DNA of 64,000 nt from contig OU612070.1 in NCBI GenBank assembly GCA_914767715.1, positions 11,365,501 through 11,429,500 on the forward strand. Reading direction: 5' to 3'. The position numbers and the translations under genes were made by a program. The notes under the pieces are model-generated. The model was given only the letters and a program-made list of their open reading frames with translations, was not told the origin of the DNA and did no database searches. This DNA comes from Membranipora membranacea (taxonomy: Eukaryota > Bryozoa > Gymnolaemata > Cheilostomatida > Membraniporidae). Shown here in pieces: positions 1-64,000 of the stretch (its first letter is position 1; every line of letters begins with the position of its first letter).

Positions 1-300
1 TAAGCTGATTGATTTTATAAATAGTATGTTATTTGGAACAAGCTTCAAAATCTAACGATATGATATCACTATGTAAGTGTCTGCAACAAATTTAACTATG
101 CTCTTTTTTTTTCCACATCATCTTACAAAACAAAAACATGGTTGTAACTTTAAAGAAAATCGAAATGTTGAATGAGCCCGAGGTTCAAAGGCAGAGAGCA
201 ATTCCTTTTGCATGATTTTTGCAAAGTTTATCTCTATTTGTAATGGAATACAGTAATGGGAAACAACTAAATAAATAACTAAAATATAACTTGAACTTAC

Positions 301-2710
301 AGTGGCTTCAAACACCCTCTTCAATGTACACAACTCATAGAGGACACATCCACACGCCCAGATATCTGATTTTGAATTATATCTGAAATAAGGAACAAGA
401 TTCAATACTAGCTCTATGACAAGATAGCCAATACTTTAATTCAGTAAAATAAGTAGGTAGCGATCACGTAGTGCTTGTTATCCATATATGAACTACATAA
501 AGGGGTCGTCGAAAGGGGGCAAGAGTCTGGGGGATCAGACTAGGAATGCAAACACAATATTCAAATCATAAAAGTGATTACAACATTTTTAAAACTTACG
601 ATTCTCCCTTAACCAGCTCTGGAGACATGTAGTAAGGTGTACCGACATACTGTAATAAATTAAATATATTGAAAATGCTGGGGTGATCTTCTGTTCAGTG
701 TGCACAACAGTATCGCTGCTCATCAAGGCTACACAAATTTTAATATTTTCAATTTTGAGGGCAAAGTTGTTGTCTGAGAGGACACTAGCTCTGAAGTTTA
801 AATAATATGGAAAAATGAGTCAGGACAAAATCCATAATCTAGGGCAAAGTAAAATGTGCATCTATACAAGCTAAGAGGTTCAAATTTAATTGCTCCCAAT
901 CCACCTCCAACAATTCAATTAAGTTGGAACTTTTGAGACCTTTCAAGTTATAGTTGTATGGATTTGGATCTATCTAATACGAGAATTGATGAGAACATAC
1001 AGACTCAGCCATTTGAGTTTTGGAGTCCATAACCTTAGATATTCCGAAATCTCCAACTTTACACAGGCCTCCCTTAGTAAGGAATATATTCAGTGATTTT
1101 ATATCTCTATGCAGAATCCCGAGCTCATGTATGTAAGCCACAGCAGAGACGAGCTGATAGAAATACCAGATCACCGTCTCTTCTGTCATCAGCTTGTCGG
1201 TCGTACCAATCTTCTGATATAAATTCCCATCTAGATGAAAATGGTAAATACTTTGCTAATCATCATCTTTGAAGCGGAGAGAGTCATCCTCTCTTGGGTA
1301 CAGGTACTGGGACCAAGAGTACTCATGCCGCACCCTATACCCATGCCTGACGGAAACCCAGCTACTTTTTATATCAAAGAGGCAGAGGGGTTCTTTTTAC
1401 TGCGTGTGGGATGTGCAAACACACAGTGGACCTCCGGTATTTTTAGTCCCGTTCCGCAAGGACCTGGCTAGGATGAATGGCCTGCCAGTACCAAATCAGA
1501 AATGACTGCCGTCACCTGGTGGGCCTCAAAGATCACAAGCCCGTACCCTTAGCCATTAGACCACTCCTGACTTTGCTTAAGTTTACAGGTAATTGGGCTC
1601 AAAGAATGATTAGATTACAAGCAAGTCATATTAAATGCATGTTATAAGATTCCTTAAAATCATGAGAGTCTACGAACAGTGCGCTGCACCAAATGTTTAC
1701 CTCTGCCGCATAATTTTTTTTCAATTATTTAAAATCTCAATTTAGTGTTGTAAATATGGCTTGAGATTCAACTGAGGTGACAAAAAAATATTGTGCAAAT
1801 TTCGAGAGATTCTGGATTTTAAAGTTTATGTTGAGGGGATCCTGACATGGTTAAAATCTAGTGCACAAACCATTGGCATATTCCATCTCTATGAGTAGCA
1901 GACCAGAGTCAATATAGTGATTGTAGTAGGTGATGATGTTAGCATGGTCCAATAGGGAGAGAATCTCAACCTCTTTCTCAGAGTCATTTGTTTCACGATC
2001 GGAGAGTCTCTTCAAATTGACCTCCTTCCAAACCACTAGTGAATTATCCTGTGAATATATGGCAATAAAGCTTTGATGAAGCTTTGTCATGAGGTGACTT
2101 GATTTGGGTTGATCAGCCAGACTGTGTACAGCTTGTTTGGTCTGACAATTGAGGTATGTGGATTATTGGGTACACGCGGGGCGAGCTGAGCAATTCTGGG
2201 ATGCAACTTAAGATGGAGTCAACAGAACCAGTGACACCCCTATCATAACCGCAAGCTGCAGATTGCAAACATATCCACGGCACAAAAGAAACTCCCAGAT
2301 GCCAAGGACTCAACCGCAAAACAATTGATTTATTATGGGTCTCTTTTATGAGTTGGTGCTTCTTACAGAAGACAGTACTAGGCATGCAAACCCAACCTAC
2401 ATATGCAAATCACCAAAAGTTTGTATAATAACATCTAGGAGTGCTTGATAACATTGTGCATCAAACTTATAAAGGAGCTGAAAGTGAGTCAGTTGTTGTT
2501 GTAATTGCATCGCATATAATATATATGAGTTCAATATCAGTGAAAATGTTTTTTGAGGACAGAGGCTTGCAATAGACTCACCTCCACTCTCCTGTACAGG
2601 GTAGCTTCACCAAATGCACCTTTCCCAAGTACTCTAATAGGAATGTATGTGACCTCTGTTGGAGACTCATCCCCACTGGGGCTCAAGCTCAAGGATCTTT
2701 CAGTAGACAT
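301..2710 (-). CDS. NEK9: NEK9-like NIMA-related protein kinase, N-terminal part (5 exons, continues off left edge)
   Basis: Serine/threonine kinase of the NIMA-related family, which acts in spindle and centrosome control in animals. Exons on the minus strand: 2710-2582, 2048-1871, 1230-1001, 649-600, 382-301. All have GT-AG borders and compatible phases, giving 223 codons. Visible kinase features, in order: a glycine loop (GKGAFGE) after YIPIRVLG, the lysine of [17 protein letters not shown] in the catalytic loop, GDFGISK at the metal-binding loop, [11 protein letters not shown] in the activation segment and [13 protein letters not shown] in subdomain IX. The opening YIPIRVLG...ATLYRR block points to NEK9; the GDFGISK stretch is more like NEK8. 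The end of the C-lobe and any RCC1 repeats lie outside the window. The donor after 1871 (GTTTGT) is weak. TE1 starts 173 bp upstream of the ATG. The family call is firm; the exact paralogue is less sure. Confidence 0.9.
505..546 (-). repeat. Short dispersed CTAGTCTGA-CCCCC-AGACT repeat
   Basis: Read on the minus strand this gives CTAGTCTGATCCCCCAGACT followed by CTTGCCCCC. Similar blocks lie at about 11357-11414, 29759-29826 and 43903-43935, so it is a dispersed repeat with a small internal palindrome (AGTCTG/CAGACT). Confidence 0.4.
1262..1570 (-). repeat. Probable tRNA-derived SINE in a NEK9 intron
   Basis: Read on the minus strand, the sequence near 1568 starts with a tRNA-like D-arm (AGTGGTCTAATGGCTAAGGG), followed by a GC-richer body unlike the AT-rich intron around it. 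A good box B is not obvious, so the tRNA origin is tentative. Ends are approximate. Two overlapping plus-strand open frames here are chance readings of the repeat. Confidence 0.45.
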
Positions 2711-2882
2711 TTTCCACCTGCAGACACCTGTTCATGGAAAAGTTGTTGACTTGTTGCTTGGAATTCTCAATAATGGCATTTTAGCGATTTATTTCACATC
2801 AAATACTTTGGAATTATCATTGATCTACCCATTTGATAAAAGGAGTTTATGTCAAGCATTGAGCTCCAATTGAAGTTCTTTG
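2711..2882. promoter_or_regulatory. Kinase-side half of a split head-to-head promoter
   Basis: The NEK9 ATG (2710, minus) and the ELOVL ATG (10293, plus) face away from each other. Removing TE1 and one target-site copy leaves about 290 bp between them, so 2711-2882 and 10177-10292 were probably one short bidirectional promoter. No core promoter motif was identified; the call rests on geometry. Confidence 0.45.
2872..2882. repeat. Left target-site duplication of TE1
   Basis: GAAGTTCTTTG, repeated directly at 10166-10176 on the far side of TE1. Confidence 0.85.
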
Positions 2883-3333
2883 GGGTTCACTAAAATGCGG
2901 AAATGCGGAATTTCTCTTGAAAGTACGCGTTAGCACGCGTGTTTCTCAGTTTTACGATGAATTGACTAAAATGCGGAAATTTGGAAAACACATTCTAATT
3001 GGTTAATTGAATCCCACCAAGCCAATCAGGGGTAGTCATCTCATTTTCTGCCTATTCCAAAACATGGTCAGGATTTTGGTTGATGCCTGGTGTTGTTCTT
3101 CGTGAAGAAGCTCTGTAAAGCTGCATACTCTACTCTGCTAATGAAGACTATACTGCTTTAGTGTTTTCCTTTCCAGTCTCAGCAAGTTTCAGGTAACAGT
3201 TTCCATCCTTGTATAGTAGTAGCACTCACTAATTTAGCTAAACATTTCCAACGTTTGTTATGTATGTATAGATAGATAATAATAATCATCATCATTACTT
3301 CACTAACTAATCACTTCTTTTTCTACTTTACTC

Positions 3334-3550
3334 ATGGGTCCCAGGGGCCCATGCCTTTACCATAGGCCCTATAGGCATCTGGAGTTACAAGCATGTCCAG
3401 TATGGTTGATACTGGACATGCTTGTAACTCCAGATGCCTATGGCCTATACCTTGCTTGGAAAGGACTAGGATGGGTGACCAATGATGTCCATGATCATGA
3501 TCATGGACATTGGCAAAGTATACATGCTCTTAACTCCAGATGCCTATGAC
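3334..3550. repeat. Hairpin-rich MITE relics inside TE1, including a perfect 33-bp stem
   Basis: Positions 3371-3403 and 3409-3441 are perfect reverse complements around a 5-nt loop (GGTTG). Just left is CATGGGTCCCAGGGGCCCATG (3333-3353), the end motif of the intact MITE at 43687-43846. Just right is a second palindrome centred on CATGATCATGATCATG near 3500. The 71-codon plus-strand frame here is a by-product of the palindrome. Confidence 0.7.
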
Positions 3551-3714
3551 TTTACTGTAGGTAGTACTATTACTACTACTTACTCAGCTTACTAGTTACA
3601 AGTCTAGTAGCCTTCCCACTCACTGATCTAAACCAATACTCTGCTGTTATATACCAACACATTACACTTACTCAAGTCAGTGCTGTACTGTGTGATGATC
3701 AGTGACTGTGTGGA

Positions 3715-3900
3715 GGTTATAAGCATGTATACTTTGCCATAGCCTATCTTGACAAGCTTTTTTCGGCGCCCACCCTCAAACAAAGCTTTTCAAGACAGGC
3801 TAACTTTGCCGATGGACATCGGATTGGCGAAGTATACAATTGCATGCTTGTAAGTTCTCCAGATGCCGATAGTCCCATGGTGCCCCTGGCCTGGGACTTA
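3715..3900. repeat. Second foldback relic of the CATGGG MITE family inside TE1
   Basis: Contains GCATGTATACTTTGCC and a diverged inverted copy (GGCGAAGTATACAATTGCATGC), inner inverted segments around CTTGACAAGCTTTT / AAAGCTTTTCAAGAC, and ends in TCCCATGGTGCCCCTGG. It shares the ACTTTGCCAATGTCC-type block with 43687-43846. Boundaries are approximate. Confidence 0.5.
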
Positions 3901-5874
3901 CTTGCAAGCCTTATTTTACATTATATATATAAGCCTAGGTAGGAACTCAAGTCCATAATCTTGTCAAGGTCTTGGTTGGTTTGGTGCGCTCAAACTAAAC
4001 TTTTAACTCCAACTTGATCCAACCCCCTGCGTCACATGGCGCACAACACATTAACCCTGGGTTTGATGAGTTGTGTGTGGATGTTACGGCCCTCGGGACA
4101 TGGGACCTGCCTGTGGTTGCATTATACTCACTCACCGTACAACAGCACAACAATGAGTGACTTTAATTAATATTAATTCGATATAAAATTGCCATTTATT
4201 TGTACTCATTTGAAACAACATGTGCTGTGCTTCAAAGGCTTCCTTGGTCAGTAGATCGCCTAACGCTCAGTTAATTCCTCTTACATTGGTTGTTGGGGAA
4301 TCAATGGGGACATATCCTTAAGCATTGTCCGTGTCGTAATTGATTTTGTACTCGACCACAGAAATATCAATGGTCGATTGAATTCTCAAAATTCGTTTGC
4401 TCCTGTAATTGCTATAGCTATGTATGGGCATAATAACACTACACTACTGTTGCCAGCTACAAAATACCGATGTTTTTCCCCTAGCTTACTTGCTGGTTTG
4501 ATCAAGCACAGTTGCTGTAGCCTACATTAGAATATGTGATAAAAAAGTTTTTGTTATGATATGCATACAAATACACTTCATATCACACCAAAATTGAGCT
4601 TTGGTTTGTTTATGCCATGTGGCTAAATGAAAAAAAAAGATTTTTCAAGCTAACTTAATCATATACTATACACCCCTCCTTCTTATGATCTCCACTTTAG
4701 AAAGCTGAAAGTAGTGAGGCTTGGTGGTTCTTAGAAATGTACATGTAGTTGTATTCAGATTACTAGAAATTTGTCAATTTATCCATAGTATTGCTTCTGA
4801 ATGTATTACTTCTGAAGATCATAACCCACATTGCATTGAAAGAATATGCAGAAAAAACAATGTACAGTATGGATATTACCTGGGCCTGTAAGTGCATGAT
4901 ATTTGCTTGTTGCAGGAAAAAAGGTTTTTTCTCTTACTGGCGATGGTTTTACTGTGAGAAGAGCGATTGGTGGTCTTCATACTCATTTCTATTGATTGAG
5001 AACTGCGACTGAGACAAAGATCAGTGTGAGTAGGCTACCTCTAGTCTTTTAGGAAAATCAAGTCTAGATGACAAAGATGTCTGTGGGCTTTTTATTTTTC
5101 CCATAAGATTACTTCATCATATTTCAGACCCTGTGTAGAAATATGCTTTAGATGATTTGTTTGCTGAGTTGTCTGCTCACACTTATTGAGTAGGTAACTT
5201 TTAACGGAATTTAACGCTAGCTATGTGTGAGCAGTGGAGTGCAGGCAGGGTGAGGGTGGTGCGAGCCCTTTCGCCTATAGATAGGTCATGAGGTTGTAAG
5301 CACACCCATTTAGACCTGACTTAATTGTGCTCCACATCATTCAGATGCTATTACAAAGTTTCATAGACCAGCACGCTAGACAGTGCACTGTTTGGGTAAT
5401 AAATGACACTTGGGCCATATGCCTACACTGAACAGCTTAGTGTTAATGTACTTACCGCCTCTTTCATCATTAAAGCTGATGAATTTGTCATGGAGATCCT
5501 AGGTCTCTGGTTTTGGCTCACAGAATTATTTATTAGACAGCTTATAGTGCATTAATCCCAATAGTCTTTTTTTTTAAATGGATAGCCATTAAGTGAAATA
5601 CTTGCACTACAAAAAAAAGCGGCATCCTCGCTGCTCTTTGCCTTGAAAATATAAAATTATCTCTAAACATATTGCTGCGAAGTAGCATATTTAGTTGCAC
5701 TGCTTGTCCATGTACAATTGAATTTGGCATCAGTAATTAAGTGAAATGAAGGTGAAGACCACTTACCATTTTAGATGTGCGGTAGCGAAGATGTCAGATG
5801 TTCACTGGTTACTCACAGGCAATGCCACTGTTTCGTCTGCAGTACTCAACACTATACAGTGTGCCTGTCTAACC

Positions 5875-5891
5875 AATGAGGGAGTTCATTG
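5875..5891. mobile_element. 17-bp micro-hairpin insertion, AATGA family
   Basis: AATGAGGGAGTTCATTG, bordered by GTCTAAC at 5867-5873 and again at 5892-5898. It looks like the 54019-54050 palindrome with its left inner part deleted. Too short to code for anything. Confidence 0.55.
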
Positions 5892-6765
5892 GTCTAACAA
5901 GCAAAAGCCATTGTAAGTTGACCTAGTCATAAAACTTAAAAATTGCCGAATAATGTGATGAAAGCTTGAGTTGCTTGGTGGTAAGGAAATTAGTGTCATA
6001 TTATGTGAAAAATCAGCAGTTCTTCATTTTTTTCCCCATTGAGCTCCCTTAATTCATCAATTGCGAAACAACTAATATATCTGTATCCTCATCATTGATC
6101 AGTTTGTCCAACGATGTTTAATTGTTTGTATCTTGCCTCAAAAATCCATCGCAGGCGTTTTTCGAAGTAGCTTGGCACTGATTTTGTTTGTTATTGGTAC
6201 TTGTAGAACTGAGTGTCACTAAAAGTTAATTCAATCTGTGAGTGAATACAGGTCGATTACTCTCATCATACCATGCAAGCACAATCCTGCATGCGTGATC
6301 ATGACTATCCAAAGAGTGGGAAACATGGGAAACAGACTTTATGTTGAGGTAATTTTGATAATTTTTGGCATTACGTGCTGCGAGTGATATGTTCTAGACC
6401 TATCTCAGTTGCCTCATAATCCCTGAATGATCACATGGTGGGAGTAGGTGTTCATCATAGCTCTTGCCCCATGATCAAGACTTTTCTGACAACATAATTA
6501 GTCTGATACAGAGGGTTGACAGCAGGTAGTTTATAACAGCAATTGTCCAAAATACCTCAAATAAGTGAATGCCCTACCCACCTGTCCATGACCTCTGAAA
6601 ATCTGTTGTGTCGATTGCATAGCCTGAAATACGGAGCACATCACATAGTGTGCTATTATGAAAAGGATTGATACTGGTAATTAGCAAGTTTGATAAGCCC
6701 CACACACAGTTGTATGTGGAGTAATTTTACAGACTACTTACAGTAACTCCATCTGATTTATACCC

Positions 6766-7900
6766 TCCCCTCCCCACCCACACAAGTCCCTTACATTGTT
6801 GGGTTGGCGTAAACAAACCACTAACGGTAACAATGGTTCCTACATATTTTATATTTCAGGTTGTTCCCAGATTTCCAGTTCAGGTTGAAGTTATAAGTGT
6901 GCTGATGTTATGATGCATGTTTATGTGTTATGGCGATGAATAACATTCAGGTAAGAAATACCCGTCAGAAAGAAGTATAATGCGAAACTTAACTTATCCC
7001 GTGGCCGCATGTGTGAAATCCAACCATCGTTCAGTACTTCAAACTCAAACTACCTTATAACCCATATAATATTAGCTTTTGAAGACAAGCTAAAAAAACA
7101 GTACGATCTCATAATGTCACTTCGCGCAACGCCTAAGTTTTGAAAATTGATCTGTGTACATCCTTCATAAATAACCCAAGAGAAGTAAATAAAAATGCTA
7201 GTTAGGAGGTGACTTTATGTTAGCACACCCCAATTTCCACAAAGCCATTTTATTAAAACTCCTCTTGGGTAGTTCAAAAGAAGCTATCCTCTTCAAACAC
7301 GGTTTTTTTGTGCTCTTTGGTAGAGAGGATATACACCCCTAAGAAGTAAGGTGCTAGAAATGCTCTTCAATATGACTAAAAATCCAGCTTCAGTAGTACT
7401 CATTGCATGGCCTGAAAATTTGTTTTGAGTAACGTAACGGACTATCACATGTACCCTCCCTGCTGCCACAAAATTACCCTTCCTTACATTCTAGGGTTTG
7501 AGTAAACAAACTATTAATGTGTTTAACAGGCAGTAACAATGGTTCCCCATATTATAGAAGAGGTATACACCCGAGGGTGCTGGGGGCTGGAACAATCAAC
7601 CTTGAAAGCTCCCCCAACGGGATTTGAACTCACAAATCCTGCGGCACCAATCACCTGGCAGTGAATAGCAAGCGCGCTGACCGATCGCACCATCTCACCG
7701 TCCCCACAAATTTTATATTTCTTTTTTTTTTCAGATGATTTCCAGACTCCTTGGTCACGTTTGCAGTATTTAGTATACTGATGTTATGCAGCATGTTTAT
7801 TTATAATGGTGAAGAACTGTGTACAATAAGGTCAGTGATATATATATATTGAGACATATGTTGAATCAAACCACATCATTGTTCAATACTTCAGAATCCC
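6766..7900. repeat. Diverged tandem duplication within TE1
   Basis: The segment 6766-7053 is repeated in diverged form at about 7450-7900. Shared landmarks, in order: a CCCTCC-rich start, CTTACATT, GTAAACAAAC, GTAACAATGGTTCC, TTTTATATTTC, CTGATGTTATG, GCATGTTTAT and GTTCAATACTTC / GTTCAGTACTTC. The second copy is interrupted by the SINE at 7545-7712. Confidence 0.6.
7545..7712 (-). repeat. tRNA-derived SINE inserted in TE1
   Basis: On the minus strand there is an A-box-like GATGGTGCGATCGGTCAGCG and a B-box-like GAGTTCAAATCCC about 50 nt later, as in a tRNA gene. Short similar sequences (TTCCCCA and GTCCCCA) border it, and the interrupted flanks match the uninterrupted copy near 6840. It is probably not a functional tRNA because no paired acceptor stem could be built. 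Confidence 0.6.
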
Positions 7901-8537
7901 ACTTTCAAATTTTTTGTCATACTACTGCTGGTCAGGGACTTGCATTATACAGGCCTGCTGCAGCAAATATTATTTTACAAATAACCTGTCTTAATTTCAG
8001 TTTTATAACTGCGAGACCCTTGGGCTTGATGAGTATTATGTGCATAAAAAACATGTTTCAATACCTCCAAAATCGCTAGGCATCTCACAACTGAGTGGGA
8101 AGATATACATGTGGTGCGGAACCAAAAGTGACTAGGAAGCTTGCATGTCAAACAAACAGTTCTAATATTGGAAGCTGATCTTGAGAAAAGACTGCCAATC
8201 TTGCCATGACATGCTAGAAGTTGATCGCTCTTGTCCAAAAGACTTACCTACCGTGCAGTTAGCAGTTAGATTTAATACCAAGGATGGTCTGTGTGTATCT
8301 AAAGCATAACCTTATGTCATATGATACTGTGACAGGATGATTTGTCCGATTGGAGGCATATGCCCTAGTTGTAGGTAAAAGATATGAAATAAATTCTGAA
8401 ACATTAGACCTTTAGAGACCCGCACAATGATCAACCATCAGCTTTTAGCTAGGGGGTGGTCAAAGCATTTTCAATATCATTAGGGAAGAAGCTGCGGTCT
8501 GTTTGTTTCTGTCTCATCATGGAGTCTCCTTTTCGGC

Positions 8538-8565
8538 AGGGAGGACGGGTGGGATACCCTCCCTG
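8538..8565. mobile_element. 28-bp micro-hairpin insertion, AGGGAGG family (old copy)
   Basis: Starts AGGGAGG and ends CCTCCCTG. The flanking 8-mers TTTTCGGC and TTCCCTGC match at only 5 of 8 positions, so this may be an older copy with decayed target repeats. Relatives at 58815 and 62398 have exact repeats. Confidence 0.4.
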
Positions 8566-10165
8566 TTCCCTGCTTTTTTCAATTCAAATTGAGACAAATC
8601 ATAGAGTTGTTCTCTCTTTGACATGTATGTTCAATGAGGGGACAACCGGTGATAAGTTGCTCCCAGACTGCTCAGCTGACAGTTGGCATTTTTATATATT
8701 CTTCTAGGGATGCATCTACGGAGTTCTGTGATTGCTGAGAATAACTCTTGCTATGGACTGAAGCTGCCTCATGATCGATAGATTCTAGTCCATCTTGTTC
8801 AGAAGGTCACAACAGACTCTCCAATCAACATAAATTGTGTCTTTGAGCCGAAAGACACAGCCATCAAAGCTGGTACCTTCGTAGAAACGATAGAGAGCTT
8901 TTCAAAGGAAATCTAGTCTATCGATAAAGTTCAGATTGTGAAATGTCAAACTTTTCCTCCTGCCAAAATTCAACTCATCTAATGTAGGTCAGTTTTATTT
9001 CATAAACACCACAGTGAATCAAGGTTTAATCTTGCTAAATACAAAGTTACAGATGTATGTATGCTTATAAACTACCCCTGGTTTTAGTAAAACATTGGCT
9101 GATATTACGCGTCTACACTATCAATACCTGAAACAATGAATTGTATTATAAATATCTACCAACTACATTGTTGGACTCACTTGTGCTTTTATACAGGCTG
9201 ATCAATATGATTATTGTGTGGCTTATGAAAATAAATATTTTAATTACTCAGTCTCATCACGTAATCTTGACTATGTGCTTAGATATTATAAGTTATAATA
9301 AGTTCATTTGCACTTCAATAGAGCAGAAAGAAAAACCAAAAACACTCCTATGAATTGTTGTGACAAGGACCACCCTGCCTTTCCCGAAAAATGATCTTTG
9401 GTGTCAAAGTGGGTGGCTATGCTCTATTGTATACGGTTCCGCTACGAAGGACTTGATCACCAATAGACTGATCTACATGTTTTCACAGATGTCTTCCTAT
9501 GTTCTCCGATGACTTTTTTGCTACTACAATGATAATCACCTAACGTCACCACTTGTAAGATATCAGGTTAACTATCGATGTGTAAACACCAGGGTTGCTA
9601 ATTGCATATATTATCTAGCTTCACTCTCAATGTATACTAGTGTCCTATAGCTTCACTCTCAATGTATAATATGCCCATAAAAGCATTTCTGCTCAATAAA
9701 ACTTGCCTCTATCAAAATCTGCATTTCAGAAATAGTAACTATCATGGGAATTTTGTTTGACAAATCATCATATTAGAGTTATCTTCCCCTGAATAATCAT
9801 GTACATATTTCACTGGGAATTCCGCTTTACATAAATAGTGCTACAGCTGTGATATAACACATAATTTCTAACCCAGATTGCCCATACACATGGCCTTTGA
9901 GATGTTTTCATAGAACACATATCAATTTTATACTTATAGGCCACATTCAGTGGTAAAAAAAGCTAAATATGAAATTTCCGCATTTTAGTCAATTTTGACT
10001 AAAATGCGGAAAAATGCTTTTCAAGGTCACAAGTAGGTCGCAAGGTGATTTTCCGCATTTTAGTCAATCCCACACAGGATTGACTAAAATGCGGAAATAC
10101 GCACTAATTCCCGCACCACGCACGTGAATTTGCGTGATCACGGATTTCCGCATTTTAGTGAACCC

Positions 10166-10176
10166 GAAGTTCTTTG
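10166..10176. repeat. Right target-site duplication of TE1
   Basis: GAAGTTCTTTG, identical to 2872-2882. It ends 116 bp before the ELOVL start codon. Confidence 0.85.
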
Positions 10177-10292
10177 AAGACATCACTGTTAAGGTCATCA
10201 AAAGGTTAAGTCTAAGCAAGGCCATTTAAAAGTCAGTGTGGCAGAAGGAAGAAGTTCAAGAGGGCACATTCCTGGAAGTTCCTGCAAGAAGG

Positions 10293-13200
10293 ATGGAGTT
10301 CATGGAGTTTGTCAGAAGAATGGGAAATCTAGGCGTCTTCCCAGTGTTTGCAGCATATATGCTGATGGTTGTCATTGTGCCTAAATTCTGGAAAAGGCTT
10401 GTCAAACCCATGGAACTCAGACTGGTGAGAAAAATAGTAGACTGATTGACTGACATTTACATACTTACTACCTATTGTAATTGCTTACTATTGCTTACAT
10501 TTACTTACCTTTCTGATAAATATTATTATTTCTATTAAAATATTAAATTTATATGGTTGACTGATGAGGCAAGTGGAAGCTGCTCATTGACTTCTGCACT
10601 GTCTCTGGAACAATCACCATAGAATAGTTAGTTAGGTAAACAGACAGCCTTCAAGCCTACATAACTAGCACAGGGCAGGCATTCTTGCAGACTTCAACTT
10701 CAGATAATTTTCATTAAAAGCAAAGAAAATGCTGATATAATGTGCCCCACATCAACCCACATCACTGGCTTTGTTTTATTGTGAGTGAGGGATAACGATT
10801 TTAAGATTTGTAACGGTTGTATCCATCATCGGGGAGTGAATTCATGATTCCCAATGAGGCTATCTTAAGGAACCATGACCTGAGATAAATGCTTGTCTCA
10901 ATTATGGTATCATCGAAAGTTAAATACAGAGTAGATTATCTTTACCAGATAATAATAACTCGCCGAGAATTGAAAATGGTCGATAGTAATCATGTAATGA
11001 CCATAGTGGCGCAATGACAGTTGATCAGCAACCATCACCTTATTGAGTGACTGGTTTGATCCCTTTTTGAATTTCGAATGATGCCTAGATCTGTTTTCAA
11101 TGCCAATAAATCATTTTTCTGCTATCTCGCTCAAATTTACTGCAAATTAAAGAGAATGTCTGAAGTGTCCGTTGAGAGGGCGCCTTTAATATCCTGACAA
11201 TTCATCCTTCCATAAAGCCACAATGAGATGCTGTTTAAAACAAATTTATCCTTATGAAAAAACCATCAGATCAAGTTTAGCTATGTTATATGTAAGAAAC
11301 AACACATTATATGTGCAAGGAAAATTAAATTTTCTATGAATGCTGGAGATATAGTCTGAGCCCCCCAGGGTCTTGCACACCGTCCCCCTCCCCAACAGGG
11401 ACAGAGAGACTGGTGATATTGTATGCCCCTTTATGCTTATTCGAAAAAGTATTACAATGAGACAATTTTTTATTGCAAATAACAAAGATTTTATAAAGTT
11501 GAAGCACTTAATATATGCTTATACCCTAATTTTATGACTCTGATAATACTTGTATTTTTTGAAATTGTTCTACTTTAGGGTTCTCCTTGATTACATACCA
11601 AAAGTGTTTGGATCAGAGGCCAAAGTGCCCCTTTTTGGTTTGTGTTGCAAAACAAAAAGGTGTCTGCGTGACAAGGCTAGCACATCCCTAAAGAGTCAAC
11701 ATGGTAGTTGGCCACTCAAGCCTGTAGACATTCCTAATTCACCGTTCTTTGTCTTGCAGGTGCTCCTAGTATATAATATGGTGTGCTCAGTAATGAGCCT
11801 CTATGCCACTATAGGAATGGCTGTTGTGATGTCACAGCTAGATGTTATCTATACCAACTCAGCTACACCTGCCCTGCTGCCATATTACAGAATATACGCT
11901 TACACTAAAATTATAGAGTTATTGGATACAGTGTTTATGATTTTGAGACACAAAGGAAGACAGATCACATTTCTACATGTGTTTCATCACAGCTCAATGC
12001 TTCTGCTGATCTTCTATGCAATGGAGTGAGTATCGTGAGACATGACATTAGCTTTGTCATGCAGCCGCCTTTTTGTTCTGTACCAAAAAAAATAGAAAAT
12101 TGGCCGCCGTGACAAGGCTTATGATATAACCATTCATTTCGTGGTTTATTCTTCATCGAACAGGTAAAACAGTGCACTTCGCTTAATTCAAACCTCTGGA
12201 GACGTCAAAAACTTTTGTTCAATTGAAGTCATAATTACTCAAATGCATCGGGATTCTGCTGGGGAGACTAGATTTTTGTGGGAACGCATGAGTAGTTCTA
12301 ATTTGCAAGATCAGAGGTGCATGAGTGCGAAAATCGCCAACAAATCATGCTAGTTAATGTTTAACCTAAAAGTTGAAGCCCTAGCATTCCACATCAATGA
12401 CAAAATAAAAAGACATTTTTTAAAATTATGCGAGATAGATATGGCTGAATAATTACATACCTTGATGTTATCCAGTTCATGGTTTTGGCTAGCGCAGTGA
12501 TTGATCACATGGAACAGACAGGCATGCAACTATGTGACAGTTATTTCAATATGTCATAGGTAACCTTTTATCTTCCCAACCATAATTTTTAACAGCAGCT
12601 TAGGATAATATCCATTCTCCACACCACAGTTGGATGGAGTCTATAATTTAATAGGAATAAATAACAGTTTCAACAATATTGGCCTAACTGACATTTTGTG
12701 TAGATTTTGGTCCCCCAGTTGTAATTATCTGTGACTGCTTTGACTAATTGGGCTGGGTGTCACCATAGAAACGGTAGATCATTCAGCTTCTCTTCATATC
12801 TGTATAGGTGGTATTTCTTAATTGAACTGCACTGTTGCTGAAAAGATGAGGGCTCTCTTCATGCATGTCACAATTTAACACACGCATGATGCTCTAGGGT
12901 CCAGTGTACTCAATACAAGTCCATGTACAGGGTCCAAGTACATGTCAAACTGTCAACAAGCCTGAACCTTTCATTGAAAAATCAAACCATTTAACATGTG
13001 AATATATCAATTATGTGGTTGCTGGTATTGGCATTCCATATTGGGATTTGGTTGATAATGGAATGCCACTATGGAATGCCCTATCGGCGACCCAGCAGAG
13101 TTAAAGCACTTTAAGTTCTATGAGTTCTAGGTATGTTTGATCACAGGTAATATGTGTTATATTTACAGATTCTCACCGTGGACGGCGTTAGCTCCTGGTC

Positions 13201-15350
13201 TTGTAATGAACTCTTTTGTTCATGTAGTTCTGTATTTCTATTACGGGTGTACTGCTTACTTCAAATCTCAGAGGCCATCATGGAAACGTAGACTCACAGA
13301 ATTACAGGTACATACCATTAATACTACTAGACTCATAGAGGTAGGGCCATGTTTTTTCAGCCTAGAGGAATAGTTATTAGTTAGAGTTTAGTTGAGCAAA
13401 CTAATATTGGGGGGGGGGCAATTTAATGATAGCCAGTACCAATTGTCACTCGGTAACGTAAGGTGAGGGATTATATAACGTAATAAAGTGGAGTAAATGT
13501 TGGCTAGTTATAAATTTCACTAATTTCAAGTCTGTGCAAAAAGGCCAACCTTCCCTCCTGTGGGTAGGCTACTGCTGATAACTTTGAGGGTTAGGTCAGA
13601 GCCAGGGTTAGCTCGTTTTTATAAAAATACTGCTAGATTTAGCATCAGCACATGTCATTGGCGTATGGAACCAACTTTTATCATTATAAATCAGTGTGGT
13701 CATTATTCAGCTGAACAACTGATATAGTCCGGAGGGAGTAATTATTAAACAAAAGCTTAATTAACATCAGGCTTGATAAATGGAGGCTATATGAAAACCC
13801 GAATGATACTATTTCATCGATGGTGGCAGGGTAAAGCAATAATCTATCTCATTCAGAGTTTATTGTCACAAGGAACTCCTTAACAGCGGCCATAAATTGG
13901 CAAATTGTGTTTTTATGGCCTCCTTGTGGTCATGGAAGGAGTTTTGACTGGGAATTAAATTGTTCACCTTTTCATTGTGACTGCTGGGTTTGACAACAAC
14001 CCTAGAGGTAAAGGTTTTTGCAAAGGAATAGGATCTTGGTATATGCTTGGAATAGTAAAACTTACTCATATCATCCTCATTACTTATTATAAACTCCCAA
14101 CCTAGCTAGCGAATCTGTGCAAGCTTACACTAGGACACCCCCTAACTATCGAATAAAAACTTATAGTTACTTCTCTATAAAATCATTATACAGACAGAGG
14201 AGAACACAATAGGGAAGAGTCTCTTGTATAACCTGAACTATTGCCGAACAAAACAGTCGGTGTGAAAACTTCTTCCTTGCTTATGAGATTTTCATTTGGT
14301 GCATACTTATAAGCTTTACTATTCAATCGCATAACTTTATCTGAGTTTGGAGTGTGGGCACAATTTACACTTGCAAGGTTGGCTCACCAGGTTGAGTATA
14401 ATCGATATTCCCCTCATGCAATGCCAGAGTGAAATTTTCACAATGACTATTCTCAATGCTAAATGCCCTGTCTGTCTGGCTTGATGTGATGAATTTTTAA
14501 TTACAAACTAGTAATGGTGATTGAGTGAGTTGAATAAACCTGGAGTTTTAAGATGTGGTAATTATCTTTATTCTATATTTGTGTGCCATGGTATAAAAGG
14601 TTTAACCAATAGGTGATTTGAATCCCTTGGCATGCATGGTAGCCTATCTGCGCAAGTTGCAGTATTTTACTTTCAATTAGACAAAGCGTTTTCGTAGAGA
14701 CCACTTTGTAATTTGGATGAAAAAAGCTTTTACCGTGATTATAGACCAGCCTGTCAAATTAGCTGGCTGCTAATTTAATTCTGCGGGAATGGCTGACACA
14801 CAGACACGTTAATGCAGAAACAGAACTCAATGCCATACAAATTAAAACTGTCATTCTTGTGCAGTTTAGGCATTATTGAGTTGTCCACTCAATGTGTAGA
14901 GACAGACAACTTGCATATTTTTAAACACAGCAATCATTGATGTTGGCACGCATAAAATACTATTATAAAGAAAATATTAAGTCGTTTAAAAAGTGAGTGT
15001 TATAATACAATTCTCAGAGAATTTCAAACCATTGTTCATTAACGTTACAAGACCACACAATATATGTGCAAAAGCGCTTGAAATATATCTTTGGCCTTAT
15101 TTTGTTGCAGATTCTACAATTTGTAATAGATCTATTCTACTGTGGAAAAGGAATACTTTTCCATAATTTCTGTATATGGAGTGGACTATACGGCTCGTCT
15201 ATGCTCATTCTGTTTTCTAACTTCTATATCAAAGCTTATCTGCGATCACCTAAGGCTCAAGTACAACTACCTCATCAAAACGGGCATACGGAGAACCACC
15301 CTCACTCAAATGGTGCTCATCAATCTATAGGCAACAAGAAGGATGAATAA
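10293..15350 (+). CDS. ELO-family very-long-chain fatty acid elongase (4 coding exons)
   Basis: Condensing enzyme (3-ketoacyl-CoA synthase) of fatty-acid elongation, a multi-pass ER membrane protein. Exons 10293-10424, 11760-12025, 13169-13307 and 15111-15350 join in phase to 258 aa, a normal length. Diagnostic motifs: KPMELR near residue 40, KIIELLDT (KxxExxDT), HVFHH (the HxxHH histidine box), [10 protein letters not shown] (the HxxMYxYY box with Leu for Met) and TELQILQ (TxxQxxQ). The C-terminus is hydrophilic and ends KKDE, consistent with ER retrieval. The start is the first in-frame ATG after TE1; the longer open frame upstream begins at GTG. The layout around the HH box resembles the ELOVL2/5 (polyunsaturated) type, but substrate cannot be assigned. 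TE1's target duplication lies 116 bp upstream of the ATG. Confidence 0.93.
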
Positions 15351-15359
15351 ATATTAGAA

Positions 15360-18300
15360 GATAGCTTGAGTTCCCAAACTGTTTCAGTCAATGTCAGGGG
15401 AATGGTGCTATGGTACTCCTTAGCTTGGGAAATGACCATCATTTGGAAATTGTTATCGGGTCATGTTATTTAGTAGATTTTGTTTGATTACATAATTTGA
15501 TTGATAAGATATAATTGGCTACCTCAGATTTGAACTTAGATTCTGACTTGTCGGCAATCTGAAAAATTACACAATAAATACGTAATGTAATTTGGAATAA
15601 AAATTCAGGAATTCTCAAAGTAATCTATGCTATGACACTAATCCTTCAGAAAATTTTCCTAAATACCTGTTAATTAATATACCTTGCTACATAAACTTAC
15701 AAGCACTATGGTTTGTCAAAAGGGGAGCAACTTCAAATGCAGGCAGATTATATCAAACAAAGTAGAAATAGATAATCCTTGATCATACTTCATCTCAATC
15801 ATTGCCAGGTAATTTTTTGCTATACATGTGAATAATATCCTTAGAAGAAAAGTGAGTGCTCATAAGTATTGTGAAATTCTAATTGTGTTTGCAAAAGACT
15901 CTTATTAATTTGATTCTTTTTCACAAATTGATTTTTTGTAAATTGTTTCGTTATTGCATGATTTTGTAGATTAGATTCACCTCACACCAATGTTTATAGT
16001 TTGCATGCCAAAAGAAAATCTCATTTAGGACAGATTGGTGCAATTCTGTGTTTCACATATTTTTGTTGTGTTGGACCATTATTGGTGCTTTTACATAGAT
16101 CTATGTTTGGCGTTGACAGCCAGTTTTTTATCATTTGTTTTTTCGTTCCGATGTTCTTGTGCAAACCTTCATAACTACTATGGTTGGTTGACCCATAAAT
16201 TGACGTTTGACAGGCTTCAATTCTATTACAAGCTCAATAAACTAATCCGAGGTTTGTCAACAGAATCTCTATCCTTTACTCAAAAATGATGTGGAGTTGC
16301 ACTGACACGTTAAAAGGGGAAACAACTCTTAAAACAAAAGAGCAGCTACCCCTAGAGGAGTAAATATCGGCTAAAGTTAACTTCGACTAGCTTTGGGTGA
16401 CATCATGCTAACTGGCATTAAATGTGGGCTAGCTGAAGTTAGAGCCTAACATAAAGCTGAGATGATGAAAATGTTAGCTTGCCTTGTTTCAAGCCAGTAC
16501 AAAGTTGAGTAGCAAACTTGTGAATGTTTTACTCTTCAAGTCCATTTCATGAACAGCACTGACTGTCATCACTTAGTATAGGACCAAGTAATCAACTGTC
16601 ATAATCAAATCTGATATCAATTGGTGAGGTAAAGAGTTCCTCAAATTATCTAAGGCCAATCCAAGCAACTGATGCAAGAAACTTGTAGGAAATCAAGCAG
16701 GATATATCGCTTAATTGTATTTCCCGTTGCTGACACTTGAAAGAAAGATCAGAGTCTGAACTTCACAAGATTCCTCATTGTTAAGATCAAATGTGAGACA
16801 TGAAGCGCTGACATGTTTGCTGTTGTCTGAACTGGTAATGGAACATTTCCCTACACATCAGCTTCAAATGTGATTTTCATTGCGATGGTTGCTCGCAAAT
16901 ATTGATGCGTGCGAGAGGCTTTTATTTCAGATATTGGACATTAAAATTTCCATATTTTGATCGTAGGCTCTTCAAATGATTTTTGCCGTCAAGCATTCTC
17001 CTGCATCCTGTAGCCTCGGGTCCAATAATGACAGCGAAGTAGTCTCGGGGGTGTTGCTTCCCCTCGCATCGAGGTTCTGCTTGAGAATTGATGATCTTGG
17101 TCTTATGTTTTAGTTAATTGCACATTGAGTAGCCAAGAGGCTGATAATTCTCTGAAGTCGGGATTCAATCACATAAACTAAACATAACAAATGATGAAAA
17201 CAAATATTGTAAAAAATGTAATCTCAAGCATAGCACAAGTCCTATCATCTTCGTAGGTGTGTATCTAGTGTTTGGGTACATGACGCTCCGTAAACAGAGC
17301 TGTCGCAATGGAACCTAGTCTATGTAATGGAACACCTCTCATCATTTCATATTGTGCTTAGAATTGGTAATTAGCTGAAAATTGATTTAAAACAATCACA
17401 AGAGACCATGTAATCACACCTATACAAACATAATTATACTGTAATTGTTAGGATATGTTTTCATCACCGAAATAGTAGTGGATAGAAATGGAAAATGTTA
17501 TCACAAATCTTTCAAGTTGCATGATCACAAGCCTTTGTTCTTATCCAACACGGTCAAAAAAAAAAAAAATTTAACATGAAATGTATAAAAGCTAATGAGT
17601 AAAATTCCTAATAATTACATATTTCATTCCTTCATTTTTCTCATTAGTGAGGAAAAAATGATCAAAGAGAAGCATATTTCTTTCTTGTTCTGGCGCTATT
17701 TGAGACTTGCGCGTTGCATCAGTTTTAAACTTGGATAATTACCAAGGTACGGGCGGTAAATCGATATCAAAAAGAGGTACCAGAACATTTTACCTACTAG
17801 TATGGTCGCCCATCTTCTTAATCTAAGAAGGAGACATTCTATAGATGAAAGGGCGCCCTAATACCTTCCTAAATCTATTAAATTTGAAACTCTCAAAATG
17901 ATACTTGTCATTGTGGCAATCATGTATATAACTGATAACTCCTATTTTTAATTTTTGCAAAAGAAATTTTTTTGCTGAACAAATGAATGAATACCTTGAA
18001 CAAAATGGTTTATCGGTCCGGCCCCTCAACACACCAATTTAAATTTATTTTTCCTCTACACAATACCGCAGAAGAACAATCTTTTCCTGAACTTGTCCAT
18101 TATTCATTGCACACAAAAACCTTAATGTAAGTCATGCTACATCCCATGACTTTATGAATCTTTTTGAGAATATTTATTCTCATTGGGATGGCTGGGGTCA
18201 ATAGACCCAACCCGAGATCAGGTCGAATTGATCTCTTCTAGCACCCGTGCTCAAATCGCCCAACATACAAATCAGTGGCACATAGGCGGCAGGTACAGGA

Positions 18301-21300
18301 TACCATTCCTATGCATCCTTCTAAAATAATTTGGCTGTTTTACCAGAGGGACAAATGCTTCCTATTTTCTGCTTAATCTGACTCTATCTTTGGTTATGAT
18401 GAGTAAAAGCGTATGGCCTCAAACCATGAATGAACTTTTGGTTACACTAGTGCGAGCGCAAGGCCATGCTTGCAGTAAGTAACGCTTTTACATCGCACGC
18501 CCACAAAACATTGAGATTTTGTTGAATCACGCAAACATAGAATCTTCTTCTCCAGTACAAACAGATTATTTTTGTATTTCTTTTAACTCAACAGCAGCTA
18601 TTTTTGATATCGGAATTGGACTTATGGCATTGAACTATCAAAATTGTTCCTAGGATTCAAATCAGATATTCATCTGAAGTATTTCAGAGATATCAAGTAC
18701 TGGATACTGATTATGACAATGACACTGCCAAATAACATTTATGAAGTTGGTCACAATTACAATTCAGTCATTTAAAATTTATCACCAAGCAGTTACGACT
18801 ATGCATTTTTAATAAGCGGCTTCTAATGTTGAGAAATCTGAAAATTTGAGTACGGCTCAGCAGTGTTGATAATAATAATATGCTTTTATTATTAGCTTTG
18901 CAGACAATAAAATTTGATAAGTTGGAGATATGAGCAGGCAGATGTTTTAGGACACAACATACACGTGCCTCCATTGTTTCCACTGTATACCTGAACAGAT
19001 TGAATAGCAAGGCCGACAAATGGCCCCTCAACTATGTGTAAACACTCATGGATCACTTAACCTATCGAAATCCAAAAGGATTACAAGCTTTATATTAGGG
19101 CCTATCAGAATTTTATAACAGGCAGTTAAACAGCTTACGACCAAGGCAAGGTGCTATTTGAATTGAGAAGCCGCCTGTGAGCTTTATGAAAAGATTGACA
19201 ACAGACGTGTGCAAGCTATATAAAGATTATGGGGGACCAGCTTATGTGCTCAATGTGCTTTATATTGTTGGGGGCAATGGTGTAGCCCCTAAATTAAGCG
19301 GAGGGCGGAGGTACATGAGCTATAGTGAAAAACTTGTGTTGCAGTGTACGATTAGTCATTGTGACATGCTAGCTGTGATTAAGGTGCCAAGATTGGCAAT
19401 TCAAGACAAGTGCTCTTTAGTTCTTATCAGTGAGACAGACCAAACAAATTGATTCATATTTGAACTTGATCATAATATAATACTGGAAGGAAAGTTACTG
19501 CAGTCCCTCTATACAAAATATATGAATTTCCCTCAAGCTGTTGTACACAATAAAACAAGTAAAATATTTACGTGAACGAGCAAAATTTTTTTTTGTTAGT
19601 GTACACTTATTTTAACCTTTGTTCTTTTTAAATTCTGGTTTAGTTATTTTGATTTGTAGGGTATCATAGATATCTAGTAATTTCTCTATGATAAGTACAA
19701 GTTTTTAAATTTGAATTCTGCGTAATCAATTATCAGAGGCGTAGCCTAAGAATTTTCCGTCTCATAGGGTCAGGTCTAATTGTCTTGAACAAACGAATAC
19801 AAAATTCTGACTTTTGTGTCTAGTATGATACAAATTTCCTCGAAAATACTGTTCTCTGGGGGTTGCCATAATCTGCCAGTTCTTGCTCATCCTTGACAAG
19901 TGGGTGATATGGAAAAATTCTTAACATTATGCTCACGATCGACTTCCATTTTGTTTAGAATTGTTAATCACTTGACTGGCTTTAGCAGCTGCCAGAGTTT
20001 TAAAACTAAATATAGAAGGGGGCGGTACAGGCGCCCCAACCATCATCGTACGGAAATAGGCGCCATTCAAGCGTAGGCAAGGGCTATACACAAAGAAGCA
20101 CATTCAATTTTCATGAAATTTGTGCCTTTCCTGGAACCACTTCTAAAAGGAACTAGAATAATTTCAATTTCAATAATTCATTAGCTCGAGCAACCAGCAT
20201 TGGTAGGAAACAATTTTCATAATAGATTGGAGAGAGCTCAGTAAAATGACATTATTTATAAACTGTCGTAATATACTATGGCCGGTCAACGACAAACTAC
20301 TTTCCAAAGTACTTATTGAATAATCTCCGTTTATAAAATTCAATACCATCACTCTCATCCCTGATGCTATGCATTTTAGATAGGAGGAATCATTCCCGAG
20401 GGACATTTATGGTAAATTTTAATAGCCCAAGCAGTTTGGTTTTGATGATGGAGAAAGAAGCCGAAGTTAAGACAGAATGGGATGTAAATATAAGAATAAT
20501 CCCAAAATGCAACTCAAGGCCAGGCTTGACGTAATCTCAAATGGCTATTAATAGTCTTAATTGAAAAAAATCGCCATGTGTATAGATAGACAATTGTTCT
20601 TCTGATAGGTCAAACTTCCTAATCACTAAAGAATTTTATTGTGTCTTATTATGAAGATACAATCCCAGCAAAATTTTGAAAATATTTTCAACTTTTTAGA
20701 CCACACCAGCAAACAACAGTGTAGAAGTAATAATAATATAAATGATCTCTGAAAGGTACTCCAAATTTAAGTTAAACTGTCTGTAAGTTTAGAATTACAT
20801 TTGATCTTCGAGTCATGGTTAGCATCAGTTGTCCTTCTCCTTTTTCTATTAAAAAAAAAGCTATGTGGGAATTATCATGGCCATGGGAATGTTAGCTGCT
20901 GAAAGGACACATGGACTTATCTTTCTTCAATATCATCTCTTTGCTGTCTGGTTTATGAACTGATTGGCATATGAAAATTATGCAGTGTAAAACAACTGTT
21001 AAAATTCTAAGTACAATATACAAGTCATCAGCGTTTTTATCCATTATTCCAATATCTCAACCTGATCTCCCGTCACTGTGAATAGATTGAGAGTTGGTTT
21101 TATCTGAGCTCGAGGCATCAAACTCATGTTAAAATTGCTTTGGCGTCAGCTAGCCGAGTGCACTCATATCTCTTCCTTTAGCTGCCGATAGATCTTCTCG
21201 ACATCCATGACATAACATTCAACAACTTCAGGCGTTTGAAGTGGAGGCAATTAATAGACAAGGGAAGGCAGGTGATTTTCCTTTCATCCTTTTCCTTCAA

Positions 21301-22440
21301 CTCCCAGTAGAGTTGTCAGCATAAAGTGACTGTGAGCATCAAGTGATTATTTTCTAGTGAAATTACAATCCTTTGAATAGCTTGTTTTGTCTTTGCGGCA
21401 ATGAGCTGAGATAATATTGACAAGGTATTTTGATAATGCTTATAATAGTGATTTTACATCCATTAGGCACGTGCCTTTATACGATGTTATAAGCATCTGC
21501 CTGCTACAAGCAAATAGCCACACACTGCGTATGAAAAGTGAGAACAAAAATCAGATCACATCAAGATAGTCTACCATTGAAGACAAGGGGGGTGTACTGT
21601 ATATACCCTAGGAATCCTACGCAACGCTATAACCCCAAGTACCTTACCTACAATGGGTTTATAAAAATATTCACAACCGCCATGGTATACACCAAGAAGT
21701 CCAAGATTTTAGCGCCGTATTAAAGATTTGTGTAGTAGCAAATGGCTTGAATAAAACTGAATTTGTGGGTATATAATTATATTTTTATTTCAAATCGGAG
21801 CGCCATTAATTAGTTGAAGTTATACAGTACGAGTGGTGATCAAATATACACAGGTACAGGTATTGGGGTTAGGTATCGGCTTCCTCTGTATTGTGATGAC
21901 ATCATTAGTAACAACCACTGTGATTGGCTTTTTGGCAGGTTGAATAATAGGTTAACATGTATGGGTTATTAGAGCAGGTGACAAGTACACTATATTATAT
22001 ATGAGCTACAAAATATCATCGCTTTTGTAATGCAGCTGCAAGATTGAAGGCTATATAATATATATAACCATTATAACAGCGTATGAGGAGTCACTGGATA
22101 TTTGACAGCGATATATATATATATATTTTAACAAATTACCAATCTCAACACATTTCAATTTCAACGACTGATAGGGAAGGTTGCGCTATTTATAATTGGT
22201 AAGAAAACAATTATTTTTATTATTATTTTATTATTAGAAATATAGTTGAATACCCACACCCTTAACAAATGGAACATCATTCAGCGAGAAAAAAATGATT
22301 ATATTAATGGAATTTGCTCTTAAAAACAAACTTTTTTGATTCTTTCCATGATTGCCAATTTGTGGGTGCAATCAAAATCATGTTTTTTGAATTGAAAGCT
22401 ATTTGTATATGATATTTTTTATTTATTTCTTAGTGAAGCA
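15360..22440. other. Seven-kilobase intergenic region with no supported gene
   Basis: No exon with recognisable protein similarity was found on either strand. The largest frame (19177-19452, 91 codons) has no motif or splice context. AT-rich microsatellite-like runs occur near 22060-22130. A repeat block at about 16345-16450 resembles, inverted, 61310-61405. Regulatory elements for INSM could lie here but none is recognisable. Confidence 0.5.
15573..15578 (+). terminator. Candidate polyadenylation signal of ELOVL
   Basis: AATAAA 223 bp after the stop. Further AATAAA copies overlap the stop (15346) and lie near 15595, so the site used is uncertain. Confidence 0.3.
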
Positions 22441-22461
22441 AACAAATACCATAGCGGAACA

Positions 22462-25400
22462 ATGAACATTCCAGCATCGTTAGGCGATCACTTTGCGAAG
22501 CTGAAAAGCCAGCTTATGTATCGAGAAATGCAGGAGAACTTATTCATTCCTCGACAGAGACAAGTCATGCCGAATGACCTGTTTGCAGCCCTGATGCCAT
22601 CACATAATGCATCAGCAGCAGCAAATCAAGCTATGCAACTTCATATGCTGCTTCAGCAATATTTCGTCAAGTCAGCGCTCTTCAACCACCATCAGCAGGC
22701 AGCTCTAAAATCTATCTTCCCCCCACAGGTAAATTTTCTCTTCGTGCAGGTAAGTTTTCTCCAAAGTTGTGACAACAAGGTGACTGACATTATCGCAAGG
22801 TAATTTTCATCAATAGATAATATTTTGAATTTGAAATTCTGCCAGTAATATTGAGTCTCATTTTTCTTTGTTCATAGCACACATACCTATATACAATTTG
22901 TAGTTGCATTTTTAAGCATTTCAACTTCAGTTTCCTTGAATTGCGACACAAAAAAAATGTCATAAATATCTAGTGACTTGCCTTGCCTTGCCTGGATAAC
23001 CTAAAGTGTCGTGCACTATTTGAATAAGAGAGGTACGCTTGTGAGTGTCGCGCTAAATATTCTCTCGTGAGACTCAATTTCCCCGGTGAGATTTTGAACA
23101 AAGATTTTGAAAGAGACCAGCCCTAATTAGATCAACCGATGTCCATGCTTTTGTTGCACATTTTCAAAGCTTTACGATGTAATAATCTTTTTGGAATTGA
23201 AAATCCTTTTTGTTAGCAATGACAATGATATTTATATTGAACATGGTTGTTTATAATGACAATAATTTTTGTTCCAGGAAAAAGATAGCCTGCTTAAATC
23301 ACTGCCAATTGTGGGCAAATCAAGTGCTTTCACGCCTTTCCTGAAAAGCCCGGAAAGACATCAGCTTAAAAATTCATTCGCAGATCCTCTTTTTGTTACC
23401 CCATATGGAGAAAAGTGTCTCAAAGTGAGAGGTAAGCAAATACACAGCTATTATCTTGACCTGCAGAGCTGTCTCTTTTTGGGAAAAACCATTATATCAA
23501 ATACTTTGGATTAGGGGATAATGATATTTTTTTTACATTATCCGGATTATTTTGTCACTCATTTTTTAACAGTTTCTGAGTTTTTTACCCAAACAGGCAA
23601 CAGAAGAATCTATTGCCTAATTTAAGAATTCTGAATTTATTTGTTTTAATTTTAGTTCAGGGTTTTTCACCCATACAGGTCAACGTAATAACTTATACAT
23701 CTATTTTTAGATTCAAGTAATTTATCACCAAAGGGCGCTTCACCGAACTCTCTCAAATCTTGTACTTTAGAATGTAGTAAACCAGTGTTCTGGGCTCCAA
23801 ACACCAAGAAAAGAAAGCAAAAAGGTAGAGAAATTACATCGAATATTTTCAGAGTAGTTCTCACTCCTCAGTACAAAGTATTTATTGTTATGCAAATTGT
23901 TGTTTGATAAATTTAGCAATTTTGCTTTTATTCCCGACGTTACCCACAATGAATGCGATCCCCCATGTTGTAATCAACAATGTCCAAGACTAACATTACG
24001 ATGTATTTGTATGAGAAAGGATAGCAAATAGCAAAAGTCACGCAAACCACAACTAGACTAGACTTTGTAAAAATACTTGCGTTGGGAATGGCACATACCC
24101 TTGGCATAGACTTACCTGACCTCATGATCTTTCTGACCAAGAAAAAACTTCCTACTATGTTTGAACTGTAACATTTGTTAACAATCCTACTTACAATTTA
24201 CAGCGGAAAATAATTTCTCAACAAAGAAAAAGAAACTTACAGACGATGCTGCTAAAAAGTCGAGTAGAAAGTCAGCTTCATGTGACCAGTCTCCAATATC
24301 AGGAATTCTCATAAGGAAACTCAATAAGCCGAAGGATCGAGCGACGAGGAACAAAGACGGAACAACCAATACCACTATAACATCACCGGCGATGAAACGT
24401 GGGGACATCGACAGCAAGTATGTATTCCCTAATCATAAATTATTTATGATAACTTATTTGAGAAAAAAAAGAAAGATTTTTTGTTTGGAATCTTTTTTTT
24501 TGAGTAGTGCAGGTTTGGTATGTTAATATAACTAATTCAAAGCCGACATGACAATATCCTCTTATTATTGTTTCAAGTGTTTCACCTATGGCATTTACAC
24601 ATTATCACCCTTTTTTTGGAAACATGGTCATTAAAATCATAAACATATAGAGCAAATTTTTGTGTGTAAATTAATTCTCTCTCCTAGATCATCCCCTTTA
24701 ATTTTATTTCTAGGCCCACATACATTCCTGCCTAAAGCCCACCAAAAACCTCCACACCACAATAGTGTCTATCACAAAGTTTTAATTTTTCAGGTACAAC
24801 GTTGTAGATCGTTCAGATGAGTCCAAGGAAAAGTTAGCGAGCATAACTAACGTTATAGGAGATTATACATGTAGGCTATGTCAGGATACATATTTAGATG
24901 TCTATGAGTTAGCAGAACATCAGTGTCCGAGTATAATATACATCGAGTACAAATGTCCCGAATGTCACAAAGGTATGTATCTTCAAGTTATTATGATGTT
25001 GTCAGTGATTTGACGTAATACTTAGACGGCTTTTAACGGAGGTCTCATGGAGGGATACAGTTTTTTTCATAACAGTATTGTTACTTAATAGAATATAAAT
25101 ATGCTAAAATTCATTACCTTGAATATGGCAGAATTGAGGAGGTTTAAAATTCGAGGAAATCGTAGACCGACTTCAGATATAGCCTAATTCTGTAACGACA
25201 TGCTGCATACAGTCTTTAGCATGACCAATGATATAAAATTATATGTGAATTGAAAAAAAAACATAGCAACATGATTTCATTGTCAAGAGGGTTTGGAACC
25301 TAATGTGATAAACTTTTTTATTATTTATTATCTTATAAATAACTAAATTTGAATTGAAATATGTAAATCCAAAAATACAAAATTTAATTAAGTTGGATTT

Positions 25401-25593
25401 TGCTTTTTTAGCATTTAATTGTCCAGCGAATCTAGCGTCACACAGAAGATGGCACAAGCCCAGACCTTTAACGAGTGCAGCTCAGAAACTGCAGCAGAAT
25501 TCAGGCACAGCCAAGGTCAGCTTAGAGAAATCGAATACACTAGTCACAAAACAACCAGATATATTCTCACCTCCTCTGGATGTAACAGCATGA
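22462..25593 (+). CDS. INSM / nerfin-1 / EGL-46 family zinc-finger transcription factor (6 exons)
   Basis: Family of neural and neuroendocrine differentiation regulators in animals. Exons 22462-22728, 23278-23431, 23711-23824, 24204-24417, 24794-24972 and 25412-25593 join in phase to 369 aa. The diagnostic part is C-terminal: finger 1 starts YTCRLCQDTY and continues LAEHQC; finger 2 is [20 protein letters not shown] followed by HKPRP, nearly identical to INSM proteins. The intron inside finger 2 lies between HK and AF. Only two fingers are present; vertebrate INSM1 has five. The annotated start lacks the SNAG repressor motif, although an upstream exon cannot be excluded. The middle has basic KKK-rich segments (for example TKKRKQK), possible nuclear localisation signals. 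Exon 1 has a second donor 21 nt downstream. Confidence 0.92.
22729..22751 (+). promoter_or_regulatory. Tandem alternative 5' splice sites in INSM exon 1
   Basis: CAG|GTAAAT at 22728/22729 and CAG|GTAAGT at 22749/22750 are 21 nt apart in frame. The downstream site has the better consensus and would add seven residues (VNFLFVQ). Both keep phase 0 into exon 2. Confidence 0.5.
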
Positions 25594-26137
25594 TTTCCAT
25601 TCATATTTATTCAATATATTATATTAATTTTATTATATATATTTAAATCAATATTATAATATTTAATGTCTTGTATCATATTGATCTCCAGTGAAGTGAT
25701 ATGTATATCATCCATCAATGTATATGTAAAAAGATTATGTTTATTGTACATTATTTATATTATGTCAATTTAATATGGCTCTCCCTTTCATTTTTCCGTC
25801 CAATCGACTGATGATAGGTTTGTTTTTCCTTACTACACTTACACATCAAATCACATTTTACAGCTCTTTTCATTCCACACATAAATTAACTGTGATATTA
25901 TTTTAATTTATATTATTGTTATTTCCAAATGACCACAGCTAATTTATTACTGCATTTGTGCATATTTCTTGGCTGTATATCTACTGATAATTTTCCTTAG
26001 TCATCCAAAGTATTACACTGTCATTGTTGCTGCATTTAACACTATTGATGTATGCTTGCATTACAAGAAGATGATTAATCCCATTGACTTATTTGCAATA
26101 TGAGGTAGCTAATTATTTATTTATTATGGCCGTATTC

Positions 26138-26143
26138 AATAAA
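26138..26143 (+). terminator. Candidate polyadenylation signal for INSM
   Basis: AATAAA 545 bp after the INSM stop, in the interval before the convergent MTARC stop at 26881. The AT-rich region offers other weak candidates. Confidence 0.25.
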
Positions 26144-26880
26144 CGTTCCAACAATAACTTCAAGTTATTTCGGCATAAATCAACAGACTAACCAAATTCA
26201 TTGCTTAGAAGAAGGCGAGTATCTTGTCATTACACGGGGAGTTGCCCTTCCACATTTGTTTACCGCCAAGAGAAGACAGCCAAATGAATAAGAAGCAAGA
26301 AAGATGGCATAGATATACTATTATCTACATTGTATTTGTGGTATAAATCAAAATCAAAATCAAAACAGAGTGAGAGGTGCATTGTTAAGGTTTTGGCATT
26401 GTTATAATCCTTCATTGTCATTGTAAATAGTGGAGAAGACAAAAGTCATTGATAATCTTTGGTTTGTATTATGCCTAATGCGATTGGAAGACTGGCCAGA
26501 AAATATAAAAAGTTGCTGATATTGGATTTGGTCATCAAATACTTTTAGACTTGGCTAAAAATGATATCAATGTTGGTTAGTATGAAAAAAATCAAAGTGT
26601 CTTGTGAGGAAATTCTTGCCTGCATGATAAATGTGTAATTTGGCTCAAGAAAAACACTGAAAATAACACAATCCAATGTTCACCAAGATGTGTAAACTCA
26701 AACCAACTAAGATAGAAAATACCTTGTTGGAAGGGAGTAAATTGATCGAACTGCATGACGTTCTTTACAGTGATTTTTGACTTACTGGCTTGATTATCTA
26801 AATGGCTAATTATTACCCTGTTACTAAGCACACTGCCTGGTAAATATTGCACATACCAAAGGAAGAGATCCCAAATATTT

Positions 26881-29800
26881 TCAGGCGATTACTGTATCAC
26901 CGACACGTATCACACCGTGTTTAGTAGTGTCTAGTATCAGATTCATACCGAACATGGGAGTCTTAGCATTATACTCCTTCAATCGATGGGTTCTATAAAT
27001 AGGGAAAAAATCAAGTTAATAAAATTGTGCTGAATGTAAAATGAACACTTTTACAAAAGTTTTTATAAAGCTCCAATACCATTAAGATCCAGCAACACGA
27101 ACCGAAGCTGCCCCAAGAGTTTTAATCAGTCAAAACTAGCCAGCTGGTCCTAACTACGGAGCCTCGGCCCATTGATATCCTGGGCTGTAGGCTGATCAGC
27201 TCACTAACATTGGCACCCATGTGCTATTACCTGCGGGCTGCAGCCGGAAAGTCGCTAAGGATCTCTTGCTATTGCATTCAATACAGAAATTAAAGAGTTG
27301 ACTCCTTTTAAAACATAGAACTTGTACAAACATATATGAAATACTAACTTGTACAGTGTGTTGAATGGCTCAGCCTTAGGATTAGGTTTCCCGGTATCAG
27401 GATTAATATTAGGGAGACCACATCTACCACAAGTTTTCTCTCCAAACAAAGCTACTCCATTAATATCAATCTCCCTCCATTCATCCTGTTAAAGAGACAT
27501 GAGGACATTGATAGTATTTTTTATATTTCCTTAGGAGTTATCTGAACACTGATGTTGAGAGAATAACTCCAACTAAATTCTTAAGGTAACGTCAAAGACC
27601 GATCCGAATATCAACATATCATATACAGTTGGAAAGCTGCCGAGCTACTGAAAACGAATACCTGAACAAAAACTTGATTCGATGACGTTGTGTCATTTAA
27701 GGGAGGAAATGAGGCAGAAAACGCTGTTTTTGTCAAAGCAGATGGAGGAGTCAAATTAATTGCAAGAAATTTCAAAACAGGTGGATTGGATACTTGGAGA
27801 TTGAGTTCATAGTAAAATTTGATTTTCTTTGATATATGACTAGTCTAAACTGACTTTTTACGTCACGCCATACAACGCATTTTTTTTTGTGAAGCCGTGA
27901 AAATATGTGAAATTTCAATCATTAATTCAGAACAGATCATAGGCTCGAAACAAAATGAATTATGATTTTCCCTTAGAGTACACTTCAAATGTCATACATA
28001 TTGACTTTCAACAAATTAGCTTGCATATTGCGAAAACAGTAGACTCTCAAATACACCTGATATTTTTCGCAACTTTTGCATAACGTCAAATGTGCTGTCC
28101 AAATGACCATTATTGTGGCCAAATAAAGTTTTTATTTGGATTAATGATTTAAATTTCACATATTTTCACAGCTTCACAAAAAAAATGCATTGTATGGCGT
28201 GACGTAAAAAGTCAGTTTAGACTAGTCATATATCAAAGAAAATCAAATTTTACGATGAACGCAATCTCTAAGTATGCATTCCACCTGGTTTGAAATTTCT
28301 TGCATTTAATTTGACTCCTCCATCTACTTTGACAAAAACAGCGTTTTCTGCCTCATTTCCTCCCTAAAATGACACAACGTCATTGAATCAGGTTTTTTTT
28401 CAGGTATCCATTTTCAGTAGCTCGGCAGCTTTCCAACAGTATGTGATATGTTGATATTCGGATCGGTCTTTGTCATTACCTTAAGGAAATGGACTGATTA
28501 ATTAAGTATCCTATCAGTATAAAATGTACACTATCGCTCAGTTTGATGGGATTTTGTGGCATTGTCAGATATTGGTATGACATAGGCAAAAAACTACTTT
28601 TCAATTAGTTTGATTCATAGACTTAATATACTATATATATATACTACACTATACTGTATATTAAGTCTATGGTTTGAGTGCTCAAACTCTGCCCGGATAG
28701 CTGGGTGTGGCATAACATTGTCAACCACATCCCAAACACAGCAGCTGTGGTTTAGAGGTGCTTGATAGTGAATGATAGAACCAGCCACCTGGCCAGAGTT
28801 TGAGCACCTGACTAAACTAATTGAGGAGTAACTTTGCAAATTTTGCTGCAGTAGTTTACTGAAAATCGAGTAGTACATCGAGCACATTCTTACATGTCTA
28901 AACCTAAACTTAGATTAGCGTATCCCTTCTCATCACCTGCCCATCAATTTAACTACACCTTATATTTAAAATTAACGACAAATATGAGCAGGTAATGGTG
29001 AATTTTGTTAACATCATTTTTGAATTTTTGAAGGCAATGTACGTACTACTTACCTCATCATACGGCTTCTGGACACCATCCACTAGTATGTTTGGTCTGA
29101 AGTTCCTGTATGACACCACAGTACTACCGACATCTTCGTTTACTTTGTCTACTGAAGCTGTGCTACACAGCAAGTAAGGGTAGCCATCCGCAAACATGGT
29201 CTGAAATAATTAATTAAAAAGCATATTTCTTACAACAGAAGAAAATTAAAACTTATCTCCAACAAATAGACACATCATAAGGGTCTACTCATTGCACAAG
29301 TTCTTTAACTAATTACCCGCTCTCCCCTGATTGTAAGAGCAGAGTTATTTTTACACATCTGAGAGCTTCTTGTGGTATGAGCTGGGAAAGAGACAAAATA
29401 AGATCAGTGAACCACTTCTATTCAATTCCTACTCTATAGTTGAAAATCACTACCAATCAATCAAACAGCCTTGATGTTGACGTACTATGCCATTATAAAA
29501 TCAACAATCACAACTATACAATGCCCAATGAAGTCAACACATGACAAAAATATAATCCCAATGACGAAAATTTTGATTCCAAAGATTTAGCAAAAATGTG
29601 ACCAGATATTTTGACCGTGAGAGAAGCCAGCATTATTGACAGCTCCAATCCTTACTTATGGTTACAATAATCTGCTATCCCACTAAGAATGAATAGTTAG
29701 CTATTTTTTTATAAAATCACTGTGCTTCCAATTTCTAGAAACGAAAATATCATAATCCTAGTCTGAGCCCCCCAGACTTTTGCCCCTCGCCCTACGGCCC

Positions 29801-32800
29801 CCCCGGCGAGGGAAAGTCTGAGAACAATGCAGGATCTTACTGGAGTTGTCTGCTCTTGAGTGTTATAAGTCATTCATTCATTCATGACATTGACAAAAGG
29901 TCATACAATGTGTATTATTGGACCCTAGGCTATATGAAGTAAGATTAATGTAGAAGCAAGGTGAATGCTATTTTCAAAAGAATTCGCGAATTAGGTCAAT
30001 ATTTTGGACACGTGATCATAACAAACATAGATTTCAAGTAGATGACATAGAATTGGCCGGCGTGGGAAGGAGTAGACAACTACCACTAATAAAACATATA
30101 ATGTATTGAACCAGGTACAGGTGATTTAAATATCAGAGGAGTTTGCATTTGAACTTGGTATTAAGTTTGAAAGTTAACCTTGGTTCAAAAGGTTCTAAAT
30201 CTTGATTGAAACAGCCCAGGGACTCATTCAATATGTTGAGTGAGTTGTCCCCTCTTTCATCAAAACAACCAAATCTATGTCATCCTAAGTAGTGTTATTT
30301 TACATAGATTTGGGGACTTAGTCTTCTCGGCTTGCTTTTTTCTCCGACGAACGAACCGCAGTATCAAACATATCAAACACAGTCTGAATCTGTGATTTAC
30401 TGCAATTAATTCTATTAATTCTTATGTATATGTAGTGAGTCAGGCTCAGGGGTTTGGGGGTTTCCAGCTTGTCTAACTATCAAGGAGAATAGGGGGTGTC
30501 GCGGGCTGCGAGGGGAACTAATCCAATGCCTGAATGGCACATATAAAATATTTTTACAGCAATACATTGAGGTTTACATTCATTCGAAAGCTTGTAGTGC
30601 TTGATTAATACAGAGAGTTGGTCCCTGATTAATACAGACGAGAAGCGCCAAATCGTTTTTTTATGAGTTAGTCGTCCCCTCTTTGAACAAAACACCCAAA
30701 TCTATGTCATTCTATGTTGTGTTATTTTACATAGATTTGATGACTTAGTCTACTTGGCTTGCTTTTTCTCCAGATAAAGCGAACAGCGGTATCAAACATA
30801 TTGAACACGGTCTGAATATGTGATTAACAGCAATTAATTGTATTAATTCTTATGTATGCGTCGTGAGTCAAGCTGATAGTTTTGGGGGGTTTCCAACTGG
30901 TGTCATCGAGGAGGATACGGAGTGTCGTGGGCTGTAAGGGAAACTGATACAATACCTCAATGGTACATAAAACATTAATTTTACAGCAATACATTGAGGT
31001 TTGCATTCATTCAGAGGTTGTAGTTCTTGATTAATACAGAAAGTTGGACCCCGATTAATACAGACGCGAAGCGCCAAATCGATTTTTTTATGAGCGAGTT
31101 GTCCCCTCTTTGAACAAAACAACCAAATCTATGTCATCCTACGTAGTGCTATTTTACATAGATTTGAGGACTTAGTCTACTTGGCTTGCTTTTTCTCCAG
31201 ATAAAGCGAACAGCGGTATCAAACATATTGAACACGGTCTGAATATGTGATTAACAGCAATTAATTGTATTAATTCTTATGTATGCGTCGTGAGTCAAGC
31301 TGATAGTTTTGGGGGGTTTCCAACTGGTGTCATCGAGGAGGATACGGAGTGTCGTGGGCTGTAAGAGAAACTGATACAATACCTCAATGGTACATAAAAC
31401 ATTAATTTTACAGCAATACATTGAGGTTTGCATTCATTCAGAGGTTGTAGTTCTTGATTAATACAGAAAGTTGGTCCCCGATTAATACAGACGCGAAGCG
31501 CCAAATCGATTTTTTTATGAGCGAGTTGTCCCCTCTTTGAACAAAACAACCAAATCTATGTCATCCTACGTAGTGCTATTTTACATAGATTTGAGGACTT
31601 AGTCTACTTGGCTTGCTTTTTTGCAATGATGAACTGGCAGTGTTATTAAAAAATCTTTATCGTATTAATTCTTATGCGTGTGTACAAAATGATGTAGTAT
31701 GTCTAACCAAAGAATTTTAATGATTGCAACTAGTGTCAACAGCGAGAATGGAATGTGCCATGAATAGTAATTGAATCATAAACGGTAGATGGTATATATA
31801 TATGAAACAGACGAGGGAGGCCAACAATATTTTTATGAGTTCACTCTCTGACCTACAACCAAATCTATGTCATACTATGCAGGATTGAAAAACATAGATT
31901 TGAAAATTTAGTCTATTTGACTGGATTTGCTTGTCAATTCACAAGCAAATGCATTGCTCAAGGTCTGGTTGACCAACTGCACTTAACCATGTTAGTTCAT
32001 ATATTTTTATATAGAAAACAACTCAGTAGTGTTTGAAACCAAGGAGTAGAATGCAAAGATCAATTCCATGTTTTCTCACGCTACAACGTAGATCTGATTT
32101 CACTGATCAGAGAGTGGACAACTCTTTATGATGTCGATTTTGTTACGATACTAGGACTAGGATCTTGTACACTCAAGTCCTGAAAATATTCAAATATCTG
32201 TGTGTGACTTATTAAGTGATTTTCAACTAATATATTATTGAAGATATACCATCACCTTCTTACATGTAAAAATAATACTGAAATAAAAAGCATAAAAGGC
32301 ACAGAAGTCATGGATTATAAAATTGAAATAAACAACAGGTTTGTAGGTTTGCTTTTGTGAATAAAAGTTTATGTAAAAATACTGCATAGAAGGCATAAAA
32401 GTCATGGATTATAAAATTGAAATAAACAACAGGTTTGTAGGTTTGCTTTTGAGAATAAAAGCTTACGTAAAAATACTGCATAGAAGGCATAAAAGTCATT
32501 ACAAAATTGAAATAAACAACAGGTTTGTAGGTTTCTCTTTGAACATTTATAGGAAAATGAATGATTGCAAGGTATGCAAGTGTGTATGATACGTCTCACA
32601 ATGAGATGGACAACACTTCTTTTAGGTTTCTTCGGTATGCTTCTTCAGCTTTCCCAAGAGATACTTTGTCAGCTAGTTGAATGCCATTGATAATAACCTA
32701 GAAAACAATAAAATCAAAGGTTAATTCAGCAAGGCAAGTGTATTTTGATATTTACCAACCAGGTCCAGACCAGAAAAGATGGAAGCTGAACATTGTAATA

Positions 32801-35800
32801 ATTATTCTTATACACATTGGAGAATGACTGTAGAGCTAAAACTTCAAAACCTTATGGATTCAATCATCTTGCCAATATAAGTACAACTGTAAAAGTCAGC
32901 AATGTGCCTTGCAGCTGGGATGATTGAAATGAAACAGGTTACCTTAATTCCAGTTGACAAAACAAGTTTCTCATCACTCTCTTGTCATTCAGATTGTGTT
33001 TGGTCACAGAGTTAGAGTTAAAACCTCCAACTCCTTGATTTGATACGTATTTGAGGGCTCTATACGTTGTTGGACATCATATTTGTTTGCGAATGATAAT
33101 GGCTATTTCAATGTTACATACTCCCTTATTTGTATGTCTGATCACTAGAACTCCCTTTTGAAGTGCTGGTATGCTTACCTTAGGCAAGTAGTTGAACCAA
33201 AACCAATCCTCTAGCGCAAATTTCCTGTTGGCTCCCACTATTCCAGCTCGTGCACATCGGAGCACTACTTTCGTAAATTTGTCATCCTGATAATAAAAGA
33301 CACATCAACATAAAATTTGCAACTTTAAATATTTGATAAGAGAGAACCAAAACAGAAAGTAGAGGTCATTTTTCTTAACATATTAGGTGTTATGTGCCCT
33401 TTGAGCATGTTAGGATAACTTCAAATTTATAATTCAGTGGTGTGGCCAAGGATTTATATTGTAACAAGCTGGTCAATGTTAGTCATTTATATTAAAAGTC
33501 AGTTATTTCTCACCTGTGTATCACCAATCAATATTGGAGACATAGCAGCTCTCTTCAAGCGAGACATGGCCCCTTCAGTACCTTTTATAAATGTAGCTTC
33601 CTCATCTCCAGCTGCACACTTAACTGCTAGTTCTTGTAGCATTATCTGTAATATGAATAAAATAGGAGCATTGTCAATGGAACAACACAGTCAGGGGTCT
33701 TTCAATCAGAGTGTGACTGTGTGATGCACTCATTCAAATATCGTTCGTTTGGTCTTTCAAGTAGACAAATTAGTTCCCAAATCGCTCACTCAGAATGTAT
33801 ATAGTTTGTCAATGGGAGAGGGAGAGAGACCCTCGCAATTTTCATTTTAGCTATGTTTAATTGTTCCATGATTTGTCATGATGGGGTATTTTATATATTG
33901 GCTATTCAGTCTGGTGACGAGGAAGTCTGGTGAGTTTTTTTCATCAACTGTTGTTGTACAAGCAGCATGATTGAGGTGTTACTATCTGTTGTCATCTCTT
34001 TGTCAGAAAATATTTCACACATACACCTTTTGGAACAATAAATTAGTCAGATGCCACAATAATCCAATTGATCACATCACACTACAAAAGCTTCGATCTT
34101 CAATTCTACTCTTACTCTAGGGTATATTTCTACAAACAGACTCAAAGCTTTTTACCCTGATTTCATTCTACCCAGCTACTTTATTACACAAAACGTCTTT
34201 GGTAGAATAAAAATGAATGGAGGTAGCACACCAAACATCAAACTACGCTGAGACTACCTAACATATCTAAATTGAAAAATTATTGGTAGAGACAACTGAA
34301 CACCATATACATGTATCTATATATACATATATTATTGTTCACAACTTTTTGTTTGCAACTTACAGTACGCTGCTCACAGAAACCTGGCCTTCTTTTCTTC
34401 CCATGCCTGCAATCCAGATACTGTGAACCCACATCCGTAAAAGCCTGGTGCACTCCGTCAATTCTCTCAATATATATTCTCTTTTGCAGGAGCCCTACAA
34501 GGAAAATAATTCAAGTATGATTTGTTAGTATTTGGTAGGAAACCATAGCCCCCAGCCCACTAGTAAATAATATTTCAGAGAATTCCAACTCTTGATTTAC
34601 TATACCCAATAGTAACTAAGTTGCAACCATAGTAATTAAGTTCCAACTATAGATGAATGTGAATTCACCAAATTGTCTATTATTCTCTTTTGTGATATAC
34701 CCAACCTAGGGTTACCAGTACCAAACTTTGGTCCACTCTAGCTTATTGCGATTCTAATATGTAGAACCTATCTATCAATTTAATTCTTCATCATAGGCAT
34801 TCTACCTAGGCTCATCAGTGTTACGGGATTGTGAATGTGTATTTAGCAGGCCCCCTACTTTGTTTGTCTGCTTGTGATTCACCTTTAATGTCTGATTCAC
34901 CCAAAATTGTGGGGAGCACAGGAAGGTTGTCAACAAGGTCAAGCGGTGTTTGTGGTTCTGTTTGCTCATAAGGCCTCCTGGAAAGGCAATCAGCATTGGT
35001 ATTAGTTTTCCCACTTTTGTGTTTGATGTCATAGTTGTACGGCTGAAGCAATAGTGACCAGCGACCTAGTCTGCCCTCTATGCTTTTCAAGTGTTTATCT
35101 GCAACGTAATGTCAATGAGTATTTATAATCTTTGGTAATGTTTGCATTTCTCTACTGCTGTAACCAGGGCTAGTCCCTCCTTGAGTGTTATAGAATAATT
35201 TTTAAAAAAAAACAGTAGTATAGATCAGAATATCAGAACAACAGAAAGTAAGCTGGGTTTGGTGGAATAAGGTATAAATAGATTTTTTTCAAGAAATCAT
35301 AAATAGATGTCACTAATTTTTAGGCCTTAGCAACTTGATTCCTTGGTCTTTAACATGTTGTTATAGATGAGTGAGGTATTACTATTTGCTATGTCATTTG
35401 CCATTTAAAAAAGATATGAGGCTGAATTTAATACTCTAACGGAACATGATTAATATTTTGCATGACTTGCTTGGGCAGTTTCATAGCTCAATTGCCTAAA
35501 AATTACAACACTTGATAATAATAATTTTAATTTTTTGACCATTACAGTGGTGTGAGAGATTATATTATTTTACCAACAGGCTAGTTGATGCAGCCCAATT
35601 AATTAAATCAGAATGTCAAACTTCACCTAAAACAAAATTATTTTCATGACATTATTTTTGGCTGAAGATGGCTCCATCCATAACAGTTCTATTATTTAAA
35701 AAGATCAAACCAAATCTGGGGCTGATAAATAAAGGTGTTTCTATTATATGTTGTAATTACAAAATAAGATTAAATCTTCATAAGCAGGATTAGCTTCCTT

Positions 35801-38800
35801 ACACAAACATAGAACATATATGTCAGGCAGCATGGCAATTATTTTTGCTGGTATGAATGGAAACAGAACAATATAATTGATTACACCCATGCTTGCACCA
35901 AAGGTACCAGAGACATGAGGATGTTTCATACCCAATAAACAAAACAAACAGTGTCTCAGATGTTTTAGGTATCTTAGATGATAAACAATGCTCAAATTTA
36001 GATAGTGCAAAGCAATAAAAGCATCCACTCTTCAATAGAAAGATTATAACATCTGAAATATTCACATGTGTATGCCTTAAAACCTCACTTATTGCTTGAA
36101 TTTTGATTACATTAGTGAATCTTGGACAATTATGTCAGCCATGAACTTGCTCTTGGCATTCTCCAGATTACCAATCATTGTGAGAGTGAAGTAGATTGCT
36201 CTACCTGTTTTAATATTAATGCTATATCCTTTCACCTGTTTGGTGAGGGAATAGTGTTCCAAAAGATTATCGTAATTTTATCCAGCTTTATTCACTTGGA
36301 AGATTGGTGTGCATATTCACACAACCATCCACCCCTACCCCATCATCCCAGTCAATTTTTCTTCCTATAGAAATATAAGGGCAAATATATGTTTATTCAA
36401 TTGCAGCGGATTCCTGAAGCTCTATGCATCTAAGCATTTGCCCGTGTCCAGTGTTTCCTTTGGTCAATGAGAAACCTATTTTCCTAGATAAGTACCAACA
36501 CTTATGTTGAATATTGGTGTGATTATTCGCTTGGAAATGAAGATGACCTGCATCCTACAGCTGAGTCAAAACAAGATATGATCCACACAATATTCATCAT
36601 CAAAGGTCACCCAGTAAATAAAAGTGCATCATTTATTTCAGCATGATATTTTGTAGACACTGACTATTGAACCTCTATGGCATGCTCATGCTCTATCCTG
36701 CATAATTCCAGCAAGAATAAACTGGCTTAATCACATTTTTTGAACTCATATAAAACATACAAAACATACAAAACATATAAAACATAACACAACACCTCAA
36801 TTCCTTGTAACGGCTTTAAATTACTGACCCTGGAATCGGTATGGGATGATGCTGATGGAGACCTGCCCAAATATAAATGTACAGTTTGAGTGTAGCCTTG
36901 CTAGAAAAAAAAATAGCGGATTAAAACAGCTGTAAAACTAACTAATTATGATAAAGATAAGGAAGTAGCTCTGCTGGTTTGGTTGCATGCCCTTCACACA
37001 CAGGATCATTTTCCGCTTCAGTCTTCTGACTAATGGGTTCTGTGGATGCCCAGGTGGATCCGACCTGCCTGCAAATTTTGTACTGAATTTGGCAGCTTGA
37101 TTTCTCAGTATTTGAGCTGAAACAGACCTTGTGATTTTAGCCAACATTCTAAGACTGCTAAACAGGTATATATACCAGCTAACACACATTGGAACTTGCA
37201 ATTGTTGTTCTATGTGAGTAGATGGGGTGTATCCATAGGTAGGTAAGCAGGTTAGGAAACTTAGGAAAAGAAAACCTTAACATGCCATAATAGCATGAAT
37301 ATGCATTGACTCTATTTATGTTTATCTCAGGGTGCTAAGGGGGTCCGTCGACATTTTACTGCTACTTCCGCTTTTATTGGCAAATTTCTATACGTTATAA
37401 TGTTCAGAGCTCATCAAAAAATTCAAAACTGAAACATGTGAGTTATTCCTCAGCATAATGGTCTGTCTCAAAACATACCTCAACGTCAATGGGCAAGGCT
37501 AGAAAACACAGCCTCCTAACATCACAAGTTCTAAATTGGTTGCAGAGAATTTTGACTTTTCTTATTATTCTATTCACAGACAATCTACCAAAATCACATA
37601 TTTTCTTGACTGTTAGCAGTTAACTCAAGCTCTAGTTCCTACCGCCTAGGACTCCCATGTGATCTTTTAATCACAATAAAATATTGCTCTCAGCCATTTA
37701 CCACCCTACGCAATAAGTTGATCGAAATATTCAATCCAAGGTTGATTAAAAGGTTGATAAAATCAAATGTCTTGTCATATGCCACATTCTGAAACATGGG
37801 CGCCAAAGTTCATTGCCCTAGTAGCGAGGCTGCAATATCTGTGCCAGGTTGCTCTCTGTTTGCAGGTCGGACCACAGCACTGGGGGCCAACCAAACCCCA
37901 GTAGTCGATGGACCGCAGTGGGATTCGAGCCCTCAACCTTCAGCATCTGCATGCTAAAGGTGTGGTGCTCTAACCAACTGAGCCACCTCCTACTCAAAGT
38001 ATCAAACACAGTAGGGATCGGATATGATGTCCCTCAAATGATATTGTTAATCAAAGTTTCCTGCTTGTTAGTTTTTATCCCAAAAAGGGCTGGAATCTCT
38101 AAAAACTGCCTCCATATTGAAAAAAAAAGATTTTCTGGCAGAGGCCCTTACCCCCTAGGATGAAGGCACCCATCCCGCCTGGCTCTACCACTTGAAAACC
38201 AATGGATACAGACCTGGATATTCCCTATTCTGTACCTCAAGTAAAATTTGTCCAAAAAGTGGTGCGGCCAATCGGTATGCTCCCGAACAAAAAGAAGCCA
38301 AAGCAGAAAGGTTTGCCACGCATGATCTGATGCATTTACGTTAGAGAGAAAGCTGTAATTTGTCTCAATCAAAAACTAGTGTGCGAGTTTAAATAGTACA
38401 TAACATTGCATGGGCTATTCATATTCAAAGACAGGGAAATAATTTGATGCAACGCTCATTTCAGTTTACAGGCAGGACCGAGCACACTCAGTGAACTCAT
38501 ATGGTGTGAGAGTTCATCCACCACACACTCCTTGAAAATGCCCTCAGCTCATCCATGACACCCATTTTATTTGCCTCAAACCCATCTCGCGAGGGAAATA
38601 ATAATTATGAAGGGCTTGCCAAAACTCAGTTAGCTGTCACAATCCAATCTGGCTACTTACATTGCATTGAGATTATTTTGTTGTATCGCTCTGCTTAAAC
38701 CCTATCCCCCTCCTTGGAAATTGATATCATGCTGTGGATGGGCACACCACAGAAACCAACAACACCTTTCACAGCATATGACTACAAATTCAAACTTGAT

Positions 38801-41800
38801 ACAGTAGGATTCACTCACCAGATTCCATATAATCTTCCAAACTGTCACCAAACGATTTCTCCTGAGAAAATATAGAGAGCTGAAGCTGATGTTCTGTCTC
38901 ATGCTGCCTTAGATGGTCTCTTGCTAACGTCTCATTAGTATGATATGATACTAAATCCATTATGGCAGTCAGTCCAACACAAAATCCAATGCTTTTGCGG
39001 AAGCTTATGTCGCAGTTAAGAATGGGTTTGTCTCTCTTTATCATATACTAATAGGTACTAGGAAAATAAAAATGAATGTTCACTCATGAAGAGCTTAATT
39101 ACAAATGACATACAACACAATTTACAACACACCTATGGAGTGAAAGTGAAAGCACTACATGTGTGCAGGGATGTGCTTTCACTTTACCTTTAAATCTGTA
39201 CTTGACCTATATTTTGAATTCTATGTCATTCAGCACGCACCTAGAAGCAATGAGAGGAAAAATCCGAGCAAACCTGCAAAGTGCATAGACTATCATAATC
39301 CTGGCTATTTATCATAGATTAACCGAAGGGAACTGACCATCAAAAGTACAAAAATAAGTTACCAATATGTCAAACAACTTATCTAACCATAGCTCCAGTG
39401 CCTAAACAATTTTTTCTAAGATGGGGGAGGGGGCAGTACCAAAACTCAAAGATATAGCAGTTGAAATACAATAAATATAATGTGTTGTTATGAATATTTA
39501 ACATTTATTATTATTAATCTCACCACAGCGTTGCCTTCTACTGGTCGTTTACCATATCTCGTATATCCTGGTCCCTCTAACTTCTCAACAGGTCGAAGAT
39601 GTTTAGCTGAGTCAAAGTAGAGGAATTTGACATTTTTGTTTAGAAATTTTGTAAACCATTGAGAAGCCTCCTCGTGGCCATCGGAAGCCGTGAAATTGTT
39701 ACCGTGCACACTGCAAACGAAGTGAATCACAAGGAATTAATAAACAATTAATATAAGGAAGATGACTTTGAAAATAATGACTATAACGTTGAATAAGGAG
39801 CTGATGATTCAAAATGACTGTCAACATTGATAGCCATGACTTACGTGACGAAACAGGTCGGCATTGAATCTGACCTGAAGCCAACCAAAGCAATTCAACC
39901 TTCTCCCTACTGGATTCAAAAATAAAATAGCAATACCTATAAGCAGAAAAAACTGAAAGTATCACATCACCTGCAGGGTACAACCTTAGCTTCTCTCTTG
40001 TCCAAACCAGCGAGTGAGACTCTCAGCTCATCCATATCTGGAGCTGTGATGATGAGATCTGTCCCTTCTAGTCTAGTGCCAATCAGCACCATGCGATTCT
40101 CTGTCCTTATAGAGACAAACTTCCCTGTCTCCGCATCGGCAACCATGAACTGCCTGTAACATAGAGATGGGAATTATGTCTTTCTTTAATGTAATTAAAT
40201 TATATCAATATTGGATTAAATGAACCTTTTTTCAATTAAATTCTTTGAACTGTACTGTTTTTGTTTTCGAAAAGGAATTTTTCTGGTACTATTTGAATTT
40301 ATAAGTAGTATTACTTCAATGTAGTATGATTCGATGAAAATAAAAATGCACCAAACAATGTGAACCTACAACTACATAACAGGATAGTTTCATTGAGTTT
40401 AATTTAAGATACAATTTATTGGTCATACCCATAATATACTTATGAACCGGATTTCACAAGGCAATTCGTACATTTTTTGATGGATAGTCTAATTAATATA
40501 TCACCACAACGTTAATCGTTTATAGGTAGCTGCGTGCATAAATGGTTCAAAGTCCAAGTTAGTGGTCTTCAGACCAATATATACAGACTTCGACTGGTAC
40601 TTGTGCACATAGAAGCTGACTAAATGTCCAGGTTTGAGTTTGATGAACTCACTATTTGACCGATGAGTATTTTGTACCCTTGTAAAACCACAAGTCTTTC
40701 AAATTCACAATGAGAATATTAAGCTGTGTACGTGCTTTGTGTTCAGATTGCATATCCGGGTTTGGCTTATAATTGAAAAGATAAGACTCTTGCCGCAGAC
40801 AAAGGGGCTCAGATTCGCCATAAGAAAAACACCAGCTGAGTAACGATGACAGCTCATCATATTTTAGACAGGCTCAAGAAAAACTTTTCATATGAAAAAT
40901 TTAATTTGTTGGTTTGCCAAGTCTGTGGAAAGACTATATAGGAACAATTCACCCCAAAATATCTAGACATTTATTTTTTAGATATTTCAGGTGTAATTGA
41001 GAAAGATTTTAGCTCTTGTGCTTGTCGAACGGACATTATTAGTTGCTACTTTTATACACATTTACTAAATACACTAAAATTGCACACATAACATAGACCC
41101 ACTGTCCAAACTTGGCTGATCGGATAAGAGGACTTTCACCTTGAGCTTACACCAGACTTGCCAACCTAAATTTTTCAAAATGCTTACAAAAATTTGCAAA
41201 ATGCTTAAAATGCTTACAAACTCCAGGGCGCCTTATATGACCAGAAATTGCCTCAAAATTTTTTTCTAATCACAGAACAAGGCTCTTCTCAGTAGCATTG
41301 GAATACGAATTGCACAACACCAACCTTTGAACTTGAATAATCATTAACATAATTGCAAAATTTTAGTAGTGGTAGTGTCCGGAAGAGCTCTTCCCAATCT
41401 GCTTGCAAACAGTCAGCAATTTCTGTCCAAATAAAGCTCTTGTCTTGTCCCAGCCCTCCTGTTGGATCTTTACATCACATTTTATGAAAACCATGTTTTT
41501 AAGCTTACAGAGTCTGCGATGGTTCAGTTCCGTGCTTACGAACGAACTGCATCCGACCTATTGTCCAATTCCGCTTTTTATGCATATATAAGGGTTGTAA
41601 AACATGTAGTAATGAGTATTAATGAATTGCGATTGTGCTTAGTCTGTATGTATTTATTGTGGCATCTCACCATCAGATGAACAAGTTTTTTAAATATCAA
41701 AGAAGAATCACTAATGCTAAGACAAATTACACTTCAAAATAAGAAAGTTTTGGAGTATACTGTAATAAGTAATCTTACAATGGATTTGGCATGAGTCTAA

Positions 41801-43414
41801 TAAACACTGGGGCAGGAGATCTGAGTTATCCCACCCCAACAAGGAGGTGGGCAACTTTGTTACTCTCATTGAAGAAAATTTGAAAATTGACTCATGTAAG
41901 CAGGGAGAATGAATTCAATTCTCCTTGATGTAAGACTTGAACACAGGTAAAAAGTCCCTATCAAATAAACACAATGGTTTTCTGTTGCCAATACCAGAGT
42001 TTTACACTATTAATCAACAATGACAAGATTATGCAGGTAAGCTGAAGCATAGTAAACACAAAATATGCGTTTTTTGATAACCTAATTAGATGAACAGGTG
42101 TTTGGAAAACCATAAATGTGTACAGCTAGCGTTCTGCGTTTAAAACTCAATTAGTGTCAAATAAGCGTTCATAAACGCTTTATGCGTACAGGTTGGCATG
42201 TATGGCTTACACAGCAAATTCACTTAGTTATCTTGGAAATTCAAATTTCAAATAACATGAATTGATAACACACTTAGGTATCAGAGCCATTTAAGTATAT
42301 TATATAAGAGATGATCTGATGACCAACAGGTAAACTGCATTGAGTCACAAACAGGAGGGATAACCAAAGAACAACAGGACTGGGATATGAGAGAACGGAT
42401 TACAAACCACCCCGACACCTGACTGACTGCCACCATCTGTATCACATGTCATTTGCAGCTACTTACATATTACAAGGCAGAACAAAACGCTTTTTGATTC
42501 ATAAATATTTTTAGTTTTTAGGTAACTAAACTGTTCAAAAAATATATAAAAATAAAACCACCTTCATGAAGATTTCTTTCAAATTCAATAATAATATATT
42601 TTTGTTCCTGATGCGCAAAAAAATTAGAGCTGACATGCAATACTGTCCATTATTCTTTACGCGCTGTTAACCCATTTCGTCTGTAAATAGAGGCATTTTC
42701 TGAATTAAAAATGTTCTACTTGTGATGTTTTTCAGCTGTCTGATAGACATGAGACCGCAGCAGTGCCAAAGTCTACACCTCATCCACTAATTTGTACTTT
42801 AGTAATAAGAACCCAAGGAATTTTTGATTGACAGTTAAAGCTTATTACTACAAGATACTGCATACAGAATTCCAGTGAGCCTTTAGTTAAATCAGCTAGA
42901 CAGCACAAGAGATAACAGTAAATAAAAAAAAGCTGCCATAATCTTTTCTTGGTGCAACATGCGGTGGACATGACAAGTTTAGTGGAGGTTGGAAACTAAA
43001 ATAACCAGAGATTTTAATAATTGAATATTAAGACAAAATTTCAATTAAATAGGCCATCTGGGAAAAAAAGAGAAAATTTCATGGAAAATTTAACTTCCTT
43101 ATAAAGTTTTTGAACTTGGTCACGACTATATATATTTCAAAACATAAGACAGCTGACAAAAAAAAGTTTACGTTGGTATCTCACCTGTCACGAATTGGTC
43201 CGCTTTCGAGGCCATGTGCCGTGCATAATGCCTCCAGTACTTCAATACCACCACACGATTTTACAGGGTATATGATGAGCTTGGCCACGGTGCCAGCTTT
43301 GCCAGGTTTACGGCTAGACGATCGCTGGTGCCGGTTGACGTAGGTATTGTATACAAAGTATGAGCCTGCAGTCAGAGCCACAGCTGTTGCACCGACAACC
43401 TTCCACGATTGCAT
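26881..43414 (-). CDS. MTARC1: Mitochondrial amidoxime-reducing component, MOSC-domain molybdenum enzyme (6 exons)
   Basis: Family enzymes use a molybdenum cofactor to reduce N-hydroxylated substrates at the outer mitochondrial membrane, fed by cytochrome b5. Exons 43414-43185, 40153-39971, 39710-39524, 29200-29054, 27485-27349 and 26992-26881 join in phase to 331 aa, about the length of human mARC proteins. The N-terminus has a hydrophobic anchor (VVGATAVALTAGSYFVYNTY), then KLIIYPVKSCGGIEV, the conserved MOSC N-terminal beta-barrel start. Next come FMVADAETGKFVSIR, SYRNFRPNILV, CGRCGLPNINPDTG (the cysteine block that holds the Mo ligand region) and GVIRVGDTV at the end. Intron 3 is 10.3 kb because TE2 copy 1 sits in it; intron 4 holds a foldback element. 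Which mARC paralogue this is cannot be told; the symbol names the family. Confidence 0.93.
27585..28480. mobile_element. 896-bp foldback (long-TIR) element with TTAA target duplication, in MTARC intron 4
   Basis: The left arm (GGTAACGTCAAAGACCG at 27585) and right arm (CGGTCTTTGTCATTACC to 28480) are diverged reverse complements over roughly 350 bp, with about 200 bp of spacer. TTAA lies at 27581-27584 and 28481-28484. TTAA duplication fits piggyBac- or Kolobok-type mobilisation. No ORF; a MITE. Confidence 0.75.
28610..28672. repeat. AT-rich hairpin in MTARC intron 4
   Basis: CATAGACTTAATATAC and GTATATTAAGTCTATG are reverse complements around a TA-rich loop. Its origin is not known. Confidence 0.5.
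28676..28807. repeat. Short element with 14-bp inverted ends
   Basis: GAGTGCTCAAACTCTG at the left and CCAGAGTTTGAGCACC at the right are inverted copies about 130 bp apart. It may be a small MITE; target duplications were not found. Confidence 0.4.
29759..29826. repeat. GC-rich hairpin bordered by AGTCTGAG
   Basis: AGTCTGAG occurs at 29760-29767 and again near 29814-29821. Between them lies a stem, GACTTTTGCCCCTCGCC with GGCGAGGGAAAGTC. The left part belongs to the dispersed family also seen at 505-546. Confidence 0.5.
29951..29959. repeat. Left target-site duplication of TE2 copy 1
   Basis: TAGAAGCAA, repeated at 39242-39250. Confidence 0.85.
30247..31620. repeat. 427-bp subterminal tandem array of TE2 (copy 1)
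   Basis: GTCCCCTCTTT starts units at 30247, 30674, 31101 and 31528, spaced exactly 427 bp. Each unit carries a hairpin whose arms are AAATCTATG and CATAGATTT. A fifth, diverged hairpin lies near 31861-31905. Units 3 and 4 are nearly identical, so expansion was recent. The repeated 60-84-codon minus-strand frames follow from this periodicity and are not supported as genes. Confidence 0.85.
32305..32548. repeat. 94-bp tandem repeat, three copies (TE2 copy 1)
   Basis: AAGTCAT followed by AAATTGAAATAAACAACAGG starts at 32305, 32399 and 32493, with a constant 94-bp period. The third unit is partly diverged. Confidence 0.8.
32596..39044 (-). CDS. Unrecognised multi-exon gene carried by TE2 (copy 1)
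   Basis: I do not recognise this protein. The 5' exons join in phase: 39044-38819 (ATG start, KRDKPILNCDISFRKSIGF), 38690-38661, 38326-38236 (WQTFLLWLLFVREHTDWPHH) and 37154-37065. The 3' exons also join in phase: 34494-34364 (GSQYLDCRHGKKRRPGF), 33645-33514 (LKRAAMSPILIGDTQ), 33286-33179 (LRCARAGIVGANRKFALEDW) and 32697-32596 (ends KEVLSISL, stop). One or more linking exons between 37065 and 34494 are unresolved; 36862-36829 is a possible one. At least 270 codons. No transposase catalytic motif is evident. It could be a captured host gene with its introns or an unfamiliar transposon protein. The start codon is about 200 bp from the element's right end. An acceptor-like site just upstream of the ATG suggests a 5' UTR intron. 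Confidence 0.6.
34803..35190 (-). pseudogene. Ty3/gypsy retrotransposon relic (RNase H end of pol) inside TE2 copy 1
   Basis: The minus-strand frame contains GRLGRWSLLLQPYNYDIKHK followed by SGKTNTNADCLSRRP, the characteristic end of gypsy RNase H before integrase. A broken upstream part (KEGLALVTAVEKCKHY) is interrupted by stops. No LTRs or other pol domains were seen, so it is a fragment. It lies in an intron of the TE2 gene and is present in both TE2 copies. Confidence 0.8.
37911..37993 (-). repeat. tRNA-like unit in TE2 copy 1
   Basis: On the minus strand: GGTGGCTCAGTTGGTTAGAG (D-arm and A box) and, about 40 nt later, GGCTCGAATCCCAC (T-arm and B box). The acceptor ends do not pair, so this is a tRNA-derived repeat or pseudogene rather than a working tRNA. 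Confidence 0.6.
39143..39185. repeat. Right subterminal hairpin of TE2 copy 1
   Basis: AAAGTGAAAGCAC (39143-39155) and GTGCTTTCACTTT (39173-39185) form a perfect 13-bp stem about 60 bp from the element's end, the counterpart of the hairpins near its left end. Confidence 0.6.
39242..39250. repeat. Right target-site duplication of TE2 copy 1
   Basis: TAGAAGCAA, identical to 29951-29959. Confidence 0.85.
40154..43184 (-). other. MTARC intron 1 (3 kb), nothing else recognised
   Basis: AT-rich, without supported coding exons on either strand. It includes a short internal repetition of AAAATGCTTACAAA near 41180-41220. Confidence 0.5.
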
Positions 43415-43686
43415 GATGAATAGAAATGTAGGTACCCGGTTTTCTACAACTGAAACACAATCATCTTAAGCATTACTGTCTTATTTGGTAAAATGAATTG
43501 ATCGATCAACAGGCGATTAATCCTCACAATACCAAATATTCTTTGGTGCCATGAAGGTATAAATCGAGAAAAACTAACCCTGTGTCGGTATATAAACACC
43601 AAGCATATCTCCGCAAGAAATCTGTACACAATTATTGCGAACAGGATGGACTTATAGTTTACTGACAGTAAACTCCAACCTCCCGA

Positions 43687-43846
43687 CATGGGTCCCTGGG
43701 ACTTGCATGTCTTAACTTTGCCAATGTCCACTATCAACCACCCAAAAAACACCAAACAGGGTAAGACACAAAAATTTTTGGTGTTTTTTGGGTGGTTGAT
43801 AGTGGACATTGGCAAAGTAAAGACATGCAAGTCCCAGGGGCCCATG
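43687..43846. mobile_element. 160-bp foldback MITE in the MTARC 5' flank, 8-bp TSD
   Basis: The ends CATGGGTCCCTGGGACTTGC and, inverted, GCAAGTCCCAGGGGCCCATG begin arms that pair over about 70 bp, through GCCAATGTCCACTATCAACC and the inner ACCACCCAAAAAACACC. CCTCCCGA lies at 43679-43686 and 43847-43854. It sits about 270 bp upstream of the MTARC ATG. The long minus- and plus-strand frames over it are palindrome artefacts. Relics of the family are at 3333-3550, 3715-3900 and 57505-57545. Confidence 0.85.
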
Positions 43847-44368
43847 CCTCCCGACCCTTGCATCATGATGATATATCATCCGATCATCCATTACCCTGCC
43901 CTTAGTCTGAGACCCCCAATGGGACGCCCCCCCCTGCCATGGGTCTTTTGGTATGTATATGTATCCCCTTCCTCCAATTTTCTTTCCAGTATTGAGATGG
44001 GAGTGAAACATGTTAATTTTTGCAAGGAACACAATGATTGAATGAGACATAATTATTTCATTGCAAGACATAAAATAAATATGAAATGTGATCGTTCTTT
44101 TGCACTATCTAATTCTATATATAATTCAATAATAATTATTATCCATCGTAATGTATCTGAGCTGAGTGAACCACAGTAGTAGTGTAGGATAATACATATG
44201 TTTTTGTAAAGATTTAGTACAATTATACTACAGTGTATGTGTTTATAAATTTACTAACTTGCACCAGGGAGAATGCACTCACCTATCTAGCTGTTGATCA
44301 ACTGTCTACACATGATTTTAAATATGAGTTTTGTAGTGTGTGTAGTGAGCCCTTGATTTCTTACACAG

Positions 44369-44377
44369 TTGAAGAAC
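44369..44377. repeat. Left target-site duplication of TE2 copy 2
   Basis: TTGAAGAAC, repeated at 53660-53668. Confidence 0.85.
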
Positions 44378-44664
44378 GGTGAATGCTATTTTCAAAAGAA
44401 TTCGCGAATTAGGTCAATATTTTGGACACGTGATCATAACAAACATAGATTTCAAGTAGATGACATAGAATTGGCCGGCGTGGGAAGGAGTAGACAACTA
44501 CCACTAATAAAACATATAATGTATTGAACCAGGTACAGGTGATTTAAATATCAGAGGAGTTTGCATTTGAACTTGGTATTAAGTTTGAAAGTTAACCTTG
44601 GTTCAAAAGGTTCTAAATCTTGATTGAAACAGCCCAGGGACTCATTCAATATGTTGAGTGAGTT

Positions 44665-46038
44665 GTCCCCTCTTTCATCAAAACAACCAAATCTATGTCA
44701 TCCTAAGTAGTGTTATTTTACATAGATTTGGGGACTTAGTCTTCTCGGCTTGCTTTTTTCTCCGACGAACGAACCGCAGTATCAAACATATCAAACACAG
44801 TCTGAATCTGTGATTTACTGCAATTAATTCTATTAATTCTTATGTATATGTAGTGAGTCAGGCTCAGGGGTTTGGGGGTTTCCAGCTTGTCTAACTATCA
44901 AGGAGAATAGGGGGTGTCGCGGGCTGCGAGGGGAACTAATCCAATGCCTGAATGGCACATATAAAATATTTTTACAGCAATACATTGAGGTTTACATTCA
45001 TTCGAAAGCTTGTAGTGCTTGATTAATACAGAGAGTTGGTCCCTGATTAATACAGACGAGAAGCGCCAAATCGTTTTTTTATGAGTTAGTCGTCCCCTCT
45101 TTGAACAAAACACCCAAATCTATGTCATTCTATGTTGTGTTATTTTACATAGATTTGATGACTTAGTCTACTTGGCTTGCTTTTTCTCCAGATAAAGCGA
45201 ACAGCGGTATCAAACATATTGAACACGGTCTGAATATGTGATTAACAGCAATTAATTGTATTAATTCTTATGTATGCGTCGTGAGTCAAGCTGATAGTTT
45301 TGGGGGGTTTCCAACTGGTGTCATCGAGGAGGATACGGAGTGTCGTGGGCTGTAAGGGAAACTGATACAATACCTCAATGGTACATAAAACATTAATTTT
45401 ACAGCAATACATTGAGGTTTGCATTCATTCAGAGGTTGTAGTTCTTGATTAATACAGAAAGTTGGACCCCGATTAATACAGACGCGAAGCGCCAAATCGA
45501 TTTTTTTATGAGCGAGTTGTCCCCTCTTTGAACAAAACAACCAAATCTATGTCATCCTACGTAGTGCTATTTTACATAGATTTGAGGACTTAGTCTACTT
45601 GGCTTGCTTTTTCTCCAGATAAAGCGAACAGCGGTATCAAACATATTGAACACGGTCTGAATATGTGATTAACAGCAATTAATTGTATTAATTCTTATGT
45701 ATGCGTCGTGAGTCAAGCTGATAGTTTTGGGGGGTTTCCAACTGGTGTCATCGAGGAGGATACGGAGTGTCGTGGGCTGTAAGAGAAACTGATACAATAC
45801 CTCAATGGTACATAAAACATTAATTTTACAGCAATACATTGAGGTTTGCATTCATTCAGAGGTTGTAGTTCTTGATTAATACAGAAAGTTGGTCCCCGAT
45901 TAATACAGACGCGAAGCGCCAAATCGATTTTTTTATGAGCGAGTTGTCCCCTCTTTGAACAAAACAACCAAATCTATGTCATCCTACGTAGTGCTATTTT
46001 ACATAGATTTGAGGACTTAGTCTACTTGGCTTGCTTTT
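44665..46038. repeat. 427-bp subterminal tandem array of TE2 (copy 2)
   Basis: Units start at 44665, 45092, 45519 and 45946, same unit and hairpins as in copy 1. The unit number is unchanged between copies. Confidence 0.85.
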
Positions 46039-46722
46039 TTGCAATGATGAACTGGCAGTGTTATTAAAAAATCTTTATCGTATTAATTCTTATGCGTGTG
46101 TACAAAATGATGTAGTATGTCTAACCAAAGAATTTTAATGATTGCAACTAGTGTCAACAGCGAGAATGGAATGTGCCATGAATAGTAATTGAATCATAAA
46201 CGGTAGATGGTATATATATATGAAACAGACGAGGGAGGCCAACAATATTTTTATGAGTTCACTCTCTGACCTACAACCAAATCTATGTCATACTATGCAG
46301 GATTGAAAAACATAGATTTGAAAATTTAGTCTATTTGACTGGATTTGCTTGTCAATTCACAAGCAAATGCATTGCTCAAGGTCTGGTTGACCAACTGCAC
46401 TTAACCATGTTAGTTCATATATTTTTATATAGAAAACAACTCAGTAGTGTTTGAAACCAAGGAGTAGAATGCAAAGATCAATTCCATGTTTTCTCACGCT
46501 ACAACGTAGATCTGATTTCACTGATCAGAGAGTGGACAACTCTTTATGATGTCGATTTTGTTACGATACTAGGACTAGGATCTTGTACACTCAAGTCCTG
46601 AAAATATTCAAATATCTGTGTGTGACTTATTAAGTGATTTTCAACTAATATATTATTGAAGATATACCATCACCTTCTTACATGTAAAAATAATACTGAA
46701 ATAAAAAGCATAAAAGGCACAG

Positions 46723-46966
46723 AAGTCATGGATTATAAAATTGAAATAAACAACAGGTTTGTAGGTTTGCTTTTGTGAATAAAAGTTTATGTAAAAATAC
46801 TGCATAGAAGGCATAAAAGTCATGGATTATAAAATTGAAATAAACAACAGGTTTGTAGGTTTGCTTTTGAGAATAAAAGCTTACGTAAAAATACTGCATA
46901 GAAGGCATAAAAGTCATTACAAAATTGAAATAAACAACAGGTTTGTAGGTTTCTCTTTGAACATTT
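46723..46966. repeat. 94-bp tandem repeat, three copies (TE2 copy 2)
   Basis: Units start at 46723, 46817 and 46911, as in copy 1. Confidence 0.8.
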
Positions 46967-47013
46967 ATAGGAAAATGAATGATTGCAAGGTATGCAAGTG
47001 TGTATGATACGTC

Positions 47014-50000
47014 TCACAATGAGATGGACAACACTTCTTTTAGGTTTCTTCGGTATGCTTCTTCAGCTTTCCCAAGAGATACTTTGTCAGCTAGTTGAAT
47101 GCCATTGATAATAACCTAGAAAACAATAAAATCAAAGGTTAATTCAGCAAGGCAAGTGTATTTTGATATTTACCAACCAGGTCCAGACCAGAAAAGATGG
47201 AAGCTGAACATTGTAATAATTATTCTTATACACATTGGAGAATGACTGTAGAGCTAAAACTTCAAAACCTTATGGATTCAATCATCTTGCCAATATAAGT
47301 ACAACTGTAAAAGTCAGCAATGTGCCTTGCAGCTGGGATGATTGAAATGAAACAGGTTACCTTAATTCCAGTTGACAAAACAAGTTTCTCATCACTCTCT
47401 TGTCATTCAGATTGTGTTTGGTCACAGAGTTAGAGTTAAAACCTCCAACTCCTTGATTTGATACGTATTTGAGGGCTCTATACGTTGTTGGACATCATAT
47501 TTGTTTGCGAATGATAATGGCTATTTCAATGTTACATACTCCCTTATTTGTATGTCTGATCACTAGAACTCCCTTTTGAAGTGCTGGTATGCTTACCTTA
47601 GGCAAGTAGTTGAACCAAAACCAATCCTCTAGCGCAAATTTCCTGTTGGCTCCCACTATTCCAGCTCGTGCACATCGGAGCACTACTTTCGTAAATTTGT
47701 CATCCTGATAATAAAAGACACATCAACATAAAATTTGCAACTTTAAATATTTGATAAGAGAGAACCAAAACAGAAAGTAGAGGTCATTTTTCTTAACATA
47801 TTAGGTGTTATGTGCCCTTTGAGCATGTTAGGATAACTTCAAATTTATAATTCAGTGGTGTGGCCAAGGATTTATATTGTAACAAGCTGGTCAATGTTAG
47901 TCATTTATATTAAAAGTCAGTTATTTCTCACCTGTGTATCACCAATCAATATTGGAGACATAGCAGCTCTCTTCAAGCGAGACATGGCCCCTTCAGTACC
48001 TTTTATAAATGTAGCTTCCTCATCTCCAGCTGCACACTTAACTGCTAGTTCTTGTAGCATTATCTGTAATATGAATAAAATAGGAGCATTGTCAATGGAA
48101 CAACACAGTCAGGGGTCTTTCAATCAGAGTGTGACTGTGTGATGCACTCATTCAAATATCGTTCGTTTGGTCTTTCAAGTAGACAAATTAGTTCCCAAAT
48201 CGCTCACTCAGAATGTATATAGTTTGTCAATGGGAGAGGGAGAGAGACCCTCGCAATTTTCATTTTAGCTATGTTTAATTGTTCCATGATTTGTCATGAT
48301 GGGGTATTTTATATATTGGCTATTCAGTCTGGTGACGAGGAAGTCTGGTGAGTTTTTTTCATCAACTGTTGTTGTACAAGCAGCATGATTGAGGTGTTAC
48401 TATCTGTTGTCATCTCTTTGTCAGAAAATATTTCACACATACACCTTTTGGAACAATAAATTAGTCAGATGCCACAATAATCCAATTGATCACATCACAC
48501 TACAAAAGCTTCGATCTTCAATTCTACTCTTACTCTAGGGTATATTTCTACAAACAGACTCAAAGCTTTTTACCCTGATTTCATTCTACCCAGCTACTTT
48601 ATTACACAAAACGTCTTTGGTAGAATAAAAATGAATGGAGGTAGCACACCAAACATCAAACTACGCTGAGACTACCTAACATATCTAAATTGAAAAATTA
48701 TTGGTAGAGACAACTGAACACCATATACATGTATCTATATATACATATATTATTGTTCACAACTTTTTGTTTGCAACTTACAGTACGCTGCTCACAGAAA
48801 CCTGGCCTTCTTTTCTTCCCATGCCTGCAATCCAGATACTGTGAACCCACATCCGTAAAAGCCTGGTGCACTCCGTCAATTCTCTCAATATATATTCTCT
48901 TTTGCAGGAGCCCTACAAGGAAAATAATTCAAGTATGATTTGTTAGTATTTGGTAGGAAACCATAGCCCCCAGCCCACTAGTAAATAATATTTCAGAGAA
49001 TTCCAACTCTTGATTTACTATACCCAATAGTAACTAAGTTGCAACCATAGTAATTAAGTTCCAACTATAGATGAATGTGAATTCACCAAATTGTCTATTA
49101 TTCTCTTTTGTGATATACCCAACCTAGGGTTACCAGTACCAAACTTTGGTCCACTCTAGCTTATTGCGATTCTAATATGTAGAACCTATCTATCAATTTA
49201 ATTCTTCATCATAGGCATTCTACCTAGGCTCATCAGTGTTACGGGATTGTGAATGTGTATTTAGCAGGCCCCCTACTTTGTTTGTCTGCTTGTGATTCAC
49301 CTTTAATGTCTGATTCACCCAAAATTGTGGGGAGCACAGGAAGGTTGTCAACAAGGTCAAGCGGTGTTTGTGGTTCTGTTTGCTCATAAGGCCTCCTGGA
49401 AAGGCAATCAGCATTGGTATTAGTTTTCCCACTTTTGTGTTTGATGTCATAGTTGTACGGCTGAAGCAATAGTGACCAGCGACCTAGTCTGCCCTCTATG
49501 CTTTTCAAGTGTTTATCTGCAACGTAATGTCAATGAGTATTTATAATCTTTGGTAATGTTTGCATTTCTCTACTGCTGTAACCAGGGCTAGTCCCTCCTT
49601 GAGTGTTATAGAATAATTTTTAAAAAAAAACAGTAGTATAGATCAGAATATCAGAACAACAGAAAGTAAGCTGGGTTTGGTGGAATAAGGTATAAATAGA
49701 TTTTTTTCAAGAAATCATAAATAGATGTCACTAATTTTTAGGCCTTAGCAACTTGATTCCTTGGTCTTTAACATGTTGTTATAGATGAGTGAGGTATTAC
49801 TATTTGCTATGTCATTTGCCATTTAAAAAAGATATGAGGCTGAATTTAATACTCTAACGGAACATGATTAATATTTTGCATGACTTGCTTGGGCAGTTTC
49901 ATAGCTCAATTGCCTAAAAATTACAACACTTGATAATAATAATTTTAATTTTTTGACCATTACAGTGGTGTGAGAGATTATATTATTTTACCAACAGGCT

Positions 50001-53000
50001 AGTTGATGCAGCCCAATTAATTAAATCAGAATGTCAAACTTCACCTAAAACAAAATTATTTTCATGACATTATTTTTGGCTGAAGATGGCTCCATCCATA
50101 ACAGTTCTATTATTTAAAAAGATCAAACCAAATCTGGGGCTGATAAATAAAGGTGTTTCTATTATATGTTGTAATTACAAAATAAGATTAAATCTTCATA
50201 AGCAGGATTAGCTTCCTTACACAAACATAGAACATATATGTCAGGCAGCATGGCAATTATTTTTGCTGGTATGAATGGAAACAGAACAATATAATTGATT
50301 ACACCCATGCTTGCACCAAAGGTACCAGAGACATGAGGATGTTTCATACCCAATAAACAAAACAAACAGTGTCTCAGATGTTTTAGGTATCTTAGATGAT
50401 AAACAATGCTCAAATTTAGATAGTGCAAAGCAATAAAAGCATCCACTCTTCAATAGAAAGATTATAACATCTGAAATATTCACATGTGTATGCCTTAAAA
50501 CCTCACTTATTGCTTGAATTTTGATTACATTAGTGAATCTTGGACAATTATGTCAGCCATGAACTTGCTCTTGGCATTCTCCAGATTACCAATCATTGTG
50601 AGAGTGAAGTAGATTGCTCTACCTGTTTTAATATTAATGCTATATCCTTTCACCTGTTTGGTGAGGGAATAGTGTTCCAAAAGATTATCGTAATTTTATC
50701 CAGCTTTATTCACTTGGAAGATTGGTGTGCATATTCACACAACCATCCACCCCTACCCCATCATCCCAGTCAATTTTTCTTCCTATAGAAATATAAGGGC
50801 AAATATATGTTTATTCAATTGCAGCGGATTCCTGAAGCTCTATGCATCTAAGCATTTGCCCGTGTCCAGTGTTTCCTTTGGTCAATGAGAAACCTATTTT
50901 CCTAGATAAGTACCAACACTTATGTTGAATATTGGTGTGATTATTCGCTTGGAAATGAAGATGACCTGCATCCTACAGCTGAGTCAAAACAAGATATGAT
51001 CCACACAATATTCATCATCAAAGGTCACCCAGTAAATAAAAGTGCATCATTTATTTCAGCATGATATTTTGTAGACACTGACTATTGAACCTCTATGGCA
51101 TGCTCATGCTCTATCCTGCATAATTCCAGCAAGAATAAACTGGCTTAATCACATTTTTTGAACTCATATAAAACATACAAAACATACAAAACATATAAAA
51201 CATAACACAACACCTCAATTCCTTGTAACGGCTTTAAATTACTGACCCTGGAATCGGTATGGGATGATGCTGATGGAGACCTGCCCAAATATAAATGTAC
51301 AGTTTGAGTGTAGCCTTGCTAGAAAAAAAAATAGCGGATTAAAACAGCTGTAAAACTAACTAATTATGATAAAGATAAGGAAGTAGCTCTGCTGGTTTGG
51401 TTGCATGCCCTTCACACACAGGATCATTTTCCGCTTCAGTCTTCTGACTAATGGGTTCTGTGGATGCCCAGGTGGATCCGACCTGCCTGCAAATTTTGTA
51501 CTGAATTTGGCAGCTTGATTTCTCAGTATTTGAGCTGAAACAGACCTTGTGATTTTAGCCAACATTCTAAGACTGCTAAACAGGTATATATACCAGCTAA
51601 CACACATTGGAACTTGCAATTGTTGTTCTATGTGAGTAGATGGGGTGTATCCATAGGTAGGTAAGCAGGTTAGGAAACTTAGGAAAAGAAAACCTTAACA
51701 TGCCATAATAGCATGAATATGCATTGACTCTATTTATGTTTATCTCAGGGTGCTAAGGGGGTCCGTCGACATTTTACTGCTACTTCCGCTTTTATTGGCA
51801 AATTTCTATACGTTATAATGTTCAGAGCTCATCAAAAAATTCAAAACTGAAACATGTGAGTTATTCCTCAGCATAATGGTCTGTCTCAAAACATACCTCA
51901 ACGTCAATGGGCAAGGCTAGAAAACACAGCCTCCTAACATCACAAGTTCTAAATTGGTTGCAGAGAATTTTGACTTTTCTTATTATTCTATTCACAGACA
52001 ATCTACCAAAATCACATATTTTCTTGACTGTTAGCAGTTAACTCAAGCTCTAGTTCCTACCGCCTAGGACTCCCATGTGATCTTTTAATCACAATAAAAT
52101 ATTGCTCTCAGCCATTTACCACCCTACGCAATAAGTTGATCGAAATATTCAATCCAAGGTTGATTAAAAGGTTGATAAAATCAAATGTCTTGTCATATGC
52201 CACATTCTGAAACATGGGCGCCAAAGTTCATTGCCCTAGTAGCGAGGCTGCAATATCTGTGCCAGGTTGCTCTCTGTTTGCAGGTCGGACCACAGCACTG
52301 GGGGCCAACCAAACCCCAGTAGTCGATGGACCGCAGTGGGATTCGAGCCCTCAACCTTCAGCATCTGCATGCTAAAGGTGTGGTGCTCTAACCAACTGAG
52401 CCACCTCCTACTCAAAGTATCAAACACAGTAGGGATCGGATATGATGTCCCTCAAATGATATTGTTAATCAAAGTTTCCTGCTTGTTAGTTTTTATCCCA
52501 AAAAGGGCTGGAATCTCTAAAAACTGCCTCCATATTGAAAAAAAAAGATTTTCTGGCAGAGGCCCTTACCCCCTAGGATGAAGGCACCCATCCCGCCTGG
52601 CTCTACCACTTGAAAACCAATGGATACAGACCTGGATATTCCCTATTCTGTACCTCAAGTAAAATTTGTCCAAAAAGTGGTGCGGCCAATCGGTATGCTC
52701 CCGAACAAAAAGAAGCCAAAGCAGAAAGGTTTGCCACGCATGATCTGATGCATTTACGTTAGAGAGAAAGCTGTAATTTGTCTCAATCAAAAACTAGTGT
52801 GCGAGTTTAAATAGTACATAACATTGCATGGGCTATTCATATTCAAAGACAGGGAAATAATTTGATGCAACGCTCATTTCAGTTTACAGGCAGGACCGAG
52901 CACACTCAGTGAACTCATATGGTGTGAGAGTTCATCCACCACACACTCCTTGAAAATGCCCTCAGCTCATCCATGACACCCATTTTATTTGCCTCAAACC

Positions 53001-53462
53001 CATCTCGCGAGGGAAATAATAATTATGAAGGGCTTGCCAAAACTCAGTTAGCTGTCACAATCCAATCTGGCTACTTACATTGCATTGAGATTATTTTGTT
53101 GTATCGCTCTGCTTAAACCCTATCCCCCTCCTTGGAAATTGATATCATGCTGTGGATGGGCACACCACAGAAACCAACAACACCTTTCACAGCATATGAC
53201 TACAAATTCAAACTTGATACAGTAGGATTCACTCACCAGATTCCATATAATCTTCCAAACTGTCACCAAACGATTTCTCCTGAGAAAATATAGAGAGCTG
53301 AAGCTGATGTTCTGTCTCATGCTGCCTTAGATGGTCTCTTGCTAACGTCTCATTAGTATGATATGATACTAAATCCATTATGGCAGTCAGTCCAACACAA
53401 AATCCAATGCTTTTGCGGAAGCTTATGTCGCAGTTAAGAATGGGTTTGTCTCTCTTTATCAT
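47014..53462 (-). CDS. Unrecognised multi-exon gene carried by TE2 (copy 2)
   Basis: Exons at 53462-53237, 53108-53079, 52744-52654, 51572-51483, then after an unresolved link 48912-48782, 48063-47932, 47704-47597 and 47115-47014. Sequence, phases and splice sites match copy 1, so both copies are equally intact. Function is not recognised. Confidence 0.6.
49221..49608 (-). pseudogene. Ty3/gypsy RNase H relic inside TE2 copy 2
   Basis: Same fragment and same disruptions as 34803-35190, so it was already part of TE2 before the element moved. Confidence 0.8.
52329..52411 (-). repeat. tRNA-like unit in TE2 copy 2
   Basis: Same A-box and B-box sequences as 37911-37993. Confidence 0.6.
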
Positions 53463-53659
53463 ATACTAATAGGTACTAGGAAAATAAAAATGAATGTTCA
53501 CTCATGAAGAGCTTAATTACAAATGACATACAACACAATTTACAACACACCTATGGAGTGAAAGTGAAAGCACTACATGTGTGCAGGGATGTGCTTTCAC
53601 TTTACCTTTAAATCTGTACTTGACCTATATTTTGAATTCTATGTCATTCAGCACGCACC

Positions 53660-53668
53660 TTGAAGAAC
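53660..53668. repeat. Right target-site duplication of TE2 copy 2
   Basis: TTGAAGAAC, identical to 44369-44377. It starts with TTGAAG, while the copy 1 target starts with TAGAAG. Confidence 0.85.
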
Positions 53669-54018
53669 ACTCATTCATTGAATGCTGATGTGCAGCAAAG
53701 AAAGAGGGTTCACACCACGACCCGTCAATATTGTATTTAAGCTGGGAAAAGCATTGGCTAAAGCTTTTAACGACCCAACCACAAATCTTTGTATTCACTG
53801 GCCAACAAAATTTTCTTTTTCCCAGCAGAAGATATTTTCCTATTTTTTAGCTTAATTTGTCATTTAAAGAGACATAGGTAGTTGATATTTTGATTTGCAG
53901 TCACACATTGACTTGGAACCATTGGCAAAAAACCGTGTCAAGTTCTTAGCCTGGGGTAGAACTGCACAATAATATATTTCTATATTGGCTAATATTTCAA
54001 ATCACAGGTCAGGACAGG

Positions 54019-54050
54019 CAATGAACTCCCTCTGAAGAGGGAGTTCATTG
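54019..54050. mobile_element. 32-bp micro-hairpin insertion, AATGA family
   Basis: CAATGAACTCCCTC and GAGGGAGTTCATTG form a perfect 14-bp stem around the loop TGAA. GGACAGG borders both sides (54012-54018 and 54051-54057). The 17-bp element at 5875-5891 looks like a shortened relative. Confidence 0.65.
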
Positions 54051-54060
54051 GGACAGGTCT

Positions 54061-54175
54061 ACTCCAAAACATAGGTCCCTGGCTATTTTTGACCAAGGAG
54101 TTACTCCTTGGTTTGACTGCCCCCTGAAACACTAGGGGGGCAGTTAAACATTGCCAGAGACCCATATTTTGGAGT
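54061..54175. repeat. Foldback MITE with a nested micro-hairpin
   Basis: Arms ACTCCAAAACATAGGTCCCT and, inverted, AGACCCATATTTTGGAGT pair, closing on ACTGCCCCC / GGGGGCAGT. The left arm is interrupted by a 17-bp palindrome at 54094-54110. Removing that palindrome with one 7-bp repeat makes the two arms align without a gap. Confidence 0.65.
54094..54110. mobile_element. 17-bp micro-hairpin insertion, CAAGGAG family, nested in a foldback arm
   Basis: CAAGGAGTTACTCCTTG, bordered by TTTTGAC on the left and GTTTGAC on the right. The opposite arm of the host foldback reads GTTTAAC at the empty site, so G is probably the original base and the left repeat has mutated. It is a shortened relative of 59532-59562. 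Confidence 0.65.
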
Positions 54176-54703
54176 TGATATGTTGTTTCAACTCAATTCA
54201 ACTCTCACCTGTAGTCTCACCTGTAGTCGTCCTATCACCACCATCTTGTTGTAGATGATTTCAGCAATTGGTTTTCCGCACTAGATTTCCGTTCTCAGTT
54301 CAGCAACATGGCAGTGGAAATGGGTCCCAAGAGGTGCCAAACCCTTGGGATTATCGAAGATATTAACTACTTGCTGGTTTGTTGTGGGTCAAGTAAGGAC
54401 TTTCCATTACAAAATAAAGTACAGTTGTGAAATACCCTTAACTAGTGGTTCCTACATATCGTAGCAGCGGGTGGATTGTGTATACCCACAAATGAGTGTA
54501 GCGAAAGTGGAGAGCTGAGCCTAGCATACACGTGCCCCAGCATGCAATCACACGAATCCAACATGCATTCAGACAAGCACACTTTGCCTGCCATTGTACT
54601 CCTTTGTTCACCAAACAAGAGGCCTTTTGTTACACAACTCTCATAGGTGCATTGGGGCATGTCTCCCTGACATCGGCCCCCAGGGCCTATCCAACAGGGT
54701 CTT

Positions 54704-57110
54704 TTAGAACTGTACTTTATTTTGTAATGCAGGTTGCAGAGAGTTCCAGTCGGTACCAGTTCGGATGAAATAAGAACGCTGGTGATGTTTTGTGGAGCAG
54801 TGAGGTACCAAGTATTGTTGGTTATGCCTCCTGTTGTTAATTATTGCTTTCGGATAGAGGTGCTGGAGTATGATTTCGGGCCGATCATGATGGTATGAGT
54901 TGAAGATGGTCAGTCTTCGGTGTTTCCTTCGTGTCGCGAGGGTGTCCCAGTCGAGATCAGAGAGATGTTTGGTGATACTCGTCTTCCTGCCTGTGAACTT
55001 GATGTTACATGCCATCCGTATTGCCCGTCTTTGTACTGCTTCAATATCCCTTTCTTGGGTTTTACCAAGACAGTCCCATGCTGCCGATGCATATTCAAGT
55101 TTTGGGCGAATGAGCTGTTTGTAAGCCATGGTTTTAATGTCCTGAGACGAAGTCTGGACATTCCTTCGTAGGAATCCAAGTCGGAATTGAGCTTTCCCAG
55201 TTATTGAAGCGACATGGGAGTTGAAAGTTAGACCATCATCTTCTACTACTCCTAGATATTTAGTCTCTGATGTTCTTGGTATTGTAGTGTCGTGAATCGA
55301 TAGCGAATGAGTAGAAGGTGAGCGTTTGCGTGAGAAGAGTATATGTTCACTGAATGTTGCATTTAATGCCATGTCCCACTTATGTTCCCATTCTTCGAGT
55401 TTGTCCAGATCTACCTGCAGAGTTTCCTTATTTGCTGCAGTATTGTAAACGATGGTATCATCAGCAAAGAGACACACAGATGATGAGATGCCTGCAGGTA
55501 GATCATTAATGTAGTATAAGAACAGAATTGGACCCATTACTGACCCCTGAGGAACACCTGAGGTAACTTGTTCTGATTGAGAGAATTTGTCCTCGATGAC
55601 AACCCTTTGACTGCGGTTACACAGGAACTCCTTTATCCACGAGCAGGTCTGAAAGGGCACTCCATATTCGTATAGCTTGTGAACAAGTTTGCAATGATTG
55701 ACTTTGTCAAAAGCCTATGCAAAGTCTAGAATACAAGCATCCATTTCATGGCCATCATCTAGCTGTTTGGATAGGTCAGAGAGAAGTTCGATGAGCTGTG
55801 TTTCGCAGCTTCTGTTTCTCCGGAAGCTGTGTTGTTGGTCACAGAATAGTTTAGTGGACTCGGCAAAATTCATAAGTTGACTGGCAAGGATGTGTTCCAT
55901 CACTTTGCACACTATACAAGTAAGACTTATTGGACGATAGTTGGATGGTTCATATTTCTCACCCTTTTTAAAGAGGGGACATACTGACACTGTCATCCGG
56001 TACAACCGCAGTGTCCAATGAAATCTGGAAAAGTGTTGTGAGAGGTCGTGCAATGATGTCAGCTAACTCCGTCAGAATCATATGACTCAGATTGTCAGGT
56101 CCACGTGACTTGTGTGGATTCAGGGATTGGAGTTGCTTTAACACACCGCGTTCGTCAATGTGAATATCCGGCATTTTCTGGTTATTTATTGTCTGATATA
56201 GGCTGGAGTAGTCATGCTCTGGTTTGGAGAAAACAGAGTGGAACTGCTTATTCAGGATATCGGCCATTTCAATTGAAATCCCCCGCTAGGATCTAGCCAA
56301 ATCGGTTCTTTCTCTGATGGAGTTGTCTCAAACATTCAGTGAGGTCTTCAATTGTTTTTGAGTCTGATACATCTGGACGATAGCATCCTCCTATGATGAT
56401 ATCTTTATGTCCTCGGCATTTTATTTTCACCCAGATGTTTTCAGAGTTATGATTGGTTTTGATTGTGATGATATTGCTGGTTATGGTTTTATTTACAGCA
56501 ATCATAACTCCTCCATGAGCATCTGATTTTCTGTCCTTTCTCTATATGTCAAAGTTTTCACAGCATAGCTCAGAGTCGAGTATATCCGGATGGAACCATG
56601 TCTCTGTTGCTATGTTTATGTCTGGTTGGCTAGTTTCGATCAAGTTAGTCCAGACACCCCTTTTTGCCATGAGGGACTGGCAGTTTACGTTCAGCATTCT
56701 CAGAGGTCTGCTGTTTAGCTTTAATGGTTTGAGTTTGGCAGGAGATGACGATTTCTACGGTTCAATATTGGCAGATCCAGATAAGAACTGAAGGAGGATG
56801 TGGTAGTATTGAGAGGTTGTGGGCCGTCGTAGGTGTCATCTGGATAGAACAGGTTGAATATTGTTCTTGTGTAGTTCTTAGAGTTGCATTTACGGTATTC
56901 CCACTCCACATTTGTGTTGTTGAGTCGGCTGTAGTTTGCTGAGTGAATATTCTGACAGTCTATGTGGTACCATGTGTAGCAGTTATCACAGAGCACACCT
57001 TTGTGCTCCCAACCAACAGGATGGCAACAGGCACCACACAGATATATACTCGATATTTCATCCACGGAGGTGTTTATAGTTTGATCAGTTCCCATGTTGA
57101 TAGAGTTCAA
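54704..57110 (-). pseudogene. Degenerate non-LTR retrotransposon (PHD finger, endonuclease, reverse transcriptase), CR1-like
   Basis: Minus-strand order: a PHD-type zinc finger near 57050-56900 (LCGACCHPVGW, LCDNCYTWYHIDC), the N-terminal half of an apurinic-type endonuclease (around 56700-56293, broken by stops), then reverse transcriptase from 56267 to 54704 (SNYRPISLT, SGVPQGSVMGP, FADD catalytic box). Damage: the C-terminal endonuclease half and linker are missing, there is a frame change near 55990, and an in-frame TAG interrupts the RT at 55715-55717. The RT C-terminal part (318 codons) is still open. The single PHD-endonuclease-RT layout fits CR1-like LINEs. The exact 5' and 3' ends were not found. 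Confidence 0.85.
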
Positions 57111-57504
57111 TGTCCTTTAACTAAATTCAGATTATTTCTATTGTTTGTTGAACTAAGATTTTTGGCGGGAAGATCTTCAAACAGTTAATAATAAAAGTTC
57201 TGTAAGTTTGAGCAGTGAAATTTGTTGCCAGATACACAGCAGATTGTGTGTAAAATATTTGTAGTGACTAAGAGTTGATGAGCAGTGGGTTGAGACTTCT
57301 ATTCAGCAATATCAGCAAGATTTATTCAAGAGCTAAAGTTTTCCAACTTCCTCCATTGGTGACCTTGACCTTGACTAATCATTGGGTCTTAGTTTCTTGT
57401 TGTTTGTACCAACCACTCAAGTCATGTGCCCCTCCCTGTGACTAAAATACCTTTACCTTGCTTGCTAATGTTCAATATCAACTACAGAATACTTGATACT
57501 AGAC

Positions 57505-57545
57505 ATTGGCAATGTAACGATATGAAAGTGCCAGGGGCCCATGGA
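57505..57545. repeat. Relic of the CATGGG MITE family
   Basis: GACATTGGCAATGTAACG followed by GTGCCAGGGGCCCATGG matches the right arm of the 43687-43846 element. Confidence 0.5.
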
Positions 57546-57997
57546 ACCAGGGACTTTTTAAGAACCCTGATTAGTTAGCTCATATCAAGGTTGACATTCT
57601 AATTATTAGTATGTATGTAAGTAAGTATGGCATGTAACTTTTATATTGTAAGTATAAACCCTTGTACGTCCTGAAAAAGTCTGGGACCCCAAAGTACTCA
57701 GGAACCAGCTCACCATGAATTACAGGTGCTTGCAATGTTCAGCAAAATCCAAAATTGTGTGTGACAGGCAAAAGTTCATCAGGTCTGTCTCTTAATGCTA
57801 TTTCATTACCGCAACTGGATCTTCTTGAACTGGAGAGGGAGGACATTGCTGGGTAAATATTTCCTCTCACCCCGTATAGACTGCACACATCAAAGTCCAT
57901 TAACCCAATGACTAGGCCCCAGACATGGAGAATAGATTTTTTTATGAAATGATTGTGTTTACAGTTGCTGCGTTATCTACTATACTACAAGTACAAT

Positions 57998-59384
57998 ATG
58001 TCGAGCAGAGCAGCTTTTTGGAAACAGGGAGCTCCCTTCTTTGTAAGTGCAGACACACTCATATCACTCTTGTCACGTATATCAACATCCAAACTCTTGT
58101 CAACTAGCTGTCTCAAACCTATATTTTAATTCACACAGTGGGTTAGATTTGAAGAATGTTACATTGAACATAAATTTTTTTCTTTTACGAGATGTTAATT
58201 ATTGAGTTGAATAAGCAGTATTTCTGATCGTTATTACTAATATCAAAATAAACTGTTCACTGAAATTTACCACAATTTCCAAGCAATGATATAGTGAATT
58301 AAGGAGTCCACTTTAGAATGAACACTATGATTCTAAAGCACAACAAACTAATTTCTGTTATACAGGTTATGGTAATAGCTGCACCTTATGGTCTGCAATA
58401 TTTCAACAGCTTACGATATGAGTTCCGTAAAACAACATCTGTGAGTAAATAATAATAATATGTCACATCTGATTTGGTTAGAGGAGTGAATATTACCAGA
58501 GTTTAGTGTAGCTAGTAATGGGGGGGGTGGGGGGGGTGACTCCATATTTGCTAGCACAAATTTTCACTTGCTATGGTGAGAGTTTATTGCTGAGTGTATG
58601 TTAGCAAGCCATTAATTCCAGAATTTCAAGCTTGCAAGAATAGTAAACCTTTCCTCATGCAAGTTTTTAATTCCTTCGGGCATATATCTGCTGGAATTGA
58701 TAACGGATAACGTTAAACCAATGGGTATCTTAAATGTTCCTACAATTGAAATAGTATACTTACTTGAAATACAGCTATGTACACCTACATGTGGGCTGAT
58801 GTGTTAGCCTGTGCAGGGAGGATGGGATCTCCCACCCTCCCTGGCCTGTGCAAGTAGATGTACATTACTTATAAACAATAAAGCATTCTGTCATCTGCCT
58901 GCAGGTTTCACAGGAGGACAGTATCAAATACCAGGAGGTGGACCAAGCAGAGAAAAGTGGTGCTCTAGTAGATGACTATCTACAGAAAGAGATTGGGGTG
59001 AGACGATTTAATTAAATGAAAATCAGTAACCAATCGTGTCATGTGTACAAAAAAAGATTAACTCAAAGTACATATTTTGGGGAGGGGGGCCTTTCAATAG
59101 GAATGAAAGAGGCCATCGGAGCTACTTTATTGTTATCAGTTTTGCGAAAAATCCTCGCTGGTTTATTATTTCCATTTGGCTAAGTTGATCCAATCTCATT
59201 GGAAATACTAGATCACTGCATTGTAATTTCATAGTGCCTAGTTATTTAGCAAATTGATAAAATTCCTTTATAGAAAGCTCAAAAGCAGGCAAAGGAAGAA
59301 TATGTTAACATACGCGGACCGCGTCCATGGGAAGATTCCAAAGAAGTACAGAGACAACAGCGCGAAGCGCTCTCTAAAAGTTGA
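57998..59384 (+). CDS. COX16: COX16, cytochrome c oxidase assembly protein (4 exons)
   Basis: Small inner-mitochondrial-membrane protein needed to assemble complex IV (copper insertion into COX2). Exons 57998-58042, 58366-58440, 58905-58997 and 59274-59384, all phase 0, give 107 aa; human COX16 is 106 aa. Features: a short basic N-terminus, a hydrophobic stretch (VMVIAAPYGLQYF), YEFRKTTS after the membrane segment, and the family signature YVNIRGPRPWED near the C-terminus. The start is the first ATG of the exon ending GAPFF|GTAAGT. The longer overlapping frame beginning at 57925 is in another phase and is not used. It is divergent from MTARC and separated from it by TE2 copy 2 and the LINE. 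Confidence 0.92.
58815..58843. mobile_element. 29-bp micro-hairpin insertion, AGGGAGG family, in COX16 intron 2
   Basis: Starts AGGGAGGATGGGA and ends TCCCACCCTCCCTG. GCCTGTGC is an exact 8-bp direct repeat at 58807-58814 and 58844-58851. Confidence 0.7.
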
Positions 59385-59531
59385 TGCAGCTTTATTTGGC
59401 GAGTGAAGCCTTTGATAAGTTGAAGGTCAGTGGGACCAACTGAGTTTTTTATTCATGTTGGGACTGATATCACAGATGCCTAGTTTCTAATCAACGTAGA
59501 AAAAAATACTGGTCTTGTCATAAACTTTAAC

Positions 59532-59562
59532 CAAGGAGTAACAGCGACCCTGTTACTCCTTG
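59532..59562. mobile_element. 31-bp micro-hairpin insertion, CAAGGAG family, 3' of COX16
   Basis: Arms CAAGGAGTAACAG and CTGTTACTCCTTG around CGACC. CTTTAAC is an exact 7-bp direct repeat at 59525-59531 and 59563-59569. It lies in the likely COX16 3' UTR, so the hairpin may be transcribed. Confidence 0.7.
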
Positions 59563-60341
59563 CTTTAACAAGGCCGCGATGGTTGCCTTTCTGCTTGATA
59601 GTCTTAATATTGTACAGTGTTGAACGCTCACTCCTGGTAGTTTTTCTTACAAGTGTTTGTGCCAATATGGATTATCCTTTCAGCATATTTTGTTTTTTCC
59701 CCTTTATATTCAATTTTTTAAAGTTTCTATCGATTGTCTGCTCTTGACTAAAAAAAGGGGACGACTCTAGATACATCTACTTTATAATTCGATGATATCA
59801 AATTACAAAGTATATATAATATGATATCTGTGTCATTAAATGCTATATCACGTTTATAAATTATGACTGAATCATCTGATATCTAATTTATATTATTATG
59901 TATAATGATGATTGTATAAATTATTATTATTATGAACTTCAGTACCCACCGACCAATGGATGAATCAAATAAGACCATGTGAAAACAACAAAAAAATATA
60001 AAAGAAACAATAAGAAGGCATTGACGTATTATGTGTATTTATAAAAAAGGCTTTTTCTGTAAAGAGCAGTGTTGGATTTAGTGAGGGTCGTGGTTTTGTG
60101 ATGGTGCCTGTCATTTATTGTTAGCGAATGTAGGTGATGGTACTGTGGATGGCTGGTGTTCTTTCTCACATTATTGACATACTTTATGCAGCATATGTCC
60201 ATATAAACACCTAGTTCTGTTAAATTTAATGCTGCATGTCTTTTAATTTTTAATATGATACGTTCTTTACCCAGATTTGTAGTGAAAACTCAGGTTTATA
60301 TTTTATTACTATTCTAGCTATCAAGATCTGGTACACATTCC

Positions 60342-60347
60342 AATAAA
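60342..60347 (+). terminator. Candidate polyadenylation signal for COX16
   Basis: AATAAA 958 bp after the COX16 stop, before the convergent gene's stop at 60616. No nearer canonical site was chosen by eye, so this is tentative. Confidence 0.25.
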
Positions 60348-60613
60348 ATTGTGAACATGATCAATAGCATATAACGCTATGTAAAGTATTGTCTCTGGAA
60401 ATCCCAAGTTTATATGTAACCACAGAGTGTTTTGAGATTCGAGATGTGATTCTTTTAAAACATAATTCAAATAGCAGCGTAGGTATGGTTTTACCGGTTC
60501 TATGAGTTAGCCAATAGAGAGTGGCAACACATGAAAATGAAATAGAAAACTCTTGATCATTATTTTGAAACAAGTTATTATTCAGGCTTTATCTTCTCTC
60601 TCTCTTTATTCTC

Positions 60614-63600
60614 TCACCTTTTCCCCTTTTTCTTCTTTCTAGATTTAGCGATTGAGCCAGTATTCAGTTTTTTATAATTTTCAATCACTTTGTCATAACC
60701 ACTCTTTCTGAAATTTAAAGAAAATCTTTGTCAGAATAATTACAAGAATAATTGGCCCATTAGAAGAAAATTGTAATAAGATACCACACAAATGTTTCGT
60801 GGGTTATGAATTCCTGTAAGTGTATTCATTGTCTTTAGGCTTCTGGTGAAAATTTAGTGAGTTTGTGAGATGAGATAAGGTCATGTTTACATGTTATTAT
60901 AAGACTATGGTTGGATCTGTTTTGCCTCCATTTGGAGTTGCATCTCTTTGAAAATGATTTCCCATTGTAGTCAAGGATAAGCAATTTCTAATGCAGGAAA
61001 ATTGGGCAAAATTCGGTATAACAAAAGAGCTATTATCTAACTCACTTGCCACAGCCACATGTTAGGCACACCACCCATACCAAGCCCAGACCAGCAACCA
61101 TGCCGCCGATTATCGTATAGCATTGGTTATAGGTAAACGTCTTACCAAGGAAATCCAGATAATTACAGGTGTCTATAAAAACATCAACATGCACGGTACA
61201 GTAGAAAGATGAGCTACCATAGAGGAGTAGAGTATTCGCAAGAGGAGAAGTTGGCCATTTTGACAAATTCGCACTAATTTGGAATTACTAAATTTAAGAC
61301 AAGCTAACATAACATTACTCAGCTAGCTAAGTGCTAGCTTATGATAAGTCACTCCTAACTAGCTAAACTAGACCCTAGCTGAAACAAACTCCTCTAGGGT
61401 ACTAGCCTGACACAGCAGACTCATTCTGTTTGGTTTTTTTTCACAAACAAAACAAAAGTGGGGCTGCTGTGATAATAATGAAAAAGTAGAGCAGTGATCA
61501 ATAATGTGCTACAAGCAATGATGATGTACACGTACATACATGTGTACGTTTCTTTAATTCTAGCCACTAGCTTGATATTTTGGAGTTTGTGGTGTCAACT
61601 TGGGTTGTTTAAAAACGGATCATATTGGACAATGTTCTGCCGGTTATGGGTTTCTTTCAGTCTGAATGCTAATGCTATTTGACTTAATTAAAAGCGAACT
61701 GTTTTGGCTGACAATGTGTTGATAGTACCATTCTAAAGCTGTTCCCTAGTCCAAAGAGGCGCAGGGGATCTATATGATCTAGGGTTGTGCACACACAGTA
61801 GTTGACCAGTGATTACAGTGTAGTACTGATCAGACCTGTCCAGAATGAACGGCTGACTGGTCAGTGGCAAAACAGAAATGATTTCCAGCAAAGAGAATGA
61901 ATTCTGGGCGGTCTTTCAATTAAAAATGGTCACAGTCAAAAATTGCTCACTCAATGAGTGGGCGAAACCTGCTAGGCTGTGGCTTTCGAATTGCTCGGTC
62001 ATTGATGGAACAATAACATTGTGAGTGAGTGATTTTTGAGCAATTTTGTCTGATTGAAAGACAAAGTGAGTGATAATTTTGAGCGATGTGATAGTGATAA
62101 CTTGCTTTAGTAAAGCATCGCTCATACTAATTGAGAGATCCCTTGAATCACTAATCCTCATATTATAAGTACATAATAGTAACCTTCGCATGGGGCTGAC
62201 TCTGAAGATGTCTCCACAGCGCATTTAACGAAGTTATAATAATTCTTTGTAGAATCTACCTTCTGTTTGTCAATAAAACAGTTGTGAGTTTTGGTTCTTA
62301 CGCCCTCAAAACACTCGGTCCATAAACCCCAGTCAGTCCAAGAGGGGTATACATCTACATAAAATAAAAGTCCATATGCATTCTGACTAGATCAAGTAGG
62401 GAGGGTGGGACACCCGCCCTCCCTGGATCAAGTTTGAACTGGGTTGCTTACACTGGGAATCGCTCTCAGTCTCCTGTTAAACTGTAGGGGGCAACTCCAA
62501 ATGTGGGTACATTTAATCTTACTGGGGCTGACTTGACAACATAATTTTGTATTGGTACAATGAATATATAGGACTTTGCTATCCAAAAATCTCACATCAT
62601 GATGTAGCAGCCATTGAGGGAATTTTGTTGAACACTGGCAGTATGAATAATCTGGAACACTGATATATATATATATGGATTAGGGGAACATATCTCACCC
62701 TGAACATGCATATGGCAATTTATGTATGGATGCTGGATAGAATTTCTCATCTTTGATTGGTCCATAAGTTCAGTAATGCTAAAGCTGACTCCTTGTAAAC
62801 TTTTAGTTTTTCAAGGTTGATACTGGGAAGTCAGCTGGCAGATTTATAGCTTTTCAGCTTAATTCGATTATTTACTGATGTAATTTCTCCACAGATAGCC
62901 ATACTGTGTATCTTACCGCTGGTCCATGAATTGATCAATGATCTGAAACCTTCCACCTATTTTCAAGCCAATACAGAAATTTGAAAAATCTGTGTTACAT
63001 ATCTTAATAATACACCCCTCCCAAGATATCAAAAAATCGACAAGACAAAATTCACCTACCAACTTGACATGTTAAGTTCCGAAACCGGCCACAACGCTCC
63101 CTGGATCTCATCCCATCTTTGCATGTTGTCCATGTACTCCAAAATGCTCCACCGCAATCTAAAAGTATAATGATGGCATGTGATTTAGAGCTTGAGAAAG
63201 AGTTCAACCCGAAAACTTGTTTGAAATTACATGACAAATGTTGGCAACTCTCTAGTATGCAAGCACGGCTTAGTATAAATTCATACTTGTTTATAGAGTT
63301 AGCTCCCTCATATGATTACATTCTTGATTGGGGGTATGCATTCTCCCACCCCTGACCTCGAGTGTGGACTAAGAGTTTTTTCAGTCTCAGGGTTCACAAT
63401 TAATTGAGTGATGCATTATGGCACCATACGCTCTTCATTTCATTGTAAAAGATGATTGGGTTGAATGTTGACATATACAGAGCACTCCACGCAATAGAAA
63501 CCTCTGGAGACCACCAAACTTGACCTAATTAAGCAGAGTCTGAATTAAGTGACATCATAACGTAATGATATCTCGCTGACAGGACCACTTTTCCTTGCTG

Positions 63601-64000
63601 AATTAACAGGAGTTCTGAAATATAATGTTTGAATTAAGAGGAGTGACTAGTCTTGGATGCGTATTTCTCTTTGGAACTTTTTAAAACAATAAACAATGTC
63701 CTTACTGTGGGGGAGCCGGATATTAGCATACGAGATCCAGACAGCAGGAGAGAGGGATTAGCGAGGGACGGAGACTCGGACTATCACACTGTCCGGATGC
63801 ATGAGAACGAGATTCATTAGAATACGCTTGAGCCAAAGGAGTAGCAAGTGAGATACTAGAAGACTTAGATAACCAAGGATACAGGATCACTAATACATGT
63901 AAGTTAAATACACGACACTTACTGCAGCGGCCACGTTCGTTCAAAGGTTTTTTGTCATCACAGCTTTCAGGTATGACCCTGTCCCTGCGCCGTTCAGCTT
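60614..64000 (-). CDS. Type I membrane protein with TSP1-like repeats, 3' part (continues off right edge)
   Basis: Exons on the minus strand: 64000-63923 (open at the window edge; ends ERGRC), 63158-63056 (CGGAFWSTWTTCKDGMRSRE), 62354-62184 (WTDWGLWTECFEGVRTKTHN), 61172-61046 and 60707-60614 (stop). The W-x-x-W-x-x-C and following R/C patterns are thrombospondin type 1 repeat features. The 61172 exon holds a membrane segment (IIGGMVAGLGLVWVVCL) followed by CGCG, and the last exon is a basic cytoplasmic tail ending RKKKKGKR. Phases fit for 64000 to 63158 and for 62354 to 61172 to 60707. The join 63056 to 62354 does not, so at least one exon there is missing from my model. The donor at 62184 (GTTACT) is weak. 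Suggests a cell-surface adhesion or guidance-type protein; ligand unknown. Confidence 0.7.
61310..61405. repeat. CTAGAGGAGT repeat family, 3' of the TSP1 gene's membrane exon
   Basis: Read inverted, ACCCTAGAGGAGTTTGTTTC and AGCTAG-rich sequence match the block at about 16345-16450 (CCCCTAGAGGAGTAAATATC, then CTAGCTGAAG). A diverged dispersed repeat. Confidence 0.35.
62398..62425. mobile_element. 28-bp micro-hairpin insertion, AGGGAGG family, in a TSP1-gene intron
   Basis: Starts AGGGAGGGTGGGA and ends CCGCCCTCCCTG. GATCAAGT is an exact 8-bp direct repeat at 62390-62397 and 62426-62433. Its arms match 58815-58843 while the flanks do not. Confidence 0.7.

Follow-up and report, generated by a model that had tools for sequence, protein, structure and literature searches.

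Two Identical Insertions in the Window

The window, a stretch of 64,000 bp from the genome of the bryozoan Membranipora membranacea, carries two copies, A and B, of one long transposon, in the same orientation and separated by 5136 bp. Both copies end in imperfect terminal inverted repeats and are bordered by 9-bp target site duplications, as listed below with the basis of each assignment.

29951..29959, no strand: target site duplication of A, left, 9 bp, TAGAAGCAA (sequence)
29960..39241, + strand: transposon copy A, 9282 bp (sequence comparison and whole-genome search for the ends)
29960..29999, + strand: left terminal inverted repeat of A, 40 bp, 26/40 matching the right end (end comparison)
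39202..39241, - strand: right terminal inverted repeat of A (end comparison)
39242..39250, no strand: target site duplication of A, right, 9 bp, TAGAAGCAA (sequence)
44369..44377, no strand: target site duplication of B, left, 9 bp, TTGAAGAAC (sequence)
44378..53659, + strand: transposon copy B, 9282 bp, identical to A (sequence comparison and whole-genome search for the ends)
44378..44417, + strand: left terminal inverted repeat of B (identity with A)
53620..53659, - strand: right terminal inverted repeat of B (identity with A)
53660..53668, no strand: target site duplication of B, right, 9 bp, TTGAAGAAC (sequence)

A and B show 0 differences over 9282 bp, and the whole-genome search places them at two separate loci on the same contig (C6). 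TAGAAGCAA stands on either side of A and TTGAAGAAC on either side of B, each exact and different from the other, which bears out the preliminary description of two identical 9.28-kb insertions in one orientation, each with its own 9-bp duplication. The flanking DNA of A does not match that of B. The flanks had been said to differ from the first outside base, and this is correct on the left; on the right that base is T in both copies, so that the flanks differ only from the second base onward. The target motif T-A/T-GAAG that both sites appeared to share is attributed to chance, as no position is strongly biased among the 26 duplications of the family that have at most one mismatch. A search for empty sites with the joined flanks of A and of B found none within the genome sequence read for this analysis.

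Terminal Repeats and Target Site Duplications

The GGTG...CACC inverted ends noticed earlier extend into the 40-bp imperfect inverted repeat, and none of the 18200 interior 40-mers (both strands) matches the left end as well as the right end does. Genome-wide, the terminal pattern occurs at 104 sites, versus 8 with a reversed control pattern. Left-end matches starting at the first four bases number 40, and right-end matches 41, in each case among the matches listed. Both ends were read in 39 copies, A and B among them, and these form the sample for the family statistics.

Following the search for further copies proposed in the preliminary description, both ends were read in 37 copies besides A and B, 22 of them with exact duplications. 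Exact 9-bp duplications are thus present in 24 of the 39 copies, and in 26 if one mismatch is allowed. None of the 1482 cross-copy pairings of duplications agrees, which rules out chance as their origin. Copies with borders other than GGTG/CACC and a 9-bp repeat had been named as evidence against transposition: 26 of the 39 fit these borders, while 13 lack a duplication at the expected place (altered last bases in 5, displacement by 9 bp in 1, two mismatches in 1, and no match in 6). We read these 13 as the outcome of decay and rearrangement, although the six without a match are not explained individually. The two features by which a TIR transposon is recognized, conserved inverted ends and a copy-specific duplication of fixed length, are both present. 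The exact duplications at conserved ends in 24 of 39 copies, and the many dispersed copies, uphold the proposal that a large DNA element transposed recently.

Copy Number, Length and Age

The family is dispersed in the 339-Mb genome in dozens of copies, whose lengths range from 474 bp to 13.9 kb (at least 9 kb in 25 of the 39). It is a cut-and-paste TIR transposon family that has been active recently, because the copies within each of two other clusters, many of them on different contigs, are only 0.2-0.5% apart. A diverges by 3.4-3.8% from the ten other copies aligned with it, and a second subfamily exists, exemplified by copy L076. Two gaps, covering 915 and 540 columns of the alignment, are common to A and B and absent from all ten other aligned copies; the region of the 915-column gap contains smaller gaps in these others, of 71 columns in eight and 185 columns in one. 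The 915- and 540-column gaps private to A and B imply that one was derived from the other or both from an unseen source.

The 474-bp copy consists of the left 44 bp and the right 433 bp and has its own target duplication, which hints that a very short part of the left end may suffice. At five loci with partnerless terminal-pattern sites, the shared sequence measures 46-48, 172-176 or 164-201 bp where it belongs to the left end and 75-86 bp where it belongs to the right end; beyond it the loci diverge. Inspection of 6 kb per locus by eye and BLAST revealed no recognizable autonomous element.

Internal Gene and Other Cargo

The interior contains a fragmentary gene on the minus strand, two tandem arrays and pieces of other repeats, given here with coordinates in A.

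30237..31621 (B: 44655-46039), no strand: subterminal tandem array, 427-bp unit x 3.2 (repeat analysis)
32290..32542 (B: 46708-46960), no strand: tandem array, 94-bp unit x 2.7 (repeat analysis)
32599..32697, - strand: exon E5, AG acceptor, ending immediately before a TGA stop
33179..33286, - strand: exon E4, AG...GT splice signals
33514..33645, - strand: exon E3, AG...GT splice signals
34364..34492, - strand: exon E2, AG...GT splice signals
34821..35090, - strand: piece of a gypsy-type RNase H region (sequence comparison)
37829..37995, limits approximate, - strand: SINE-like piece (tRNA-like A and B boxes, by eye)
38817..39002, - strand: possible exon E1, GT donor; 5' limit uncertain, may start at an internal AG

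Four other copies have gaps of 437-438 columns, consistent with one 427-bp unit fewer. The gypsy RNase H piece is longer in copy C4:21.40, where it matches PF17917 at 1.2e-15. ARAGORN at its default threshold called no tRNA in the SINE-like piece, to which a sequence in the unrelated locus L094 is 82-84% similar. No Rfam match was obtained inside the element at E 0.1.

The internal gene weakly resembles ALS2CR8, a gene found near MULE domains in this genome. The likeness of E2 to the first part of an ALS2CR8-MULE gene at another place in the genome is insignificant (E 0.4), and an exon in fuller copies gives a weak ALS2CR8 match (E 0.0072, below the Pfam cut-off). When just three loci were compared, the fuller-copy exon is 43% identical (E 1e-8) to the ALS2CR8 exon at C2:22.54; this exon, the best resemblance, belongs to a different repeated family with no MULE domain in view. 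At three loci a MULE domain is preceded on the same strand, at a distance of 0.7-0.9 kb, by ALS2CR8, and one of these loci was scanned and contains both; at a fourth locus with the two within 5 kb, ALS2CR8 lies downstream. Our literature searches found nothing that connects ALS2CR8 with transposase or the calcium-responsive transcription factor with a Mutator transposon. No protein homologue of the internal gene was found at E 1 among 55 candidates, in a search able to find only proteins of 114-362 residues, and no solved relative was significant (best E 0.31).

Judged from sequence, the internal gene is probably common to both subfamilies, with its order kept though diverged: E4 is 52% identical between them over 25 residues, and E1 and E3 are recovered by short matches only (E 0.3 or more). 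E1-E5 are slightly less different than the rest in the comparison of A with all ten copies (21/654 against 308/8242 with C4:21.40). Between A and C4:21.40, E2-E5 differ at 10/362 nonsynonymous and 5/106 synonymous sites, and three further comparisons give 10/362 and 3/106, 8/337 and 1/98, and 14/362 and 1/106, respectively; nonsynonymous changes are not clearly depleted. We lean toward a decayed transposase gene of the family rather than a captured gene.

Search for a Transposase

Whole-Pfam scanning covered A, L076 and part of C4:21.40. The six frames of A gave no domain at E 1, those of L076 no transposase and only a weak PNMA-like match (E 0.055), and the minus strand of C4:21.40, scanned except for 1525 bp at the right end, no transposase. 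None of the 32 MULE-domain (PF10551) sites lies inside the 39 copies. Since a transposase was not recognized in the copies scanned, the family looks nonautonomous. The MULE DDE transposase is likewise absent from them, which is why we do not count the family among the proven MULEs, although a nonautonomous member would lack the enzyme too. No autonomous copy or transposase with these ends was found in the sequence examined.

A MULE gene pair with an 804-aa frame (two loci), the sole MULE family that allowed its right end to be inferred, was considered as a partner. The pair is real, but its right end is TCGGTAAC... and not GGTG.

Helitrons produce no target duplication and have no inverted ends; they are ruled out by the 9-bp duplications and terminal inverted repeats. 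Mavericks/Polintons have a 6-bp duplication and carry PolB and integrase genes, and are ruled out by the 9-bp duplication and the lack of a Pfam match in A.

Classification and Origin of the Two Copies

In the reading that we consider probable, A and B inserted recently and belong to a single nonautonomous family of large cut-and-paste TIR transposons, for which a Mutator-like (MULE) transposase is the most likely source of mobility. A MULE enzyme is preferred because of the 9-bp duplication, the G-rich ends and the ALS2CR8 likeness. MULE target duplications measure 8-11 bp (PMC6446971), a range that includes the 9 bp seen here. According to the accessible text of PMC13359780, most arthropod MULEs have conserved G/C in the first three bases and the elements span 1.4-10.0 kb, mostly 2.5-5.0 kb. 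The family resembles the MULE/MuDR superfamily in its 9-bp duplications, G-rich inverted ends and gene fragments aboard; in contrast, no MULE transposase was found inside, the ends are only 26/40 identical, and the size exceeds that of most of those MULEs. Rehavkus also has a 9-bp duplication (PMC6446971), whereas the six-frame Pfam scan of A found neither a PHD finger nor a transposase.

Beyond the ends, duplications and dispersal, which are observed, the explanation would proceed as follows. Supplied by an autonomous relative, a MULE-type enzyme would bind to the 40-bp terminal repeats and excise the element, and insertion at a 9-bp staggered break followed by fill-in would create the duplications. 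Copies from 474 bp to about 11 kb share both ends, and they shrink through internal deletions that probably arise at repair. The A-B spacing would be compatible with a short-range jump. The cargo includes a decayed intron-bearing gene, probably older than the subfamily split, together with the SINE-like and gypsy pieces.

A Merlin-like (IS1016/IS1595 type) family would share the cut-and-paste mechanics and differ in the enzyme. In Merlin elements the ends are 5'-GG and the duplications are 8 or 9 bp long, and inverted repeats that are very imperfect, or tandem repeats, occur in some protist families (PMC8101967, accessible text); the element agrees in both tested features, the 5'-GG ends and the 9-bp duplication, and its imperfect repeats fit as well. 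However, the IS1595-type transposase was not seen in the copies scanned, with no such Pfam match in six frames of A or L076, and the weak likeness of the internal gene is to a gene that accompanies MULE domains in this genome; we regard this assignment as unlikely. The possibility that the element is a Pack-type transposon (an animal Pack-MULE), in which the genomic DNA of an ordinary host gene, introns included, was captured and amplified by the transposon, concerns the cargo and is compatible with the MULE reading. The likeness to Pack-MULEs and Pack-TIR elements is that of a nonautonomous, multicopy family with intron-bearing gene fragments between terminal repeats, and capture is suggested by exons with consensus splice signals and without clear constraint, by the unrecognized transposase and by the mixed SINE-like and gypsy cargo. 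The ALS2CR8 resemblance points instead to a transposon-associated gene, and a gene probably common to both subfamilies implies that capture would be old, which leaves this a tentative suggestion. The accessible text of PMC6431247 gives no Pack-MULE of Jiang et al. 2004 above 7 kb, whereas many copies of this family are 9-11 kb. PMC8277862, in its accessible text, found no Pack-MULE among 100 animal reference genomes. It is a rather doubtful proposition that we have here the first large-sized, multicopy Pack-MULE family of an animal, with enzyme-less copies of 9-11 kb that carry an unspliced host gene and other repeats and continue to jump at full length, with activity recent enough to have left one base-identical pair.

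The identity of A and B could also be explained by gene conversion between two old insertions, with no recent jump. Two copies 5136 bp apart in equal orientation offer a good setting, and the different duplications would survive conversion confined to the homologous part; nevertheless, all 9282 bp would have to be covered with no leftover difference, and recent transposition is common in this family, as the other copies 0.2-0.5% apart, many on different contigs, indicate. Conversion is accordingly improbable. An assembly artefact, which the exact identity of two long neighbouring blocks might suggest, is hardly credible against the different flanks, the different exact duplications and the exact duplications at 22 more copies.

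Significance

The family is notable for its size. According to the accessible text of PMC6431247, cut-and-paste transposition is believed to be limited by how large the cargo is, which makes a family with 25 of 39 copies of at least 9 kb useful. If the cargo is a captured gene, the family would correspond in animals to the Pack-MULEs of plants. Its copies provide a graded series of a large, apparently trans-mobilized DNA transposon, from the pair with 0/9282 differences through the clusters at 0.2-0.5% and other copies at 3-4% to the second subfamily.

Two identical insertions in the window

End-to-end alignment bears out the preliminary description of the two insertions: copy A (29960-39241) and copy B (44378-53659) are 9282 bp each, lie in the same orientation 5136 bp apart and show no differences. 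Each is bordered on both sides by an exact 9-bp repeat of its own. The flanks had been described as unlike from the first base outside; this holds on the left, whereas on the right both copies have a T and the flanks are unlike from the second base. When 300 bp of each flank were compared, no match between the flanks of A and those of B was found. The window, bases 11365501-11429500 of contig C6, also holds a frame at 11547-12029 that we take to be ELOVL-like and, at 54704-55714, what is presumably a LINE-type reverse transcriptase, a content in keeping with an animal genome. We also note a hairpin-like stretch between A and B (43688-43844) with below-cut-off matches to two miRNA families on both strands, which is probably a small inverted-repeat transposon.

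Family ends and target duplications

In the 339-Mb genome of 18 contigs, at least 187 sequences match the 701 bp at the left of A, and 40 among the matches listed begin inside its first four bases; the right 601 bp has at least 41. A 21-base terminal pattern, with at most one mismatch, occurs at 104 sites genome-wide versus 8 for the reversed control. Over the first 40 bases, the left end and the reverse complement of the right end agree at 26 positions, an agreement equalled by none of 18200 interior 40-mers.

Both ends were read in 39 copies, comprising A, B, ten fetched whole and 27 more (4 fetched whole, 23 as ends only); these are fewer than the whole family, and at least 11 terminal-pattern sites lacking a nearby partner were left out. 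The 9-bp duplications expected at further genomic copies are present: counting A and B, they are exact in 24 of the 39 and within one mismatch in 26.

Table. The other 13 end-read copies (contig:Mb)
Last bases altered (five copies): C1:33.55, C1:29.07, C11:2.82, C2:26.4, C11:14.25
9-mer displaced by 9 bp (one copy): C1:36.1
Duplication with two mismatches (one copy): C9:12.17
No duplication match (six copies): C10:3.02, C1:9.61, C3:6.95, C4:15.1, C8:5.09, C9:0.44

None of 1482 cross-copy pairs of 9-mers matches exactly. No target consensus was found among the 26 duplications with at most one mismatch, and the GAAG common to the targets of A and B, earlier read as a shared motif, is therefore a chance likeness.

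Calculated from their end positions, the 39 copies have a median length of 9334 bp; the shortest is 474 bp and the longest 13859 bp. In the two longest copies the right end matches as two separate pieces, and these copies have therefore probably taken up insertions at a later time. The 474-bp copy consists of the left 44 bp and the right 433 bp, with a 3-base overlap at the joint that, we infer, resembles deletions made by repair. This copy has its own duplication, GTTCAGTTC, and thus the left 44 bp probably suffice on the left side. Two family left ends on C4 (24101849 and 24113870) stand back to back, 12 kb apart and pointing away from each other, and are identical across 13 bp of outside sequence and 96 bp within.

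Lineages and subfamilies

Ten copies were aligned with A, one of them cut at 10266 bp. Two groups of four diverge by 0.2-0.5% internally, the remaining two copies are 1.6% apart, and A differs from each of the ten by 3.4-3.8%. Among alignment gaps of at least 60 columns, those of 915 and 540 columns in A occur in none of the ten; inside the former, eight copies have 71-column gaps and one a 185-column gap. A 377-column gap in A overlaps a 413-column gap in two copies. A and B are therefore a lineage of their own.

A second subfamily comprises L076 (8889 bp) and the shorter copy at C2:26.4. It shares ~1.2 kb with A at the left, at 84% identity, additional stretches of the repeated part up to 1.8 kb (~400 bp in C2:26.4) and short internal stretches; on the right, L076 and A have 166 bp in common. 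L076 also has a 411-aa open frame (4580-5812) with a weak PNMA-like (gag-like) match, in a stretch missing from C2:26.4.

Internal gene and other cargo

A contains a gene fragment on the minus strand, in which exons E2-E4 have consensus splice signals on both sides, E5 has an acceptor and terminates at a stop, and the possible exon E1 has a donor and an uncertain start position. Fuller copies have an extra exon, lost from A, with a weak Pfam ALS2CR8 match (E 0.0072) and 43% identity to an ALS2CR8 exon at C2:22.54 (E 1e-8 when compared against three loci); the likeness of E2 to the start of another ALS2CR8 gene is insignificant (E 0.4).

A frame through E1 is interrupted by a stop, possibly an intronic one, in nine of the ten other copies and is shifted at that point in the tenth; further stops fall within E3 in one copy and within E4 in another. 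Divergence of E1-E5 from A is slightly below that of the remainder in 10 of 10 copies (21/654 versus 308/8242 in C4:21.40). Nonsynonymous changes between A and the other copies are not clearly depleted in the exons, and constraint on E1-E5 is therefore slight at most. In L076, E4 is retained (52% over 25 residues) and E1 and E3 have left faint traces (E 0.3-0.5), all ordered as in A; the gene therefore probably predates the subfamily split. It may be the family's own decayed gene or a captured one.

Further cargo comprises an RNase H piece of gypsy type (PF17917 at 1.2e-15 in C4:21.40), tandem arrays of 427-bp and 94-bp units, and a SINE-like piece with tRNA-like boxes discerned by eye, in which ARAGORN at its default threshold called no tRNA; similar sequence occurs in L094, an unrelated locus with a MULE site.

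Candidate mobilising enzyme

No transposase was recognised in six frames of A or L076, nor on the minus strand of most of C4:21.40. The genome-wide searches listed 32 MULE-domain and 22 ALS2CR8 sites, none inside the 39 copies; the ALS2CR8-like exon of the family is apparently too weak for the latter search. Three loci have ALS2CR8 on the same strand as a MULE domain and 0.7-0.9 kb upstream of it (both domains were present when one, C3:34.68, was scanned); in a fourth, C7:8.76, ALS2CR8 is found 4.1 kb downstream. The genome thus contains MULE-type genes, some associated with ALS2CR8. A MULE fits best as the candidate mobiliser of the family containing A and B. A Merlin-type enzyme, which would also fit the ends and the duplication, is a less likely candidate.

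One MULE with an 804-aa open frame, found at C8:16124800-16130600 (L092) and C6:23439800-23445600 (L093) with 98.7% identity over 4 kb, was considered as a partner. It is real, but its right end, placed where the matching of the two loci ceases, differs (TCGGTAACTG...). That end is present also near a third MULE site (L094). This MULE, known from its right end and frame only, is possibly an autonomous family with recent activity. A different repeated family, ~98% identical between C2:22543000-22549500 (L095) and C1:12624000-12630000 (L098), carries ALS2CR8 exons, a PHD finger and, as judged by eye, a C48-type peptidase-like frame; its inverted repeats are at least 323 bp in L095, and one arm is mostly lost in L098.

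Relation to known elements

In the literature, judged mostly by titles and abstract openings, no animal Pack-MULE family was found, and a survey of 100 animal genomes reports 370 Pack-TIRs and no Pack-MULE (PMC8277862). According to PMC6431247, cut-and-paste efficacy falls above 6 kb of cargo and the Pack-MULEs of Jiang et al. 2004 are all 7 kb long or shorter, whereas 25 of the 39 copies described here are at least 9 kb. Cut-and-paste families of this kind are already well known; what is out of the ordinary, for an apparently nonautonomous element, is the size.
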